Program-made: the position numbers and the translations under genes
The notes under the pieces: generated by a model
Databases searched by the model: none
Seen by the model: the letters and a program-made list of their open reading frames with translations, nothing else
Told to the model about the DNA's origin: nothing
In this document: piece after piece, positions 1-64,000 of the stretch
How the letters are laid out: each line of letters opens with the position of its first letter
Position numbering within the stretch: position 1 is the first letter of the stretch
DNA from: Sedimenticola hydrogenitrophicus
Lineage (GTDB): Bacteria > Pseudomonadota > Gammaproteobacteria > Chromatiales > Chromatiaceae
DNA length: 64,000 nucleotides
Reading direction: 5' to 3'
NCBI RefSeq assembly: GCF_029017505.1
Contig: NZ_JAQGEI010000003.1
Span: 124,001 to 188,000, forward strand

Positions 1-802
1 CCAGGCCGGAGTTGTTGTCGATCACCTGCTTCAGGTCATCCGGCAGGCTGTCGTACTTCTGCTTGTTCATGGCGAACAGGAACATCGCGGTATAGATGCC
101 CCGGCCTCCACCAATCTCGGTGTGGAACTTGACCAGTTGATGCACCTTCAAAGGCAGGGTCACCTCGTAGGGCAACATGGCGCCGTCCACCACGCCCTTG
201 GAGAGGGCCTGGGGAACCGCCGGCACAGGCATGCCCACCGGGGTGGCGCCGACCACGTTCAGCGCCTCGTTGATGGTGCGGGTGGGGGCGCGGACCTTGG
301 TGTTCTGCAGATCGGCCAGGGTCTTGATCGGCTTGTCACGCATGTGGAACTGACCGGGGGCGTGGGTATGGATCAGGATCGGGTGCACATCCTGGTACTC
401 CTCCCGCATGTATTTTTCGTAGAACTCCCAGGCCGCCTGGCTAGTCGCCTCGGCACTGCCGGCAACGAAGGGCAGCTCAAACACCTCGGTCAGCGGGAAG
501 CGGCCGCGGGTATAGCCGGGCACGGTCCAGACGATATCCGCGACCCCGTCGCGCACCTGGTCGAACAGTTGCGGGGGCTTGCCGCCCAGTTGCATGGCCG
601 GGTAGATCTTGATATCGATCCGCCCGTTGGACTCCTTCATCACCTTGTCGGCCCAGGGCTGGATGAACTGGCTGTGGGCGGTGGATGGCGGTGGCAGGAA
701 GTGGTGGATCTTGAGTTCCACCTCCGCGGCCATGGCCGAGGCCGCCGATAGCGACAGGGTCATGAGCAGTGACTTCCACAGGGTGCTGGTGTGCATTTTC
801 AT
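1..802 (-). CDS. TRAP transporter substrate-binding protein, DctP family (3' end outside window)
   Basis: Periplasmic solute-binding subunit of a TRAP uptake system for organic acids. The protein starts with ATG at 802 behind a strong GGAGGAG ribosome site, has a signal peptide (about residues 1-23, ending near SAMAAEV) and then the DctP fold: an early IKIHHFLPP strand, a LGGKPPQLFDQVRDG segment and a KVRAPTRTINEAL segment that belongs to the ligand-binding core. About 267 codons are present; the C-terminus lies beyond the left edge, where the membrane subunits DctQ and DctM would normally follow. It lies 210 bp downstream of a benzoate-CoA-ligase-type gene on the same strand, so an aromatic acid is a reasonable ligand guess, but the sequence does not show the ligand. 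A palindromic repeat separates the two genes, so co-transcription is uncertain. Confidence 0.9.
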   Translation of the reverse strand, partial: MKMHTSTLWKSLLMTLSLSAASAMAAEVELKIHHFLPPPSTAHSQFIQPWADKVMKESNGRIDIKIYPAMQLGGKPPQLFDQVRDGVADIVWTVPGYTRGRFPLTEVFELPFVAGSAEATSQAAWEFYEKYMREEYQDVHPILIHTHAPGQFHMRDKPIKTLADLQNTKVRAPTRTINEALNVVGATPVGMPVPAVPQALSKGVVDGAMLPYEVTLPLKVHQLVKFHTEIGGGRGIYTAMFLFAMNKQKYDSLPDDLKQVIDNNSGL

Positions 803-818
803 CGATCTCCTCCTGATT

Positions 819-980
819 TAAGGGCCGCGGAAAAAATAAATTATCCCATCTCGCTTCGCTCTCGGTCTGCTCACGGCGTTGTGCAAAGGGTTACATAGGC
901 CCGCTATGCGCCCCTTTGCACGCCTTGTGAGCAAACCGATAGCTGTGCGATCTTGGAACAATTTATTCCTACCGCGACCC
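819..980. repeat. Long intergenic palindrome, family J, copy 3
   Basis: Imperfect inverted repeat of about 162 bp filling the gap between the ligase stop and the binding-protein start. The arms begin TTAAGGGCCGCGGAAAAAAT and end with its complement AATTTATTCCTACCGCGACC. The centre holds a second hairpin (GCAAAGG...CCTTTGC) with the loop TTACATAGGCCCGCTATGCG. The arms and loop resemble the elements at 10889 and 54071. It could fold as a transcript-level hairpin and attenuate read-through from the ligase to the binding-protein gene. Confidence 0.7.
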
Positions 981-1012
981 AAATTATCCGGCCGGATGTG
1001 GCTGATCGCCGT

Positions 1013-2590
1013 TCAGCCGGCCGGTGTGGGCTCTTCAAGCAGCTGTTGTAATTTGTATTTCTGAATCTTTCCCGTTGCCGTTCTTGGCACATGGTCAATA
1101 ATGCGCACATCCTGTGGGCACTTGAAATGGGCCAGCTGGCTGCGTAGCGTCTGCTGCACCTGCCGGGCCAGGGCCTGCGGGTCCAGGCCGGTCTGTTGCG
1201 GCTCCAGGAACAGGACGATGCGGGCCGGTCCGTCGCCGCGAGGCGCCTCCACCACCGCCGCCTCGGCGACGTTGGGCACCGACAGGGCGCAATATTCGAT
1301 CTCGCTGGGGCTGACCCACTGCCCGGATATCTTCAGCATGTGGTCGGCCCGGCCCTGGTGATACCACCAGCCCTCGGCGTCGAAACTGAAGATGTCACCG
1401 GTGCGATACCAGACGCCGTTGAAGGCGTGGCGCGTCATGTCCTGGCGATTCCAGTAGCGGTCGCAGACCGAGGGCATGCGCAGCCAGGCGACCCCGGGGG
1501 TATCGGGCGTCTCGATCGGGTTGCCGTGCTCGTCGGTCAGGCGCACCTCCGCCCAGGGCACCACCCGGCCGCTGGCGCCGGGACGGCACGCCTCCGGGGT
1601 GTTGACGATGAACAGGATCAGGGTCTCGGTGGTGCCGATCCCCTCATAGATCAGCTTGCCGGTGGCGGCGTGCCAGTCGCTGAACAGCGCCTTGGGCAAC
1701 TGCTCGCCGGCGGAGACGCAGCAGCGCAGGTTCTTGAACGCGGGGCTCGCCGCGATCCCTTGGTTCAGCAGTTTGCGGTAGAAGGTGGGCACGCTGAACA
1801 GCAGATCCGGCCGGTGTTGCTCGACTAGTTCGCCGGTGCGCTCGGGCGTAGGCCAGCCGTCGAACAGGATCAGGGTGGCGCCGCAGCGCAGCCCGGCAAA
1901 CAGGCCGTGCGCCAACGGGTAGGCAAAGAAGAGTTTTGAGGTGCAGAGGATCTTCTCCCCCGGCTGCACCTTGAGATTTTCCCGCAGGTGCAGGTCGCTG
2001 ACGATCAGGTCGTGATGCAGGTGGACGGCCGCCTTGGGCTTGCCGGTGGTGCCCGAGGTGTAGATCCAGAAGGCCATATCGTCGGGCGACATGGGGGTGG
2101 ATTCAAGTTCGGGGCTGCTGTCGGCGAGCAGTGCCTGGATACTCGGGTGATCGGCGCTTGCCGGGCCGCGCACGATCAGGGTGAACGGGTGCTGGATCCG
2201 CGGGCGCAGCGCCTCGATGGTGGCGACGTAGTCGGCCTCGACAAACAGATAGCGCGCGCGGCTCTCATTGATGGTGAACAGCAGGTCGCGCTGCACCGCC
2301 ATCCGGTTGTAGGCGATGGCCACCGCGCCGATGCGCAGGGTGCCGATGTAGGCGGCCACCAGATCGGCGGAATCCTCCAGCAGGAACATCACCCGCTCTT
2401 CAGGGCGGACGCCGCGCGAGCGCAGGGCATTGCCGAAACGGCCGGCGCGTTGGTTCAGTTGGGAATAGGTGAGGGTTTCCTGCTCATCAATGACGGCGAT
2501 CCGCTCGCCCAGTCCCAGACCGAGGGCGGGACCGAGGATCTCATCTCCCGCGTTCATTGCGCTTTCGATATAGGGCTGCTGAAGTGCCAT
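1013..2590 (-). CDS. Benzoate-CoA ligase family protein (AMP-forming)
   Basis: Acyl/aryl-CoA synthetase of the ANL superfamily, predicted to activate benzoate or a related aromatic acid with ATP and CoA, the entry step of CoA-dependent aromatic catabolism. The 525-residue product carries the P-loop YTSGTTGKPK near residues 177-186, a YEGIGTTE motif, a WYRTGD hinge-region motif and the C-terminal TATGKIQKYKL segment with the catalytic lysine near residue 508. Length and the motif spacing fit benzoate-CoA ligases (about 510-530 residues). I chose ATG at 2590 because GAGAG lies six bases before it; an in-frame TTG at 2620 would add ten residues. A sigma-54 type promoter lies about 75 bp upstream and a sigma-54 activator gene is next. 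Substrate (benzoate versus hydroxy- or aminobenzoate) cannot be told from sequence alone. Confidence 0.85.
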   Translation of the reverse strand: MALQQPYIESAMNAGDEILGPALGLGLGERIAVIDEQETLTYSQLNQRAGRFGNALRSRGVRPEERVMFLLEDSADLVAAYIGTLRIGAVAIAYNRMAVQRDLLFTINESRARYLFVEADYVATIEALRPRIQHPFTLIVRGPASADHPSIQALLADSSPELESTPMSPDDMAFWIYTSGTTGKPKAAVHLHHDLIVSDLHLRENLKVQPGEKILCTSKLFFAYPLAHGLFAGLRCGATLILFDGWPTPERTGELVEQHRPDLLFSVPTFYRKLLNQGIAASPAFKNLRCCVSAGEQLPKALFSDWHAATGKLIYEGIGTTETLILFIVNTPEACRPGASGRVVPWAEVRLTDEHGNPIETPDTPGVAWLRMPSVCDRYWNRQDMTRHAFNGVWYRTGDIFSFDAEGWWYHQGRADHMLKISGQWVSPSEIEYCALSVPNVAEAAVVEAPRGDGPARIVLFLEPQQTGLDPQALARQVQQTLRSQLAHFKCPQDVRIIDHVPRTATGKIQKYKLQQLLEEPTPAG

Positions 2591-2631
2591 GCAGACTCTC
2601 GTTCGTTTATCGGCAGGCAACGTGATAAATA

Positions 2632-2717
2632 ATGCATGCCGTGGTTATATGTGCGGAATAATAATGCATCTACTGGGCCAATATCACTACTCAATGAAGG
2701 GTAGTTTTCTAATGCAT
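2632..2717. promoter_or_regulatory. Three ATGCAT boxes upstream of the aryl-CoA ligase
   Basis: The palindrome ATGCAT, in the context (T)AATGCAT, occurs at 2632-2637, 2664-2669 and 2712-2717. The first two are 32 bp apart (about three helical turns). The middle copy overlaps the -12 element of the sigma-54 promoter, the first lies in the leader and the third upstream. TGCA-core repeats are known operators for BzdR/BoxR-type regulators of benzoate genes, but no such regulator is in this window, so an operator role is inference. Confidence 0.35.
2664..2681 (-). promoter_or_regulatory. Sigma-54 (-24/-12) promoter of the aryl-CoA ligase
   Basis: Read on the minus strand from 2681 the sequence is TTGGCCCAGTAGATGCAT. 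It fits the sigma-54 consensus TGGCACG-N4-TTGCA with the diagnostic GG and GC exactly ten bases apart. The predicted start of transcription is near 2654, leaving a leader of about 64 bases before the ATG at 2590. The adjacent gene encodes a sigma-54 activator, which makes this match more credible than a chance hit. Confidence 0.65.
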
Positions 2718-2875
2718 TGTAAACTTGAAGGAAATTATGGACCGGTGAGTGGTGTCGCGAATCTCGGCGAGCAGGCCAGAGTGTTCATAAAATGTACATA
2801 TATGGTGGGGTTTTTTTCCAGGTAGCGGCTTAAACCACGAAATTTAAAAGGAAATAGGGGGTGCATAGACCATTG

Positions 2876-2890
2876 TGAACACCATGTTCA
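2876..2890. promoter_or_regulatory. Candidate upstream activator site (TGAAC-N5-GTTCA)
   Basis: Perfect 5+5 bp inverted repeat TGAACACCATGTTCA about 195 bp upstream of the sigma-54 promoter, just past the end of the activator gene. Spacing and symmetry fit an enhancer site bound by the Fis-type domain of a sigma-54 activator. Related half sites (TGTTCA) occur near 2780 and 2933. No experimental support is visible. Confidence 0.3.
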
Positions 2891-2935
2891 GAAAATGGAC
2901 AGTTATTTTTTCGTGAGGCAGATAGGTAATATTGT

Positions 2936-3901
2936 TCAGTTTTCGGTGGATTTCAGAATCCGGTAGATCGTGGTGCGCGAGATTTCCAGGGCCTTGGAGA
3001 CCTTGCTGATGTTGCCTTTGCACTGTTCGAGCACCCACTCCACATAGGCCTTCTCGAGCTGGGACAGGGGCATGACCCGGGCAAATGGCCGTGTTGATTT
3101 GCTCTCCGGCTCGCCATTCCGACGGTTCAGCATCGAATCGATATTGACCGCCCTGATCTCCGCGTCGCAATGCACGCGCAGCCGTTCGATGATGTTCTTC
3201 AGTTCGCGTACATTACCGGGCCAGTGGTGGGCCATCAGCTGCTGCATGGCCTCCGGGGTGATGGTTTGCCGCGGGGTGTTGCCCAGGGGTTGTTGCAGAA
3301 AATGGTCCACCAGCAGGGGAATATCCTCCGCCCGTTGGCTGAGTGGCGGGATATCGATGGTGAGTACATTGAGCCGGTAGTAGAGATCCTGGCGGAAACG
3401 TCCCTGGGAGATCATCTTCTCCAGATCGCGATGGGTGGCGGCGATGATGCGCGCGTTGGTGCGCCGGATGGTGGTGCTGCCCAGGGGGCGGTATTCGCCG
3501 ATCTCCAGTACCCGCAACAGCTTGGCCTGGCAGGAAGCGGTCAGCTCGCCGATCTCGTCCAGGAACAGGGTGCCGTCGTTGGCGGCCTGAAACAGGCCGT
3601 CATGGTCATGACTTGCCCCGGTGAATGCCCCCTTGCGGTGGCCGAACAGTTCGCTCTCCAGCAGCTGGTCCTGGAGCAGGCCGCAGTTCAGCGGGATGAA
3701 GTTCCTGCCCTCACGTTCACTCCAATGGTGCAGCAGCTGGGCGATCACCTCCTTGCCGACCCCGCTCTGACCGGTAATCAGCACCGGCATCTGCAGCGGT
3801 GCCATCTTTTTCGCCATCGCCATGGCGCGACACCAGGAGGCGCTGCGGCCGATGGCCGAAGGCGGGTTGCCGTGTGCGCCGTTAGTTGCGTGGGTAAGCA
3901 T
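2936..3901 (-). CDS. Sigma-54-dependent transcriptional activator without sensor domain
   Basis: Enhancer-binding protein of 321 residues that uses ATP hydrolysis to open sigma-54 promoters. Domains in order: only about 30 unrecognised residues, then the AAA+ core with Walker A GQSGVGKE (44-51), the sigma-54 contact loop GAFTGA (91-96), Walker B TLFLDEIGE (about 111-119), an arginine-finger segment LYYRLNVL, and a C-terminal Fis-type helix-turn-helix (about 280-318, ISKVSKALEISRTTIYRIL). There is no receiver, PAS or V4R ligand domain, as in PspF-like activators, so its activity must be set by abundance or a partner protein. Start is ATG at 3901; an upstream open frame exists but shows no conserved sequence and overlaps the divergent region. 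The most likely target is the promoter at 2664-2681. Confidence 0.88.
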   Translation of the reverse strand: MLTHATNGAHGNPPSAIGRSASWCRAMAMAKKMAPLQMPVLITGQSGVGKEVIAQLLHHWSEREGRNFIPLNCGLLQDQLLESELFGHRKGAFTGASHDHDGLFQAANDGTLFLDEIGELTASCQAKLLRVLEIGEYRPLGSTTIRRTNARIIAATHRDLEKMISQGRFRQDLYYRLNVLTIDIPPLSQRAEDIPLLVDHFLQQPLGNTPRQTITPEAMQQLMAHHWPGNVRELKNIIERLRVHCDAEIRAVNIDSMLNRRNGEPESKSTRPFARVMPLSQLEKAYVEWVLEQCKGNISKVSKALEISRTTIYRILKSTEN

Positions 3902-4110
3902 ATCAGCGTAATTCCAAGCCCCGACAGTGATTTCCGGTGGCCCAGAATAGCAACATCGACGCGCCCATTGCAAAGACCCGTGCGTCTCCGACCCCGGGCC
4001 AGCAACCTTTTTCCGCCAACCTTGCGCGGGACCAGCTGCGGATCCTTCATGCAAGGCGGCACCGTTTCGCATATGCTTCAGTTTTTTACCCGGCCACGTT
4101 GATCAACACC

Positions 4111-5358
4111 ATGACACCGACAATTCTGATACTGCTGAGTGGCTTGGGGCTACTGCTGGTGGGCGTGGGACTGCTGGGTACCCTGCTCGGCGTGCGCGCC
4201 ACCCTCGCCAGTTTCAGCAATATCGAAATCGGCCTGATTATGGCCGGTTACTATGCCGGTTACATCGTCGGCACCCTGACCGTCCCCGGGGTGATCCGCA
4301 ATGTCGGGCACATCCGCTCGTTCGCCGCCTTCGCCGCGGTGGGGGCGGCCGCTAGTCTGGCCTTCGGTCTGCTGGTGCATCCCTGGGTCTGGCTGGTGCT
4401 GCGCGTGCTCAGCGGCCTCTGTGTGGTGGGGCTCTATATGGTGGTCGAGAGCTGGCTCAATGCGCAGAGCGCCGGCCCCGTCCGCGGCCGCATCTTCTCC
4501 CTCTACATGATGAGCACCCTGGTCGCGCTGGGGGCCGGCCAGCTGCTGCTGTTGGCCGGGGACACGACCGAGCTGACGTTGTTCGCCCTGGCCGCCATCC
4601 TGATCTCACTCGGGGTGGTACCGGTGGCGCTGGCGCGGGTGCACGAGCCGACGATAGAGAAGGAGGTGTCGGCGAAATTCACCGAGCTGATGCGGATGAC
4701 GCCCCTGGGTTTTATCGGCGCGCTGATTGCCGGCGTGGTGAATGGCGTGTTCTGGGGCATGACGCCGGTTTTCGGCCAGCGACTGGAGTTGGGGGACGGG
4801 CAGATCGCCATGCTGATGAGCGCCACCATTTTCGGTGGTGCCATCCTGCAGTGGCCGATCGGTCATCTCTCGGACCGGATCGATCGCCGTACCGTGCTGA
4901 CCCTGACCAGTCTGGCCACCGCCGCGGTGGCGGCAGTGACCGCCCTGATCGTTATCCGGGGCTATCCGGGACTGACCGTGTCCGCCTTCCTGCACGGCGG
5001 ATTGATGTTCTCGCTGTACGGGATCAGCGTCGCCTACGCCTATGATCACCTGGCGCCGGGGCAGGTGCTGGAGACCACCCGCGGACTGTTGCTGATCTAT
5101 GGGATCGGTGCGCTCTCCGGGCCGTTGCTGGCGGGTATCGCCATGGACCTGATCGGCCCGGTTGGCTTGCCGGTGGTGTCGGCCACCAGCGCCGGCATAC
5201 TGGCGCTGTTCGGGCTTTATCGCATGTCCAGGCGCTCTGCCATCCCGGTGGCGGAGCAGACCGTGTTCGTGCCCATGGTGCGCACCTCGCCGCTGGTGCT
5301 GGAGATGCATCCGGACGTGGATCCGGCACCGGAGCTGGATCTGGCGGGGCGGGAGTGA
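4111..5358 (+). CDS. MFS transporter, YcaD-like
   Basis: Twelve-helix major facilitator of about 415 residues in the inner membrane. The VGLYMVVESWLNAQS segment near residue 105-120 and the MTPTILILLSGLGLLL opening are typical of the YcaD group, whose substrates are largely unknown. The cytoplasmic loop between helices 2 and 3 and the HLSDRIDRR loop between helices 8 and 9 are recognisable. The frame is open upstream to 3937, but that extension is hydrophilic and lacks a ribosome site, so I start at ATG 4111; TTG 4099 is an alternative. It is divergent from the sigma-54 activator with about 210 bp between, and could contribute to aromatic-acid traffic, though nothing in the sequence shows this. 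Confidence 0.85.
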   Translation: MTPTILILLSGLGLLLVGVGLLGTLLGVRATLASFSNIEIGLIMAGYYAGYIVGTLTVPGVIRNVGHIRSFAAFAAVGAAASLAFGLLVHPWVWLVLRVLSGLCVVGLYMVVESWLNAQSAGPVRGRIFSLYMMSTLVALGAGQLLLLAGDTTELTLFALAAILISLGVVPVALARVHEPTIEKEVSAKFTELMRMTPLGFIGALIAGVVNGVFWGMTPVFGQRLELGDGQIAMLMSATIFGGAILQWPIGHLSDRIDRRTVLTLTSLATAAVAAVTALIVIRGYPGLTVSAFLHGGLMFSLYGISVAYAYDHLAPGQVLETTRGLLLIYGIGALSGPLLAGIAMDLIGPVGLPVVSATSAGILALFGLYRMSRRSAIPVAEQTVFVPMVRTSPLVLEMHPDVDPAPELDLAGRE

Positions 5359-5387
5359 GCTATCCGTCATGCCGAATCGGTGGGTTA

Positions 5388-5541
5388 CGCGGCACCCGGG
5401 TGTGGCAGCAGCCGGGAAGTGGGGTGCCTGTGCGCCGCTAACCCACCCTGCGAAACTCATTCAGACTTGTAGGGTGGGTTAGGCGCGCCCTTCACCGGGG
5501 GTGGCCGTTTGCATGGCACCGTGCGCGCCGTAACCCACCGT
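5388..5541. repeat. Two adjacent GGTGGGTTA-type palindromes
   Basis: Two hairpin-forming units in the gap between convergent genes. The first runs from GGTGGGTTACGCGGCAC to GCCGCTAACCCACC (about 5388-5448). The second runs from GTAGGGTGGGTTAGGCGCGC to GCGCGCCGTAACCCACC (about 5468-5541). They belong to the widespread GTAGGGTGGGTT intergenic repeat type and may also terminate transcription from both sides. No gene is seen here. Confidence 0.6.
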
Positions 5542-5553
5542 TTAACCCTCAGC

Positions 5554-6768
5554 TCAGTAGGCCGGTGCGTCGGCGTCGTAATGCAATCCTTTTTTCGCGG
5601 CCTGCTCCCTGACCGTGTCATAGAGCTGGTGATCCAGCGACGTGTCGGCGTCGCCGCGCGCCTCCACCCGCTCCCTGATGAAGGCCGCACGCGCCCCGGC
5701 CAGTTCACCGATCTGCCGTTCCAGCGACTGGCGTGCCGCCGCCTTTTCCGCGATCACGGCCCGTTGCTCGGCCGGGGCCATCGCCTGCAGCGATGCGGGG
5801 AGTTTTTCCCGTTCAATGGCGGTGATGTCGACCCGGCCACTGGCGACATCATCCACCAGTTCCCCGTCGCCGAGGAAGTTCTCCTTGCCGCTCTTTGACG
5901 CGTTGAAGGTGGCGCGGCGCGCGCGCGACGCGACCGACGCTTCCGCATGCAGTTTCTCGCTGGCGGCGAGCTTCTTCTGCTGCGCCCGCTGCTCCTCCTC
6001 GCTACCGTAATAGAGTCGTGTCTGGTCCAGTTTTTTTGAGAGCCTGGCGATCTGTTCATCGAACGGCGTGGCGATGGCCAGGGCGCCACCGCTCTGTTCG
6101 ACCTGGAAGTAACTGCCGCTGCCCAGCTGGGCGATCCGCTGCCAGTTGTCCAGGGTGGTGCGGTCGTCGCCACACTGGATGGCGTTGATGACGATGCCGC
6201 GCTGCCTGGCCTTCACGATGGTCTCGGGATATTTCACCTCATCCGGGTAGTCCATGTGGGGCGCGGCGTCGCCGACCAGAAACACCACCTTGTAACTGTT
6301 GTCGTCCCGGCTCCAGGAGATCCGGTTGACGGCGTCGCTGAGTGCCTGGTTGACACTCTCCGGGCCGTCGCCTCCGCCGGCCGCCTGGAACTCCATGAGT
6401 GCCGCGTACATGCTGTCCAGGTCGCTCGACAGGTCCAGCACCCGGGTCACATAACTGTCGCCACGGTCGCGGTAGGCCACCAGCCCCATGCGGATCTCCG
6501 GGGCAGACCGGGCCGAGGCCATGGAGCTGGCGATGGACCAGATCTTCTCCTTGGCCGCCTCGATCATGCCGCCCATACTGCCGGTGGTATCCAGCACGAA
6601 CACCACCTCGATGCGTTGAGCCTTCCGGGCGATCTGGTCAATCAGCGGCGACTGGTCCGGCTGGACCACAATCGGTGTCGTCGCGCCGTTGCTCTGATAG
6701 ACCGGGTAGAGGGCGATCGCCCCAACGGTGGCGGTGAACAGTGACAGGGCGATAATTTTGGATTTCAT
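5554..6768 (-). CDS. VWA-domain protein, exported
   Basis: Protein of 404 residues with an N-terminal signal or anchor (about 1-29) and a von Willebrand factor A domain (about 50-240). The metal-ion-dependent adhesion site is intact: DTTGSMGG (the DxTxS form), a later GDGPESVNQAL threonine-less loop, and VGDAAPH in the position of the third loop. The C-terminal third is charged, alanine-rich and predicted helical. ATG 6768 follows an AAGGAG site at seven bases. It is the last gene of a three-gene set (PspA-like, membrane protein, VWA) whose spacing (17 bp gap, then an ATGA overlap) indicates one transcript. VWA proteins commonly assemble or sense protein complexes; here an extracytoplasmic partner to the PspA-like protein is plausible but not shown. 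The frame runs upstream to about 7521 without a stop, but that extension lies across the two genes before it and is not coding. Confidence 0.85.
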   Translation of the reverse strand: MKSKIIALSLFTATVGAIALYPVYQSNGATTPIVVQPDQSPLIDQIARKAQRIEVVFVLDTTGSMGGMIEAAKEKIWSIASSMASARSAPEIRMGLVAYRDRGDSYVTRVLDLSSDLDSMYAALMEFQAAGGGDGPESVNQALSDAVNRISWSRDDNSYKVVFLVGDAAPHMDYPDEVKYPETIVKARQRGIVINAIQCGDDRTTLDNWQRIAQLGSGSYFQVEQSGGALAIATPFDEQIARLSKKLDQTRLYYGSEEEQRAQQKKLAASEKLHAEASVASRARRATFNASKSGKENFLGDGELVDDVASGRVDITAIEREKLPASLQAMAPAEQRAVIAEKAAARQSLERQIGELAGARAAFIRERVEARGDADTSLDHQLYDTVREQAAKKGLHYDADAPAY

Positions 6769-6785
6769 GATGCGCTCCTTAGATG

Positions 6786-7355
6786 TCAATGGATCGATGA
6801 GAGTCGACGCAGGGCGGTTTCGGCGGCCTGCTCGGCCTGCTGAAAACGGTCGCCTGCTTCGTCGCTGGCCGTGCCGGGACCCGGGCGTTTTTTCATCTCG
6901 GACGGGATGGCGCAGAACAGTGCCTGGAGCAGGAAAAAACACCAGATACCGAGCAGCAGGCTGCCGGTCTGCAGCAACGCCCAGCTGGCTGTTGCCAGGC
7001 CCAGCCCACTCAGTCCCAGGTCGGCCAGCGCGGAGAACAGGCTGCTGTAGAAATAGAGCGAGCGGATCAGCCAGATCAGCCCGATGTGCAGCAGCAGGTA
7101 GAGCGTGAGGGGCGGATCGAGCAACCAGATGATGGCCGAACTGAGGAGCCAGGCGGAGAGTGTGACCACCCGGCCGAGCCGCTGTCCGCTGCGCCTGAGC
7201 AGGTAGAGGGTGTAGGCGAGGCCGATTCCGGCGATCAACAGTTTGAGCAGGGTCGGATGCCCGATCACGGGCGCCAGGGCGCTGAACAGGATCGCGCCGC
7301 TCAGGCTGGCCGCCAAGGCGAGGCCCACCCCTTCGAGAAAAGTGGGCCGCTTCAT
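6786..7355 (-). CDS. Hypothetical membrane protein of the PspA-VWA operon
   Basis: 189 residues with about five to six hydrophobic helices between residues 8 and 150 and a charged tail (about 152-189) that is likely a short amphipathic helix. No family motif is recognised. Its ATG at 7355 overlaps the stop of the PspA-like gene (ATGA), so translation is probably coupled, and the VWA gene follows after 17 bp. The conserved order suggests it is the inner-membrane anchor between a cytoplasmic PspA-like protein and an exported VWA protein; this role is inferred from position only. Confidence 0.75.
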   Translation of the reverse strand: MKRPTFLEGVGLALAASLSGAILFSALAPVIGHPTLLKLLIAGIGLAYTLYLLRRSGQRLGRVVTLSAWLLSSAIIWLLDPPLTLYLLLHIGLIWLIRSLYFYSSLFSALADLGLSGLGLATASWALLQTGSLLLGIWCFFLLQALFCAIPSEMKKRPGPGTASDEAGDRFQQAEQAAETALRRLSSIH

Positions 7356-7888
7356 GAGTGACTCCTCTTGCGCTTTTCGCGCAGCAAGGCGATCTCCACA
7401 TCGGCGTCGCTGATGTGGATGCCGGCCGGCTCCCGGCAGTCCTGCGCCCGGCTGTCGCCAGGTTGGGGCTCCAGCAGCTGCGCCTTCTGGCGCATGCCCT
7501 CCAGCCGGGTGCGGTTATCACTCAATCGCCGCGACAACTCGGTGAGCGCCTGTTGCAGCGTCTGCCGACGGCCCTCCAGTTGCTCGCTAAACCATTCCAG
7601 CTCCAGTTTTTTGCGCATCAGCTGTTTTGTCAGCGACTCCTGGTCCGACTGGAAACAGATGTCCAGCTCCTCGTCCATAGCGGCCAGCTTGCCGTGGCAG
7701 CTCTGCTGTTGGCCGCTCAGTTGGGCCAGTTCGTGTTGCAGCAGCCGGCTGCGCTGTTCATCCTCGGCAAACGCCGCCTCCATTTCCCGGATCGCCTGCC
7801 TGAGCAGCAGATCCGGCTCTTCAATGCGGTCGAGTAGCGCATGCATATCGGCCCGAAAGAGTCGTGATACCCGGTTGATCAGTGCCAT
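7352..7888 (-). CDS. PspA/IM30-family protein, short form
   Basis: 178-residue coiled-coil protein related to phage-shock protein A, a peripheral inner-membrane protein that supports membrane integrity. The opening MALINRVSRLFRADMHALLDRIEEP aligns with the amphipathic first helix of PspA, and residues 25-135 form long heptad-type helices. The protein is about 40 residues shorter than classical PspA (about 222), losing part of the C-terminal helices. Ribosome site GGGAGG lies seven bases before ATG 7888. First gene of the operon with the membrane and VWA proteins, and divergent from a two-component system that is the obvious regulator candidate. Confidence 0.8.
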   Translation of the reverse strand: MALINRVSRLFRADMHALLDRIEEPDLLLRQAIREMEAAFAEDEQRSRLLQHELAQLSGQQQSCHGKLAAMDEELDICFQSDQESLTKQLMRKKLELEWFSEQLEGRRQTLQQALTELSRRLSDNRTRLEGMRQKAQLLEPQPGDSRAQDCREPAGIHISDADVEIALLREKRKRSHS

Positions 7889-7966
7889 GGATTACCTCCC
7901 GATAGCGGGTTTCGTGGATTGCGTGGGGAGAGTCTAGGATTGTGCGTCGGCGGGTTGTAGACAGGG

Positions 7967-8007
7967 TTTTGTAAAATCATACGCGGGCGGTTTACAAAAG
8001 TTTTACA
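7967..8007. promoter_or_regulatory. TTTACA-N5-TTTACA operator-like repeats between the pspA-like operon and the response regulator
   Basis: Two direct TTTACA half sites at 7991-7996 and 8002-8007 are 11 bp apart, the usual spacing for dimers of OmpR/PhoB-type regulators. A third copy in inverse orientation (TGTAAA, 7970-7975) makes a wider inverted repeat TTTTGTAAA ... TTTACAAAA. They lie midway between two divergent starts (7888 and 8106). The neighbouring response regulator is of exactly this DNA-binding class, so autoregulation plus control of the PspA-like operon is a testable inference. Confidence 0.5.
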
Positions 8008-8065
8008 TGTCGGCCATGGCTGAAACTGATAGGCTTTCAGGCAGCGCGAACGACCACTTCGGTTA

Positions 8066-8105
8066 ACCAGAGAAGTCATACCAGAGAAGGCAAATCAGAG
8101 AAGCC
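8066..8105 (+). repeat. Three tandem 14-bp repeats ending at the response regulator start codon
   Basis: The units are ACCAGAGAAGTCAT (8066), ACCAGAGAAGGCAA (8080) and ATCAGAGAAGCC, truncated by the ATG at 8106. Each unit carries a weak Shine-Dalgarno-like AGAGAAG; only the last is near the start codon. The array may set translation initiation strength, or be a protein-binding array. Slippage would change unit number and so the leader. Confidence 0.6.
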
Positions 8106-8807
8106 ATGTCCCGCAAGATTCGCTTGTTGATTGTCGAAGACGAGACCGCCATCCGCGGCGGCCTGGTGGATCTGTTCGTATTCCACGGCTATGCGGTTGA
8201 TGCCACCGATGATGGCCGGGAGGGGTTGCGGCTGGCGTTGAGTGGCCGCTATGACCTGATCCTGCTGGATGTCATGCTGCCCGGTGTCAATGGCTTCGAT
8301 ATCTGCGCGCGGATACGAGAGCAGGACCGGGAACAGCCGGTCATCATGCTGACCGCCAAGAGCGGCGATGAGGATGTGATCCAGGGGCTCTCCCTGGGTG
8401 CGGACGATTACGTGGCCAAGCCCTTCTCCGTCACCCAGCTGGTGTTGCGGGTGCAGGCGGTGTTGCGTCGCTCGCGTATCGGCACGCAAGCGGAGAGCCG
8501 GATAAGGCTGGGCGATGCGGTGGAACTGGACTGTCTGAATCTCTCCGGCCGCTGCGGTGATAGCGAACACGCCTTTACCCGGCGGGAGATGGAACTGCTG
8601 CAGTATCTGCATGCCAATGCCGAGCGCCCGGTCTCCCGCGATGAACTGCTGACCCGGGTCTGGGGCTATGCGAAAAATCTCGATCTGGAGACCCGCACGG
8701 TGGATATTCATATCGCCAGGCTGCGGCGCAAGATCGAGCCGGACGCCGCCCATCCGCGTTACCTGGTGACGGTGCGCGGTGCCGGTTACCGGCTGCTGGT
8801 GGAGTGA
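8106..8807 (+). CDS. Response regulator, OmpR/PhoB family
   Basis: 233-residue regulator with a receiver domain (about 5-118; acidic pocket E11-D12, phospho-acceptor D55 in LILLDVMLPG, T/A switch in MLTAKSG and K near KPF) and a C-terminal winged helix (about 130-230; RTVDIHIARLRRKIE recognition helix, YRLLVE end). The kinase gene follows at once (ATG three bases after the stop), so they form a cognate pair. Candidate binding sites are the TTTACA repeats at 7967-8007. Confidence 0.92.
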   Translation: MSRKIRLLIVEDETAIRGGLVDLFVFHGYAVDATDDGREGLRLALSGRYDLILLDVMLPGVNGFDICARIREQDREQPVIMLTAKSGDEDVIQGLSLGADDYVAKPFSVTQLVLRVQAVLRRSRIGTQAESRIRLGDAVELDCLNLSGRCGDSEHAFTRREMELLQYLHANAERPVSRDELLTRVWGYAKNLDLETRTVDIHIARLRRKIEPDAAHPRYLVTVRGAGYRLLVE

Positions 8808-8809
8808 CC

Positions 8810-10891
8810 ATGGGACATGGCAACCGGCTTACCGGCCTGGACCCGACCCGGTTGCGGCGCTGGCTGCTGCTGTTTTTCCTGGCGCTGCTGATCCCCTCCG
8901 GGGTGCTGATCCGGCAATCCTACAGCCAGCTCAAGTGGGAGGCATTTCACCAGTACCGGCTGCAGGCGGAGGCGTTGAGCGCGCGCATCGATGACCGGCT
9001 CAGACGCCTGGTGAACAGCGAAGAGAATCGCCGTTTCAGCGATTATGCCTTCCTTGTGGTGAGCGGGGATCCGGGCGCCGGTTTTCTGCAACGTTCGGCC
9101 CTGTCGAACTATCCGGTCGACTCCTCCGTACCCGGCGTGATCGGCTATTTTCAGGTGGACGACACAGGACGCTTCAGCACGCCGTTGTTGCCCGCCGAGC
9201 CGGAGCAGGCGACCCGCTACGGCATTGCCACGGATGAGGTGAACCGGCGGCTGGCGCTGCATGAGCGTCTGCAACAGATCCTCGGTGAGAACCGGCTGGT
9301 GCGGAGCAACGGGAGCGGGCGCGACCGGACACCCTCCGGGAAGGAGGTGGAGCAGACGCCTGGCGAACCGTCCCCTGGGGTGCCCGCGGTCGGCCTGTCC
9401 GATAGCGGCAGCGGGTCGGCGATGGAGGCGGAGCGGGCCGACCAGCCCCAGGCGGCCTTTGACCGGCTGACCGAGAAATTCAGCAAGCGCCAACAGGCGC
9501 AGGCGCCCGCTGCCACCGCACAGCTGGGCCGGGTGGAGGATCTGAAGCTGGACCGGCGTTTTGAGTCACGGCTTGCCGGGGAGCAGGTCGTCGCCCCGGC
9601 AGAGGAGCAGCAGCGGGGTGCGCAGCGCAGTGTCCGCAAGGAGCGCGGCGTACTGCCGGTGCCGGCGCCGGTCGTGGACGCGGACCAGGCGGTGAGGCCG
9701 CCGGCAAGCCAGGCCGGGGTGCGCATCCACACCTTCGAGAGCGAACTGGACCCGTTCGAGTTCAGCCTGCTGGACAGTGGGCATCTGGTGCTGTTTCGCA
9801 AGGTGTGGCGGGACGGTCGGCGCCTGGTCCAGGGGCTGCTGATCGAACGCCAGCCGTTTCTGCAGGCGACCGTTGCAGACCTGTTCAGGGAGAGCGCCCT
9901 GTCCGGCATGAGTGAGCTGACCCTGGCCTACCGGGGTGATCTGTTCAGCACCTTCCGCGGCAAAAACGCGCAGGGCTATTACAGCCGCGCCGAGGAGTTG
10001 TCCGGGGCGCTGCTCTACCGCAATCGCCTCGCCGCCCCGTTGAGCGAGATGGAGCTGATCTACAGCATCCGGCAGCTGCCGGCCGGTCCCGGAGGCCGTC
10101 TGGTCCTCTGGGTGGCGGCCACCCTGCTGCTGGTGCTGTGTGGCGGGTTCTATCTGCTGTACCGCCTGGGCCTGCGGCAGATCGAGCTGGCCCGGCAGCA
10201 GCAGGATTTCGTTTCCGCCATCAGCCACGAGCTGAAGACGCCGCTGACCTCGATCCGCATGTATGGGGAGATGCTGCGCGAGGGCTGGGCCAGCGAGGAG
10301 AAGAAGCGCAGCTATTACGACTATATCCATGACGAGAGTGAACGCCTCACCCGCCTGATCAACAATGTGCTGCAGCTGGCCCGCATGACGCGTAACGGAT
10401 TGGTGCTGGAGTGTCGGCCGGCCGGTGTGACGGAGCTGTTGGACGGCATCCGGTCGAAAATCGCCTCCGCGGTGGAGCGGGCGGGTTTCGAACTCAGGCT
10501 GCAGGTCGATGAGGCGGCGGCGGGAGCCGTGGTGAAGATCGACAGTGACAGCTTCAGCCAGATCATGATCAACCTGGTGGACAATGCGCTGAAGTTTTCC
10601 CGTGGCGCCGCGATCCGCCGGATCGATATCACGGCGGCGCTGGAGCGCGATAACCGGCTGGTGTTCACAGTCAGGGATTATGGTCCCGGGGTGCCCCGGG
10701 ACCAGATGAAGAAGATATTTCGCCTGTTCTACCGCTCCGAGAATGAACCGACCCGCGAGACCATCGGTACCGGCATCGGCCTGGCGCTGGTCAGTCAGCT
10801 GGCCACCGCCATGGGGGGGCGGGTGGAGGTGATCAACCAACGGCCTGGCGCGGCGTTCCGGGTGATCTTTCCGGTCTGCGCGAGTCCTTAG
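8810..10891 (+). CDS. Sensor histidine kinase with large periplasmic domain
   Basis: 693-residue membrane kinase. Helix 1 is about residues 18-36 and helix 2 about 431-453, leaving a periplasmic region near 390 residues, unusually large. Its middle (about 165-300) is Pro/Gln/Arg/Glu-rich, low in hydrophobics and looks disordered, flanked by two more regular parts. The cytoplasmic part has HisKA (FVSAISHELKTPLTS, phospho-acceptor about H473), the N box NLVDNALKFS, G1 DYGPGVP and G2 GTGIGLAL, all intact. ATG 8810 has GGAG five bases before; GTG 8804 overlaps the regulator stop and is less likely. Given the divergent PspA-like/VWA operon, an envelope-stress signal is likely; the ligand is unknown. 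Confidence 0.9.
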   Translation: MGHGNRLTGLDPTRLRRWLLLFFLALLIPSGVLIRQSYSQLKWEAFHQYRLQAEALSARIDDRLRRLVNSEENRRFSDYAFLVVSGDPGAGFLQRSALSNYPVDSSVPGVIGYFQVDDTGRFSTPLLPAEPEQATRYGIATDEVNRRLALHERLQQILGENRLVRSNGSGRDRTPSGKEVEQTPGEPSPGVPAVGLSDSGSGSAMEAERADQPQAAFDRLTEKFSKRQQAQAPAATAQLGRVEDLKLDRRFESRLAGEQVVAPAEEQQRGAQRSVRKERGVLPVPAPVVDADQAVRPPASQAGVRIHTFESELDPFEFSLLDSGHLVLFRKVWRDGRRLVQGLLIERQPFLQATVADLFRESALSGMSELTLAYRGDLFSTFRGKNAQGYYSRAEELSGALLYRNRLAAPLSEMELIYSIRQLPAGPGGRLVLWVAATLLLVLCGGFYLLYRLGLRQIELARQQQDFVSAISHELKTPLTSIRMYGEMLREGWASEEKKRSYYDYIHDESERLTRLINNVLQLARMTRNGLVLECRPAGVTELLDGIRSKIASAVERAGFELRLQVDEAAAGAVVKIDSDSFSQIMINLVDNALKFSRGAAIRRIDITAALERDNRLVFTVRDYGPGVPRDQMKKIFRLFYRSENEPTRETIGTGIGLALVSQLATAMGGRVEVINQRPGAAFRVIFPVCASP

Positions 10892-11052
10892 GGCTCGCGC
10901 AAAAATAAGTTTCGGTATTCGGTCGCAACTGGACCCCGCTGGCGGCGTTACGCTTTTTGGCAAGGGAACAGCCATTGCCTGCAAAGCGTGCCTTGCCAGC
11001 ATGGCCCAGTTACGCCCTCGGTACTGCGAAATTATTCTTGCGCGAGCCCTTA
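10889..11052. repeat. Long intergenic palindrome, family J, copy 1, between convergent stops
   Basis: Inverted repeat of 164 bp with arms TAGGGCTCGCGCAAAAATAA and TTATTCTTGCGCGAGCCCTTA. The kinase stop TAG is the first three bases of the left arm, and the stop of the convergent CBS gene is the first three bases of the other arm read on the minus strand. It therefore fills the whole gap and is placed like a bidirectional terminator. The inner part holds a second palindrome around GGCAAGG...CCTTGCC. Confidence 0.7.
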
Positions 11053-11493
11053 GTGCGGTGAGTAGTAGACTCCGTTGATGTAGTTGTACAGGTCGTCGAT
11101 GACGATCTCCTGTTCGCTGATGATGCTCTTGACCACATCGCCGATACTCACCAGGCCGATCAGCCGGTTATTTTCCATTACCGGCAGGTGGCGAATGTGT
11201 TTTTCGGTCATGATCGCCAGGCACTCATCCATGTTCGTCTTCTTGTCCACGTAACAGACCTCGGTGGTCATCACCTCCCGCACCAGGGTCTCCTTGGATG
11301 ACTTGCCCTTGATGATGATCTTGCGCGCGTAGTCCCGCTCCGAGAGAATCCCGATCAGCTTGTGCCCCTGCATCACCAGCAGGGCGCCGATATCCTTCTG
11401 GTCCATCAGCACCAGTGCCTCATAAACCGTAGCGTCCGGTGTGATGGACCAGATCTGACCATCTTTTTCCGCCAGTAAATTTTCAACAAACAT
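11050..11493 (-). CDS. CBS-domain protein
   Basis: 147-residue cytoplasmic protein made almost only of two CBS motifs (about 8-60 and 73-130, with GALLVMQ..LIGILSERDYARK and IRHLPVMENNRLIGLVSIGDVVK). Tandem CBS modules bind adenosine nucleotides and act as energy or ionic-strength sensors; the stand-alone form is common in proteobacteria and its target is usually unknown. GAGGTGGGCC precedes ATG 11493. Monocistronic and convergent with the histidine kinase. Confidence 0.9.
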   Translation of the reverse strand: MFVENLLAEKDGQIWSITPDATVYEALVLMDQKDIGALLVMQGHKLIGILSERDYARKIIIKGKSSKETLVREVMTTEVCYVDKKTNMDECLAIMTEKHIRHLPVMENNRLIGLVSIGDVVKSIISEQEIVIDDLYNYINGVYYSPH

Positions 11494-11716
11494 GGCCCAC
11501 CTCGCTGCTCTGACCGCTGAACATACTTATTAGTATAGTAACCGGATGAATAACGGTCTATCTGACCCGTTGGGGGGTTAATTGATTATTCTTAAGGACG
11601 GCATCGCAGAATAACCCTACTCTGTGTCAGAATTAAGAGCCCGGCGGCGGCCCCCGGATCGGCGCGGCGCCTCGGGCGTGTTTTCAACTCACTGGAACGG
11701 TTGCTGAATCTCTGTC

Positions 11717-12928
11717 ATGAAGCGGTTATGGCTGATGCTCTGGCTGATGGCGGGCTGCCTGCTATCCACTTCGGGATATGCACTCCCGCCGCTGCAGCTG
11801 TTTGTCGACATCACGCCGCCGGGGGGCGTGCTGACCCTGCCGGCGGGCCGCTACGCCGGGCCGGCGGTGATCCGGCGGCCGATCACTATCGACGGCCACG
11901 GCGAGGTGACGGTCGACGGCGAGGGCGGTGGCACCGTGCTCACGGTCCAGGCCGACGGGGTGACGCTGCGCGGCCTGCACCTGACCAACTCCGGCCACTC
12001 GCATGATCAGGTGGACGCCGCCCTGCTGCTGGCGGCGGACGACGCGCTGGTGGAGGATAACCGCATCGACGATGTGCTGTTCGGTATCCATATCCGCCAA
12101 TCCAACGGCAATGTGGTGCGCAACAACCGGATTGCATCCCGCGGCGACGCGCCGAGCCTGCGCGGGGAGGGGATCCGCCTCTGGTACAGCTCCGACAATC
12201 TGCTGGAAGGGAACCGCATCCGCGGCGTGCGGGATGTGCTGTTCACCAACTCCACCGACAACCGCTTTGTCGGCAACACCATCGAGAACAGCCGCATCGG
12301 CATGGAGCTGATCTTCTCGCACAATAACGAGATTGAGAACAATACCCTGGCCGGCAATACCAGCGGCATCGTGCTGATCTACTCCAATGAGGTGATCATC
12401 CGCAACAACCGGCTGCTGAACATGCCCGATGCCACCAGTTCCGCGCTGGCGGTAAAGGGGAGTTCCCAGGTGCGGCTGGAGGCCAACGACATCGTTCGCT
12501 GCGCCGTCGGCCTGACCGCCAACTCGCCCACTCACCCGGAGAATATCCTCTATCTCAACGACAACCACTTCGCCTACAACGATGTGGCGATGTATTTCTA
12601 TGGCGAGAAGGGCGGGCATATCGTTCACGGCAACCGCTTCACCGGCAATATCATCCCGGTGGCGGTGAGCGCCGCCACCAGCGCGCGCGGCAACGACTGG
12701 CGCGATAACGCCTGGGATACCTATGAGGGTTTCGACCGCGATCGGGACGGTACCGGCGACACCCCGCACAACATCTATCTCTACTCCGACCGGCTGTGGA
12801 TGGACCGGCCCATGGCCCGCTTCTTCCGTGCATCCCCGGTCCTGGAAATGGTGGATTTCGTCGAGCGCCTGGCCCCCTTCTCCACACCGGAGCTGATCCT
12901 CTCCGATCCCTCGCCGCGCATGCACTGA
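11717..12928 (+). CDS. NosD-like periplasmic beta-helix protein, solitary
   Basis: 403-residue exported protein: signal peptide (about 1-22), then a right-handed parallel beta-helix built from repeated N-x-I/V-x-x-N turns (GNVVRNNRI, DNLLEGNRI, DNRFVGNTI, NEIENNTL), then the hallmark C-terminal segment YSDRLWMDRPMARFFRASP and a VERLAPFS-LILSDPSPR ending. This matches NosD, which with the ABC proteins NosF/NosY supports sulfur delivery for the CuZ centre of nitrous oxide reductase. No nosZ, nosF or nosY is in the window, so either the nos genes are split in this genome or this is a paralogue with another client. No good ribosome site precedes ATG 11717. Confidence 0.82.
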   Translation: MKRLWLMLWLMAGCLLSTSGYALPPLQLFVDITPPGGVLTLPAGRYAGPAVIRRPITIDGHGEVTVDGEGGGTVLTVQADGVTLRGLHLTNSGHSHDQVDAALLLAADDALVEDNRIDDVLFGIHIRQSNGNVVRNNRIASRGDAPSLRGEGIRLWYSSDNLLEGNRIRGVRDVLFTNSTDNRFVGNTIENSRIGMELIFSHNNEIENNTLAGNTSGIVLIYSNEVIIRNNRLLNMPDATSSALAVKGSSQVRLEANDIVRCAVGLTANSPTHPENILYLNDNHFAYNDVAMYFYGEKGGHIVHGNRFTGNIIPVAVSAATSARGNDWRDNAWDTYEGFDRDRDGTGDTPHNIYLYSDRLWMDRPMARFFRASPVLEMVDFVERLAPFSTPELILSDPSPRMH

Positions 12929-13062
12929 ATCCTTGGGGTAATCCCCCGGCTCATCCGGGGCTCGTCAGGCGTGACCTCTGCATGGGGCGAACGCCTCTGG
13001 ATTACAGATGGCAAATGGACTCTCGCCAAGACGCCAAGAAAAGCCGATTCTTTCCTTTAATC

Positions 13063-13269
13063 GTAACTACTCACGGGGTGATTGGCCTACCTTGCCAGCC
13101 TCACGTGATGGCTTGTTTCCTCGAATCCGGCCCCTTTTTCAGCGCCTGCCCAAACTCGCTTCGCTCAAACAAGGGCAGGCTTTAATCTGAAAAAGGGGCC
13201 GGATTCGAGGCGCCATCAAGATCGGCCAACAAGGCAGGCCAATCACTTACAGACCAGGTGAGTAGTTAC
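13063..13269 (+). mobile_element. GTAACTACTC element, copy 1, interrupted
   Basis: Terminal inverted repeats GTAACTACTCAC and GTGAGTAGTTAC, flanked by a direct duplication CTTTAATC on both sides. The body matches the 108-bp copies at 23644 and 29295 but is 99 bp longer because a hairpin (13119-13210) lies in its centre between GATGGC and GCCATC. It has no coding capacity, so it would depend on a transposase acting in trans (a MITE-like element). Confidence 0.7.
13119..13210. repeat. Hairpin element nested in the GTAACTACTC element
   Basis: Perfect 24-bp inverted arms beginning CCTCGAATCCGGCCCC and ending GGGGCCGGATTCGAGG around a 44-bp loop, itself palindromic (GCCTGCCC...GGGCAGGC). It is absent from the two other copies of the host element, so it is a later insertion or expansion. 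Confidence 0.65.
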
Positions 13270-13462
13270 CTTTAATCTTTGCGCTCTTGGCGTCTTGGCG
13301 AGAGTAATGATCCTTTACCGATCCGGGGCCGGGAAGGCGCCGTAAGGCGTCGCATGGCGGTTGCGGCGGGCACGGCCCGCCCTATCGTCGGCTGGGGTTT
13401 ATCTCCGCGCCGGGTCGTGTCAGCATGAAGGCCTGTTTTTTCTGACCTGCGAGCGAGCCTTC

Positions 13463-13969
13463 ATGACCACCCCCGAATCAACCGACCCGCGGCAGGCGGA
13501 GGCGGACTATCAGGCACTGATCGATTCCCAGCGGACCCTGCTGCTCTCCACCGTCACCGCCGCCGGCGAGCCGGAGATCAGTTATGCCCCCTATCTCCGG
13601 GACGAGTCGGGCCGCTTCTATATCTTCGTCAGCGAGCTGGCCGCGCACACGCGGAACCTGCGGCACCAGGGGCGCGCCGCGATCCTGTTCATCCGCCCGG
13701 AGGAGGAGACCCGCAACCCCTTCGCCCGGGAGCGGGTGATCCTGCAGTGCCAGGCGGAGGAGCTCCCCGCGGGCGACCCGGAGCAGGCCGGCCTGCTGTC
13801 GCGGATGGAGCAGCGCTTCGGCGAGACCGTGGCCCTGCTGCGTCGCCTGCCGGACTTCCATCTGTTTGTCCTGACGCCACAAACCGGGCGCTACGTGGCG
13901 GGGTTCGGCAAGGCCTATGACCTGGTACTGCCGGCGGGCGGCCTGCGCCCCGTCACCCCGCCGGACTAA
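13463..13969 (+). CDS. HugZ-like / pyridoxamine 5'-phosphate oxidase-fold protein
   Basis: 168-residue protein with the split-barrel flavin/heme-binding fold: an LLLSTVTAAGEPEISYAPYL strand pair near residues 25-45, FYIFVSELAAHTRNL, and the C-terminal GRYVAGFGKAYDL that is characteristic of HugZ-type heme utilisation proteins. Its biochemical role (heme degradation or flavin binding) cannot be set from sequence. ATG 13463 is chosen because homology-like sequence begins there; the upstream frame is repeat-derived. It is five bases from trmN6 and probably co-transcribed with it. Confidence 0.8.
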   Translation: MTTPESTDPRQAEADYQALIDSQRTLLLSTVTAAGEPEISYAPYLRDESGRFYIFVSELAAHTRNLRHQGRAAILFIRPEEETRNPFARERVILQCQAEELPAGDPEQAGLLSRMEQRFGETVALLRRLPDFHLFVLTPQTGRYVAGFGKAYDLVLPAGGLRPVTPPD

Positions 13970-13974
13970 GCGCG

Positions 13975-14715
13975 GTGTCAACTTTCCGCTTTCAGCAGTT
14001 CGGTGTGCGGCAGGGCGAAACGGCCATGAAGGTGTGCACCGATGCCACCCTGTTCGGCGCCACGGCCCCGGTCGCCGGTGGTGAACGGGTGCTGGATATC
14101 GGCGCCGGGAGCGGCCTGCTGTCGCTGATGCTGATGCAACTGGGGGCGGGGCGGGTCACTGCCGTTGAACTGGCCGCGTCGGCGTGTCGTGACGCCGCTG
14201 CCAATTTCGCCGCCAGTCCCTGGTCCGGGCGGCTGGAGTTGGTGTGGCGGTCGATACAGGACTACGCGACCGACTGCGACCGGCGCTACGATCTGATCAT
14301 CAGCAATCCGCCCTTTTTCGAACAACACACCAAAAGCGGCACAAAGCTGCGTCGCCTGGCCCGGCACGCCGACCGCCTGCCCTATGCCGAACTGGTGCCG
14401 ATCGCCGCCCGCCTGTTGTGCGAGGACGGATGTTTCTACCTGCTGATCCCGGTGCACGGGGTGGCCCGGGTCAGCGCGCTGGCGGCGGCTGCCGGCCTGC
14501 GGCTGAACGGGCGCGTCGACTATGCCGGATATGGCCACAGCCAGGCCAAGGTGGCCGCGCTCAGCTTCGGTCGCCGGCCCGAAATGTTCGTCTCCCGCCG
14601 GCTGGTCATCTATAATGCAGCGCGCCTTTACAGTGAAGAGAGTACCCGTTATCTCGCTCCCTTTCTGTTGCGGTTTGCCGCCCCGGCCCCGGGCGCGGAG
14701 CCCCTATTGGAGTAG
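13975..14715 (+). CDS. trmN6: tRNA1(Val) (adenine(37)-N6)-methyltransferase
   Basis: 246-residue SAM-dependent methyltransferase that modifies A37 of tRNA-Val1. The N-terminus FRFQQFGVRQGETAMKVCTDA is diagnostic for the TrmN6 (YfiC) family. SAM motif I is VLDIGAGSGLLSL (about 40-52) and motif IV is NPPFF (about 111-115), the N6-adenine methylase signature. Length matches the E. coli enzyme. GTG start at 13975, five bases after the HugZ-like stop; ppc starts three bases after its own stop, so the three genes look like one transcript. Confidence 0.92.
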   Translation: MSTFRFQQFGVRQGETAMKVCTDATLFGATAPVAGGERVLDIGAGSGLLSLMLMQLGAGRVTAVELAASACRDAAANFAASPWSGRLELVWRSIQDYATDCDRRYDLIISNPPFFEQHTKSGTKLRRLARHADRLPYAELVPIAARLLCEDGCFYLLIPVHGVARVSALAAAAGLRLNGRVDYAGYGHSQAKVAALSFGRRPEMFVSRRLVIYNAARLYSEESTRYLAPFLLRFAAPAPGAEPLLE

Positions 14716-14718
14716 ACT

Positions 14719-17322
14719 ATGACCAACCTGGATGAATCATTACGCGATGATGTGCGCATGCTGGGTGAGAGTCTGGGGCGGACCATCGAAAACCATCTGG
14801 GTCCGGCGTTTCTGCAGAAGATCGAACGCATACGCCGCCTGGCCAAGGCGGGGCGGCTGGAGGCCGGTTCGGATCACCAGGCGCTGTTGCGGGAACTCTC
14901 CGCTCTGAGCGAGGCGGAGATGCTGCCGGTGGCGCGCGCCTTCACCCAGTTTCTCAACCTGGCCAATATCGCCGAGGAGTTTCATCGTGTGCGGCTGCAT
15001 CAGGATGTCTGCGAGCTGGATGCGGAGGACTCCTTCGCCCGGCAGCTGAAACAGCTGCAGGCGGATGGCCTCGACAATGAACAGATCCTGCAGGCGATCG
15101 GCCGCATGGAGGTGGACCTGGTGCTTACCGCCCACCCCACCGAGGTCAACCGCCGTACCCTGATCAAGAAATACAACGCAATCACCGACTGTCTGCGCAA
15201 GCTGGAGCGGGGCGAGTACCGCCAGCGGCGCCTGAATGAGCTGGTCAGCCAGATCTGGCACACCAATGAGATCAGGCGCCAGCGTCCCACGCCCATCGAC
15301 GAGGCGAAGTGGGGCTTTGCCGTGATCGAGGGCTCGCTCTGGCAAGCGGTGCCAAACTATCTGCGCCAGCTGGATGAGTCGATGCAGGCGGTGCTGGGGC
15401 AGCCGCTGCCCCTCGACTGGTCACCGGTCCGTTTCTCCTCGTGGATGGGCGGGGACCGGGACGGCAATCCCCATGTCACGGCGGCGGTGACCCGGGAGGT
15501 GCTGCAGCTGGCGCGCTGGATGGCCGCCGATCTGTATGACCGGGATCTGGATGAACTGCGCTCCGAACTCTCCATGTACCAGTGCAACGATGAGCTGCGG
15601 GAGCGGGTCGGCGACACGGCCGAACCCTATCGGCATATCCTGGCCGGGCTGCGGCGTCGCCTGGATCAGACCAAGACCCTGATCCAGCAGGGGCTGTCCG
15701 GACACCACATCATCGCCGAAACGCTACTGACGGCCGAGGAGCTGCGGGAGCCGCTGATGCTCTGTCATCGTTCGCTCATCGAGTGCGGCATGCAGATCAT
15801 CGCCGGCGGGCTGCTGGAGGATATCATCCGCCGCATCGCCTGTTTCGGGGTCACCCTGGTGCGGCTGGATATCCGCCAGAATGCCGACCGTCACACGGCG
15901 GTGTTCGAGGCCCTCACCCGGTTCTACGATCTCGGCTCCTACCTGGCGTGGGACGAGGCGGAGAAGCAGCGCTTCCTGCTGGGTGAGCTGCGCAGCAAGC
16001 GGCCGCTGATCCCGGCTAACTGGCAGCCGGACGGGGAGATCAATGAGGTGCTGGAGACCTGCCGGGTGATCGCCCAGGCCGATCCCAGCGCCCTCGGTTC
16101 CTATGTCATCTCCATGGCCAGCCAACCCTCCGACGTGCTCTCGGTCATCCTGCTGCTGCGGGAGATGGGGGTGGGTCACGACATGCGGGTGGTGCCGCTG
16201 TTCGAGACCCTGGTGGATCTGCAGGAGGCCCACCACTGTATCGACCAGCTGCTCGCCATCGACTGGTACCGGGACTACACACACGGGCACCAGGAGGTGA
16301 TGATCGGCTACTCCGACTCCTCCAAGGACGCCGGCCAGCTGGCGGCGGTCTGGGGACAGTACCAGGCCCAGGAGGCGTTGACCGCCACCTGCCGCGGCCG
16401 CGGGGTGCACCTGACCCTGTTCCATGGCCGTGGCGGCACGGTCGGCCGCGGTGGCGGCCCCACCCACCGGGCGATCCTGGCCCAGCCGCCCGGATCGGTG
16501 GATCACACCCTGCGGGTGACCGAGCAGGGCGAGGTGATCCGCTTCAAGTTCGGCATCCCGGAGATTGCCGAGCGCAACCTGGAGCGCTATACCGGCGCCG
16601 TGCTGGCCGCCACCCTCTGTCCCTTGCCGGCGCCCCGACCGGAGTGGCGGGCGATGATGGAATCCCTGGCCCAGACCGCCTTTCACGAATACCGGGCGGT
16701 GGTGCGGGATGACCCGCGCTTCGTGCCGTTCTTCCGCGCCTCCACGCCGGAGCTTGAGCTGGGCAAGCTGCCGCTGGGATCGCGACCGGCGAAACGTCGC
16801 GCCGATGGCGGGGTGGAGAGCCTGCGCGCCATCCCCTGGGTGTTCGCCTGGACCCAGATCCGGCTCATGCTGCCGGCCTGGCTGGGGTCGGACAGCGCCC
16901 TGGGGCAGGCGATCGAATCCGGCCGGCTGGCGCAGCTGCACGAGATGTACGCGGCCTGGCCCTTCTTCACCAGTTATGTGGATATGCTGGAGATGGTGCT
17001 TGCCAAGAGCGACCCGGTGATTGCCGAATACTATGCCGCCCGGCTGGTGCCGGAGGAGCTGCAACCCCTGGGCGATACCCTGCGGGAGCGCCTCTGCGGC
17101 ACCTTCGATCAGGTGTTGAAGATCAAGCAGACCCGCAAGCTGCTGGCGGATTTCCCCCTGATCCGGCGCTCCATCAATGTGCGCAATCCCTATATCGATC
17201 CGCTCCACTACCTGCAGGCGGAACTGCTCCATCGCGACCGCAACGCCCCGGATGAGCGCCTGGAGCAGGCGTTGATGGTGACCATGGCGGGGATCTCGGC
17301 CGGCATGCAGAATACCGGCTAG
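14719..17322 (+). CDS. ppc: Phosphoenolpyruvate carboxylase
   Basis: 867-residue cytosolic enzyme that adds bicarbonate to PEP to give oxaloacetate, refilling the TCA cycle. Family landmarks are intact: TAHPTEVNRR with the catalytic histidine near 138, GGDRDGNP, GYSDSSKDAG (about 529-538), the mobile loop FHGRGGTVGRGGGP (about 568-581) and the invariant C-terminus QNTG. Length is typical of bacterial enzymes (about 870-930). Last gene of the HugZ-like-trmN6-ppc group. Confidence 0.97.
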   Translation: MTNLDESLRDDVRMLGESLGRTIENHLGPAFLQKIERIRRLAKAGRLEAGSDHQALLRELSALSEAEMLPVARAFTQFLNLANIAEEFHRVRLHQDVCELDAEDSFARQLKQLQADGLDNEQILQAIGRMEVDLVLTAHPTEVNRRTLIKKYNAITDCLRKLERGEYRQRRLNELVSQIWHTNEIRRQRPTPIDEAKWGFAVIEGSLWQAVPNYLRQLDESMQAVLGQPLPLDWSPVRFSSWMGGDRDGNPHVTAAVTREVLQLARWMAADLYDRDLDELRSELSMYQCNDELRERVGDTAEPYRHILAGLRRRLDQTKTLIQQGLSGHHIIAETLLTAEELREPLMLCHRSLIECGMQIIAGGLLEDIIRRIACFGVTLVRLDIRQNADRHTAVFEALTRFYDLGSYLAWDEAEKQRFLLGELRSKRPLIPANWQPDGEINEVLETCRVIAQADPSALGSYVISMASQPSDVLSVILLLREMGVGHDMRVVPLFETLVDLQEAHHCIDQLLAIDWYRDYTHGHQEVMIGYSDSSKDAGQLAAVWGQYQAQEALTATCRGRGVHLTLFHGRGGTVGRGGGPTHRAILAQPPGSVDHTLRVTEQGEVIRFKFGIPEIAERNLERYTGAVLAATLCPLPAPRPEWRAMMESLAQTAFHEYRAVVRDDPRFVPFFRASTPELELGKLPLGSRPAKRRADGGVESLRAIPWVFAWTQIRLMLPAWLGSDSALGQAIESGRLAQLHEMYAAWPFFTSYVDMLEMVLAKSDPVIAEYYAARLVPEELQPLGDTLRERLCGTFDQVLKIKQTRKLLADFPLIRRSINVRNPYIDPLHYLQAELLHRDRNAPDERLEQALMVTMAGISAGMQNTG

Positions 17323-17363
17323 GCCTGCCCCTTACCCGTAAGTGGGTCGGACTGTATCCGTTC

Positions 17364-17519
17364 GTAGGATGGGTGGAGCGCCTCCATGAACTCTCCGCCG
17401 GCTCCGTCTCCGGCGCGCAACCCATCGTGCACCTGCATCCGCATCCGAAGATGGGTTACGGCGTGCCCGACCGCCGCGAATAGCCGTCAACAAGGGTGCC
17501 GCGCCTCCACCCATCCTAC
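17364..17519. repeat. GTAGGATGGGTGG palindrome
   Basis: Inverted repeat from GTAGGATGGGTGGAGCGCC to GCGCCTCCACCCATCCTAC with an internal CAACCCATC...GATGGGTTA pair. Located downstream of ppc; may serve as its terminator. No gene is seen between 17323 and 17680. Confidence 0.6.
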
Positions 17520-17572
17520 ACGCTCGGGCACAAACAGCGTGTCACCCTGGTAGACGCGATTCGGTACGACTC

Positions 17573-17647
17573 GTAGGGGCAACCCCCCGTGGTTGCCGGG
17601 GGCGGCGAGTGCATCGGACCAGGGCAGGCACGGGGGCCTGCCCCTAC
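17573..17647. repeat. GTAGGGGCAACCCC palindrome
   Basis: Short intergenic repeat from GTAGGGGCAACCCCCCGTGG to GGGGGCCTGCCCCTAC. A similar unit lies at 50557-50630. It is a common type in proteobacterial genomes with no known function. Confidence 0.55.
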
Positions 17648-17680
17648 GATCCGCATTTGGCCTGTGCAGTAAGGTAGCGT

Positions 17681-18262
17681 TCAGCCCGACTTCTTGACGA
17701 ACTGGGTGAGGATAACGATCTGCTGTCCGTTCACCCGGCCCTCGATCTGTCCGGGATTGTCGGCCACCAGGGAGATGCCACGTACCGCGGTGCCGCGCTT
17801 GGCGGTAAAGTTGGCCCCCTTGACGTTCAGGTCCTTGGTCAGGGTGACCGTATCGCCCGCTTCGAGCCGGGCGCCGTTGCAGTCCAGATGCGGCGCTGAC
17901 TGCTCCCCGCCGCCGCTTTCACTGCCGGCCTCCGCCCAGGCCAGGGTCGACTCGTCCAGGTAGAGCATATCCAGCAGATCCTGCGGCCAGCCCTCGGCGC
18001 TGAGGCGCTTGAGCATGCGCCAGGCCATCACCTGCACCGCCGGCACCTGGCTCCACATGCTGTCGTTGAGGCAGCGCCAGTGGTTGGGGTCGGTCTTCTC
18101 CGGCTCCTCGATCTGTTCGCGACAGGTGTCACAGAGCAGCAGGGACCGCTCGGCGCTGTCATCGGAGGCGGGCGGGACCGCGTAGGGCTGGAGATTTTCC
18201 GTGGCCGCGCAGAGTTCGCATTTGGATTCGCTGCGCTCAAGTAACGCCTGTTCTGTACTCAT
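17681..18262 (-). CDS. PhnA-like zinc-ribbon protein
   Basis: 193-residue protein of the PhnA domain family. The N-terminal zinc ribbon has two CxxC pairs (CELC near 16-19 and CDTC near 44-47). The C-terminal SH3-like PhnA domain is clear: DCNGARLEAGDTVTLTKDLNVKG...KRGTAVRGI (about 128-190). Despite the name (alkylphosphonate uptake operon), PhnA is not needed for phosphonate use and its role is unresolved. No phn genes are nearby. The frame starts at ATG 18262 with a weak ribosome site. Confidence 0.85.
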   Translation of the reverse strand: MSTEQALLERSESKCELCAATENLQPYAVPPASDDSAERSLLLCDTCREQIEEPEKTDPNHWRCLNDSMWSQVPAVQVMAWRMLKRLSAEGWPQDLLDMLYLDESTLAWAEAGSESGGGEQSAPHLDCNGARLEAGDTVTLTKDLNVKGANFTAKRGTAVRGISLVADNPGQIEGRVNGQQIVILTQFVKKSG

Positions 18263-18354
18263 GGTGTCTGTTACCTGGTGTTGATTAGGGAAGTTGGAAA
18301 GTTTAATCCGGGCTAGTACTACTTAAATTTGATAAAAGTATCTTATGTAGGGTG

Positions 18355-18538
18355 GAATGGCACTAAGTTAAGCCCAGAGCCCCCGTCATCCCGGCGAATG
18401 CCGGGATCCAGAACCCGCATCCGCGGTGAATTCATGGATTTCATCCTCAGGTCCGTAAACGGTGCATCCCTGCACCACTCCTCCGGCCTGCGCCGGAATG
18501 ACGAAAAAATGGATTCCTGCCTTAACTTAGTGCCATTC
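18355..18538. mobile_element. GAATGGCACTAAG element with 10-bp target duplication
   Basis: 184-bp element with perfect 18-bp terminal inverted repeats GAATGGCACTAAGTTAAG and CTTAACTTAGTGCCATTC. It is flanked on both sides by the identical 10-mer ATGTAGGGTG (18345-18354 and 18539-18548), which is the left end of a GTAGGGTGGATAAG repeat that it has split. It is non-coding. Inside are GTCATCCCGGCGAATGCCGG and CCGGCCTGCGCCGGAATGAC arms and a segment (18441-18484) that recurs inverted at 24624-24668. Confidence 0.75.
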
Positions 18539-18610
18539 ATGTAGGGTGGATAAGCGGCAGCGCATCCACCATTGTCGCGGTGGATGCGCCTACCGGCTTA
18601 TCCACCCTAC
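18539..18610. repeat. GTAGGGTGGATAAG palindrome, copy 1
   Basis: Inverted repeat from GTAGGGTGGATAAGCGG to CCGGCTTATCCACCCTAC with a nested GCGCATCCACC/GGTGGATGCGC pair. Copy 2 is at 24582-24694. Both copies follow a CTAGTACTACTT-AATTTGATAAA sequence (18313 and 24551), so they belong to one composite unit. It lies just downstream of the transaldolase stop and may terminate that transcript. Confidence 0.65.
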
Positions 18611-18633
18611 GTTAATGGGGTGAATTCGGGCGC

Positions 18634-19611
18634 CTAGTTTACCATTTTTCCGTCGATGGCCCGTTCCAGTTTTTCCAGATCGCGGCTGAACAGGCGGATC
18701 CCCTCGGCCAGCTTTTCGGTGGCCATGGCGTCCTCGTTCAGCAACCAGCGGAAACGCTTCTCATCGATCTCCAGTCGCTCGATATCCGCCTGGCGGGCGC
18801 CCTCGGCCGAGAGCGCCCGGGGCAGGGTGTCGTGCTGGCTGGCCAGCTCGTCGAGCAGCGCTGGGCTGATGGTGAGGCGGTCGCAGCCGGCCAGTGCCTC
18901 GATCTCTCCCAGGTTGCGGAAGCTGGCGCCCATGACAATGGTGGGGTGGTCGAACTTCTTGAAATAGTCGTAGATGCGCCGCACCGAGAGTACCCCGGGA
19001 TCTTCAGCGGCGGGATAGCTGTCGCGGCCGCTCTGTTTCTTGTGCCAGTCGAGGATGCGGCCGACGAAAGGGGATATAAGGGTGATGCCGGCCTCGGCGC
19101 AGGCCACCGCCTGGACGAAGCTGAACAGCAGGGTGAGGTTGCAGTGGATACCCTCGGCCTCCAGCACCTCGCCGGCACGGATCCCTTCCCAGGTGGAGGC
19201 GACCTTGATCAGGATGCGCTCGCGGGCGATGCCCTGCTGCTCATACAGCTCGATCAGGCGGCGGGCGCGCCGGATGGTGGCTTCGCGATCGAACGAGAGG
19301 CGGGCGTCCACTTCGGTGGAGACCCGGCCCGGAATCAGCTTGAGCAGCTCACAACCGAAGCTGACCGACAGTTTGTCGACCGCATTCTCCATGAAGCGGT
19401 CCGGATCCCCCTGTGCCCTGGCCCAGTGGATGGCCTGGTCCGTCAAACCGGCATATTGCGGCTGTTGCGAGGCCTTCAGAATCAGCGAGGGGTTGGTGGT
19501 GGCATCTTCCGGAGTGTACTGTTTTACCAGTTCAAACTCGCCGGTGTCCGCCACGACAACCGTCATGCGCTTCAATTGATCCAGTTTGCTGAGGGTGGTG
19601 GTCTGATCCAT
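18634..19611 (-). CDS. tal: Transaldolase
   Basis: 325-residue class I transaldolase (TalB type) of the non-oxidative pentose phosphate pathway, moving a dihydroxyacetone unit from sedoheptulose 7-phosphate to glyceraldehyde 3-phosphate. The Schiff-base lysine is K136 in [25 protein letters not shown] (33-43) and the [18 protein letters not shown] and [10 protein letters not shown] segments are intact. Length fits the E. coli enzyme (317). GAGAG precedes ATG 19611. Monocistronic, flanked by repeats. Confidence 0.96.
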
Positions 19612-19660
19612 CGCGGTGCTCTCTGTTTGCTGTGCGGGTAGTGGGATGCCCTGATTGGCG

Positions 19661-19743
19661 CTATGTCAGGTAATCCAGCGGCAGTTCGGTCGTGTGGATG
19701 ATCGGCCGCATGACGAAGCTGGATTGTACCCCGGATAAATACC
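19661..19743 (-). pseudogene. C-terminal remnant of a Lrp/AsnC-type regulator
   Basis: Read on the minus strand, the last 26 codons before a TAG at 19661 encode YLSGVQSSFVMRP followed by [13 protein letters not shown]. This resembles the C-terminal RAM-domain end of Lrp/AsnC regulators (a GVQ-strand followed by TTxLPL). The frame begins exactly at the edge of the palindrome at 19746, and nothing recognisable continues on its far side. So the rest of the gene was lost, possibly when the element inserted. Family assignment from so short a piece is tentative. Confidence 0.4.
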
Positions 19744-19745
19744 AA

Positions 19746-19823
19746 CTCAAGTTTCGGAGTTCATTTCACAAAGCCCGAATCGCTGAATTCGCAGGGTGAG
19801 GAGCGCGAACTCCGAAACTTGAG
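19746..19823. repeat. CTCAAGTTTCGGAGTTC palindrome, copy 1
   Basis: Perfect 17-bp inverted ends CTCAAGTTTCGGAGTTC and GAACTCCGAAACTTGAG around a 44-bp loop that includes GAATCGCTGAATTCGCAG. Copy 2, with a different interior, is at 23485-23765. It abuts the Lrp-like gene remnant. Confidence 0.7.
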
Positions 19824-19885
19824 CTACCAATAGGCTCGTCGGGGTAAGTCTGCGTACCCCAACGGCTACAAACCACGCTGCCCGG

Positions 19886-19958
19886 GGATGCCGGTGAGCT
19901 TGCGAACCGCATCATTCACGGTAAAGCTTGATGCGGTTCGTGCCTCACCGGCATCCTA
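19886..19958. repeat. GGATGCCGGTGAG palindrome
   Basis: Inverted repeat GGATGCCGGTGAGCTTGCG ... CTCACCGGCATCC with an inner AACCGCATCA/TGATGCGGTT pair. A related unit is at 58156-58246. The remaining bases of the 19612-20142 gap show only the bdhA promoter. Confidence 0.55.
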
Positions 19959-20084
19959 CGTCTCTGTCGGCAGCATAGCCTGGATTCCTCCCATTCACCC
20001 GCCGCTTCACGGCATCGGACCAGCGCACGGGAACCCCACGCTTTTTAATGTTTTTTTCATCAATAAATCGTCAACTCACTGGGT

Positions 20085-20090
20085 TATAAT
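20085..20090 (+). promoter_or_regulatory. -10 box upstream of 3-hydroxybutyrate dehydrogenase
   Basis: A consensus TATAAT stands 53 bp before the start codon, in an AT-rich stretch; the -35 region at the right distance is poor, which suggests an activator or a weak sigma-70 promoter. Confidence 0.4.
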
Positions 20091-20142
20091 CCGCACCTGA
20101 ACGACCGGCCGTGGCGCCGATACTTATCAGGAGAGCGATCAG

Positions 20143-21109
<967 letters not shown>

Positions 21110-21172
21110 GGATCGTCTCGTTGCCTTCTGTATATCCCCAAACCCTCCGCCGATAAGCTGAAGAATCCTCAT

Positions 21173-21598
21173 ATGGCAGCAGAACAACCGCCGTTCATGA
21201 ACTACCGCGCCCTGTTGCTCGGCGCGTTGATGCTGGTGGCACTCTCCCTGGGGCTGATCGTGCTGGCCCTGTGGCTGGGGGTGCAGCAGGCGACCGCGCC
21301 GCAACTGCTCACGCTCTCCGCACTGTGGGTCGCCCCCGGCATATTCACCGCCCTGAAGGCGCGCGATGGCCGGCTGCTGCACGGTATGGCGATGGGGCTG
21401 ATCGGCGCACTGCTGTTATCCCTGCTGATCCACCTCATGCTCTACTCGATGCCCCAACCCACCTTTCTGCAACAGCTGGCCGGCGACAAAACGGTGGTGG
21501 TGATCATTCTCGGCGGCCTCTGGGGCGCTATCGGCGGCATCTTTGCCGAGATTGTGCAGTTGCGGCGTACCAGAAAAGCGCAAAAACCGGGCCGCTAA
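21173..21598 (+). CDS. Hypothetical membrane protein, about four helices
   Basis: 141 residues with four hydrophobic helices (about 11-36, 42-60, 68-90 and 105-126) and a basic tail RRTRKAQKPGR, so the C-terminus is probably cytoplasmic. The GxxxG-like pattern GGLWGAIGGIFAE near 113-125 suggests helix packing. No motif for transport or catalysis is visible. ATG 21173 has only a weak ribosome site; an internal ATG nine codons on (MNYRALLL) is an alternative start. Confidence 0.7.
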   Translation: MAAEQPPFMNYRALLLGALMLVALSLGLIVLALWLGVQQATAPQLLTLSALWVAPGIFTALKARDGRLLHGMAMGLIGALLLSLLIHLMLYSMPQPTFLQQLAGDKTVVVIILGGLWGAIGGIFAEIVQLRRTRKAQKPGR

Positions 21599-22185
21599 GG
21601 CCATTCTTGAACTGCCACGTGGGATTAAGTACTATCCGAGAGATCAGACTCCCGGGCGGGATCGTCCTATGAACGATTTTGTCGATTGGGTGCTGATCAG
21701 GGAATGGAAGTCTATGGATAGAATAATAAACTGGTGATTCCGGTTCTTAGTCTATAACCAGCAAAACAGGACATCCAAAAATAATCAGGGGAATCAGCGC
21801 TTTTCTAAGAAATCTGTTCGGTTCTTTCATCAGCGATGTCCCTGCTGAAAGCGCACGTTGTGAATTCATCTGCGATAGGCTGGATTGCACATCTGAGCGT
21901 TTTGACAATTGCAATAAGAGAATCCGGTATCAGGATTGGCTGCGGGATAACTGAGCCAGGCGGCTCACAACCAGTCCAGATGATCGTGAGGCGGCGGTGT
22001 CCGGCCGCACTCGCCACTGGTATTCACCCCCTCTGTCGGCGATCTCGCCGTCCTGCCTAATTAATTGCGTTTGTAACCGATAAGCCGTAGCGCTTTGTTT
22101 GGCGAAGTAATAGCGGTCCTCCCTCTCGGGTTTTATCTCCCTGCAACACAGGCTATAGTGACGTGAACGTCAACTGGGATAATTC
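21599..22185. other. Gene-free gap of 587 bp
   Basis: Lower in GC than its surroundings and without a credible coding frame on either strand, without the palindrome families seen elsewhere, and without a recognisable RNA gene. Short open frames exist but show no ribosome site or protein-like composition. It may be decayed coding sequence. Confidence 0.4.
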
Positions 22186-23475
22186 ATGAACGCTGTAGCC
22201 TTTCCACCACTGCGCCTGGCCTGGATGATCTGGGGACTTGGGGCGGCACTCTACCTCATCGGTTTCTATCAGCGGGTGGCTCCGGGGGTAATGACCACCG
22301 AGCTGATGACCGATTTTCAGCTCAACGCCACGGCACTGGGGAATCTCTCCGCCTTCTATTTCTACAGCTATGTGGCGATGCAGGTGCCCACCGGGCTGCT
22401 GGCGGATCACTGGGGACCGCGGCGCCTGCTGGCCAGCGGGGCGACCATTGCCGGGCTCGGCACGTTGCTGTTTGCCATGGCCCCGGATGCGCTCTGGGCC
22501 AACCTGGGGCGTCTGCTGATCGGCGGGTCGGTGGCGGTGGCCTTTGTCGGCATGCTCAAGCTGGCGGGCCACTGGCTACCGCCGAAACAGTACTCGCTGG
22601 CCTCCGGCATGGCGCTGTTCTGCGGCGTGGTGGGGGCGGTGTTCGCCGGGGTGCCGCTGCGTCTGCTGGTGGATGGCTTTGGCTGGCGACCGGTGATGCT
22701 GGTATCCGCGGGGGTCGCCTTTGCAGTGGCCCTGGCCATCTGGCTGCTGGTCCGGGATGACCCCACGGAAAGGGGGTATGCCAGCCATGCCGCCGCCCAT
22801 GACGACACCGCCACGCAGCACTCCCGGGGGGTGATGGCGGGCATACGGACGGTGCTGGGGTATCGCAACACCTGGTTGCTTTACTTCGTCCCCGGGGCCG
22901 GGGTTGGCAGCGTGCTCACCTTCGCCGGTCTCTGGGGTGTGCCGTTTCTCACCACCCACTATGGACTGGAGAAGACCTCTGCCGCCGCCATCTGTTCGGC
23001 GCTGTTGGTCTCCTGGGCGATCGGCGGGCCGGTGTTCGGCTGGCTGTCGGATCACCTGGGGCATCGCAAACCGCTCTATCTGCTGGGCTGCGTGGTGCAG
23101 CTGGCGGTCTGGTGTGTGGTGATCCTGGTGCCCGGTCTGCCGGTCTGGCTGCTGGTGCTGTTACTGGTCGTGATCGGTTTCTTTACCGGCAACATGATCA
23201 TCGGCTTCGCCTTCGCCCGGGAGTCGGCGCCACCCCGCCTGGCCGGCACCGCCTCGGGCCTGGTCAACATGGGGGTGATGATCGGCCCCATGCTGCTGCA
23301 GCCTGCCGTGGGTTGGCTGCTGGACCGGCACTGGACGGGGGCCATGGAGAACGGTGCACGGATCTACGGGCTGGAGGCCTACCGCAACGGCTTTGGCCTG
23401 ATGTTGGTCTGGCTTGTCCTGGCGCTGGTGTTGATACTGTTTACCCGGGAGACCCACTGCCGGCAGATTGCCTGA
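22186..23475 (+). CDS. MFS transporter
   Basis: 429-residue, twelve-helix inner-membrane carrier. MFS signatures are visible: GLLADHWGPRRLL after helix 2 (the loop 2-3 motif), FGWLSDHLGHRKPLYLLG after helix 8, and a His/Asp-rich central loop (about 195-210, SHAAAHDDTATQHS). The family includes organic-anion and nitrate/nitrite-type carriers; the substrate is not evident. It stands alone; a composite repeat follows the stop. Confidence 0.88.
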   Translation: MNAVAFPPLRLAWMIWGLGAALYLIGFYQRVAPGVMTTELMTDFQLNATALGNLSAFYFYSYVAMQVPTGLLADHWGPRRLLASGATIAGLGTLLFAMAPDALWANLGRLLIGGSVAVAFVGMLKLAGHWLPPKQYSLASGMALFCGVVGAVFAGVPLRLLVDGFGWRPVMLVSAGVAFAVALAIWLLVRDDPTERGYASHAAAHDDTATQHSRGVMAGIRTVLGYRNTWLLYFVPGAGVGSVLTFAGLWGVPFLTTHYGLEKTSAAAICSALLVSWAIGGPVFGWLSDHLGHRKPLYLLGCVVQLAVWCVVILVPGLPVWLLVLLLVVIGFFTGNMIIGFAFARESAPPRLAGTASGLVNMGVMIGPMLLQPAVGWLLDRHWTGAMENGARIYGLEAYRNGFGLMLVWLVLALVLILFTRETHCRQIA

Positions 23476-23484
23476 AATTACAGA

Positions 23485-23765
23485 CTCAAGTTTCGGAGTT
23501 CAAAAGACGTCGTTCAGGGCGGGCTACCCCCTTGCCGAGACACGCCGTGAATACGTCCCTGTACGCTCGGCGTCGGCATCCATGCCTCCGACGGTCCCGG
23601 CAAGGGGGTGGCCTGACCGGTGTCTGGAACTGAACTCCGAAACGTAACTACTCACGGGGTGATTGGCCTGCCTTGCCGGCCTCACACGATGGCTGGATCA
23701 AGATCGGCCAACAAACCAGGCCAATCGCTTGCAGGTCGGGTGAGTAGTTACCTCCGAAACTTGAG
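23485..23765. repeat. CTCAAGTTTCGGAGTTC palindrome, copy 2, split by a GTAACTACTC element
   Basis: Begins CTCAAGTTTCGGAGTTC at 23485 and would end GAACTCCGAAAC|TTGAG, but the GTAACTACTC element at 23644-23751 interrupts the right arm and duplicates CTCCGAAAC on both sides. The interior holds a GGCNACCCCCTTGCCG/CGGCAAGGGGGTGGCC pair. With the insertion removed the palindrome is restored. Confidence 0.75.
23644..23751 (+). mobile_element. GTAACTACTC element, copy 2, intact, 9-bp target duplication
   Basis: 108 bp with terminal inverted repeats GTAACTACTCAC / GTGAGTAGTTAC, extended as an imperfect hairpin (GGGGTGATTGGCCTGCCTTG...CAGGCCAATCGCTT). The identical nonamer CTCCGAAAC flanks it at 23635-23643 and 23752-23760. 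It has no open reading frame of note. It is the cleanest copy for defining the family. Confidence 0.8.
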
Positions 23766-23790
23766 TTACAGACAGTCGGGAGAGATTGCG

Positions 23791-24174
23791 ATGCCGAAAC
23801 TGGTGACCGGATTTCATCATGCCAGCCTGATCGTGGCCGATACCACGCGGGCGCTGGATTTCTATCGGGGCGTACTGGGGCTGACCATCGACCGGTCGCG
23901 CCCGGACCTGGGTTACCCGGGAGCCTGGCTCAACCTGGGCGACCAGCAGATCCATCTGCTGGAGCTGCCCAACCCGGACCCGCTGCGGGGCAGGCCGGCC
24001 CACGGCGGGTTGGACCGCCACCTCGCCTTTTGGGTGGAGACACTGGATGACCTGGTTACCGCCCTGGATGCCGCCGGGATCGGCTACACCCTGAGTCGTT
24101 CCGGCCGGCGGGCGCTGTTCTGCCGTGATCCGGATCAGAACGCCCTGGAGTTTATCCAACAGACGAAAGCGTGA
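23791..24174 (+). CDS. VOC/glyoxalase-fold protein
   Basis: 127 residues forming one vicinal-oxygen-chelate unit of two beta-alpha-beta-beta-beta modules. Candidate metal ligands are the histidine of FHHASLIV (about 8-9), HLLELP (about 54-58), DRHLAFWV (about 75) and the glutamate of ALEFIQ (about 120), in the usual order. Members include dioxygenases, glyoxalases and antibiotic-binding proteins, so the reaction is undefined. GGGAG precedes ATG 23791. Upstream is repeat DNA. Confidence 0.82.
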   Translation: MPKLVTGFHHASLIVADTTRALDFYRGVLGLTIDRSRPDLGYPGAWLNLGDQQIHLLELPNPDPLRGRPAHGGLDRHLAFWVETLDDLVTALDAAGIGYTLSRSGRRALFCRDPDQNALEFIQQTKA

Positions 24175-24178
24175 TCCG

Positions 24179-24523
24179 TCAGGATAGGCCCGGATCGGTC
24201 TGGTTAAGCAGCTCGAACAGCGGTCCGGCGGAGCCGTTGGCCTGTTTTTCGAGCTTTCGATAATGCTCGATCAGTGATTTGGCAAAGGGCGTCAGTTCGG
24301 CACCGCCGCCACCCTTGCCACCCACGGTGGTCTCCACCAGCGGTTGACCCAGCGCCTCCTGAACGGTTTCGATCAGTTGCCAGGCGCGCCGGAAGGTCAT
24401 GCCGCACGCCTTGCCGGCACCGGAGATGCTGCCGTGTTGCGCGACCGACTCCAGCAGGGCGATCTTGCCGGGACCGATGACGCTGTCGTTAAAACGAATC
24501 TGGAGTCGCAGTTTTACTTTCAT
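24179..24523 (-). CDS. ModE-like winged-helix regulator (DNA-binding domain only)
   Basis: 114 residues corresponding to the N-terminal LysR-like winged helix of ModE: KIALLESVAQHGSISGAGKACGMTFRRAWQLIETVQEALGQPLVE (about 20-65), then the GGKGGGGAELTPFAKSLIEHYRKLE wing and dimerisation helix. The molybdate-binding TOBE domains are absent, as in many stand-alone homologues, so it may not sense molybdate. It is convergent with the VOC gene (four bases between stops). Confidence 0.85.
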   Translation of the reverse strand: MKVKLRLQIRFNDSVIGPGKIALLESVAQHGSISGAGKACGMTFRRAWQLIETVQEALGQPLVETTVGGKGGGGAELTPFAKSLIEHYRKLEKQANGSAGPLFELLNQTDPGLS

Positions 24524-24550
24524 CGGAACACCTTGCTTTGCCCTTTAGCC

Positions 24551-24742
24551 CTAGTACTACTTCAATTTGATAAAGTACTTTCGTAGGGTGGATAAGCCGG
24601 TAGGCGCATCCACCAATGCTGCGGTGAGGAGTGGTACATGGATGTACCGTTTACGGACCTGAGGATGGAATGCGCTGTCGCTTATCCACCCTACGAAACT
24701 GAAACAGTTTTACCCGGCAATATTAAATTGGAAGACTACTAG
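24551..24742. repeat. CTAGTACTACTT palindrome hosting a GTAGGGTGGATAAG unit
   Basis: Outer arms CTAGTACTACTTCAATTTG and TTAAATTGGAAGACTACTAG enclose the inner repeat at 24582-24694 (CGTAGGGTGGATAAGCCGG to CTTATCCACCCTACG). The inner repeat contains a 45-bp segment shared with the element at 18355. The same outer left arm occurs at 18313. This is the second example of the same nested composite. Confidence 0.65.
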
Positions 24743-24824
24743 TCTGGTCGCATCACCCCCAAAAACGCGCCCTATCCTAAAGCAGCGGCCGGGGCGTCAC
24801 AACCAATGGGGTGCATTCAGACGC

Positions 24825-26069
24825 CTAGCTTGCGATCGCCCGACCGCGCCGGTACTCCCGGACGAACCAGCTGAATGCGCCCGCCTGCAGCAGCAGGGCA
24901 AAACCAAACGCCGTCTGGTAGGCGACGGCCGGATACTGGCCGGGACCCACTTGCGGCCAGAGATTGATAATGGCGCCGATGGCGTATTGCAAAACAAAAA
25001 TTGACACAAACACCAGCAGATTCATCGCCGTATTGACCCGCCCGGCCAGGTGACGCGGATAGTGTTGTGAGAGTACCGCGTACTGGACGATGCCGGTGGT
25101 GCCGAAGAAGCCGAAACCGATCCAGACCGGGGAGAGCCAGGCCGCCGCCGGCCCGAGGATGATCAGCAGCTGAATGCACTGAAAGGTCAGCATGCCGGCG
25201 GCCGACAACAGGATGGGGCGTACCCCGATTCGCGCCAGTCGTTCCGCCAGTGTACCCATGGCCAGGAAACCGGCCACCATGGCGGTGGCCACCAGTAACA
25301 GGGTATCGGCCATGGCGGTGCGTTCGAGCCCGCCGATATCCTGCAGCCAGGGACCGGCCCAGAGGCTCTGGATGGAGATGAACGAGGCCTGTGACAGCAT
25401 GGTCAGGGGTGCGATCATCCAGAAGAAGCGGTCGGCGAAGATGGCGCGAATGCCGCGCAGCTGGGCCCGCAGGGTCTCCTGTGGGCGCTCCTCGGTGTGG
25501 TCCGGTACCAGCACGAAGATGATCACGGATGAGAGCAGCAGCAGGCCCGCCAGCAGCAGGAAGACCCCGCGCCAGTCGGTCAACGACAGGGCGGCCTGGA
25601 CCGGTGCCGTGGCGGTGATGGCGCCGACCCCACCCGAGGCGAGAATGATCCCGTTCAGCAGCGGCAGCTTTTCCGGCTTGAACCAGAGGGTGAAGGTCTT
25701 GAAGGCAGCCATCAGGCAGGCCGAGACGCCCAGTCCGATCAGGCCGCGGCCGATGATCAGGTCCCAGGCGCTGTCCCCCAGGGCGAACAGCAGGGCCCCG
25801 GCGGCCGCCACCAGCAGTAGCAGGGATTCAATGCGGCGCGGGCTGTAACGGTCCAGCAGGATTCCCAGGGGAAGCTGGGCGGCGGCAAAGGTGAAGAAGT
25901 AGGAGGCGGTCAGCAGTCCGAGCGTATCCGCGCCGAGCGAGAGTTCCGCCACCAGGTCCGGTGCCAGTACCGCATTCACCACCCGGGCGAGATAGGAGAG
26001 GTAGTAGCCCAGGGCAAAGGGGAACAGGATACTGAGGAACAGGTGGCGGCGGGTGAGGCTGGGATCCAA
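24825..26069 (-). CDS. MFS transporter
   Basis: 414-residue, twelve-helix carrier. The opening FALGYYLSYLARVVNAVLAPDLVAEL and GILLDRYSPRRIESLLLL loop 2-3 motif are typical MFS elements. No ATG lies near the N-terminus: the start is TTG at 26069 with AAGG about eight bases before. Substrate unknown. It is divergent from a LysR regulator with a 174-bp shared control region, an arrangement that often marks the regulator's target. Confidence 0.86.
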   Translation of the reverse strand: MDPSLTRRHLFLSILFPFALGYYLSYLARVVNAVLAPDLVAELSLGADTLGLLTASYFFTFAAAQLPLGILLDRYSPRRIESLLLLVAAAGALLFALGDSAWDLIIGRGLIGLGVSACLMAAFKTFTLWFKPEKLPLLNGIILASGGVGAITATAPVQAALSLTDWRGVFLLLAGLLLLSSVIIFVLVPDHTEERPQETLRAQLRGIRAIFADRFFWMIAPLTMLSQASFISIQSLWAGPWLQDIGGLERTAMADTLLLVATAMVAGFLAMGTLAERLARIGVRPILLSAAGMLTFQCIQLLIILGPAAAWLSPVWIGFGFFGTTGIVQYAVLSQHYPRHLAGRVNTAMNLLVFVSIFVLQYAIGAIINLWPQVGPGQYPAVAYQTAFGFALLLQAGAFSWFVREYRRGRAIAS

Positions 26070-26243
26070 ACAGGTGGCCTTTTATTATTGGTGGCGGAAA
26101 GGGTTGACTATGCCATTGCCGATCGAACCAAGACAAGCCGGAGTTGCGTGGGGAAATCGGTCGCAAGCGAAAATAATGCTCAATGGTTGGGGAATGCGTT
26201 AACGTATAGCCCGGCAACGAAACCGAAGGGAAGGTCAGGCTAC

Positions 26244-27137
26244 ATGCTGGATTTCAACGAGATGGTGATCTTTGTAAAGGTGGTGGAGGCAGGTAATTTT
26301 ACCGCTGCCGCGACCAATCTCGGCCTGCCGAAATCGACCGTCAGCCGCAAGATCAGCCAGTTGGAGGGCCGGCTGGGTGCGCGCCTGCTGCAGCGGACCA
26401 CGCGCAGCGTTCGCACCACGGAGCTGGGCGCGCTTTATTATGACCGCTGTGCCCGGCTGGTGGCCGAGGCGGAAGAGGCGGAGCGTGCCATCAGCCAGTG
26501 TCAGGAGCAGCCGCGGGGGCTGCTGCGGGTCACCCTGCCGGTGGATATCGGTATCTCCATCATGCCGGCTATCACCCGGGAGTTCCTGCGTCAGCAGCCG
26601 GAGATCCGGCTGCAGGTGGATGTCTCAGACCGCCTTGTGGACCTGGTGGGGGAGGGCTTCGACATGGCGATCCGGGCCGGGGAGCTGGAGGATTCCACGC
26701 TGGTGGCGCATCGGCTCTATACCGACCGGATGCGGGTCTGTGGCACACCGGAGTATTTCCAACAACACGGGATTCCCGGCTCACCCGAGGATCTCAAACA
26801 GCACGACTGCGTGGTGTTCTCCGCGCGCCGCGACAGTGAACTCCTCAAGTTCAGAGGGCCGCGGGGAACGGTCGCGGTGGAGATTACCGGCCGACTGGGT
26901 ATCAACAACCTGAATGCCATCCGCGGGGCCTGCCTGACCGGCCGCGTGATCGGCCTGTTACCGGAGCTGCACTGCCAGGACCTGATCGCCAGCGGTGAGC
27001 TGGTCTCGGTGCTCGATGAGTGGAGTGTCCGGGAGGGGGGGATCTACGCGGTCTACCCTTCTCCCCGTCACCTGACCCCCAAGGTCAGGGCCTTCATCAC
27101 CTTCCTGGACCGGCATTTCAGCAATCTTCCTCATTAA
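26244..27137 (+). CDS. LysR-family transcriptional regulator
   Basis: 297 residues: N-terminal winged helix (about 1-60; MVIFVKVVEAGNFTAAATNLGLPKSTVSRKISQLEGRLGARLLQRTTR) and the periplasmic-binding-like effector domain (about 88-292). The helix-turn-helix resembles the large AaeR/DsdC-like branch with the KSTVSRKI recognition helix. AAGG precedes ATG 26244. It sits between two possible targets: the divergent MFS gene and the downstream azoR operon, whose promoter has a perfect 18-bp palindrome. Confidence 0.92.
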   Translation: MLDFNEMVIFVKVVEAGNFTAAATNLGLPKSTVSRKISQLEGRLGARLLQRTTRSVRTTELGALYYDRCARLVAEAEEAERAISQCQEQPRGLLRVTLPVDIGISIMPAITREFLRQQPEIRLQVDVSDRLVDLVGEGFDMAIRAGELEDSTLVAHRLYTDRMRVCGTPEYFQQHGIPGSPEDLKQHDCVVFSARRDSELLKFRGPRGTVAVEITGRLGINNLNAIRGACLTGRVIGLLPELHCQDLIASGELVSVLDEWSVREGGIYAVYPSPRHLTPKVRAFITFLDRHFSNLPH

Positions 27138-27172
27138 CCTACCTTCATGCAGGCCCTCCCAAGGGGGTACAT

Positions 27173-27190
27173 TGTTCCATATATGGAACA
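27173..27190. promoter_or_regulatory. Perfect 18-bp palindrome, likely operator of azoR
   Basis: TGTTCCATATATGGAACA reads the same on both strands. It lies 36 bp after the LysR stop and 89 bp before azoR, in an otherwise AT-rich promoter gap. The length and symmetry suit a dimeric regulator such as the adjacent LysR protein. I see no second copy between the MFS gene and the LysR gene. Confidence 0.55.
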
Positions 27191-27278
27191 TAGTTTTTGA
27201 AAAATACCGTCTAATAACGAAACAGGGACAATGATAGGCTGCTCGCCAAGTTGAACATTACCTGAGAGAGGGTGTGAC

Positions 27279-27887
27279 ATGAACAGAAAACGGCTACTCC
27301 ATATCGACTCCAGTGCCCGGTTGACCGGTTCCGACTCGCGCCGGCTCAGCGCCCGGTTTGTGCGTCAGTGGCTCGACAACCACCCGGAATACCAGGTCAT
27401 CGAGCGGGACCTGGTCGGCAAACCGCTGCCCCATCTGGATGAAACCATGCTGGCCGCCATGATGAGCCCGCCGGAGCAACATACCCCGGAGATGGCGCGG
27501 ATTGCGGAACGCATCAATCTGCTGATTGATGAATTTCTCTCCGCCGACCTGGTAGTCCTGGGTGTGCCGATGTACAACCTGGGCATCCCTTCCACGCTGA
27601 AGGCCTACATCGACCATATCGTGATGGCCGGACGCACCTTCGCCTATACCGACCAAGGGGCGGTGGGGCTGGTGGAAGACAAGCCAGTCTTCATCATCAC
27701 CGCGCGGGGCGGCGTGCACAGCGGTACCGCCACCGATCAGCAGGCCCCCTATCTGCAGACCCTGTTCAATTTTCTCGGCATACGGCAGGTGAACTTTATC
27801 CATTCGGAAGGGCTCAATATGGGGGATGAAATTCGTCGCAAGGGGATAGAAGATGCCCAGGCCGAGATCGAGCGGCATGCCGCCTGA
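27279..27887 (+). CDS. azoR: FMN-dependent NADH:quinone/azo reductase
   Basis: 202-residue flavodoxin-like reductase of the AzoR family, which reduces quinones and azo compounds by two electrons with FMN and NADH. Landmarks: LLHIDSSARLTGSDSRRLS (FMN phosphate loop, about 6-24), PMYNLGIPSTLKAYIDHIVMAGRTFAYT (about 96-123) and ARGG (flavin loop, about 142-145). Length is as in E. coli (201). GAGAGAGGG precedes ATG 27279. First gene of azoR-cytochrome b561-yceI. Confidence 0.92.
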   Translation: MNRKRLLHIDSSARLTGSDSRRLSARFVRQWLDNHPEYQVIERDLVGKPLPHLDETMLAAMMSPPEQHTPEMARIAERINLLIDEFLSADLVVLGVPMYNLGIPSTLKAYIDHIVMAGRTFAYTDQGAVGLVEDKPVFIITARGGVHSGTATDQQAPYLQTLFNFLGIRQVNFIHSEGLNMGDEIRRKGIEDAQAEIERHAA

Positions 27888-27942
27888 GCCCGTCATATTC
27901 AAGATGGTACCGCGCCAGGTCCGCAGAGAGGGAGCTCAAGGG

Positions 27943-28560
27943 ATGCGACTCGGCAACACCCGGCAAACCTACGGCGCCATCAGCATTGCGCTGCACTGGC
28001 TGGTGGCGCTGTTGGTCCTGGGCCTGTTCCCGCTGGGTCTCTATATGACCAGCCTGGATTATTACCACCCCTGGTATCAGGCGGCACCGCATCTCCATCG
28101 CGGTCTCGGGATCACCCTGCTGCTGTTGCTGTCGCTCCGGCTGTGCTGGCGGTTTATCAGCCCGCCGCCGCGGCCGCTGGATGGCGGTTCGCGGTTGCTG
28201 AGGCGTCTGGCTGGCCTGGTGCACGGCGGGCTCTACCTGCTGCTGTTCGCCATCGCCGTCAGCGGCTATCTCATCTCCACCGCCGACGGACGCGGTATCG
28301 AGGTGTTCGGCTGGTTCACGGTGCCGGCGCTGCTGCCGGCGTTTAAGGACATGGAGGATGCGGCGGGTGACATCCATTTTGTCCTCGCCGTCAGCCTGAT
28401 CGGGCTGGTCGCCCTGCATGGACTGGCCGCCCTCAAGCACCACTTTATCGATCGCGATCCCACCCTGATGCGGATGCTCGGCAGGCCCAGGCGCGTGACA
28501 GGCCGCGCGACAGGCGCAATCACTGAATCAGAAACCTTTTTTACCAAGGAGACATCATGA
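27943..28560 (+). CDS. Cytochrome b561 family protein
   Basis: 205-residue four-helix membrane cytochrome binding two b hemes and exchanging electrons with the quinone pool. Candidate axial histidines are in SIALHWLVA (about H17), APHLHRGLG (about H52), DIHFVLA (about H146) and ALHGLAALKHHF (about H160-166). GGGAG precedes ATG 27943. The stop overlaps the yceI start (ATGA), a pairing of cytochrome b561 with YceI that is common in proteobacteria. With azoR just upstream the set looks like a quinone or redox-stress unit. Confidence 0.9.
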   Translation: MRLGNTRQTYGAISIALHWLVALLVLGLFPLGLYMTSLDYYHPWYQAAPHLHRGLGITLLLLLSLRLCWRFISPPPRPLDGGSRLLRRLAGLVHGGLYLLLFAIAVSGYLISTADGRGIEVFGWFTVPALLPAFKDMEDAAGDIHFVLAVSLIGLVALHGLAALKHHFIDRDPTLMRMLGRPRRVTGRATGAITESETFFTKETS

Positions 28561-29135
28561 AAAAACGCTTGATATTTTCACTGCTTACGGCGGCCGGGAT
28601 TGCCCTTTCCGCTCCGGTATCGGCCGAGCGCTATGTCATCGATACGCAAAATGCCCATGCCTTTGTCCAGTTCAAGATCGCCCATCTGGGTTACAGCTGG
28701 GTGCTGGGCCGCTTTAACCAGTTCGAGGGGAGCTTCGACTATGACGAGAGCAACCCGTCGGCATCGACGGTTTCAGTCACGGTCAATCCCGCCAGCGTGG
28801 ACAGTAACCATGCCGAGAGGGACAAGCACCTGCGCAGCAAGGATTTCCTGAAAGTGGACGAGTTTGCCCAGGCGACCTTCACCAGCACCAGCTATGCGGT
28901 CACGGGAGATAACACGGGGTTGCTCAAGGGTGACCTGACCCTGCGTGGCGTAACCCGGCCGATCAGCATCGATGTCACTCAGATCGGTGCCGGCAAGGAC
29001 CCCTGGGGCGGTTACCGTCGGGGGTTTGAAGGCACCACCCGGCTGGCCCTGGCGGATTTCGGTATTCCCATGGACCTGGGTCCGGCCGCGCGTGAAGTGG
29101 AGCTGTTCCTCACCATCGAAGGCGTTCGCCAATAG
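28557..29135 (+). CDS. YceI-family periplasmic lipocalin-fold protein
   Basis: 192 residues: signal peptide (about 1-23, ending SAPVSAE) and the YceI beta-barrel with IDTQNAHAFVQFKIAHLGYSWVLGRFNQFEG, HLRSKDFLKVDEFAQATF and KGDLTLRGVTRPI segments. The family binds isoprenoid chains such as polyprenyl or ubiquinone-like lipids inside the barrel. Translationally coupled to the cytochrome b561 gene, which fits a role with quinones in the periplasm. Confidence 0.93.
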   Translation: MKKRLIFSLLTAAGIALSAPVSAERYVIDTQNAHAFVQFKIAHLGYSWVLGRFNQFEGSFDYDESNPSASTVSVTVNPASVDSNHAERDKHLRSKDFLKVDEFAQATFTSTSYAVTGDNTGLLKGDLTLRGVTRPISIDVTQIGAGKDPWGGYRRGFEGTTRLALADFGIPMDLGPAAREVELFLTIEGVRQ

Positions 29136-29294
29136 TCTTTAAGCCGGGACCGGTTTACAGCACAGTAGTCCGGATGTGGCCGCTGCCTTGCACAGGGAGA
29201 AAACCCACAGGCCCATAGCGGCGGAATCCGGGGAGCAGACCCGAAAGGGTTCTACCCCGGATTTCGCTCGCCCAGGTCAGTGTATTGTTCAAAC

Positions 29295-29402
29295 GTAACT
29301 ACTTGCCCGGTCTGTAAGTGACTGGCCTGCCTTGTTGGCCGATCTTGATCCAGCCATCACGTGAGGCCGGCAAGGTAGTCCAGTCACCCCGTGAGTAGTT
29401 AC
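29295..29402 (-). mobile_element. GTAACTACTC element, copy 3, opposite orientation
   Basis: 108 bp, about 90% identical in reverse complement to the copy at 23644. Terminal repeats GTAACTACT and AGTAGTTAC are intact. Flanks are GTTCAAAC (29287) and GTTCGAAC (29403), an 8-bp duplication with one change. The flanks also form a short inverted repeat (ATTGTTC...GAACAAT), so this copy too sits inside a palindrome. The rest of 29136-29544 shows no gene. Confidence 0.75.
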
Positions 29403-29544
29403 GTTCGAACAATATGGGTGGGCCTTCATCCAGGTTACCGTCCGACGCACTTGTGGCCTATTACCTTAAAATTCTCTGGGTTGATCCGCGAACATTTAAA
29501 CATCATCTGTAGTCCTATAGAGAAACATGCGGGAAGGACAAACC

Positions 29545-30273
29545 ATGCAGATGCGACAGCTTTTCGATAGGGACTCCAGCACCTACAGCTACCTGCTCTG
29601 GGATAAGCAGAACCTGGAGGCGGTGATGATCGATCCGGTGCTGGAACAGAGTGAGCGGGACATTCGGCTGATCGAGGAGCTGGGGCTGGTTTTGCGTTAT
29701 TCGCTGGAGACGCACATACACGCCGACCACATCACCGGCGGCGGGCTGTTGCGGGAGCGCTTCAACTGCCATGTGGCGGTACATGGGAATGCGCAAGTTC
29801 CCTGTGCCGACGTCTGGTTGAAGCAGGGCGATCATGTGCTGTTTGGCGACAATGCCCTGAAGGTGCTGTATACCCCGGGACATACCGATACCGATATCTG
29901 TTACCTCGCCGCCGACCGGGTGTTTACCGGCGATACGCTGTTGATTCGCGGCAGCGGCCGCACCGATTTCCAGTCCGGTGATGCAGGTAAGGCGTTCGAT
30001 TCGATCACGGGCCAGCTGTTCGTCCTGCCTGACCGGATCAGGGTCTACCCGGCCCATGACTACAACGGCATGACCACCTCGACCATCGGTGAAGAGAAAC
30101 GGCACAATCCCCGGCTGGGTAACAACCAGACGCGGGAGGGTTATATGCGCATCATGAGCGATATGGATCTGGATAAACCGCAAAAGATCGACCTGGCGGT
30201 GGCGGGGAATCAGCGTTGCGGTATCAGCGCGGCCGAGGGGCTGGTCAATCAGGCCGGGGTGATCAGGGAGTGA
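29545..30273 (+). CDS. Persulfide dioxygenase-like MBL-fold protein (ETHE1 family)
   Basis: 242-residue metallo-beta-lactamase-fold enzyme expected to oxidise glutathione persulfide to sulfite with a mononuclear iron. Metal motif THIHADHITG (H57, H59, D61, H62), later YTPGHTDTDICY histidine (about 116) and VFTGDTLLIRGSGRTDFQ (about 132-149; the GRTDFQ block marks the ETHE1 group), and YPAHDYNG (about 170). I use ATG 29545 with GGAAGGAC six bases before rather than ATG 29527. It points to sulfide or thiol-sulfur detoxification. Confidence 0.9.
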   Translation: MQMRQLFDRDSSTYSYLLWDKQNLEAVMIDPVLEQSERDIRLIEELGLVLRYSLETHIHADHITGGGLLRERFNCHVAVHGNAQVPCADVWLKQGDHVLFGDNALKVLYTPGHTDTDICYLAADRVFTGDTLLIRGSGRTDFQSGDAGKAFDSITGQLFVLPDRIRVYPAHDYNGMTTSTIGEEKRHNPRLGNNQTREGYMRIMSDMDLDKPQKIDLAVAGNQRCGISAAEGLVNQAGVIRE

Positions 30274-30284
30274 GGTGGCGTGAA

Positions 30285-30644
30285 TCAGTCCGGGTCTGAC
30301 TTCAATTCCGCCACCCGCTGTAGGTGCTCCTGCCAGTACTGCGCCTGATTGACCCCCAGCTCATGGAGAAACCGCCAGTCGTACAGGCCGGAGTTGTGGC
30401 CGTCGTCGAAATAGAGCTTCAGGGCATAGTTGCCGATCGGTTTGATCTCTTGCAGTACCACATCCTGCTTGTCCAGCACCAGAATCCGGTCTTTGCCGAA
30501 ACGCCCCCTGACCTCCTTGGAGGGCGAAAAGACACGCAGGTACTCCCAGGGCAGATTGAAACGCTCGCCGCTATCGAAAACCACTTCAAGCGTTCGCGAT
30601 TGATTGTGCAGGATGATGTCGGTCGGTTTGGGGTTTGTATGCAT
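30285..30644 (-). CDS. DUF971-domain protein
   Basis: 119 residues matching the DUF971 / gamma-butyrobetaine-hydroxylase N-terminal-like domain: PTDIILHNQSRTLEVVFDSGERFNLPWEYLRVFSPSKEV, then IGNYALKLYFDDGHNSGLYDWRFLHELG, the conserved core of the family. Related stand-alone proteins occur next to Fe-S and ubiquinone genes; function is unsettled. ATG 30644 lacks a clear ribosome site. Convergent with the persulfide dioxygenase, 11 bp away. Confidence 0.85.
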   Translation of the reverse strand: MHTNPKPTDIILHNQSRTLEVVFDSGERFNLPWEYLRVFSPSKEVRGRFGKDRILVLDKQDVVLQEIKPIGNYALKLYFDDGHNSGLYDWRFLHELGVNQAQYWQEHLQRVAELKSDPD

Positions 30645-30721
30645 AACGGATAAGATGCGGATCAGTTCATTGAATGCAATAGTAGACCCAACAGGATGAA
30701 AACAGAAACAGGAGTGAGACG

Positions 30722-31300
30722 ATGGAAGAGCGGATTCCAAGCCGGGATGAGGCGTACCGGCTGCTGACCACCTATACCCAAACGGAAAGTCTGGTCAAAC
30801 ATGGCCTGGCGGTGGAGGCGGTGATGCGCTATTTCGCCCGCCAGCGCGGGGGCGACGAGGAGCAGTGGGGGATCGTCGGACTGGTGCATGATCTGGATTA
30901 CGACCAGTTTCCCGAGCAGCACTGCATCAAGACCGAACAGATATTGCGCCAACAGCAGTGGCCGGACGCCTATATCCGCGCGGTCATCAGCCACGGCTGG
31001 GGCATCTGCACCGAAGTCGAGCCGCTCAGCGACATGGAGAAGGTGCTCTATGCCACCGATGAGCTGACCGGGCTGGTGACCACCACCGCCCTGGTGCGTC
31101 CCTCGAAAAGTGTCCTCGACCTGGAGGCGAAGTCGGTGATCAAGAAGTGGAAGGACAAAAGTTTCGCCGCCAAGGTGGATCGCGGCATTATCGACCGCGG
31201 GGCGGCGATGCTCGGCATGGAGCGGCGCGAGCTGATCACCCAGACCATCCTCGGCATGCGCGAGGTGGCGGAGCGGATCGGTCTCAAAGGAGCGGGCTGA
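30722..31300 (+). CDS. HD-domain phosphohydrolase-like protein
   Basis: 192 residues with a compact HD domain: H in LVKHGLAVEAVM, HDLDY (about 59-63) and VISHGWGI (about 90-97) as metal ligands, then DELTGLVTTTALVRPSKSVLDLEAKSVIKKWK, typical of this bacterial group of small HD hydrolases. Substrate unknown. AGGAGTGAGACG precedes ATG 30722. Divergent from the DUF971 gene, so they share a short promoter gap of 77 bp. Confidence 0.85.
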   Translation: MEERIPSRDEAYRLLTTYTQTESLVKHGLAVEAVMRYFARQRGGDEEQWGIVGLVHDLDYDQFPEQHCIKTEQILRQQQWPDAYIRAVISHGWGICTEVEPLSDMEKVLYATDELTGLVTTTALVRPSKSVLDLEAKSVIKKWKDKSFAAKVDRGIIDRGAAMLGMERRELITQTILGMREVAERIGLKGAG

Positions 31301-31346
31301 ACAACCGTTTGCGGGGGCCGGGTCAACCGCGGTTTATTCATCCAGA

Positions 31347-33068
31347 TCAATCCTCCGGCCCGCTCTTTTCCCCCTGCTGCACCAACTGGTAGCCTCCGCT
31401 GCGGATGCCCTCCATCAGCAGCTGCACGTTGTCCTCGGGTGCACCGACCAGCCGCAGTGCCTCCGCCCCCAGCCGGAGACTGGCCTCGATCGCCTCGGGG
31501 AACGCCTGGGTGGCCCCCGCCTTGAGCAGGTGGGCGCTGGCTTCCAGATCGCGGGCGCGGGCGATCACCGGTATCCGCGGATAGGTGTTGCGCAAGTGGG
31601 AGACCGCATGCAGCACCGTAGCACTCCGATCGATGGTGAGTACCACCAGTGAACAGCGCTCCACGTGGGCCGCCGCCAGCAGTTCCGGGTCGGAGATGTC
31701 GCCGTAATGTACCGGGAGCCCATCCGCCTGGCCGCGCTTGACGTGTTCCGGGTTGGTGTCGAAGGCGACGAAGGGGATGCCGCTGGCCTGCAGCAGGGTG
31801 GCGACGGTATGGCCGACACGGCCATAACCGCCGATCAGTACACTGCGCTCCGCCACCTCCACGCCCTTGGCCGTGTGATCATCGCCGGCGGGCTGTTCGC
31901 CTTCCAGGGAGCGGGCCAGCCGGTCGCCGAAACGGATCAGCAGCGGGGTAATCAACATGCTCAGGGAGATCACCGCTACCGCCATGATGAAGCTCCCCTC
32001 ATCGATCACCTTGAGTGCCAGGGCCGAGCCGAACAGGACAAAACCGAATTCACCCGCCTGGGCCAGCAGAAAGGTGATGCGGGTGGCCTCTCCGCGGCTA
32101 TAACCGAAGGCGATGGCCAGGGGAAACAGCACCGCCAGTTTAATACCGACCAGTACCGCCGTGTGACCGATGAACACCAGTGGCTGCTCGGCCAATGCCC
32201 CCAGGTCGATCGACATGCCCACGGCCACGAAGAACAGGCTCATCAACAACCCCTTGTAGGGCTCGATGAAGGCGCGGATCTGCATGTTGTAGTTGGAACC
32301 GGAGAGCAGCATGCCCATGATGAAGGCGCCCAGGGCCATCGACAGCCCGGCCTGGTTCATCATCCAGGCGGCGAAGAAGACCGCCAGCAGCACCACCAGC
32401 AGGAAGGCTTCGCGGTTGTCGTGGCGCGCCAGCCACTCCAGCGCCAGCGGGACGATGCGCAGGCCGAACAGCCAGAGGACCGCGAACATTCCGGCGAGGA
32501 TCAGCAACTGTTGCCACAGCGGTATGCCGGAAGCGATCGCGGTCTCTTGCGACAACAGCGGTACCAGGGCCAAAAGCGGCACCACGGCCAGGTCCTGCAT
32601 CAGCAGAATGGCGAAGGTACCGGTACCGTGGCGACTGGCCAGCTCGCCCCGTTCCTGCAGCAATTGCATGACGAAGGCGGTGGAGGAGAGCGACAGGGTG
32701 AGGCCGATCAGCAGCGCCGTCGGCCAGGAATCCATCCCCATGGAGACATAGAGGGTAATCGCCAGACCGACCAGCAGGATCTGCAGGGAACCGAGGCCGA
32801 ACAGGTAGCGGCGCATGGACCAGAGCCGGGTGGGGCGCATCTCCAGGCCGATAACGAACATCAGCAGTACCACGCCCAGCTCGGTGAAATGGCGGACGTC
32901 CTCGACATGGGCGGTCACATAGGGGCCCGGTGAGTGGGGTCCCACCACCACGCCGGCAATCAGCAGACCCAGGATCGACCCCAGCCCGAGATGGCGAAAC
33001 AGCGCCACCGCCACAGAGGTGACAGCCAGCAATAGCAGGGCGGAGAAGATGAAGCTATCCAGATACAC
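31347..33068 (-). CDS. Kef-type cation:proton antiporter with RCK domain
   Basis: 573-residue CPA2 antiporter. The membrane part (about 1-385) shows GLLIAGVVVGPHSPGP, GVVLLMFVIGLEM and the QDLAVVPLLAL helix holding the ion-binding aspartate. The C-terminal TrkA-N (RCK) domain begins near 405 with the nucleotide motif VLIGGYGRVGHTVA. KefB/C proteins export potassium under glutathione-adduct control; sensor residues for glutathione cannot be assigned here. Start is GTG 33068. The TrkA-N domain and length (E. coli KefC 620) fit. Confidence 0.88.
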   Translation of the reverse strand: MYLDSFIFSALLLLAVTSVAVALFRHLGLGSILGLLIAGVVVGPHSPGPYVTAHVEDVRHFTELGVVLLMFVIGLEMRPTRLWSMRRYLFGLGSLQILLVGLAITLYVSMGMDSWPTALLIGLTLSLSSTAFVMQLLQERGELASRHGTGTFAILLMQDLAVVPLLALVPLLSQETAIASGIPLWQQLLILAGMFAVLWLFGLRIVPLALEWLARHDNREAFLLVVLLAVFFAAWMMNQAGLSMALGAFIMGMLLSGSNYNMQIRAFIEPYKGLLMSLFFVAVGMSIDLGALAEQPLVFIGHTAVLVGIKLAVLFPLAIAFGYSRGEATRITFLLAQAGEFGFVLFGSALALKVIDEGSFIMAVAVISLSMLITPLLIRFGDRLARSLEGEQPAGDDHTAKGVEVAERSVLIGGYGRVGHTVATLLQASGIPFVAFDTNPEHVKRGQADGLPVHYGDISDPELLAAAHVERCSLVVLTIDRSATVLHAVSHLRNTYPRIPVIARARDLEASAHLLKAGATQAFPEAIEASLRLGAEALRLVGAPEDNVQLLMEGIRSGGYQLVQQGEKSGPED

Positions 33069-33193
33069 GGATCACCGCTGAGCGATAAACAGAGTCAGAT
33101 GATACCGGTCAGCGGCACTGTAGAGAAGGAGGTTGGCGTGTCGATCTTAATTGTTGAGGGAATAATGGACAGGCAGGATTGCGCGCAATAAAT

Positions 33194-33228
33194 AAGGCCA
33201 TCCGCGCTTCCCTTCGCGGATGGCCTTT
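33194..33228 (-). terminator. Rho-independent-type terminator after the EF-hand gene
   Basis: Stem AAGGCCATCCGCG / CGCGGATGGCCTT of 13 perfect pairs with an 8-base loop, 16 bp past the stop of the minus-strand EF-hand gene, followed on that strand by TTATTTATT. It lies between that gene and the Kef antiporter. Confidence 0.7.
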
Positions 33229-33243
33229 CCATGGCTCTAGGGG

Positions 33244-33519
33244 TTATTCAGCGGGCTTTTTCTCGCCACCCTCTTTGAGCATGGTTTCAAACGCACTGAA
33301 CTCGGCCTTGTCGACGGTGCCACTGCCGTCCTTGTCGATGGTCGTCCAGTTCTCACTCACTGCGGTGTCGCGGGCCGCTTCTTCGGCGGTCAGCTGACCA
33401 TCCTGGTTCTGATCCAGGGACTCAAACTGAACGGTGTCCATCTCTGCGGCAAAGGTGGCAGCGGAAAACAGGGTCGCCATTGAGAAACCGAGTATTTTCA
33501 CTAAAGTGGTAGTCTTCAT
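33244..33519 (-). CDS. Small exported EF-hand protein
   Basis: 91 residues: signal peptide (about 1-25, ending TFAAE) and two calcium-binding loops, DQNQDGQLTAEE (about 36-47) and DKDGSGTVDKAEF (about 62-74), both with intact D/N ligands and the glutamate at position 12. The end is Lys/Glu-rich. A strong GGAGG lies five bases before ATG 33519. Probably a periplasmic calcium-binding protein; partner unknown. Confidence 0.88.
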   Translation of the reverse strand: MKTTTLVKILGFSMATLFSAATFAAEMDTVQFESLDQNQDGQLTAEEAARDTAVSENWTTIDKDGSGTVDKAEFSAFETMLKEGGEKKPAE

Positions 33520-33816
33520 TATTTCCTCCGTGGGTTGATTGTGGTACATCCACATCCCCGTTAGAGCACCATCCGTGCCAACTCCGCAGATGACCATAAA
33601 ATCAATAAGATAGCCGTAGGTTGGCACGACTTTCGTGCCGTATCTCGCCCCATCTGTCGTTGGTTGGCAACGCCTTTGTTGATGGTTTTGCAACTGCTTG
33701 ATCTACAAGAAGATTTGTGTTGCGAAACGACGACAGCGGGGTAGTTCAGGAGGCCGGGGATAACCCCGATGGGCAATTCGCCCATGCCGAACCGGTTGCG
33801 GATTGGCGATCAGGGA

Positions 33817-33993
33817 TTACTCTGGTGCCGGTGGCGGTGAGCGCTTGACTGGCGTTTGCACTTCATAACCCTCGTCCTTCAACAGATAACCGGCGGTTCC
33901 GCCCACGGCGGCACCGACCAGGAAACCACAGCCCTGGACAAGCGTGCTGAGCGCCAGGACAACTATTGCGATAAATGACGTTTTTTTCCTCAT
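33817..33993 (-). CDS. Small lipoprotein, 58 residues
   Basis: Short frame with an excellent ribosome site (GCAGGAG, seven bases before ATG 33993). The product MRKKTSFIAIVVLALSTLVQ continues GCGFLVGAAVGGTAGYLLKD and ends in a proline-rich tail. Basic start, hydrophobic core and a cysteine after VQG fit a lipoprotein signal, cleaved before C22; the following GxxxGGTAG pattern is a glycine-zipper. So a mature peptide of about 37 residues would be anchored to a membrane. No family recognised. Between the EF-hand and PRC-barrel genes, same strand. Confidence 0.7.
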   Translation of the reverse strand: MRKKTSFIAIVVLALSTLVQGCGFLVGAAVGGTAGYLLKDEGYEVQTPVKRSPPPAPE

Positions 33994-34032
33994 ATTGATT
34001 CTCCTGCTCTGTCTCTGCCGTGGGGGATCAAT

Positions 34033-34060
34033 AAAAAAGCGGGAGCCAGGCTCCCGCTGT
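34033..34060 (-). terminator. Rho-independent terminator after the PRC-barrel gene
   Basis: On the minus strand AGCGGGAGCC-TG-GCTCCCGCT is followed directly by TTTTTTATTG, a classical terminator. It stands about 215 bp past the PRC-barrel stop and 40 bp before the small lipoprotein start, so it separates the two transcription units. Confidence 0.8.
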
Positions 34061-34273
34061 TGGTGAAATCCCCCAGGTGCGTAGTGCGCTAAAAACCTTC
34101 TCCCCCGGGGCCGGATTCAAATCCCTTTGAAAACCGGGCGTCAACTCAAACTGCCTGCCCGATCCGACGCCGGTCCCGTGAGAAAACCGGTTATGGCGAC
34201 ACCCTACCTTACAGTGAGGTCCCCACCATCCGCTGCCACACTACCGTGCCAGCGAGAAGCGGAGTACCAGCCG

Positions 34274-34903
34274 TCAGTTACTCTGCTGCTCCTTCGGCTG
34301 TTGCTGCTGCTCCGGCTCTTGTGGTTGCTGCTCGAATGCTGAGAATTCACTGATGGGCCGGTCATCCGGCTGGACGATAACATATTGATCTTCAGTGTAT
34401 TCTTCACGGGCGGCCAACTCTTCCTGGGTAGCGCTGAGATGCAGTTTCTGCTCCTCCAGGCGCAGTTCGCTGAGCGGTACCACATGCTTGCTGCCGCCAA
34501 TGAGTCCCAGGAAACCACCGGTGGAGATGACGGCGTAGATGTCAGCGCCGCCTCGGTCACTCACCACATCACTGATCCTTCCGATCGCCTCGCCGTCGCT
34601 GCCGATCACCTCCTGTCTGTGCAGGTCATCGGGTGTCAAGGCCAGCATGGAGTTGACCTCGTCGGCTGCGGGTTGCTCGGTCCCGGCCTGTTCATCCGTG
34701 GCTGCGGGTTGCTCGGTCCCGACCTGTTCATCCATCGGCTGTGGGGTGCTCGGGGAAGACTGTGGAGCCTCCTGTACCGGCTGCTCCGGTGTCATTCCCG
34801 GGGCCTCGGGCGCTTGTGCTGCATGTTCCGCACCCAGGACGGGCCCGGCGATCAGGGCGGCGATAGCGCCGGCCAGTAGTGTTTTACGATATCCCTTATT
34901 CAT
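34274..34903 (-). CDS. Exported PRC-barrel protein with a duplicated acidic spacer
   Basis: 209 residues: signal peptide (about 1-24), a Pro/Glu/Gln-rich spacer (about 25-85), a PRC-barrel domain (about 92-165; VIGSDGEAIGRISDVVSDRGGADIYAVISTGGFLGLIGG), and a Gln-rich tail (QQPQEPEQQQQPKEQQSN). In the spacer a 12-residue unit, DEQVGTEQPAAT / DEQAGTEQPAAD, is repeated, coded by a 36-bp tandem duplication near 34668-34735. GGAGG precedes ATG 34903. PRC-barrels bind polyanions or proteins at membranes; here the location is periplasmic and the partner is unknown. Confidence 0.85.
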   Translation of the reverse strand: MNKGYRKTLLAGAIAALIAGPVLGAEHAAQAPEAPGMTPEQPVQEAPQSSPSTPQPMDEQVGTEQPAATDEQAGTEQPAADEVNSMLALTPDDLHRQEVIGSDGEAIGRISDVVSDRGGADIYAVISTGGFLGLIGGSKHVVPLSELRLEEQKLHLSATQEELAAREEYTEDQYVIVQPDDRPISEFSAFEQQPQEPEQQQQPKEQQSN

Positions 34904-35209
34904 AACTTCCTCCTGCCTTTCGGCACCGTTTGAATTAGCCCCACCGTATCGAAATCCGATGCGGTGGGTTCCGTTCACTACCTGTTCTGCAATTTACTTG
35001 CCAGAATTGATGGGAGGCTAAAGCCGGGGTGCACAAGCCTTAGCGGACGGGGGTTCTGGAGGGGTAAGCGGCCACAGCGGGAAGCTGCCGGGATATGTGT
35101 GGCGGAGGGGCGGCGAATTTGCCTGGCATAGTCCCGCTTTCCGTCGCCGGACGGCGACGGAATTTAACCGGGCATGCGGGAGGGCGGATGGATTAGCTGT
35201 CGCGGCGGT

Positions 35210-35707
35210 TCACTTATCCGGTGCGCTGGCCAGCAGTTCGGGGTTGACACAGTTGCTGAGCTTCAGGTTCGGGGGTTCGAAGGAGAAGATAAACGGCGCG
35301 GCCTGTTTCAGGGCGCTCAGACCCAGGATCTGGCGTGTCTTGCCGGGGAACACCGCCGCCTCTACATTGCTGAGATGGCAACCACCGCCGATATTGAGAC
35401 TGGCCAGGCGATACACCGGAACCACCATTTCGGTGCCGTTGGCCAGAATGCCGATCAGGTCACGCAGATATTGAGCCTGCTTGGTGCGCTGCAGTTCCGC
35501 CAGCGTCACCTCATTGATGGTGGTGTAGCCGGAACCGGTATCCACCATGAATTCCATGGCTTCCAGATCGCCGGCCACCGCCGTGACGTAATAGGTGGTG
35601 GCGTTGCCGGCGCGCATCGGGATGCTGGTGCCGAATTCGGCGGCTACGGCAGTAGCACCGAAGATCAGCGCGCACACTCCAGTGAAGGTTGTCATCAGAA
35701 TTTTCAT
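35210..35707 (-). CDS. Retropepsin-like aspartic protease, periplasmic
   Basis: 165 residues: signal peptide (about 1-23, TAVAAE) and a single-lobe aspartyl protease domain with catalytic motif MVDTGSGYTTI (D about 56), a flap region around ANGTEMVVPVYRL, and the ILGLSALKQ segment equivalent to the ILG strand of clan AA. Such proteins act as homodimers. Two cysteines in the mature part (C110 and C152 approximately) could pair. The gene stands alone in a run of small exported proteins. Confidence 0.82.
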   Translation of the reverse strand: MKILMTTFTGVCALIFGATAVAAEFGTSIPMRAGNATTYYVTAVAGDLEAMEFMVDTGSGYTTINEVTLAELQRTKQAQYLRDLIGILANGTEMVVPVYRLASLNIGGGCHLSNVEAAVFPGKTRQILGLSALKQAAPFIFSFEPPNLKLSNCVNPELLASAPDK

Positions 35708-36317
35708 GGTTCACTAACTCGTGTCGGGTTTAGTAGGACCTGTACACTCCAACAGGCAAGCCTGCGTAAAATTGATTCCCAATATTTAAACCTTGGATAT
35801 CTATGGGAATAATCTATCACTCATTGTATCGGCGGTCGGTTGGTAATCTTTAACGGTAGAGATCCATCCCTATGGCTTCTTATATCATGGGTCTGCCCGG
35901 AAAACACCTGGCGAGCGTCTTCGGATGGCCAGGAAATGGCACCGGATCACATCACAAAAGTGGAAGCTATTTCCCGGCTGAATGAACGAATCCCGTTTTT
36001 TCAGAATAGGGTTACCTGGTCAGTGCCCCTAGCCGTCATGGTCCGCTGCTGCCCATACCGCGTAAAATGAATTAAATATCATTAAAAACAAATGCTTGTG
36101 GACTGTTATGGTGTGTCGTTGGATGGCCGTAAACCATGAATTAACAAGGGAAATATCATCAGGAGGGTGGCTCGGACTCACCCTCCACGATCCGTTTTTC
36201 CGAATCAGGCGAGGTAGGCGCGAGCCGATTATTTATATCGGATTGCGTATCTGTTTGCGTTGGTTTGTCGCTGATCCCGACAAACCGGGGGAGTAAAGTT
36301 CCTGTCACTGTTCCGCT
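35708..36317. other. AT-rich gene-free gap of 610 bp
   Basis: Clearly lower GC than the flanks with runs such as AATTAAATATCATTAAAAAC near 36071. No convincing gene or RNA is seen on either strand. The base composition would suit promoters, and the upstream side could serve the aspartic protease gene, but no clear -35/-10 pair stands out. Confidence 0.4.
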
Positions 36318-39300
36318 TCAGTCATCTGCTTCCAGCGTTGTGATCTCCTGCAGGATGCGCAGGGCCCGTTCATAGTCAAATCGGTCGAGCCGCCGGGTAA
36401 ATTCCCCGTAGCGACTGCCCAGCCTGAGGCGCAGCAGGTCGGCTGAGCCGCGGGCCAGCTGATTGGCACGGGTGTTATCCTCACCGAGCAGGCGCTCCAG
36501 CTCCTTGAAGAGCTGCGCCGACTGTTCCCGGGTGATGCCGGTGGGGGGCGGTTCGGAAGCCGTTTTACCGGGTAGTCCATCTATCACCCCGACCAGTTGT
36601 CCCAGTGCCTGCTCACACTGCCGGAGCAAGCGATCGCACGCGGCGGGCGCCGCCTCTTTCCGCAGTGCCTGGTCCAGCGCGCCGGTCAATTCGGCAACCC
36701 CATCGGCACCCAGGGTGGCGGCGACCCCCTTCAGTTCATGGCTCAGCTGTTGGGCCGCCCGGCTGTTCTCCTGTTCCAGCAGGCGCTTTATCTCCGCTAT
36801 ATCCCCGCGGTGGGTATCGGCAAACATGTGCAGCAGCTGCTGATATCTAGCCGGATTCTGCTGGACGGCGGCGATGCCCTGGGCGGGATTCAGCCCGGGG
36901 ATGTTGGTCAGATGGGCGGGGATGGCGTCCAAGGGGAGCTGCCAGGACCTTTCCCCGGACGTGGTGCCGGATGGAGCGGTGGACTCCGCCCCCCGCTCAG
37001 GTGGTTCGAGCCAGCGCAGCAGGGTGGTGTAGAGGTCCTCCGGGTTTACCGGCTTGGCGACAAAATCGTTCATCCCGGCATCCAGACAGGCGCGCCGGTC
37101 CTCATCGAAGACGTTGGCGGTCATCGCCAGGATCGGCAGGTCGGCGTTGTCGGGTCGTGCACGCAGCGCCCGGGTCGCGGTCAGGCCGTCCATCTCCGGC
37201 ATCTGCACATCCATCAACACCAGGTCATAGCGGTTGGCCGAGGCCTTCTCCAGGGCAATGCGGCCGTTTTCCGCCGTGTCAACCGACAGGCCGACCCCAT
37301 GCAGCAGTTCCAGGGCCACCTCCCGGTTGATCGGGTTGTCTTCGGCCAGCAGAAGGCGGCGGCGGGCATGTTTCCGGCGCAGCTGGGATTCGGCGTCGCG
37401 TGGCGTGGCGATCGATTCGCCGGTCATGATGCCATGCCCGCGCTGCAGCCAGACGGCAAACCAGAAGCGGCTGCCCTTCCCGGGCTGGCTCTCGACCCCG
37501 CTATCACCCCCCATCATGAGCGCCAGTCGACGGGTAATGGCCAGCCCGAGACCGGTGCCGCCAAAGCGGCGGGTGGTGGAGATGTCTGCCTGCTCGAAGG
37601 ACTGGAACAGTTTCGACAGCTCTTCCGGGGCGATTCCGATTCCGGTATCCCGCACCTCGAAGCGGATGTACAGCCGGTTGTCCAACTGATCCAGCAGCTG
37701 GGCACGCAGGGTGATGTTGCCCCGCTCGGTAAATTTGACCGCGTTGCTGGCGTAGTTGAGGAACGCCTGGCGCAACCGGGTCACATCGCCACGCAACCAG
37801 GCGGGGACATCATCGGTGTCGATCGTCACCGACAGGCCCTTGGCGTTGGCCGCTTCGCCAATCAGCGAACGGACATGGTCCAGTATCGAGGCGAGGGCGA
37901 AGTCGGTCTGTTCCAGTTCCAGCCGTCCGGCCTCGATTTTCGACAGGTCGAGCACGTCGTTGATGATCGACAGCAGATGCTGCGCGGCGCTGTCGATCTT
38001 GTCCAGGCGCTCGATCTGGCGCGGCGTGGCGTCGTCGCGGCGCAGCAGGTGGGTCAGTCCGAGGATGGCGTTCATCGGGGTGCGGATTTCATGGCTCATG
38101 TTGGCCAGGAAGGTGCTTTTGGCCTGGTTGGCGGTGTCGGCCAGGGCGCGTGCCACCTCCAGCTCCGCCGTGCGGCTGGCCACCAGCTCCTCCAGGTGAT
38201 GGCGGTGTCGGTCCAGCTCCTCGCCCAGGCGTTTCTTCTCGGTGATGTCCTCCTTGACCGCGACATAGTGGGAGATGCGTCCGTCGGGCTGGCGCAGCGG
38301 GGTGATGATGGCGAACTCCACGAACTCGCTGCCGTCACAGCGTCGATTGTGGAACTCGCCCTTCCAGGTGTGCCCTTCGGTCAAGGTCGTCCACATCTCT
38401 CGATAGGTCTCCGGCGGCGTCTTGCCGGTCTTCAGGATACGCGGATTGCGCCCCAACACCTCTTCCCGGCAGTAGCCGGTGTTCTGCACGAAGGTCTCGT
38501 TCACATATTCGATCTCGCCCTGCAGATTGGTGAACACGATGCTCTCCGGACTCTGCTCGACGGCCAGGGAGAGTTCGCGCAACTGCTCTTCGTCCTGGCG
38601 CCGCTGGGTTACGTCGGTGAAGGCACCCACCAGGCGCAACGGTTTGCCCTGGGGGTTGCGTGACACGATCTGCCCCTGGTCGAGCACCCAGAGGTAGCGG
38701 CCGTCGGCGTGGCGCAGACGGTACTCGGCGACATAGTGCGCTTCACTCCTGAAGGCGTCCTTGAGTCGGCTGTTGACCAGTTGCCGGTCGTCTGGATGGA
38801 TCAGCGCATAATAGAATTCGACCCCGTGCTCGGGCAGATCGTCGCTGATGCCCAGCAGTTCACACCAGCGCGGGTTGTGCTTGATCCGGCCGCTGGGCAG
38901 GTCCCAGTCCCAGACCGCCTCCTGGGTGGCGGCGAGGGCATAATTCAGCCGTGCCACGCTCTCCTGCAGCTCGGTGTGGGCCGCTTCGGCGCGCGCCCGG
39001 GCGGCCAGCGCATCCTCCATCAGATTCAGTGCCGCCAGCCGCGCCTGGTGCTGCTCCTGCAGCATCGAAGCCTGCGCCTCACGCAGTCCCAGCTCGGCGC
39101 TGCGGCGGGCGCGGCGCTCTTGCGCATCCGCCAGCACGCGCTGGATGGCCGGCCAGAGTCGCACCAGGCTCTCCTTGAGGACAAAATCGTTCAGGCCCAA
39201 GTGCAACAGTTCCACCGCCGTCTCCTCGCCGACACTGCCGGATACCAGTACCACCGGCAGGTCGGGTTCGGCCGTGCGGACCCGCTGCAGGGTCTCGCGG

Positions 39301-39497
39301 AACTCCATGCCGGGGACGGAGTAGTCGGAGAGCAGCAGGTCCCAGCGGGTCTGCAGGGCCCCCTCCAGCTCCGTCTTGCTGGCGACACGCCGACACTCGA
39401 TGGCGATGCCTTGCTGACGCAGATGGCGTTCCAGCAGCAGGAAATCCGCTTCGCTATCCTCGATCACCAGCAATTTGAGGGGGACGTTCATCGCCAA
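36318..39497 (-). CDS. Hybrid sensor histidine kinase with receiver, PAS, second receiver and Hpt domains
   Basis: 1059-residue soluble multi-domain kinase. Order: receiver 1 (about 8-125, D58); coiled coil with a PAS_3-type fold (about 195-310, FYYALIHPDDRQLVNSRL); second PAS/PAC (about 315-435, VEQSPESIVFTNLQGEIEYVN); coiled coil; HisKA (FLANMSHEIRTPMNAI, H about 471); HATPase; receiver 2 (about 714-830, LVLMDVQMPEMDG); Hpt (about 880-975, QLSHELKGVAATLG). No membrane helix, so signals come through receiver 1 and the PAS sensors. TTG 39497 follows the previous stop directly and has GGAG six bases before; ATG 39491 is the alternative. It is the last gene of the 43-36 kb signalling cluster. 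Confidence 0.9.
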   Translation of the reverse strand: MAMNVPLKLLVIEDSEADFLLLERHLRQQGIAIECRRVASKTELEGALQTRWDLLLSDYSVPGMEFRETLQRVRTAEPDLPVVLVSGSVGEETAVELLHLGLNDFVLKESLVRLWPAIQRVLADAQERRARRSAELGLREAQASMLQEQHQARLAALNLMEDALAARARAEAAHTELQESVARLNYALAATQEAVWDWDLPSGRIKHNPRWCELLGISDDLPEHGVEFYYALIHPDDRQLVNSRLKDAFRSEAHYVAEYRLRHADGRYLWVLDQGQIVSRNPQGKPLRLVGAFTDVTQRRQDEEQLRELSLAVEQSPESIVFTNLQGEIEYVNETFVQNTGYCREEVLGRNPRILKTGKTPPETYREMWTTLTEGHTWKGEFHNRRCDGSEFVEFAIITPLRQPDGRISHYVAVKEDITEKKRLGEELDRHRHHLEELVASRTAELEVARALADTANQAKSTFLANMSHEIRTPMNAILGLTHLLRRDDATPRQIERLDKIDSAAQHLLSIINDVLDLSKIEAGRLELEQTDFALASILDHVRSLIGEAANAKGLSVTIDTDDVPAWLRGDVTRLRQAFLNYASNAVKFTERGNITLRAQLLDQLDNRLYIRFEVRDTGIGIAPEELSKLFQSFEQADISTTRRFGGTGLGLAITRRLALMMGGDSGVESQPGKGSRFWFAVWLQRGHGIMTGESIATPRDAESQLRRKHARRRLLLAEDNPINREVALELLHGVGLSVDTAENGRIALEKASANRYDLVLMDVQMPEMDGLTATRALRARPDNADLPILAMTANVFDEDRRACLDAGMNDFVAKPVNPEDLYTTLLRWLEPPERGAESTAPSGTTSGERSWQLPLDAIPAHLTNIPGLNPAQGIAAVQQNPARYQQLLHMFADTHRGDIAEIKRLLEQENSRAAQQLSHELKGVAATLGADGVAELTGALDQALRKEAAPAACDRLLRQCEQALGQLVGVIDGLPGKTASEPPPTGITREQSAQLFKELERLLGEDNTRANQLARGSADLLRLRLGSRYGEFTRRLDRFDYERALRILQEITTLEADD

Positions 39498-39938
39498 TCA
39501 ATGCTCCGGTGGCGAGATGTTGGTCGCCAGCCAGTAAACGCCCAGATGGGCCACGGTCGCGGCGAATTCGGCAAACACCACCGGCTTGCGCACAAAACTG
39601 TTGCAACCGCTTTCGTAGCTCCGCAGGCGGTCCCGCTCGTCATCCGAGGAGGTGAGTATCACCACCGGCAACAGGGCGGTCCTGGGGTCGCCGCGCAGCC
39701 GCTCCAGCACCTCCAGACCGGAGAGGCGCGGCAGGCCGATATCGAGCATCACCACGGTGGGCAGGACCGGTCCCTCCCGGTCGGCGAACTCGCCTTCCTG
39801 GAACAGGTAATCCAGCGCCTGCTGACCGTCCCGCACCACCTCCACCCGGTTGGCCAGGTTGGCGTTGCGCAGGGCGCGCAGGGCAAGCAGTTCATCCTGG
39901 GGATTGTCCTCCACCAGGAGGATCATCTTTTCATTCAT
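39498..39938 (-). CDS. Single-domain response regulator, Rcp1-like
   Basis: 146 residues that are one receiver: acidic residues E10-D11, phospho-acceptor D66 in VVMLDIGLP, switch residue in VILTSSDDE, and lysine in FVRKPVVFAEF. The wide loop after helix 2 and the overall form match Rcp1-type regulators that pair with hybrid or phytochrome kinases. AAGGAG lies seven bases before ATG 39938. Its stop touches the hybrid kinase start, so the two are coupled and probably exchange phosphate. Confidence 0.92.
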   Translation of the reverse strand: MNEKMILLVEDNPQDELLALRALRNANLANRVEVVRDGQQALDYLFQEGEFADREGPVLPTVVMLDIGLPRLSGLEVLERLRGDPRTALLPVVILTSSDDERDRLRSYESGCNSFVRKPVVFAEFAATVAHLGVYWLATNISPPEH

Positions 39939-40128
39939 CAAACGTCTCCTTGTCACTCGCTGCAGCATCCACGGTGGTGCTGTCCACGATGGTGCCGGGC
40001 AGGGAGAAGCGGAACAGCGCCCCCTTGCCCGGGTTGCGACCGGCCACAGAACTCAGGCCACCCAGTGACAGGCTGGCCGCCAGGGCCACGGCGAGAAAGG
40101 CGAGGCTGAGTCGGGTGGCTATCTGCAT
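39931..40128 (-). pseudogene. Histidine kinase reduced to its two ends by internal deletion
   Basis: A 65-codon frame in which residues 1-23 (MQIATRLSLAFLAVALAAS, then LSLGG) look like the first membrane helix of a sensor kinase, joined in frame to AGRNPGKGALFRFSLPGTIV, which is the closing strand of an HATPase_c domain (the GKG-xxFxFxLP ending). The roughly 400 or more residues expected between are gone. The stop overlaps the start of the receiver gene, the usual layout of kinase-receiver pairs. It may still be translated as a one-helix membrane peptide, but kinase function is impossible. Confidence 0.55.
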
Positions 40129-40209
40129 CAGGATCCTGTGTCGTTTATCATCCGTCGGGGGAGTGGCGTCGGTGGTCTGCCCCCCGGCTTGCAGGGCGGT
40201 GGATGCCGG

Positions 40210-42027
40210 TCATGATTCCCGATCCCCGCTTTGCCGATCCATGTCGTTGTCGAGAAAATTCAGTGGGTAGGGCGGTTCCTGGCCAAGCTGACGCGACAGT
40301 GCATTGATCTGGCGCTTGAGTTCAATCATGTCCAGTTCCCGTCCCACCGTGGCACGGTTGAAACGCTCCAGCTCCTCATTGCGCTGCGCCAGTTCCTCGG
40401 TCTGACGCTGGAGGGTTACCTCGAACTCCTTGCGCTCGGTGATGTCGCGTGACACCCCGTAAAGCCCCATGACTGCTCCGTGTTCATCGCGTAACGGGCC
40501 CTTGCTGGTGTGAAAAAAACGCTCGCTGCCATCGACCGATATGATCTCTTCGAATATCCGGTGTGCGCCGTCCGTCATCACCCGATGGTTGGCGGCGATC
40601 ATCTGCTCGGCCTTCTCCGCCGGAAACAGCGCCCGTTCGTCCTGGCCGAGCACTTCCCCGGCGGTCTTGCCGGTAAACTGCTGGGCGGCCCGGTTGAACA
40701 GGATGAAACGGCCGTCCAGATCCAGGGCGAAGATCGCGTCCTCGGAGGCGTCGGCGATGGCCCCCAGCAGCTTCAGTGCGTGCAGGCGATCAGTCTGGGC
40801 CTGGCGGGCGCTCTCGGCACGTACCAGTTGTTCGCGCTGGCGCAGCATCACCAGGCCGGCCCCGGCGACCAGCAGGGCGAGCAGGCTGGCCAGGCCGATC
40901 CAGAGGCTGCCCTCAATGGCCCCGTAGAGGAACTCGCTCCGATCCAGCTTGGCCAGCAGGAACCAGTCGGTCCCGGCGATCTCGCGCACCACGCCGATGG
41001 CCGGTTCATCGCGATAATCGAGACCTTTCACCAGGTCACCCTGGCGGACCTCGCCCCGCAGTACCTGCGCGGAGAGCAGTGCCAGGCTGCCCAGTGGCCG
41101 GCGCAAGCTCATCGCCGCGTCCGCGCGATGGCGCAGCTGGTTGAGATATTGCACCTGGTCACCCTCGCGTCGGAACAGGACGGTATCACCCGTATCGCTG
41201 GGTATCGGCCAGGTCTGCAGGACCGGGTAGAGCCACTCCGCCAGATCGATATGCAGCACCAGGTAGGGTACCGGCAGGGTGGTGGTGAGCGGCACCACGA
41301 AATCCAGATGGGTTGCACCGTTCGGGTGGCGATAGGGGCCGGCCTGGTGGATCTGCCGGTCCCGTTTGACCTGTTCCAGGGCCGTCCGCAGGACCGGGGC
41401 CGTCAGCTCCGGTACAGCGCCAGTGCCCAACAGGTAGCTGCCTTGCGGATCGAACAGCTCAATGGCGCTGAAGCCATGGCTGCCACGCATCTGTTCCAGG
41501 CGTGAGCGCAGGGCGTCCCGGGCGCGTTGGTCATTCCGCTCCTGCCAGCGTTGGAACTGCTCGGTAAAGAAGCTGTTGGACTGTATCAGGGCCGCCTCTT
41601 TCTCTCGCTCCAGGCGCCAGTCCGAGATCTGTCGCGACTTGAGATCGGCAATCACCTGCAGGCGGGCAAGCGCCTTCTCCTGTTCATGTTGCACCATGAA
41701 ACTGATGCCGGCACCGGCTGACAGGGCGATCAGGCCTGCCAGCAGCAGGAACTGGATCAAGGGTCGCCCCCCCAGGTGTACGGGGGCGGTTTCGTCGCTG
41801 CTGGCCAGTCGTCTCATCAATCCATAGAGCAGCAGCGAGGTGACCGCCACGAACACCCAGCCTTTCAGGGTGCTGACCAGGGTGAGGTTGGAGGTATCCT
41901 GGAACAGCCACGCCAGCGTCTTGTCCGAGAGCAGGATCCAGAGGGCGGCAAAGATGGCATAGATGAGAACGATATAGAGTATATATCCTTGGTTTATTTG
42001 GCTTTTCTTCGCGTGCTCCCGGGTCAT
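40210..42027 (-). CDS. Membrane PAS sensor protein lacking a kinase domain
   Basis: 605 residues. Helices near 15-40, 52-70 and 88-108, then an extracytoplasmic region (about 110-360) of dCache-like length, then a helix (about 368-392) and one PAS/PAC (about 425-530, IADASEDAIFALDLDGRFILFNRAAQQFTG ... GVSRDITERK). It ends in a coiled coil with NEELERFNRATVGRELDMIELKRQIN and PPYPLNFLDN, a C-terminal signature I recognise from proteins that stop after PAS. There is no HisKA, GGDEF or EAL. It must act through partners, most likely the receiver and hybrid kinase genes next to it. Start overlaps the HD-GYP stop (ATGA). Confidence 0.85.
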   Translation of the reverse strand: MTREHAKKSQINQGYILYIVLIYAIFAALWILLSDKTLAWLFQDTSNLTLVSTLKGWVFVAVTSLLLYGLMRRLASSDETAPVHLGGRPLIQFLLLAGLIALSAGAGISFMVQHEQEKALARLQVIADLKSRQISDWRLEREKEAALIQSNSFFTEQFQRWQERNDQRARDALRSRLEQMRGSHGFSAIELFDPQGSYLLGTGAVPELTAPVLRTALEQVKRDRQIHQAGPYRHPNGATHLDFVVPLTTTLPVPYLVLHIDLAEWLYPVLQTWPIPSDTGDTVLFRREGDQVQYLNQLRHRADAAMSLRRPLGSLALLSAQVLRGEVRQGDLVKGLDYRDEPAIGVVREIAGTDWFLLAKLDRSEFLYGAIEGSLWIGLASLLALLVAGAGLVMLRQREQLVRAESARQAQTDRLHALKLLGAIADASEDAIFALDLDGRFILFNRAAQQFTGKTAGEVLGQDERALFPAEKAEQMIAANHRVMTDGAHRIFEEIISVDGSERFFHTSKGPLRDEHGAVMGLYGVSRDITERKEFEVTLQRQTEELAQRNEELERFNRATVGRELDMIELKRQINALSRQLGQEPPYPLNFLDNDMDRQSGDRES

Positions 42028-43124
42028 GGTGAGGCGTTGTCGGAATAGCGTCTGGCGATGGCGACGAAATCCCCAAAGCCCGCCAGGAAGTTGTCCACCA
42101 TGTCCGGATCGAACTGGCTGCCACGGCCTTTGGCGATGATCTCCCGGGCCTCCGGAAAGGGTATCGGCGGTTTGTACACCCGTCGGGAGATCAGGGCATC
42201 GAATACATCGGCGATGGTCATCAGCCGTGCCGATACCGGGATGGCATCACCCGCCAGGCCGTCCGGATAGCCGCTGCCGTTCCAGTATTCGTGATGCCAG
42301 TGGGCGATCTCCTTGGCCAGGGTGAGAAATTTGACCGGCTTTTCCGCATCCCGCTCGGCCTGTTCCAGCGCCTCCGAGCCCAGTTTGGCATGGGTCTTCA
42401 TGATCACCCACTCCTCCGGCGTCAGCTTGCCGGGTTTCTGCAGGATGTGATCGGGGATGCCCACCTTGCCGATATCGTGCAGGGGCGCGGATTTTGCCAT
42501 CGAATCGACGATATGGTCGTCCAGGTAGGCCGAGAAGCGGGGGTGATTCCGCAGCCGCAGCGCCAGGGTACGGACATAACCCTGGGTGCGGTGCAGATGG
42601 TTGCCGGTCTCAGGATCGCGAGTCTCGGCGAGGCGGGCCAGGGCATGGATGCTGACATTCTGCACCAGCAGGTTTTCGCTCATGCGCCTCTGGATCTCGG
42701 CCTCCAGCCAGGCATTCTGGTCGGACAGCCGGTCGCGCGCCTGCTTCAGTTCCATCTGGGTATGCACCCGGGCCAGCACGATGGGGGGCACGATCGGTTT
42801 GGCGATGTAGTCCACCGCGCCCATCTCCAGCCCGCTCAGTTCCGCCTCGGTGCTGTCCATGGCGGTGATGAAGATGACAGGAATAGCGCGGGTGAGCGGG
42901 TCGGCACGCAGCCGGGAGAACACCTCGTGGCCATCCATCTCCGGCATCATCACATCCAGCAGGATCAGGTCGGGACGTGGATCCGTGCCGGCGATGCGCA
43001 GCGCCTTCTCGCCCGAGGTGGCGGCGCGGACCCGGTAGCGGGGTTGCAGCAGTTCGCTGAGCACCGTGAGGTTCTCCGGGGCGTCATCGACAATCAGGAT
43101 GGTCTGGTCATTGGTTTTCGGCAT
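42024..43124 (-). CDS. Receiver-HD-GYP protein (c-di-GMP phosphodiesterase)
   Basis: 366 residues: receiver (about 6-122, D57 in LILLDVMMPEMDG), linker helix, HD-GYP domain (about 160-355) with HDIGKVGIPD and HHEYWNGSGYPDGLAG, the latter carrying the GYP motif. All expected metal-binding residues are visible, so it should hydrolyse cyclic di-GMP when its receiver is modified. GGGAG lies before ATG 43124; the frame open to 43175 is less likely. First gene of a four-gene unit. Confidence 0.92.
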   Translation of the reverse strand: MPKTNDQTILIVDDAPENLTVLSELLQPRYRVRAATSGEKALRIAGTDPRPDLILLDVMMPEMDGHEVFSRLRADPLTRAIPVIFITAMDSTEAELSGLEMGAVDYIAKPIVPPIVLARVHTQMELKQARDRLSDQNAWLEAEIQRRMSENLLVQNVSIHALARLAETRDPETGNHLHRTQGYVRTLALRLRNHPRFSAYLDDHIVDSMAKSAPLHDIGKVGIPDHILQKPGKLTPEEWVIMKTHAKLGSEALEQAERDAEKPVKFLTLAKEIAHWHHEYWNGSGYPDGLAGDAIPVSARLMTIADVFDALISRRVYKPPIPFPEAREIIAKGRGSQFDPDMVDNFLAGFGDFVAIARRYSDNASP

Positions 43125-43239
43125 CTCCACTCCCTGGCCTGCGGTCGCAGTGCTGTGTGATAACAAAAACCACACCGAAATAGATCGGCTGCCCCGGAAT
43201 TAAATGTAGGTCTAAATCAGTGTACTTACAAATAAATTC

Positions 43240-43632
43240 CTTGGCTAACCCCCGGCTGCGCCGGCTGATTCGTCAGGTTTGGCCTGTCCATCGGTCGAAT
43301 GTCTCTGAATGAGGGATGGCGGATGGACTCTCGCCAAGACGCAAAGCACGCCAAGAAAAACTGATTTCTTCCTTTAACCTGGAAAAGCTGTTGAACCACG
43401 AAATTCACAACAAACACAAAAAGACAAAAGATTGGAGCTGAAGCCAGACTCACCCAGAAGGTGAGCGTCGTATCGCCACTATCCTATTGACAATTTTTGT
43501 GAATTTAGTGTTTTTCGTGGTTGAGTGGTAGAAGAGAGAAATTTAGTTTTAACCTTTGCGCTCTTGGCGTCTTGGCGTCTTGGCGAGAGCAATAATGCCT
43601 TACCGGTTCGGGGGCCAAGAAGGCGGCGTGGG
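43240..43632. repeat. Family C repeat region, copy 2 (with nested hairpin)
   Basis: CTCTCGCCAAGACGCAAAGC (43328) to CTTGGCGTCTTGGCGAGAG (43589), with outer flanks matching those at 12932-13348 (CCTTGGCTAACCCCCGGCT before, CTTACCGGTTCGGGGG...GAAGGCGGCGT after). In its loop, after CCTTTAACC, a different hairpin (43394-43522) is found where copy 1 has the GTAACTACTC element. An extra tandem GCGTCTTG unit is present near the right end. No gene lies in 43125-43693. Confidence 0.75.
43394..43522. repeat. AACCACGAAATTCAC hairpin nested in family C copy 2
   Basis: Arms AACCACGAAATTCACAACAA and GAATTTAGTGTTTTTCGTGGTT, AT-rich, enclosing about 85 bp. AACCACGAAA-type repeats are found in many environmental bacterial genomes; the role is unknown. 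Confidence 0.6.
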
Positions 43633-43693
43633 TATGGAAGGTGGTTCGGCCGGCAGCGGGCACCGCGGTCGCGGCGCCCGCACGGCAAGGCCT

Positions 43694-45679
43694 TTACAGG
43701 AACAGCTGCATGGCGATCATCATCACCACCAGGAACAGGATGGTCATGATGCCACCGGCACGCATGAAGTCCGGCACCCGGTAGCCGGCCGGTCCCATGA
43801 TCAGGGCGTTTACCTGATGGGTGGGGATGAGGAACGAGTTGGAGGTGGCGATGGCCACGGTGAGGGCGAATACGGCCGGATCGGCCCCGGCGCCGATGGC
43901 GATATTGACCGCCAGCGGCACCAGCAGCACGGTGGCCCCCACATTGGACATCACCAGGGTAAAGAAGGTGGCGAGGATGGCGACCGCCGCCTGGATCACC
44001 CAGATCGGTTGTGCACCCACCACTTCGAGGGTCTGCTCGGCAATCCATTTGGCGGTGCCGGTGCTCTCTACCGCCAGTCCCAGCGGGATCAGCGAGGCGA
44101 GCAGGAACACGGTCTTCCAGCTCACCGCCTCGTAGGCCTCCTCGATGGAGAGTACCCCGGAGAGGATCATCCCGATCGCCCCGGTGAGCAGGGCCACGGA
44201 GAGGCGGATGTCGGTGAACAGCACCATGGATAGGGCGATCAGGAAGAACAGGGCGGCCCAGCCCACCTTGTGCGGACGCAGCTCCTCACGCGGATACTCG
44301 GTGGTGATCACCACGAAATTGCGGTCCTTCTCCAGGCGCGCCAGCGCCTCCCAGGTGGTGTGCACCACCAGCGTATCGCCGGCGACGAACGGGATGTTGC
44401 GGATATCGTCGCCCTCGCGCATGGTCTCGCCGTTGCGGTGCAGGGCGATCATGGCGATGCCGTAGACCTTGCGCATCCACACGTCGCGGGCGCTCTTGCC
44501 GATCAGCTTGGAACCGGGGGGGATCAGCACCTCGGCGATACCGGCCTTGGTGGCGGCCAGGGACTCGGTGAAGCTGCGCAGCTCATTGCGCTTGCGGAGA
44601 CCGAAGGTCTCGACGAAGTGATCGATATTGCGCGACTCGGCGATCACCCCCAGCACCATGCCGTTCTCGATGGCGGTATCGCGGGCCAGGGTGCCCGGCC
44701 CGACCTGGCTCTCCTGGCCGGGGCGCTTGTTGGCGATGATCCGGACCTTGTACAGCGTCTCGATATCGTCCAGCTGCTTGCCCACCAGGGTGCTGCCGTC
44801 CGGCACCACCAGTTCGAACAGGCTGAAGCTGACGCCGTAAAGGTCGCGGAAGTACTGCATCGCCCCGGCCGCGGTGGTGCTGCTCTCGCTCTTGGTGGCG
44901 GGCAGCACGAAGCGCCCGGCGAGCACGAAATAGATCACCCCGGTGGCCACCAGCATCAGGCCGATGGGGGTGACGGAGAACAGTCCCCAGGCTTGCATCT
45001 TCTGTGCCTCGGGCAGGGCGATATTGGAGGTGTTGATCAGGTCATTGAGCAGGATCAGCGGTGACGACCCGACCATGGTGACGGTGCCGCCGAGGATGGC
45101 GCAGAAGCCCATGGGCATCAGCAGGCGTGACATGGGCAGGTCGGCGCGGGCGGAGATGCGCGAGACCACCGGCAGGAACAGGGCGGCAGCGCCCACGTTC
45201 TGCATGAACGAGGAGATGATGGCCACGGTGCCGGAGATGATGGGGATGATGCGCCCCTCGGTCTTGCCGCCGACCTTGAGGATGAAGGCCGCCACCTTGC
45301 TCATGATGCCGGTGCGGTCCAGCCCGGCGCCGATAATCATCACCGCGATGATGGAGATCACCGCGTTGGAGCTGAAGCCGTCGAACAGGTGCTGGGTATC
45401 CACCAGCCCGGCGCTCAGCCCCATCAGCGGGGCGGCCAGGGAGGTGAGGCCGAGTAGCACCATGATCACGATGGCGGCTACATCCACCCCTACCACCTCG
45501 AAGGCGAACAGATAGATGGTGAGTAGCAGCAGGGCGGTGACCCAGGCGATCTCGATCGTAGGGACATTCATGGCCAGCAGTGCGCCACCGACCAGGAACA
45601 GCCCGGCGGAGATGACCTGTTTCAGCGACAGCGATCGTGGCTGGGGAACTGTCTGCTCCTCGTCGGCCAGTGTGGTCAT
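43694..45679 (-). CDS. SLC13-family anion permease with TrkA-C domains
   Basis: 661-residue inner-membrane carrier of the DASS/SLC13 superfamily. Two membrane halves (about 20-205 and 420-661) surround a cytoplasmic insert with two TrkA-C (RCK_C) modules (about 225-300 and 310-395; SFSLFELVVPDGSTLVGKQLDDI and IAEVLIPPGSKLIGKSARDVW). Family hairpin motif PSFMQN is seen as IISSFMQNVGAAALFLP, and a second in the C half as SNSFLIPTHQVNALIMGPAGY. This type often moves sulfate or dicarboxylates. GGGAG precedes ATG 45679. The promoter and first 60 bases of leader are duplicated upstream of the SulP gene at 48092. Confidence 0.9.
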   Translation of the reverse strand: MTTLADEEQTVPQPRSLSLKQVISAGLFLVGGALLAMNVPTIEIAWVTALLLLTIYLFAFEVVGVDVAAIVIMVLLGLTSLAAPLMGLSAGLVDTQHLFDGFSSNAVISIIAVMIIGAGLDRTGIMSKVAAFILKVGGKTEGRIIPIISGTVAIISSFMQNVGAAALFLPVVSRISARADLPMSRLLMPMGFCAILGGTVTMVGSSPLILLNDLINTSNIALPEAQKMQAWGLFSVTPIGLMLVATGVIYFVLAGRFVLPATKSESSTTAAGAMQYFRDLYGVSFSLFELVVPDGSTLVGKQLDDIETLYKVRIIANKRPGQESQVGPGTLARDTAIENGMVLGVIAESRNIDHFVETFGLRKRNELRSFTESLAATKAGIAEVLIPPGSKLIGKSARDVWMRKVYGIAMIALHRNGETMREGDDIRNIPFVAGDTLVVHTTWEALARLEKDRNFVVITTEYPREELRPHKVGWAALFFLIALSMVLFTDIRLSVALLTGAIGMILSGVLSIEEAYEAVSWKTVFLLASLIPLGLAVESTGTAKWIAEQTLEVVGAQPIWVIQAAVAILATFFTLVMSNVGATVLLVPLAVNIAIGAGADPAVFALTVAIATSNSFLIPTHQVNALIMGPAGYRVPDFMRAGGIMTILFLVVMMIAMQLFL

Positions 45680-45920
45680 GTAAACGCTCCCGAAATATCT
45701 ATATTGATTTGTGCTATCGGAAAATCTGATGCCCCGGTGCCGGGTGGTTTGACTCCGACAATTTCCCGTCCGGTCCCCGGGGGGATGCCGGCCTGCACAC
45801 AGCCGAACCCGACACGCGCTGTGAACACAGTCCGCCGGGTAGCCTGACGCTATAAGCTGTTGATTATTGGGCTTCTGGAACGAGTGATCAGCAGCAGCCG
45901 ATGTTCCGAAGTGAAAAGAT

Positions 45921-45949
45921 ACTATAAATCATAAGGCCATTCTAATTTA
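45921..45949 (-). promoter_or_regulatory. Promoter of the SLC13 gene, twin of the SulP promoter
   Basis: On the minus strand TAAATT-N17-TATAGT, embedded in TAAATTAGAAxxxxCTTAT. The spacer length, both hexamers, and about 60 bases after the -10 box match 50084-50112. The leader to the ATG is about 240 bases, long enough for regulation at RNA level. The poor -35 hexamer suggests an activator. Confidence 0.55.
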
Positions 45950-46012
45950 TAAAATTACGGGTAGCGCAAACTGCTACTTATGAGACTGGGCCCCGTCCCC
46001 GTCCCCGTCGCG

Positions 46013-46495
46013 TTACCACAGACCCTGTATGCCTTGTTCCAGGTCGAGCAGATACTGCTTCACCCGGATGCCGCCGCCAAAGCCGGTCAGGCTGCCGTCG
46101 GCGCCGATCACCCGATGACAGGGGATGACGATCGGCAGCGGGTTGCGCCCGTTGGCGGCGCCCACCGCGCGCACGGCCGTCGGCCGGCCAACCTGTCGGG
46201 CGATGTCGGCATAACTGCGGGTCTCGCCGTAGGGGATCGACCGCAGGGCGTTCAGGACGGCGAGTTGGAACGTTGTGCCGTGGGGGCGCAACGGCAGATC
46301 GAAAGTGCTTCGGTCACCAGCGAAATACTCGGCGAGCTGCGCCCGGGCCGTGGCGAAGGGCTGCGCATCCCGCCGCCAGTCCGCTCCCGGTTCGAGCCGT
46401 CCCTTGCCCTCTGGAAAGCCGATCAGTTCGAGACCCTGTTCGTCCCCCGCCAGTAACAGGGGGCCGATGGGGCTGTGGTAGTAGTCGTATTTCAT
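46013..46495 (-). CDS. ogt: Methylated-DNA-[protein]-cysteine S-methyltransferase
   Basis: 160-residue suicide repair protein that removes alkyl groups from O6 of guanine. The acceptor is C126 in [10 protein letters not shown], followed by [13 protein letters not shown]; the helix-turn-helix region is [28 protein letters not shown] with the arginine finger. Length matches Ogt rather than full Ada. It follows the Ada/AlkA fusion gene after 6 bp, so the two alkylation-repair functions are one operon. Confidence 0.94.
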
Positions 46496-46501
46496 CTCAG
46501 A

Positions 46502-47938
46502 TTACCCGTTGAGTTGTGCGGCGGCTCGCCACAGGTGCATGCCGGCATAGGCGCGCCAGGGTCGCCAGTCGGCGGATCGTTCCAGCAGCGCGGCCGCGTT
46601 CCGGTCACCGTACAGCCGCTGGGCCACCTTGAGCAGGACCAGATCGGAGTGCAGGAAGGCGTCCGGATCTGACAGCACGCGCAGGGCGATATAGCCGGCG
46701 GTCCATTCGCCGATCCCCTTGATGGCGATCAGCGATTCACGCAGGCTGTCCGCCTCGACCCAGCGGTCCAGGTTTACCGTGCCCCCGGTCACCGCGCCGG
46801 CCAGTTCAATGATGGCGCGCGCGCGCGCCTGCGGCATGGGGAGGTCTGTCGGGGCGGCGCGCATCAGCTGCCGCGGCGTGGGGAACAGGGTGACATCGCC
46901 ACTGCGTTCACCAAAGCGCGCGGCGATGCGTCCCATCACCGTGGTGGCGCCGATCACGGATATCTGCTGTCCCACGATCGCCCGCACCGCCAGCTCGAAA
47001 CCGTCCCAGCCGCCGGGTACGCGGATGCCGGGGTGCTCGTGCTGCAGGCGTTGCAACACCGGATCGCGTGACAGGGTTCCGTCGATCTCCCGTGGATCGG
47101 CATTCAGGTCGAACAGGATGCGCAGCCGTTCCACCAGGCTGTAGAGCGCAGCCGTGGAGGGCAGGGTGAGGCGACACACCAGCGCCTGCTCGGTGGGGTG
47201 GTCGTTGACCTCGATATGGCCGACCTGGCCGTCCAGCGCGATATGCCGGTGCCAGGCCCCGTCGCTCACCCACTCCACGCCGGGAACGGCCCGTTTGGCC
47301 AGAAACGCCGCGATCGATTCCCAGCAGTAGGGGGCGCGGTAAGGCAGGTGGATAACCAGCGGGTCGCCGGCGGCCGGGCCGGCACCGGCCCGTAGCACTG
47401 AGGGTGGCCGGCCATAGACCTGGCGGAAGTGGTCGTTGAAACGGCGCACACTGCCGTAACCGGCCGCCATGGCCACCTCGGTCATGGAGAGGCCGGTCTC
47501 GTTGATCAGCTTTTTGGCGAACTGTAGGCGCCGGGTCTTGGCGACGGCGAGGGGCGGGGCGCCGAGGTGGCGCCGGAACAGGCGGCCGAGATGACGGCTG
47601 GTGATGCCTAGCCGGTCGGCCAGGGCGCTGACCGAGGATTGGTCGAGCGCCCCTTCCTGGATCAGCCGCAGCGCCCGGGTGACGGTGGTGGAGGTGCCGT
47701 GCCAGGCCGGTGTGCCCGGTGCCGCTTCAGGCCGGCAGCGCAGGCAGGGGCGGAAACCCGCCTCCGAGGCGGCCGCGGCGGAGCGGAAAAAGGTGATGTT
47801 CTCCACCTTCGGCAGCCGGGCGGGGCAGATGGGGCGACAATAGATGCCGGTGCTTTTCACTCCGACATAGAAGCGTCCGTCGAAGCGGGGGTCCCGGGTC
47901 TGCCGTGCCTGCTCGCATGTGGTGAGGTCCAACTCCAT
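46502..47938 (-). CDS. Ada-type regulator fused to AlkA 3-methyladenine DNA glycosylase
   Basis: 478-residue fusion. N-terminal Ada zinc domain with C34, C38, C65 and C68 (C34 is the likely methyl-phosphotriester acceptor); AraC-type helix-turn-helix (about 85-185, MTEVAMAAGYGSVRRFNDHFRQVYGRPPS); AlkA N-terminal domain (about 195-290); glycosylase domain (about 300-478) with the helix-hairpin-helix IKGIGEWTAGYIAL and catalytic aspartate near D432 in FLHSDLV. So it can sense methylated DNA backbone, activate its own operon and excise alkylated bases. Followed by ogt. Confidence 0.93.
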   Translation of the reverse strand: MELDLTTCEQARQTRDPRFDGRFYVGVKSTGIYCRPICPARLPKVENITFFRSAAAASEAGFRPCLRCRPEAAPGTPAWHGTSTTVTRALRLIQEGALDQSSVSALADRLGITSRHLGRLFRRHLGAPPLAVAKTRRLQFAKKLINETGLSMTEVAMAAGYGSVRRFNDHFRQVYGRPPSVLRAGAGPAAGDPLVIHLPYRAPYCWESIAAFLAKRAVPGVEWVSDGAWHRHIALDGQVGHIEVNDHPTEQALVCRLTLPSTAALYSLVERLRILFDLNADPREIDGTLSRDPVLQRLQHEHPGIRVPGGWDGFELAVRAIVGQQISVIGATTVMGRIAARFGERSGDVTLFPTPRQLMRAAPTDLPMPQARARAIIELAGAVTGGTVNLDRWVEADSLRESLIAIKGIGEWTAGYIALRVLSDPDAFLHSDLVLLKVAQRLYGDRNAAALLERSADWRPWRAYAGMHLWRAAAQLNG

Positions 47939-48091
47939 TGCCGCCGCCTGTCTTGCCTGTTTCGCTCATCATAGGGCAGCGATCGGAGCGGTGCTAGCCG
48001 GAATCGGACCTCTATTCCGGGGTGGCCGGCGAGTGTGATTCGGAGTTCAGTTCCAGACGCCGGGCGGGCCACCGGTCATGGCACCGGACGG

Positions 48092-49861
48092 CTACTGCGC
48101 CGGGGCACCCCGGCACTCCTGGAAGATGTGATGCTCACAGCCCGCGCAGATCGATTTATCCAGCTTGTGATAGATGGCGTGCATGGCGGCATTCTTCGAC
48201 TGGAAGATATTGCGGTCGCCGATCACTTCCAGATCCCCACCCCGTTCCAGCGAGTCCCACAACCGCTCCTTGACGTTGATCAGGTAGAGCTTTCCGCCCG
48301 CGTCCTTGCGACGTTGCGCCTCCTCGACCAGGGCGTGTCCCCCCTGCAGGTCGACAAAGTTGATGCCGCTGGCGATGATGGCCAGGTGCTTCTTCTCCGG
48401 GTGATTGGCGCGGATGCGATCGAACCGCTCCTGCAGATGGTTGACCGAGCCAAAGAACAGGGAGCCGTCGATACGGATGATCTTCAGCTGCTTGCACTCC
48501 GGCAGATCGGGATCACTGGAGAAGGCGTGTTTGTAGAGGCGGTGGTCGGGCACCCGGGTAACGATATTGGGCTTGGAGACCCGCTCCAGGTAGAGCACCA
48601 GGGAGAGCAGGACGCCGGCGAAGATGGCGAATTCCAGCTCCAGGAACATGGCGCTGAACAGGGTTACCAGCAGCACCGCGCTTTCGCGCTTGGAGGACTT
48701 CAGGACATGACTGATCTCCTTGAAGTCGATCAGGCCCCAGGCCACCAGGAACAGGATGCCGGCCATGGCCGCCTTCGGCAGATAGGCGGCGTAGGGGGCG
48801 ACCAGCAGCACGACCACCATCAGCAGCAGGGCGGCAAAGATGGCCGCCAGGGGCGTCCTGGCGCCGGCCTGATAATTCAGCCCGCTGCGGTTGAACGAAC
48901 CGGTGGCCACGTAACCGGAGAAGAAGGCACCGGCGATATTGGACAGCCCCTGGCCAATGAACTCCTGGTTGCCGTTGATGCGATAACCGCCCCGAGCGGC
49001 GATGGAGCGGCCGATGGAGACCGCCTCGGTCAGCGCGAACAGGGTCACCGCCAGGGCGGTGGGGGCCAGGTCCTTGACGTTCTGGAACGACAGCTCCGGT
49101 GCCGACAGCGGCGGCAGGGTGGCCGGCAGGGCGCCGACGGTCGGTATATGGGTAATCGATGGCCCGAACCAGGTATCCAGCAACAGCGACACCAGGGTAC
49201 CGGTGAGCATGGCGGCGATCATGTAGGGGATGCGCGGCAGCCAGCGCTTGAAGGCGATACCGGAGAGCAGGGTGATCAGGGCGATGCCGGTCACCCAGGG
49301 ATTGATCTCCGGGAGATACCGCGAGAAGTTGAACAGAATCTCATGCAGATGGCCGTCACTGTCCATTTCGACGCCGAAAAAGTGCTTCAGCTGTTTGGCG
49401 GAAATCAGCACCGCGGCGCCCGCGGTGAAGCCGATGATGACCGAGTGGGAGATGAAGTTGACCAGCGCGCCCATGCGCGCCAGGCCCAGGGCCAGTTCAA
49501 ACATGCCCACCATGAAGGTGAGGGTGAGGGCGAGGGTGATGTAATCGGCACTGCCCGGTATGGCATAGACCGACAGGGCGGAGAACAGCACCACCGAGGC
49601 GGCGGTGGTGGGTCCCGAAACCAGGTGTTTCGAGGAACCGAACAGGGCGGCGATGATCGCCGGCACCATGCCCGCGTAGAGACCGTATTCCGGTGGCATG
49701 CCGGCGATGGTGGCGAAGGCCACGCCTTGCGGCAGGACGACGATGGCGCCGGTGAGGGCGGCAATCAGATCGGCGCGCAGGTCGCGTTTGTCGATATTGG
49801 GAAGCCAGTGGGTGAACGGGAGCAGGAAGCTCCAGGCGGGATGAAGTGCCGAAATACGCAT
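48092..49861 (-). CDS. SulP-family anion transporter with STAS domain
   Basis: 589 residues. The membrane domain (about 20-420) has the SulP signature region DLIAALTGAIVVLPQGVAFATIAGMPPEYGLYAGMVPAI, and GYVATGSFNRSGLNYQAGARTPLA. The STAS domain (about 450-560) contains LKIIRIDGSLFFGSVNHL. The end adds a cysteine-rich piece CAGCEHHIFQEC (four Cys/His-type ligands in 12 residues) not found in typical SulP carriers, possibly a metal site. Substrates in the family are sulfate, bicarbonate or other anions. The promoter matches that of the SLC13 gene. Confidence 0.9.
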   Translation of the reverse strand: MRISALHPAWSFLLPFTHWLPNIDKRDLRADLIAALTGAIVVLPQGVAFATIAGMPPEYGLYAGMVPAIIAALFGSSKHLVSGPTTAASVVLFSALSVYAIPGSADYITLALTLTFMVGMFELALGLARMGALVNFISHSVIIGFTAGAAVLISAKQLKHFFGVEMDSDGHLHEILFNFSRYLPEINPWVTGIALITLLSGIAFKRWLPRIPYMIAAMLTGTLVSLLLDTWFGPSITHIPTVGALPATLPPLSAPELSFQNVKDLAPTALAVTLFALTEAVSIGRSIAARGGYRINGNQEFIGQGLSNIAGAFFSGYVATGSFNRSGLNYQAGARTPLAAIFAALLLMVVVLLVAPYAAYLPKAAMAGILFLVAWGLIDFKEISHVLKSSKRESAVLLVTLFSAMFLELEFAIFAGVLLSLVLYLERVSKPNIVTRVPDHRLYKHAFSSDPDLPECKQLKIIRIDGSLFFGSVNHLQERFDRIRANHPEKKHLAIIASGINFVDLQGGHALVEEAQRRKDAGGKLYLINVKERLWDSLERGGDLEVIGDRNIFQSKNAAMHAIYHKLDKSICAGCEHHIFQECRGAPAQ

Positions 49862-50083
49862 CTAATCTTTGTGATTACCTCGTGTCCAAGCGAAATGAGA
49901 GACTACCCTGCAGGGTAAATCGACCATCTGCCGGACACGCCGTGGCTATCGCAGTCGTTTCCGGAGTGAATGGGATTCACCACCGGGACAGGCGTCAGTC
50001 CGGGCAGATTGGGGCGTTAAGTTGTTGATTCTTCAGCATCCAGAACGGATTAATGGGCGCGCTGATGTTTCGCTGCCTACCAT

Positions 50084-50112
50084 ACTATAATCAATAAGAC
50101 TTTTCTAATTTA
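50084..50112 (-). promoter_or_regulatory. Promoter of the SulP gene, twin of the SLC13 promoter
   Basis: TAAATT-N17-TATAGT on the minus strand, in the same TAAATTAGAA...CTTAT frame as 45921-45949. Downstream, CGAAACATCAGCGCGC and GAATCAACAACTTA correspond to GGAACATCGGCTGCTGC and TAATCAACAGCTTA in the SLC13 leader. The leader to ATG 49861 is about 220 bases and carries no gene. Confidence 0.55.
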
Positions 50113-50175
50113 TTAATGTTACTGTCAGGTTAACCTGGAGCTTATACCTCGGCGCCAGGTACCTGTCTGAATCGC

Positions 50176-50358
50176 TTACTCCGCCGACACGCTGCGCTTG
50201 TAGACAGCCTCTGCGATGGCCAGCAGTTCCGCTTCGCTCATCTCCGGGTAGAGGGTGCGGGCCACCTGCATGCCGATCTCCAACTGGCCGTCGCGGCACA
50301 GCCCCGAGATAGCGGCCTGTTCCAGCGCTTCGAGAATGGTGGCGGTTTGCTTGTCCAT
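50176..50358 (-). CDS. Hypothetical small protein, 60 residues
   Basis: Acidic, alanine- and leucine-rich, predicted all-helical (two helices around MDKQTATILEALEQAA and EAELLAIAEAVYKR). The frame has normal codon use and ends just before the SulP promoter region; no ribosome site is evident before ATG 50358. I do not recognise a family. It could be the last gene of the pta-ackA direction, but repeats separate them. Confidence 0.45.
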   Translation of the reverse strand: MDKQTATILEALEQAAISGLCRDGQLEIGMQVARTLYPEMSEAELLAIAEAVYKRSVSAE

Positions 50359-50417
50359 AGACGTGGTCAGTTCAAGTATCCAGGATTGGATTGTATCACC
50401 CGTTTTGTCCCCTGGTG

Positions 50418-50536
50418 AAAATCGCCACTTGGTAGGGTGGGCACGCTTTTTGTGCCCACGCGGAAGGTGCGGCATGGGACAAAAAGGTGGGCACAGACCA
50501 CGTGCCCACCCTGCGCGACTGCAAAGTGACGATTTT
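50418..50536. repeat. GTAGGGTGGGCACG palindrome inside an AAAATCGCCACTT palindrome
   Basis: Outer arms AAAATCGCCACTT and AAGTGACGATTTT enclose an inner unit from GTAGGGTGGGCACGC to GTGCCCACCCTGC (50432-50513). Another nested repeat, of different sequence from those at 18 and 24 kb. Confidence 0.6.
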
Positions 50537-50556
50537 GTGGATTTTTTGAAGGGCTG

Positions 50557-50630
50557 GTAGGGGCAGGCCCCTGTGCCTGCCCGGGTCGCTGGCACGGTGA
50601 ACACAAGGGCAACCACGGGGGTGCCCCTAC
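50557..50630. repeat. GTAGGGGCAGGCCCC palindrome
   Basis: Hairpin unit from GTAGGGGCAGGCCCCTGTGC to GGGGGTGCCCCTAC, like the one at 17573-17647. Lies between ackA and the small gene; the gap 50359-50747 shows no gene otherwise. Confidence 0.55.
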
Positions 50631-50747
50631 TGGATGGTGAATTTTCTGGTGGGACGGTAGGGGCCGGCCAATCCAGTGCATAGGGCGCCCCATGGGCGCC
50701 GTTATCGGCGTGCGAACCTTGGTGGATCGCCGTCGCGGTGGCCCGTG

Positions 50748-51953
50748 CTACTTTCTCGAATCGATCAGCGCCTGTGCACAACGCGCAATTTCCAGCTCTT
50801 CGTTGGTGGGGACCACCAGCAATCTGACCCTTGAATCGGCCGTGTGCAGGGGCAGGATGATGTTTGTCGTTGCCTGATCTTCAACGGCAACCTCAATGCC
50901 CAGCCCCTCCAGCCCGCCGCAGATCTGCCGCCGCAGCGCGCCGTCATGCTCGCCGATGCCGCCGGTGAACAGGATGGCGTCGACCCGGCCCAGGGCGGCG
51001 TAGTAACTGCCGATGCTCTTTTTCACCCGGTAGGCGAACATGGCACGGGCCAGCTGCGCCTGGGCGTCGCCATGCGCGGCCTTATCGGCCACCTCGCGCA
51101 TGTCACTGGAACCACAGACCCCCTTGAGCCCGCTCTCCCGGTTCAGCAGCCGCTCCAGCTGCTGTGCCGTCATGCCGCTCTCGCGCAGCAGGTAGAAGTG
51201 CAGCGCCGGGTCGATATCGCCGCAGCGGGTGCCCATCATCAGCCCCTCCAGTGGCGTCATGCCCATGCTGGTGTCAATGCAGTGCCCGGCCTGGATGGCA
51301 CTGGCGCTGCAGCCGTTGCCCAGGTGCAGGGTGATCAGGTTGAGGCTGTCGAGTGGCCGGCCCAGATATTCCGCCGCCTGCTTGGCGACAAAGTGGTGCG
51401 AGGTGCCGTGAAAGCCGTAGCGGCGCACCCGGTAGTTGCGGTAGAGCCGTTCCGGCAGTGCGTAGTGGTAGGCGTGGGCCGGCATGGTCTGGTGAAAGGC
51501 GGTATCGAAAACCGCCACCTGTGGGACCGAGGGAGAGAGCGCCAGAGTCACTTCGATCCCCTCCAGGTTGGCCGGATTGTGCAGCGGCGCCAGCGGGATC
51601 ATCTCGCGAATCGCGTCGACTACCGCCTGGTCGATCAGCACTGGCTGGCTGAACTTTTCACCGCCATGCACTACCCGGTGACCAATCGCGTCCAACTGAT
51701 CCAGCGAGGCCAGTACGCCGCTCTCGCCGAGCTGCCGTACCACCTGCTCCAGGGCCTGGTGATGATTGGCGGTGGTACAGGGGAGCTCACGGGTACGCTG
51801 GTCACCGGAGGCATCGCGCCACTGCAGCTGGTGGCGGCCGTCCGTCTCGCCGATCCGCTCCAGCAGCCCCGCGGCCAGAGGCTGCTGCCGCTGCATATCG
51901 AACAGCTGGTACTTGATGGAAGAGCTGCCCGCGTTGATCACCAGTATGCTCAC
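50748..51953 (-). CDS. ackA: Acetate kinase
   Basis: 401-residue enzyme of the ASKHA fold converting acetyl phosphate and ADP to acetate and ATP. Signatures: LVINAGSSSIKYQLFD (4-19), HRVVHGGEKFSQPVLID (about 112-128), VFDTAFHQTMPAHAYHYALP, and HLGNGCSASAIQAGHCIDTSMGMTPLEGLMMGTRCGDIDP. Length is typical (about 400). Overlaps the pta stop by four bases, so the Pta-AckA acetate pathway is one operon with the order pta-ackA. Confidence 0.97.
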   Translation of the reverse strand: MSILVINAGSSSIKYQLFDMQRQQPLAAGLLERIGETDGRHQLQWRDASGDQRTRELPCTTANHHQALEQVVRQLGESGVLASLDQLDAIGHRVVHGGEKFSQPVLIDQAVVDAIREMIPLAPLHNPANLEGIEVTLALSPSVPQVAVFDTAFHQTMPAHAYHYALPERLYRNYRVRRYGFHGTSHHFVAKQAAEYLGRPLDSLNLITLHLGNGCSASAIQAGHCIDTSMGMTPLEGLMMGTRCGDIDPALHFYLLRESGMTAQQLERLLNRESGLKGVCGSSDMREVADKAAHGDAQAQLARAMFAYRVKKSIGSYYAALGRVDAILFTGGIGEHDGALRRQICGGLEGLGIEVAVEDQATTNIILPLHTADSRVRLLVVPTNEELEIARCAQALIDSRK

Positions 51954-54058
51954 GCCGTCTCCTCCCGGGGATCGTTCTCCTGGGCCTGAATGGCGGTGAT
52001 CGCCACGGTGTTGACGATATCGGTCACGCTGCAGCCACGGCTCAGGTCGTTCACCGGCTTGTTCAGCCCCTGGATCACCGGGCCGATGGCCACGGCGTTG
52101 GCCGAGCGCTGCACCGCCTTGTAGGTGTTGTTGCCGGTATTGAGGTCGGGAAAGATGAACACCGTGGCCCGGCCGGCCACCTCGCTCTCTGGCATCTTGG
52201 TGCGGGCCACCTCGGGATCGATGGCGGCATCGTACTGGATCGGCCCCTCCAGTTTCAGGTCCGGGCGCAGGCGGCGCGCGATGCTCACCGCCTCGCGCAC
52301 CGACTCCACGTCATCGCCCTTGCCGGAGATGCCGGTGGAGTAGGAGAGCATGGCGACCCGCGGTTCGATGCCGAACATGGCCGCGGTGGCGGCCGAGCTG
52401 ATGGCGATATCGGCCAGCTGAGCGGCATTGGGATTGGGATTGATGGCACAGTCGCCGTACACCAGCACCTTGTCCTCCAGGCACATGAAGAAGACGCTGG
52501 AGACCAGCAAACGGCCGGGCTTGGTGCGGATGATCTCGAACGCCGGGCGGATGGTGTGCTGGGTGGTGTGGGCGGCCCCGGAGACCATGCCGTCGGCATG
52601 GCCGTGGTGGATCATCATGGTGCCGAAGTAGCTGACGTCGGCCATGGCGTCATAGGCCATCTGCTCGGAGATCCCCTTGTGCTTGCGCAGTTGGTAATAG
52701 GTGTCGGCAAAGGTGCGGCGCCAGGGCGAGGTTTGGGGGTCAATCATCCTCACCCCGTTGAGATTGAGCCCGAGCTGGCTGATGCGCTGGCGGATCTTCT
52801 CCTCCGAGCCGAGCAGGGTGATATCCACCACCTCGCGCAGCAGCAGGATCTCCGCCGCCCGCAGGATGCGCTCGTCGAAGCCCTCCGGCAGCACGATGTG
52901 CTTGCGCACCGACTTGGCGCGCTGGATCATCTCGTACTCGAACATCAGCGGGGTCTTGCGCCGGGTCTGGCTGAGCGAGATCCGTGCCTTCAGCTCCTCT
53001 CCGTTGATATATTTCTCCACAATGCCCAGAGCGGCGGCGATCTTGCGCTCGTCCGAGGGCAGGATGCTGCCCTCCACCTCGTTCACCCGCAGGGCGGTGG
53101 TGAAGGTGTCCCAGGGGGCGCAGAGGATGGCGACGCGGGATTTGCTCAGCCCCTCCAGCAGGCGGGTCACCTGCGGCGCCGGCGTCAGCCCGCCGGTCAG
53201 CAGCAGGCCGGCGATCTTCGGATAGCTGCTGGAGGCGTCCGCCGCCAGGCTGGTGAGGATGATGTCGGCGCGGTCACCCGGGGTGATGATGAGACTGTCT
53301 TCCTGGATATTGTCGAGGAAGTTCGGCACTTCCATGGCGGCCACCTTGTAGTGGCTCACCTCGTGGTTGAGAGACTCCTGATCGCCGTTCAGGCAGGTGA
53401 TATTGAGCGAACGGGCGATCTCGCCGACTGTCGGCTTCTCCAGGGTGCGGTGTTCCGGCAGCACATAGAACGGCAGGGTCGGTATCGCCGAGACGGTCAG
53501 CTCGGCGATCACCTGGTCGATGTTCGCCGGATCCACCCGGTTCACGATGGCCGCCAGCAGGTCGCAGCCGCGGTTGTTCAGGGACTCCTCCAGTACCCGC
53601 ACCGCGTCCACCGTCTCGTGCGCGGAGCGGCCGTAGCCCTTGATCACCGGCATCAGCAGGCAGCCCAGATTGTTGGCCAGGTCGGCGTTGAAATCCAGCT
53701 CCATGGCCGAGGTGACATCGGAAAAGTCGGTGCCGGCGCAGACCACCATCTCGACCTGCTGCTCCAGCGCCTTGTACTTGGCCATGATCTGTTTCAACAA
53801 CTCGGCATAGCGCCCCTCCGCCAGCAGATTGCGCGCCGTTTCGTCGGTACAGCCATACAACGAGGAGACCGGCAGGTCGATGCCGTAGCGTTGGGTGATC
53901 AGGTGGGTGAGATCGTCGCTGCCGCCGTTCTCCGGGATGATCGGGCGAAAGAAGCCGACCCGCTTGGTCAGGGCGGTGAGCATCTCCATCATGCCCAGGA
54001 CCACGACCGATTTACCACTGCCGGGTTCCGCCCCGGCGATATAGATGCTTCTTAACAT
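51950..54058 (-). CDS. pta: Phosphate acetyltransferase, long form
   Basis: 702 residues. N-terminal P-loop NTPase-like domain with AGAEPGSGKSVV (8-19), a central DRTGG domain (about 215-330), and the C-terminal catalytic PTA_PTB domain (about 370-695; SYSTGISGKGDDVESV, NPNPNAAQLADIA and DLNTGNNTYKAVQRSA). It makes acetyl phosphate from acetyl-CoA. The long form (E. coli 714) is under allosteric control by pyruvate or PEP, whereas short forms are not. Start ATG 54058. Confidence 0.97.
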   Translation of the reverse strand: MLRSIYIAGAEPGSGKSVVVLGMMEMLTALTKRVGFFRPIIPENGGSDDLTHLITQRYGIDLPVSSLYGCTDETARNLLAEGRYAELLKQIMAKYKALEQQVEMVVCAGTDFSDVTSAMELDFNADLANNLGCLLMPVIKGYGRSAHETVDAVRVLEESLNNRGCDLLAAIVNRVDPANIDQVIAELTVSAIPTLPFYVLPEHRTLEKPTVGEIARSLNITCLNGDQESLNHEVSHYKVAAMEVPNFLDNIQEDSLIITPGDRADIILTSLAADASSSYPKIAGLLLTGGLTPAPQVTRLLEGLSKSRVAILCAPWDTFTTALRVNEVEGSILPSDERKIAAALGIVEKYINGEELKARISLSQTRRKTPLMFEYEMIQRAKSVRKHIVLPEGFDERILRAAEILLLREVVDITLLGSEEKIRQRISQLGLNLNGVRMIDPQTSPWRRTFADTYYQLRKHKGISEQMAYDAMADVSYFGTMMIHHGHADGMVSGAAHTTQHTIRPAFEIIRTKPGRLLVSSVFFMCLEDKVLVYGDCAINPNPNAAQLADIAISSAATAAMFGIEPRVAMLSYSTGISGKGDDVESVREAVSIARRLRPDLKLEGPIQYDAAIDPEVARTKMPESEVAGRATVFIFPDLNTGNNTYKAVQRSANAVAIGPVIQGLNKPVNDLSRGCSVTDIVNTVAITAIQAQENDPREETA

Positions 54059-54070
54059 GGTTGCTCTGGT

Positions 54071-54236
54071 TAGGACCTGTCAATAAATAACTACGACGCC
54101 TTGCTGGTCTTTTCGTCCGCCTTCGGCGTTACGGCAAGACTTACATAGAGCGACTATGCGCGCCTTGCCGTGCCTTGAAGGCAAACGAAAATCCGGCGCA
54201 ATACGCCGCAGTTATTTCTTTCCAGGCCCTTATTGT
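54071..54236. repeat. Long intergenic palindrome, family J, copy 2
   Basis: 166-bp inverted repeat with arms TAGGACCTGTCAATAAATAA and TTATTTCTTTCCAGGCCCTTA. Inner AACTACGACGCC/GGCGTATTG part, and the loop TTACATAGAGCGACTATGCG, nearly the same as in copy 3 (819-980). It fills the divergent gap between pta and the formate-THF ligase gene, so here it is not a terminator but lies in a promoter region. Confidence 0.7.
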
Positions 54237-54358
54237 TCAGGGTGTCCGGGTTGTGCGGCGCAGCATGGAAAATAGCATAAGCAGTTTGCCGACAGAATAC
54301 CATCGCTTCGTGCTTTAATAGACACAGAATAGCCAACAAGATTAAAAAGGGGTTCCCG

Positions 54359-55984
54359 ATGCAACCCATCCAGGAAATTGCCGAGCGGCTCGACCTGACC
54401 GCCGCCGATCTGATGACCTACGGTGACCGGATGGCCAAGCTCCGGCTCCCGGTTTTGCAGCAGAATGCTGGCCGACCGTCTGGCCGGATCATCCTGGTCT
54501 CGGCCATCAATCCCACCCGTGCCGGCGAGGGCAAGACCACGGTCTCCATCGGCCTGGCCCAGGGGATGCAGCGGCTGGGCGCACGGGTGGCGCTGGCGCT
54601 GCGGGAGCCTTCCCTGGGACCGATCTTCGGCATCAAGGGGGGCGGTACCGGTGGCGGCCGTTGTCAGTTGGAGCCGTCGACCCGGATCAACATGCACTTT
54701 ACCGGCGACATGCACGCCATTGGCGCCGCCCACAATCTGCTGGCGGCCCTGGTGGACAACGCGGTGCATTTTCACAGCGAGCTGGATCTGGAACACCGCC
54801 AGGTGTTCTGGCGCCGGGTGCTGGATGTGAACGACCGGGCGCTGCGTCAGGCGGTGATCGGGCTGGGCGGCCGCCTCAATGGGGTACCGCGGGAGACCGG
54901 TTTCGATATCACCGCCGCCTCCGAGGTGATGGGCATCCTCTGCCTGGCCGAGGACCTGGCCGATCTGAAACGGCGGCTGGGCAATATCCTGGTGGGATTC
55001 GACCGCGCGGGGGCACCGGTGACCGCCGGCAGGCTGAAGGCCACCGGGGCCATGGCGGCCCTGCTGCACGATGCCATCCTGCCCAACCTGGTGCAATCCA
55101 GCGAGGGGGTGCCGGCGCTGGTGCACGGCGGACCCTTCGGCAACATCGCCCACGGCTGCAACAGCGTTATCGCCACCAAGAGCGCCGCGGCCCGGGCCGA
55201 TTACGTGGTCACCGAGGCCGGGTTCGGCTTCGACCTGGGGGCGGAAAAGTTTTTTGATCTCAAGTGCCGCAGCGCCGGCATCTGGCCCAGTGCCGTGGTG
55301 CTGGTGGTGACGGTGCGCGCCCTGCGCACCCATGGCGGCGGCAATCCCGACACCGGCGGTACCGTGGAGGAGATCCGCGCCGGCATGGAGCACCTGTATC
55401 ACCACGTGGAGAGCGTGCAAGCGTTCGGCTTCGAACCGGTGATCGCCATCAACCAGTTTGCCGGCGACAGCGAGGCGGATCTCGCTGCCATCGAGGCCGG
55501 CTGCAAGGCGCACGGCTTGAGCGTGGCCCGGTTTGACGGCTTCGAGCGGGGCGGCGCCGGCGGCGTGGCGCTGGCCGACGCGGTAATACAGGCCACCGTC
55601 CAGCAGCAGCCACCGACCCGCTTCCTGTATGAGCTGAGCGAGTCCCCGGAACGCAAGATCCTGGCCGTGGCCAGTACCATCTATGGCGCCAGCGAGGTGG
55701 TGTACAACCGCGCGGCGTTGAAGGACCTGGAACGGATTCGCGCCCTGGGTTATGAAAAGCTGCCCATCTGTATCGCCAAGACCCACCTCTCCCTGAGCAG
55801 CGACCCGGCCCGGGTGGGGCACCAGGACGGATTTGAATTGCCGGTGGAGTCGGTGCGGATCTGCGCAGGTGTCGGCTATCTGCTGGCCCTCACCGGCGAC
55901 ATCGTCACCATGCCGGGGCTCTCCGCCAGCCCGGCGGCGCAGCGCATCGACCTCTCCGACGACGGCGAGGTGCTGGGGGTGTGA
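54359..55984 (+). CDS. fhs: Formate--tetrahydrofolate ligase
   Basis: 541-residue ATP-dependent enzyme making 10-formyl-THF from formate and THF. P-loop NPTRAGEGKTT (51-61), signature EPSLGPIFGIKGGGTGGG (about 79-96), VHGGPFGNIAHGCNSVIATK (about 259-278), EAGFGFDLGAEKF. Slightly shorter than usual (about 555-560), with a normal C-terminus. AAGGGG lies eight bases before ATG 54359. It gives one-carbon units from formate; next to pta-ackA it could also provide ATP in reverse. Confidence 0.96.
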   Translation: MQPIQEIAERLDLTAADLMTYGDRMAKLRLPVLQQNAGRPSGRIILVSAINPTRAGEGKTTVSIGLAQGMQRLGARVALALREPSLGPIFGIKGGGTGGGRCQLEPSTRINMHFTGDMHAIGAAHNLLAALVDNAVHFHSELDLEHRQVFWRRVLDVNDRALRQAVIGLGGRLNGVPRETGFDITAASEVMGILCLAEDLADLKRRLGNILVGFDRAGAPVTAGRLKATGAMAALLHDAILPNLVQSSEGVPALVHGGPFGNIAHGCNSVIATKSAAARADYVVTEAGFGFDLGAEKFFDLKCRSAGIWPSAVVLVVTVRALRTHGGGNPDTGGTVEEIRAGMEHLYHHVESVQAFGFEPVIAINQFAGDSEADLAAIEAGCKAHGLSVARFDGFERGGAGGVALADAVIQATVQQQPPTRFLYELSESPERKILAVASTIYGASEVVYNRAALKDLERIRALGYEKLPICIAKTHLSLSSDPARVGHQDGFELPVESVRICAGVGYLLALTGDIVTMPGLSASPAAQRIDLSDDGEVLGV

Positions 55985-55987
55985 TGA

Positions 55988-57157
55988 TCAATCCCGCCGC
56001 AGCTTGTCCGACAGGGCGATCGGCGTGGGGTACTTGAACAGCACCCGGTAGGTGGAGACCAGGAAGGTGAGCAGGGTGGCGAGCTGGATCAGATAGGAGG
56101 CCTGCAGACCGATCAGGGCGCTCTCCCAGGCCAGCACCGCCAGCAGCAGGGAGAATTCGCTCATCTGCCCCAGCCGGGCGCCCACCTCGGTCGCGCGTGC
56201 CCGCTCCTCCCCCACCATACGCAACAGCCGGCCGAAGATGACCGGTTTCAGCAGCAGCATGAGCGCGGCGATCAGCAGGGCGGGGAGGATCACATCGTCC
56301 AGCATCCCCAGATCGAACCCGGCGCCCAGTGAGAAGAAGAACAGCACCAGGAAGAAGTCACGCAGGGGCTTGAGATTCTCCGAGATGAACAACGACACCG
56401 GGCTGGTAGCCAGTGAAACCCCGGCGATAAAGGCGCCGATCTCATGCGAGAGGCCGAGCGCGGTGGCGGCCTCGGCCAGCCCCAGACACCAGCCGATGGT
56501 GATCAGGAAAATATACTCCTTGATGGTGTCGAACCGCTTCATCAGGGGATAGAAGACAAACTTCACGAACACCACCGAGACGCCGATCAGCAGGGGCAGG
56601 GCGAGTCCCAGTTTGAAGATCTCCAGCACTGGGGATGCGTTACCCCCGCCGCCCTTGATCACCAGCAGCAACAGGATGGCGATCAGATCCTGGAACAACA
56701 GGATGCTGATCACCAGTTCGCCGGTGTGCTGGTGATGCAACACCGTGGTGGGTAGCAGTTTGAGGCCGATGATGGTGCTGGAGAACATCATCGCCGCGCC
56801 GACGATCAGCGACTCCTGCAGGCTGAAGCGAAACAGCCAGGCGACCAGCCCGCCGCACAGGGCGAACAGCGCGGAGCTGAGCAGGGTGACGGTGGTGGTC
56901 TTTTTCAGCAACAGCAGCAGATCCCGGGGGTTCAGCTCAAGCCCCATCAGGAACAGCAGGAACATGATACCGATATTGGACATCTCCCGTACCAGCTCGC
57001 TGTCGTTCACCAGCCCGGCGGCGGAGGGGCCCAGCAGCACCCCCAGCAGGATGTAGGAGATCAGCAGCGCCTGGCGCGCATAGAGGGCCACGGTGGCAAA
57101 CAGTGCGGCACCGGAGAAGATCAGAAAAATGGTAAAGAGTATCGGGTGCTCTGTCAT
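55988..57157 (-). CDS. CPA2-family cation:proton antiporter, no RCK domain
   Basis: 389 residues with about twelve helices: YILLGVLLGPSAAGLV (helix 2), GIMFLLFLMGLELNPRDLLLL, the SLQESLIVGAAMMFSSTIIGLKLLP segment, and LLFQDLIAILLLL with the ion-binding aspartate. It ends soon after the membrane part (YPTPIALSDKLRRD), so unlike the Kef protein at 31347 it has no nucleotide-binding domain and is probably regulated otherwise. Three bases separate it from the convergent fhs stop. Confidence 0.9.
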   Translation of the reverse strand: MTEHPILFTIFLIFSGAALFATVALYARQALLISYILLGVLLGPSAAGLVNDSELVREMSNIGIMFLLFLMGLELNPRDLLLLLKKTTTVTLLSSALFALCGGLVAWLFRFSLQESLIVGAAMMFSSTIIGLKLLPTTVLHHQHTGELVISILLFQDLIAILLLLVIKGGGGNASPVLEIFKLGLALPLLIGVSVVFVKFVFYPLMKRFDTIKEYIFLITIGWCLGLAEAATALGLSHEIGAFIAGVSLATSPVSLFISENLKPLRDFFLVLFFFSLGAGFDLGMLDDVILPALLIAALMLLLKPVIFGRLLRMVGEERARATEVGARLGQMSEFSLLLAVLAWESALIGLQASYLIQLATLLTFLVSTYRVLFKYPTPIALSDKLRRD

Positions 57158-57255
57158 GCAAACAGATCGCTCAGTCCGGTTGAGATTGATGGGTCCTTAA
57201 CTGAATGGCACGTACTTAGGGGATTCCTGTCCTGAGGGAAGTAATATTCGGCTCC

Positions 57256-57465
57256 TTACTCTCCCTGCAGCTCCTTCAGCCGGCTACGGTAGGTCTCCTC
57301 GTCGATCTCGCCCCGGGCATGTTTCTGCTGCAGTATCTTGATATGTTGCTCCGCCCACTCTTCGGGCGAACCGACCGACCGGTTCAGCCACCAGCGCAGG
57401 ACCAGGATTCCGGGAACGATAAACGCCAGCCCGGTTGCGGCCGTGATAAGTTGATCTTGTAACAT
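57256..57465 (-). CDS. SHOCT-domain membrane protein
   Basis: 69 residues: one membrane helix (about 7-24, ITAATGLAFIVPGILVLRWW) then a SHOCT motif (about 42-66, IKILQQKHARGEIDEETYRSRLKEL), the short C-terminal domain seen in many small oligomeric proteins. Function unknown. Upstream of the antiporter on the same strand with a 98-bp gap. Confidence 0.8.
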   Translation of the reverse strand: MLQDQLITAATGLAFIVPGILVLRWWLNRSVGSPEEWAEQHIKILQQKHARGEIDEETYRSRLKELQGE

Positions 57466-57645
57466 GGGTTCTGGCCCCGGAGGTGAATTATTCGAACTGC
57501 GACTGGACCATTATACACAAAGCCATTGGCTATTGGTCAGCTGGGATAACCCGGGCATGGTCGGAAATAACCCTTGCGATTGATGGTTTGTCAGGCCGTT
57601 TTTTTCAGCTAAATGTATGGGGAAAGGGGACTGCCGTGGTGACTC

Positions 57646-58137
57646 ATGGGTGATGATATGTTTGTAGTCGATGATCCGGTACTGGCCTTGATCGTCCGTT
57701 TTGTCGTGCGGGACAGCGATCTCGATGTAATGGACCAGGATTTCCTGAATCGCCAGGTCGAAACGATGAAACGCTATCTGGCCCGTTATCCCGTACAGGA
57801 GCAGCGGGGCCGGGCGATCGAGTGGATAGCCGAATATGCCGCCGAGTACCGGGCCCAGTGGCAGCAGCAGGTGGCCGTGCAGCAGGCCGGTCAGACCCGC
57901 TGCAGGGACTGCCCGATGAACACCTTTGGTGAGGCGAGTTATTGCCAGATCCACCACCAGTGGCTGAATCTGCTCAAGCGCTATGCACGGAATGAGTTGC
58001 TTTCCACGGAATACGTGGAGCTGGCCCTGCACCTGCTGCGGGAACACAAGGCGGAGCTGAAGCTGCGAAAACAGCACGAGGCCGAGGAGCTGCGACAACT
58101 CAGGGCCTATCGTGAAGGGAGGAACCGACCGCTGTAG
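57646..58137 (+). CDS. Hypothetical protein with CxxC motif
   Basis: 163 residues, soluble, largely helical. The middle RCRDCPMNTFGEASYCQIHHQWLNLL (about 84-109) has a CxxC and a downstream CxxH-H set, a plausible zinc or Fe-S site, followed by long charged helices (about 110-160). No family is recognised. ATG 57646 is used; ATG 57658 is possible. Monocistronic, between the SHOCT gene and a palindrome. Confidence 0.72.
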   Translation: MGDDMFVVDDPVLALIVRFVVRDSDLDVMDQDFLNRQVETMKRYLARYPVQEQRGRAIEWIAEYAAEYRAQWQQQVAVQQAGQTRCRDCPMNTFGEASYCQIHHQWLNLLKRYARNELLSTEYVELALHLLREHKAELKLRKQHEAEELRQLRAYREGRNRPL

Positions 58138-58155
58138 CGCTACCCCGGGTAGCTT

Positions 58156-58246
58156 GTAGGATGCGGTGAGTGAAACGAACCGCATCAGATAGCTTGCACC
58201 GTTCCAGTGCTGGGTGGTGCGGTTCGCAAGCTCACCGGCACCCTAC
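58156..58246. repeat. GTAGGATGCGGTGAG palindrome
   Basis: From GTAGGATGCGGTGAGTGAAA to CTCACCGGCACCCTAC with an inner AACCGCA/TGCGGTT pair; same type as 19886-19958. It lies downstream of the CxxC protein gene and before dmeF. Confidence 0.55.
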
Positions 58247-58381
58247 ATTAGAATCGCGGCCGCTGTAGCGCGGCCCCGGGTAACGGTACCGGCTTAGGCG
58301 GGGCGTTTTTGGGGGGTGCATCCATGCGCAGCAAAACCCTATAATCCCGGTACACAGATTTGGCAGTATCCGGGAATCGAC

Positions 58382-59344
58382 ATGCATATCCACTCGCTCG
58401 AACAGTGGCGCCACGGCCACAACTTCAATATTGACACCGCTGAAGGGGAACGCCGCACCCGGCTGGTGGTGCTGCTCACGGCAGTCATGATGGTGGTGGA
58501 GATCGCTGCCGGCTATCTGTTCGGCTCCATGGCCCTGCTGGCGGATGGCTGGCATATGGGCACCCATGTGGCGGCGCTGGCCATCTCGCTGTTCGCCTAT
58601 CGCTATGCCCGGCTGAATGTGGACAATCCGCGCTTCAGTTTCGGCACCGGCAAGGTCACCGCACTGGGCGGTTTCGCCAGCGCGATTACCCTGGCGATGG
58701 TGGCCCTGCTGATGGGGGTGGAGTCGGTCGAACGCCTGGTCGCGCCCCAGACCATCCACTTTGACCAGGCGATCCTGGTGGCGGTGCTGGGGCTGGCCGT
58801 CAATCTGCTCAGTGCCTGGTTGTTGCATGGCGGCTCGGTCGCGCATCACCACCATCATCATGATGACCAGCCCCACGGGCACCATCATCACCACGACCAG
58901 AATCTGCGCGCCGCCTATCTGCATGTCATTGCCGATGCCCTGACCTCGGTGCTGGCCATCATTGCCCTGATTGCCGGCAAGTATTTCGACTGGATCTGGA
59001 TGGATGCCCTGATGGGGATTGTCGGTGCCGTGCTGATCACCCGCTGGAGTGTCGGCCTGCTGCAGGAGACCAGTGGAGTGCTGCTCGATTCCGTCCCCAG
59101 TGAGGAGCTCGGCCGACGCATCACCGAGGCGATCGAGGAGGATTCGGACAATCGCATAGTCGATCTGCATATCTGGCAGCTGGGGCCAAAGAGCTTTGGC
59201 GTCATCGTCTCCCTGGTGACCCATGAACCCAGGGACCCTGAACACTACAAGGCGCTGATCCGGCATATCCACTCGCTGGGACATGTGACCATCGAGGTGA
59301 CCGGCTGCGCGGGCGAGAGTTGCGCCATGCCGCCGCGGTGCTAG
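58382..59344 (+). CDS. dmeF: CDF-family Co(II)/Ni(II) efflux transporter
   Basis: 320-residue inner-membrane exporter of divalent metals, by DmeF-type features: the opening MHIHSLEQWRHGHNFN, six helices, metal site residues D55 and H58 in LLADGWHMGTH, and H181/D185 in HVIADAL. A histidine-rich cytoplasmic loop (155-171, eleven His) lies between helices 4 and 5. The C-terminal cytoplasmic domain follows (about 235-310, GRRITEAIEEDSDNRIVDLHIWQLGP). The frame is open to 58316, but the N-terminal His pattern of DmeF starts at ATG 58382. No DmeR regulator gene is next to it. Confidence 0.92.
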   Translation: MHIHSLEQWRHGHNFNIDTAEGERRTRLVVLLTAVMMVVEIAAGYLFGSMALLADGWHMGTHVAALAISLFAYRYARLNVDNPRFSFGTGKVTALGGFASAITLAMVALLMGVESVERLVAPQTIHFDQAILVAVLGLAVNLLSAWLLHGGSVAHHHHHHDDQPHGHHHHHDQNLRAAYLHVIADALTSVLAIIALIAGKYFDWIWMDALMGIVGAVLITRWSVGLLQETSGVLLDSVPSEELGRRITEAIEEDSDNRIVDLHIWQLGPKSFGVIVSLVTHEPRDPEHYKALIRHIHSLGHVTIEVTGCAGESCAMPPRC

Positions 59345-59369
59345 GCCGCGGACGGAACAGCGAGACGTG

Positions 59370-59645
59370 ATGCAATCTCCCATAGATAAACTGCTGAAGA
59401 AACATCAGGAACTGGTTCAGTCGGACAGGCGGGTGGTGGTGTCTCATGTGCAGCGGGAACAGGGGGACTGGATCATCAACACCCTGATGATCGCGGGGCA
59501 GTCGGTGCCCTTCATCTATAAACGCAAACGACGCTACAAATCGTTACAGGGGCAGCGCGTCAATATCACCTACTACGCGGCCGTGGATGCGGTGGCAGGG
59601 ATCGAATTTGAAGTGATGAAGGTGGTACGCATCCGGGTGAGCTGA
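59370..59645 (+). CDS. Hypothetical protein, 91 residues
   Basis: Small soluble basic protein. An N-terminal helix (MQSPIDKLLKKHQELVQ) is followed by several strands (RVVVSHVQREQGDWIINTLMI, VPFIYKRKRRYKSLQGQRVNITYY, IEFEVMKVVRIRV), an OB- or SH3-like pattern that might bind nucleic acid. No family motif. It lies 25 bp after dmeF; GTG 59367 immediately before is an alternative start. Confidence 0.65.
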   Translation: MQSPIDKLLKKHQELVQSDRRVVVSHVQREQGDWIINTLMIAGQSVPFIYKRKRRYKSLQGQRVNITYYAAVDAVAGIEFEVMKVVRIRVS

Positions 59646-59714
59646 GCCGCCACCGCAGCGCGGGCTGTTCATCGGCCGGCCGAGCGGTTACCCTTCACGG
59701 GTTAAAGGTTACAT

Positions 59715-60509
59715 GTGAAATCAATGGGCAACGAGAGCAAGACCTATCTCACCCTGAACGGGACGCGACTGGAATGCCAGTGGTTCGGCCAACCCGACGC
59801 CGACCGGCCGGTGCTGGTACTGCTGCATGAGGGGCTGGGCTGTGTCGGGATGTGGCGGGATTTTCCCCGCCGGCTGGCGCAGCAGACCGGACTTGCCGTG
59901 TTCGTCTTCAGCCGCCAGGGTTATGGCGGTTCCGATCCGTTCGCGGCACCCCTGGATGTCGACTTCATGCACCGGGAGGGGCTGGGAACTCTACCTGCGG
60001 TGCTGGACGCGGCGGGGATCGCCCAGGCCTACCTGGTCGGCCACAGCGACGGCGCCTCGATTGCCCTGATCTATGCCGGCGAACGCACCGACCCGCGCAT
60101 CCGGGGGCTGGTGCTGCTGGCCCCCCATCTGTTCGTCGAGGAGGAGACCCTGCACGGCATCCGCCAGGCCAAGCAGGCTTACGACAGCGGCAACCTGGCC
60201 GAGCGGCTGCGTCGCTACCATCTGGACCACACCGAAAGCACCTTCCGTCACTGGTCGGGGATCTGGCTGGATCCCCGCTTCAGCTCCTGGAATATCGAGT
60301 CTAGCCTGACGGGTATCGATGTGCCGCTGCTGGCGGTGATGGGGGAGGATGACCAGTACGGCACCCTGGCGCAGATACATACCCTGGCCGAGCGCCTGCC
60401 ACAACGGACCGAACTGGCCGTCCTGAAGGATTGCGGCCATTCACCCCACCTGGAACAGCCGGCGGAGACGCTCAAGGTGGTCGGCGACTTTATCGAGCGA
60501 CTCGCCTGA
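59715..60509 (+). CDS. Alpha/beta hydrolase
   Basis: 264-residue serine hydrolase. Nucleophile S111 in LVGHSDGAS, oxyanion-hole region LLHEGLGCVGMW (37-48), acid near D217 in VMGEDDQYG, and histidine near H244 in DCGHSPHLEQP. The fold matches esterase/haloperoxidase-like hydrolases; the HEGLG form of the HG loop is common in this branch. Substrate unknown. GTG 59715 is preceded by AAAGG at six bases; no site precedes ATG 59724. Confidence 0.87.
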   Translation: MKSMGNESKTYLTLNGTRLECQWFGQPDADRPVLVLLHEGLGCVGMWRDFPRRLAQQTGLAVFVFSRQGYGGSDPFAAPLDVDFMHREGLGTLPAVLDAAGIAQAYLVGHSDGASIALIYAGERTDPRIRGLVLLAPHLFVEEETLHGIRQAKQAYDSGNLAERLRRYHLDHTESTFRHWSGIWLDPRFSSWNIESSLTGIDVPLLAVMGEDDQYGTLAQIHTLAERLPQRTELAVLKDCGHSPHLEQPAETLKVVGDFIERLA

Positions 60510-60540
60510 TTCAGGATGCCCGCATGTCCCCGTCATCCGT

Positions 60541-60697
60541 GTGAAAAATGCCGGGTTGTATCGCTCACCACGGCCCTGCTCCTGGGTGGTTGCAACGTGG
60601 ATCGGGCGAGAAGCGCAGTATACTCAGTTTCGAGAAGATGCCCCGGCGGGAGGCGACAACGATCGCGCGCTATCTGAAACAGCTCGGCCGGGAATAG
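60541..60697 (+). pseudogene. Possible frameshifted small lipoprotein
   Basis: From GTG 60541 a run GTGAAAAATGC would read M-K-K-C-R-V-V-S-L-T-T-A-L-L-L-G-G-C-N if one A were restored, which is a good lipoprotein signal with an LLGGC lipobox. A second frame change leads to SFEKMPRREATTIARYLKQL and a stop at 60697. So two indels in 160 bp would explain it as a decayed gene. Chance cannot be excluded; no function is assigned. Confidence 0.3.
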
Positions 60698-60724
60698 GGC
60701 GCTTATGGGGGAAATGGGGGAAAT

Positions 60725-60750
60725 CGGGCCCGGTCAGCAGGCCGGGCCCG
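60725..60750 (-). terminator. GC-rich hairpin after the Hsp20 gene
   Basis: CGGGCCCGG-TCAGCAG-(G)CCGGGCCCG, 11 bp after the Hsp20 stop on the minus strand. No real T-run follows (GATTTCC), so it may be a weak terminator or protective 3' hairpin. Confidence 0.5.
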
Positions 60751-60760
60751 GAGCGACAGG

Positions 60761-61219
60761 TCAGGCGGCTTCCACCGTGTTGTCGATAATGTTGGAGGAG
60801 CGCTTCTGGATCTCGATCCGCCGCGGTTTCATCTCTTCCGGTATCTCCCGGATCAGTTTCACTTCGAGCATGCCGTCCTGAATGGTGGCGTTTGCTACCC
60901 GAATGTGATCCGCCAGCTGGAAGTTGCGCTCAAAGCTGCGATTGGCAATGCCGCGATGCAGGAAGGTCCGGTCGGAGGGCTCCTCCTGTTTCTGGCCGGC
61001 CACGTGCAGCATGTTCTGCCGCACCTCGATCTCCAGGTCTTCGGTGGTGAAACCGGCGACCGCCATGGTGATGGTGTAGTGGTCCTCGTCATCCAGCTCG
61101 ATGTTGTAGGGCGGGTAACCGCCGCTGACATTGGCGTTGTGGATCGATTCCAGGGTGTTGGCCAGCCGGTCGAAGCCGATGGCACTGCGAAACAGGGGTG
61201 AAAGATCGTAAGCTCTCAT
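60761..61219 (-). CDS. Small heat-shock protein, IbpA/Hsp20 family
   Basis: 152-residue ATP-independent chaperone that holds unfolding proteins. MRAYDLSPLFRSAIGFDRLAN is the IbpA/B N-terminus; the alpha-crystallin domain (about 34-128) has YPPYNIELDDEDHYTITMAVAGF, GIANRSFERNFQLADHI and DGMLEVKLIREIPEE; the C-terminal IEI tail motif (RRIEIQ, about 135) is present. I start at ATG 61219, seven bases after GAGGA, rather than earlier in-frame codons. The leader has two GCTTGAA repeats (about 61240-61256), the first like a sigma-32 -35 box but without a matching -10. Confidence 0.92.
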   Translation of the reverse strand: MRAYDLSPLFRSAIGFDRLANTLESIHNANVSGGYPPYNIELDDEDHYTITMAVAGFTTEDLEIEVRQNMLHVAGQKQEEPSDRTFLHRGIANRSFERNFQLADHIRVANATIQDGMLEVKLIREIPEEMKPRRIEIQKRSSNIIDNTVEAA

Positions 61220-61412
61220 GGTCATATCCTCATTGTTCAAGCGATATTTTCAAGCGGGTGTGTTCGGTTGAACCACACGGTTTCGTGGATCCTTACGGCC
61301 TCCACTTGCCCTATGAGTTAGGGTCGGTGGTTTTGGATTTCAAGCGTCGTTACGGAGATTTTTTACTCACCGGTCCCGGCTGTGAGCGGATCTGGTAGGG
61401 TCGACGCAGCTC

Positions 61413-61498
61413 GTAGGTTGGGGTGAGGAACGAACCCCAACATCATTTTGCGCACCCATGAGGCTCTGTTGGGGTTCGCAGGCTCACCCCAACCTACC
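61413..61498. repeat. GTAGGTTGGGGTGAG palindrome
   Basis: From GTAGGTTGGGGTGAGGAACG to CTCACCCCAACCTAC with an inner AACCCCAACA/TGTTGGGGTT pair. Located between the divergent Hsp20 gene start and the AttH-like gene stop. Confidence 0.6.
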
Positions 61499-61539
61499 AG
61501 CTCCCAGCGTTATGCATCGGCTCACCAGCCGGGCCGGTC

Positions 61540-62643
61540 TCAATACCCGGTCATCTCCAGATACCCCCGACCCACCAGGTTGTCCCCCTCATACACATCC
61601 ACGGCACCCTCCCAGTAGCGCACGGTGTGGTCCATCTCCTGATCGTCCAGCAACGGTTTGATACGCAGGGTTCTGTCGCGCGATTTGATCCGCATTTCCC
61701 ATTCGACCGGATAGCTTATGCCCGTGGGGTTCTGCCACCAACGCAGGGGAGTGAGTTCAATGTCTTCCAGGTCCAGGCGACGGGTTGCGCCATCGGCCCC
61801 AGTCAGGCTGCCGGCGCTGTGGGGATCGTCCTTGCCGTCCCGACCGCGTAGCCGGTAGAACATCAGATTGTCGCCGTCGTTTAGTTGCAGGGAGAACCAG
61901 TCCCAGCCGGATTGTTCCGGGGACAGGGCACTGGTACCCCACTCCCGGTCGAGCCAGGAGTCGCCCTGTACCGCCAGGGTCTCTCCATCCAGGCTGATCG
62001 TCCCGGCGGTGCGCAGGCGCGGATAGGAGTAGTAATAGGATGCGTTGCCCGGTTCAGCGCTTTTCCGGCTCAGCCCCCGCTCACCCTGGAGTACGACCCC
62101 GACGCTGGGTTCGACAGCCAGCGTCAGGCCGAACGCCCTGGTTGTCAGATCCAGGTGCCAGGGGAACTCGCTACCTTCGGCGCGCAGTTGCCAATCCTCC
62201 GTCCAGACCCGAAATGGTGTGATTGCTACGCCTGCCAGCCCGGGGCCCGCACGGGTCAATCGCTCCTCGGAAAGATGGCGCTTGCCATCGGCATCGGTGA
62301 TGGCCACATGGGCCATCCAGAGTGGATTGCCGGCCCAACTGGAGGCACTTTTTTCGCCGCCGGGCAGGGTCAGGGAGAAGCGGAAAAAGGTGACCTGATA
62401 GCCGAAGCGGCGGCCATCGTCGCTTAGCAGATTGCCGGTGAGATACCACCATTCGGTACGGTATTCGGGGTGTCCGCCATGATCCCGGGGGAACTGGAAA
62501 TCACGGGGTGTCGTGGCGCGGGCAAACCCGGCCTGCCCCAGCTCCGAGAGCAGATCCGTGGCGGAGAGTTTCTCCGCCGGGGGCGCGGGTTCGGCGCACC
62601 CCGTCAGGATGAGCACCAGCAGCAGAAGCGCGAGCCGTTGCAT
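61540..62643 (-). CDS. AttH/CrtC-like lipoprotein
   Basis: 367 residues. Lipoprotein signal with lipobox LTGC (C16), then a two-domain lipocalin-like fold of the AttH / carotenoid 1,2-hydratase family: EYRTEWWYLTGNLLSDDGRRFGYQVTFFRF (about 60-90), WMAHVAITD, and GDSWLDREWGTSALSPEQSGWDWFSLQLNDG (about 228-258). Proteins of this kind are usually encoded with an ABC permease, as here: the FtsX-like gene ends one base before the ATG at 62643. A role in lipid or hydrophobic ligand handling at the outer membrane is inferred. Confidence 0.88.
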   Translation of the reverse strand: MQRLALLLLVLILTGCAEPAPPAEKLSATDLLSELGQAGFARATTPRDFQFPRDHGGHPEYRTEWWYLTGNLLSDDGRRFGYQVTFFRFSLTLPGGEKSASSWAGNPLWMAHVAITDADGKRHLSEERLTRAGPGLAGVAITPFRVWTEDWQLRAEGSEFPWHLDLTTRAFGLTLAVEPSVGVVLQGERGLSRKSAEPGNASYYYSYPRLRTAGTISLDGETLAVQGDSWLDREWGTSALSPEQSGWDWFSLQLNDGDNLMFYRLRGRDGKDDPHSAGSLTGADGATRRLDLEDIELTPLRWWQNPTGISYPVEWEMRIKSRDRTLRIKPLLDDQEMDHTVRYWEGAVDVYEGDNLVGRGYLEMTGY

Positions 62644-62644
62644 G

Positions 62645-64000
62645 CTACTCCTCCCGCAACGCCAGGGCGGGGCGGGTGCGCGCCATGCGCAGGCTGGGGT
62701 AGAGCCCGGCCAGCAGCGCCGCCACCAGGGCGAAACCGGTGGCCTCCAGCAGGATGGTCGGCGACAGCTGGCTGGGCATGCTCCAGCCGAAGGCGCGCAG
62801 GTTGATTACATGCACCAGGATCTCCGCCATCAGCCAACCCAGCGGCATCGCCAGTAGCGCCGCCATCAGCCCCATCAGCAGGGTCTGCAGGCTGACCTGG
62901 CCCAGCAGCTGGCGCGGCGTCAGGCCGGTGGCGCGCAGGATCGCATGCTCCCTGGCCCGTTCCAGCTGCAGCGCCATCATGGCGCTGAGGATGCCGACAA
63001 AGGCCACCGCGATCACCAGCAGACGCAGCACCCGGGTGATGGTGAAGGTGCGGTCGAAGATCTCCAGGGACTGTTCCAGGATCTCCCGGTTGGCGCGCAC
63101 CTGCAGGGGCCGCTCCGCCTGGCCGGCCAGCTGCTTGATCCGGGTGAGCAACGGACCGCTGGGCTGTCCCGGTTGCAGGTAGACGCCCAGGGTGGTGATC
63201 TGCGCGTCGTCCCAGAGGGCGGCATAGCGCTCCCTGGGCATCACCACCAGGCCCCGGTCCGAGCCGTAGTCGAAGAAGATGCCGCCGACGGTAAAGCTGA
63301 CGACGCCATCCGGCGTCAGCAGCGGCAACGGGTCGCCCACCTGTATCCGCTGGTGGTAGGCGTAGGGCTCGGAGATCAGCAGCAGATCGCCCGCGGCGAA
63401 GCGCGCCCAGAGATCGGGCAGGGTCCCGCCCTTGAAACGGAAGCCGCGGTAGCTGCGGCTGGCCAGGCCGATGGCCAGCAGGTGGACCGGACCGCGCTCG
63501 CTCTCCAGGGTGACGTGGCGGCCGCTGCTGATCTCCGCCACCCCCTCCAGCTGTTGGATTCGTGACGGCAGCCAGTCGGGCAACGGGGCGGAGGCGCGTT
63601 TGGAGGCGCTGTGAGTCGCGCTGACATAGATATCCCCCTGCACCGTCTGGGCCAGCCACTGGCCGACGGTGTCGCGGAAACTCTCCACCATGATGCCCAT
63701 GCCGATGGTGGCGGCGATCGCCAGGGTCAGGGCGGCGATAGCCGGGCCGGTGCGGCTCAGGGTGGCGTCGATACCCCGGGAGGCGAGTCGGCCGATGCTG
63801 CCGAATGCGCCTGCCAGCGGATACTGCAGCAGCCGCGAAAGCGGCGGCACCAGGGTCGGCACCAGCAGGCAGTAGCCCATGATGAAACAGAACAGGGCGG
63901 CAAACCCCAGCAGCAGGCTGCGCTCGGAGCTCTGCACCAGCCCCAGGCCGCCACCCATGCCCGCCAGGCCGATCAGCAGCAGCCAGGGGAGGGCGCGGTG
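62645..64000 (-). CDS. ABC transporter permease, FtsX-like (N-terminus outside window)
   Basis: About 451 codons of the C-terminal half of a large MacB/LolC/E-like permease; reading is open through the right edge (the codon before M63958 continues GLAG). The part seen: two helices (SLLLGFAALFCFIMGYCLL near the edge, and AIAALTLAIAATIGMGIMV), a periplasmic MacB_PCD-like domain, then the FtsX core with three helices (VLRLLVIAVAFVGILSAMMAL, LGQVSLQTLLMGLMAALLAMP, ILLEATGFALVAALLAGLYP) and the ending MARTRPALALREE. The partner ATPase should lie to the right. Operon with the AttH-like lipoprotein. Confidence 0.9.
   Translation of the reverse strand, partial: HRALPWLLLIGLAGMGGGLGLVQSSERSLLLGFAALFCFIMGYCLLVPTLVPPLSRLLQYPLAGAFGSIGRLASRGIDATLSRTGPAIAALTLAIAATIGMGIMVESFRDTVGQWLAQTVQGDIYVSATHSASKRASAPLPDWLPSRIQQLEGVAEISSGRHVTLESERGPVHLLAIGLASRSYRGFRFKGGTLPDLWARFAAGDLLLISEPYAYHQRIQVGDPLPLLTPDGVVSFTVGGIFFDYGSDRGLVVMPRERYAALWDDAQITTLGVYLQPGQPSGPLLTRIKQLAGQAERPLQVRANREILEQSLEIFDRTFTITRVLRLLVIAVAFVGILSAMMALQLERAREHAILRATGLTPRQLLGQVSLQTLLMGLMAALLAMPLGWLMAEILVHVINLRAFGWSMPSQLSPTILLEATGFALVAALLAGLYPSLRMARTRPALALREE

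Follow-up and report, generated by a model that had tools for sequence, protein, structure and literature searches.

A gene-less mobile element with a variable core hairpin in Sedimenticola hydrogenitrophicus, probably derived from the IS66 family (ISBst12 group)

The window analysed here, a 64,000-nucleotide stretch of the Sedimenticola hydrogenitrophicus genome (contig NZ_JAQGEI010000003.1, positions 124,001 to 188,000), contains three copies of a short repeat with common 12-bp ends, GTAACTACTCAC; all three are intergenic and lie between Pfam-matched genes for NosD-like and PNPOx, MFS and glyoxalase, and YceI and metallo-beta-lactamase fold proteins. Copy 1 (13063..13269, forward strand) is a 207-bp form with the ends GTAACTACTCAC/GTGAGTAGTTAC, flanked on the left (13055..13062) and on the right (13270..13277) by the target duplication CTTTAATC; its host is an outer palindrome with the left arm CTCTCGCCAAGACGCCAAGA at 13020..13039 (forward strand) and the right arm at 13285..13304 (reverse strand). 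A repeat at 43328-43589 is akin to this host palindrome, but has another interior. Copy 2 (23644..23751, forward strand) is a 108-bp form between two 9-bp duplications of CTCCGAAAC (23635..23643 and 23752..23760); the outer palindrome beside it has its left arm, CTCAAGTTTCGGAGTTCA, at 23485..23502, and the partner arm TGAACTCCGAAACTTGAG has been split by the insertion. Copy 3 (29295..29402), also 108 bp long, is oriented on the reverse strand; its left end is GTAACTACTTGC with 2 mismatches, and its duplications are GTTCAAAC (29287..29294) and GTTCGAAC (29403..29410). The positions, shared terminal inverted repeats, 8-9 bp duplications and single inverted copy given in a preliminary description of this DNA were all confirmed by direct reading of the sequence; its 108-bp element size holds for copies 2 and 3, but not for the 207-bp copy 1, and the family is modular up to 301 bp. 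Copy 1 folds as a long hairpin (DNA fold z of -11.82), and hairpins are also strong in the 301-bp form described below (-10.61) and in the other two window copies (-3.71 and -4.90); no Rfam family reached its gathering score over 12800-30000.

Within the draft genome of this bacterium (G000, 5.13 Mb), the 12-bp ends occur 208 times (106 + 102) at up to one mismatch, compared to 16 occurrences (6 + 10) of a reversed-pattern control. Copy 2 as a query produced at least 59 match segments in this genome (40 of 134 candidates scored), several of which can come from one element. In 91 stretches opened around ends and one window slice, a script that accepted spacings of 24-420 bp and up to five mismatches over both ends identified 88 end pairs, a lower bound since further copies turned up in a later search of the same genome; the genome carries several dozen copies of the element at the least. 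The pairs span 26-397 bp and cluster at 107-108 bp (19 of 88), 206-208 bp (35), 258-259 bp (6) and 300-301 bp (4). An 8-bp target duplication was found at 52 of the 88 pairs with no more than one mismatch (26 exact; 66 with up to two mismatches), whereas shuffling the right flanks among elements in 200 rounds yielded a mean of 0.72 and a maximum of 3; duplication lengths of 5-7 and 9-12 bp were limited to 0-4 pairs. The 22 pairs that have no 8-bp duplication within two mismatches include copy 2, the sole pair with a duplication of nine bases, which is not counted among the 52. A+T is favoured in the duplicated sequence (236 of 416 bases, summed over the left copies of these 52 pairs), in a window of 62.5% G+C. 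The short length (26-397 bp), the terminal inverted repeats and the target duplication are characteristics of a MITE, the reading proposed in the preliminary description. The same description had placed the copies inside other palindromes; this is correct for the three window copies and finds no support as a general rule, since the self-complementarity of the rebuilt target at 51 sites (duplication with at most one mismatch) averaged 4.35 of 16 pairs vs. 3.90 at points 9-15 bp away, in a comparison that concerns narrow-spaced palindromes.

Insertion polymorphism between close relatives, a further MITE criterion, was followed in a sister genome (G001) that matches window positions 11600-30400 with 94-97% identity in the main blocks. 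When the flanking sequences of all 88 elements were sought in 849,425 bases of this genome, both flanks could be placed for 24 elements, and six elements with a single placed flank were set aside. Two of these 24 sites are cleanly empty in the sister: the copy 2 site, where the same surrounding palindrome, with its partner arm intact, contains one uninterrupted CTCCGAAAC, and the site of L069, with one GATTTTTC. These are the empty sites that the preliminary description had suggested looking for in sister strains, and they show that the flanks are not always accompanied by the element in relatives; together with the 8-bp duplications and the absence of an internal transposase gene, the empty copy 2 site bears out the MITE reading. 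Three further sites (L025, L031, L071) have no element in G001 and no clean junction, and their own duplications are poor (4-7 mismatches). At 16 of the 24 sites the element is present in both genomes. Length and orientation are equal at seven of them (L015, L024, L034, L037, L062, L070 and the 27-bp pair of L086), and L056 has equal length but is inverted in the sister. The internal length differs at eight sites (L032, L033, L035, L061, L067, L084, L086 and copy 3); at L067 and L084 one end is also missing in G001. In the gaps of copy 1, L039 and L085, G001 has another element with these ends; its counterpart in the copy 1 gap is a different 251-bp element (right end with one mismatch) with an interior unrelated to copy 1 that contains the palindrome CCACGGAGGCACAGAGG, and in the congener G003 this gap is a short plain junction. 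Since the element occupies 16 of 24 sites in both genomes, a sizeable share of its insertions predates the split of the two lineages, which counts against a purely recent mover.

The element occurs in forms of 108, 207, 258/259 and 301 bp; in the 108-bp form it is devoid of a 99-bp core hairpin. In copy 1, allele alignments place this core hairpin, absent from the 108-bp form, at 13113..13213 (forward strand); the inner stem and loop occupy 13144-13180 according to the stem/loop comparison, with the loop AAACTCGCTTCGCTCAAACA, the first 18 bases of which are identical when reversed. The core difference is located at one shared junction, GATGGCT-GG-A(T/C)CAAGATC, at four sites: L033 (207 bp in G000 vs. 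107 bp in G001; 106 of 107 aligned bases agree), L035 (108 vs. 208 bp; 99 of 108), L084 (108 bp vs. a longer form) and copy 3 (108 vs. 301 bp, the latter in the other orientation; 102 of 108). At this junction the core-less allele belongs to G001 once and to G000 three times; L032, L086 and forms of 102, 112 and 120 bp have separate junctions of their own. The interior consists of nested hairpins, and the paired alleles show that the core and other modules are lost or exchanged in place; probable routes would be the ragged deletion typical of long palindromes, and recombination that spreads the 108-bp junction among copies. Alternatively, different forms could have inserted independently at hot spots, with no change in a resident element; the palindromic 8-bp target of copy 3, where the two genomes carry opposite orientations, and the differing orientation at L056 would be compatible with such repeated insertion. 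The L033 alleles, however, agree at all but one of the aligned bases, including the ends, and differ just by the core, and 67 of 67 aligned bases agree at L086 and 313 of 314 at L061; such near-identical alleles make independent insertion an unlikely explanation. In-place change of resident elements is therefore preferred here, and losing or gaining a central hairpin at fixed sites is an unusual trait of this family; the paired sister alleles provide a ready system for studying the loss, swap and flip of long chromosomal palindromes.

Ends that start with GTAA, combined with 8-bp duplications, point to the IS66 family. IS66 elements with 8-bp repeats are tabulated in PMC3281130. Full-length elements with the ends of the window copies were found in other genomes. 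L136 (G205, 2264 bp) has both GTAACTACTCACCCCC ends and AGATATTG on each side; its IS66 transposase is split over two frames, and further upstream frames have no Pfam match. L137 (G228, 1712 bp) has both ends and one intact TnpC open reading frame of 493 amino acids (P0005, with the DDE_Tnp_IS66 domain; PF03050 at 1.8e-37, and NF033517 at 232.6 bits with a cut-off of 180), with no recognizable duplication (6 of 8 mismatches). L210 (1490 bp) carries these ends (the left one with one mismatch) between exact 8-bp repeats of the target and encodes a TnpC of 36% identity. A 294-bp element in G206 (L138) likewise pairs the ends with an 8-bp duplication free of mismatches, but retains just C-terminal TnpC pieces; it is a deletion derivative. 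By eye, the MITE has no similarity to the full-length elements beyond the 12-16-bp ends. Of these partner elements, the intact L137 has the single open reading frame of the ISBst12 arrangement instead of tnpA/B/C; the shared ends, the 8-bp duplications and this intact single-ORF element fit the ISBst12 group, and we consider it highly probable that the window copies are non-autonomous transposable elements (MITEs) of this group within the IS66 family.

The ends appear to follow the transposase. Exact GTAACTACTCAC was found at 24 of 29 loci that reach the C-terminus of a TnpC sharing 45% identity or more with P0005, compared to 3 of 23 loci below 45%, where one of three -CAG endings occurred at 16 of 23. 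As a caveat, many loci of the former group and all three exceptions in the latter were fetched by end sequence; the fair part of the comparison is given by the protein-led loci L274-L303 that reach the TnpC C-terminus (L275 and L276 being counted through their duplicates L136 and L139). Among these, five of seven loci above 60% identity end exactly in GTAACTACTCAC, one of the other two having a single mismatch and the last showing no end over the 160 bases scanned, whereas 18 of 22 loci with at most 50% identity end in GTAACT[A/G][C/T]TCAG, with GTAACTACTCAC at none of the 22. When 210 genomes of the family were scanned for the exact 12-mer, 23 gave matches, led in the window's genus by G000 (69 + 52) and G001 (86 + 88); G003 has 1 + 1, and the other six genomes of the genus have none. 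Outside the genus, counts reach 31 + 33 in G074 and 25 + 21 in G118. Many contigs of G118 terminate some 100 bases away from such an element end, and several TnpC C-termini run off the contig, as expected of a multi-copy full element. In a wider search at least 118 stretches matched the ends, and 80 of these were examined; many show a single end, and several hold short pairs with exact 8-bp duplications and other interiors, of 164 bp (Chloroflexi), 144 bp (Nitrococcus and Methylobacter), 178 bp (a Proteobacteria bin) and 154 bp (the methane-oxidizing endosymbiont of Gigantopelta). It appears that short elements have formed separately on these ends in different bacteria; ends of the IS66/ISBst12 type border MITE-sized elements in several bacteria besides the present one.

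The preliminary description had looked to a transposase elsewhere in the genome. IS66 elements with the same ends do exist in relatives, but none was found in the window's own genome or in eight congeners: a protein search with P0005 detected no related TnpC in any of the nine genomes of the genus, G000 included, while the same query matched 55 of the 210 family genomes. With no matching TnpC found in their genus, the copies look orphaned. The IS66-related loci of the genome itself were considered as helpers and rejected. L009 (2535 bp, duplication TTACAAAT) resembles the MITE in its GTAA tip and 8-bp duplication, but its ends GTAAGCGCC differ after GTAA, and its TnpC was unmatched by P0005 at 1e-4, making it an unlikely helper; L010 has other ends (GTAAGCGTTC/GTAACCGATC), and L011/L012 is an apparent remnant with no convincing end pair. 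The mover was very probably an IS66-family transposase not found in the genome today. A TnpC-type DDE transposase of this kind would recognize the GTAACTACTCAC ends and insert the element with an 8-bp duplication (9 bp at copy 2); it may have moved the copies in trans, and since been lost from the lineage, unless it is missing from the draft.

Two other origins have to be weighed against IS66-mediated transposition. A REP/ERIC-like intergenic repeat that is no transposon, or has ceased to be one, and is kept for a cellular role (as a terminator or as an mRNA hairpin, for example) would account for the strong hairpins (z from -3.71 to -11.82), for the position of the three window copies between genes, and for a genus in which no helper transposase was found; yet sharp 8-bp duplications and clean empty sites mark insertion, and the ends are those of full IS66 elements. 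This explanation is very improbable, and as an account of the origin it is largely refuted. The copies could also have been moved by another transposase family that makes 8-bp duplications and shares the GTAACTACTCAC ends by coincidence; the genus genomes searched gave no transposase with these ends, the link to IS66 runs through other genera, and the only transposase sought beside these ends was the P0005-type TnpC. Such a coincidence is very improbable, given that L136 and L210 are end pairs that enclose a P0005-related TnpC within an exact 8-bp duplication. With an IS66-type mover as the preferred reading, a named transposase family would now be assigned to a large orphan repeat family.

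Gene-less mobile elements of this type are already known. ISDge4, a member of the ISBst12 group that has been seen to move, is described with the ends GTGACTACTCAGCA/GTAACTGCTCAGCA, one open reading frame and an 8-bp repeat (PMC12898284); the present family agrees with it in the ends GTAACTNNTCA, the 8-bp duplication and the single open reading frame of its partner L137, and differs by its length of 26-397 bp, its lack of a transposase gene, and a 12th base that is C and not G. Among bacterial MITEs with named helpers, two studies link MITEPsy1 to ISPsy2 and MITEPsy2 to ISPsy30 (PMC3189936), and MITEPye1 to the IS1182 family (PMC11578231). As far as these sources describe them, all three are likewise short and gene-less, with terminal repeats common to an insertion sequence; MITEPsy1 and MITEPye1 also have target duplications, and MITEPye1 resembles the present element in its intergenic copies and long stem-loop folding. 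In contrast to the window family, they belong to different IS families, and several nested sizes with in-place loss or gain of a core distinguish the element described here. No IS66-related MITE is reported in the accessible parts of the literature searched, a body of text excluding ISfinder and most subscription journals; the end string GTAACTACTC occurs in published papers, none of them titled on this subject, and the core loop string had no occurrence in the published text searched.

In a sample of the class, at least 11 of 369 genomes (the own genome included) matched the 207-bp form, in a search that scored two candidates per genome and in which absences therefore carry little weight; plasmid and phage collections gave no match to this form, and a search of viral contigs gave a single 16-mer end, exact but unpaired (L135). 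Five of the matching class genomes, which belong to three other families, matched the middle of the core but not the arms. It is conceivable, if rather doubtful, that the 99-bp core is a separate unit, a fixed loop on varying stems that is precisely moved into and out of resident MITEs; the MITE would then carry hairpin modules or serve as their landing site. In the own genome, no free core repeat was seen with 40 of 91 candidates scored; each of the ten additional places inspected for it (L351-L359 and L362) also matches the arms. The loop ACTCGCTNNGCTCA occurs on unrelated stems in the five class genomes and in seven viral contigs. An uninterrupted stem of 8-11 bp, counted with G-T pairs allowed and with no more than 5 and 7 bases left unpaired beside the loop, was present in 12 of 15 distinct loop sequences outside the window's genus, compared to 72 of 2800 random places in the same loci; a hairpin loop common to unrelated stems is a lead of its own.

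Within the core, the 99-bp hairpin carried by the 207-bp form of the MITE, the loop AAACTCGCTNNGCTCAAACA and its inner stem occupy window positions 13144-13180. Three further families of the class, as well as viral contigs, also hold hairpins with this constant loop and freely varying stems, outside the MITE (loci L344-L350 and L364-L370); among 15 distinct sequences from outside the window's genus, 12 had a stem of 8-11 bp at the fixed loop, compared to 72 of 2800 control places chosen at random in the same loci.

The MITE ends also enclose other contents. Elements with these ends and interiors unlike the main family were located in L026 (1003-1238), L052 (1039-1255) and L114 (1631-1881); the sole contact of the L052 interior with the main family is a 50-base match, at 80% identity, to one odd member. 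Minimal elements of 35 bp, consisting of the two MITE ends and 11 bases in the middle, occur in L040 (1069-1103), where the 8-bp duplication is retained with one mismatch, and in L060 (1053-1087).

An outer palindrome with the arms CGCCAAGACGCCAAGA ... TCTTGGCGTCTTGGCG surrounds copy 1 (window 13020-13304) and recurs at 43328-43589 with a different interior; two further MITEs of the same draft genome (L030 and L095) likewise lie inside or adjoin it. Separate dispersed repeats at window 17321-17523 (approximately 200 bp; 93-94% identity) and 18355-18540 (starting with GAATGGCACTAAGTTAAG; 82-98% identity) have copies in this genome and its sister genome G001. Finally, a tandem duplication at window 34664-34733 comprises two 34-bp copies, spaced 36 bases apart and 97% identical.
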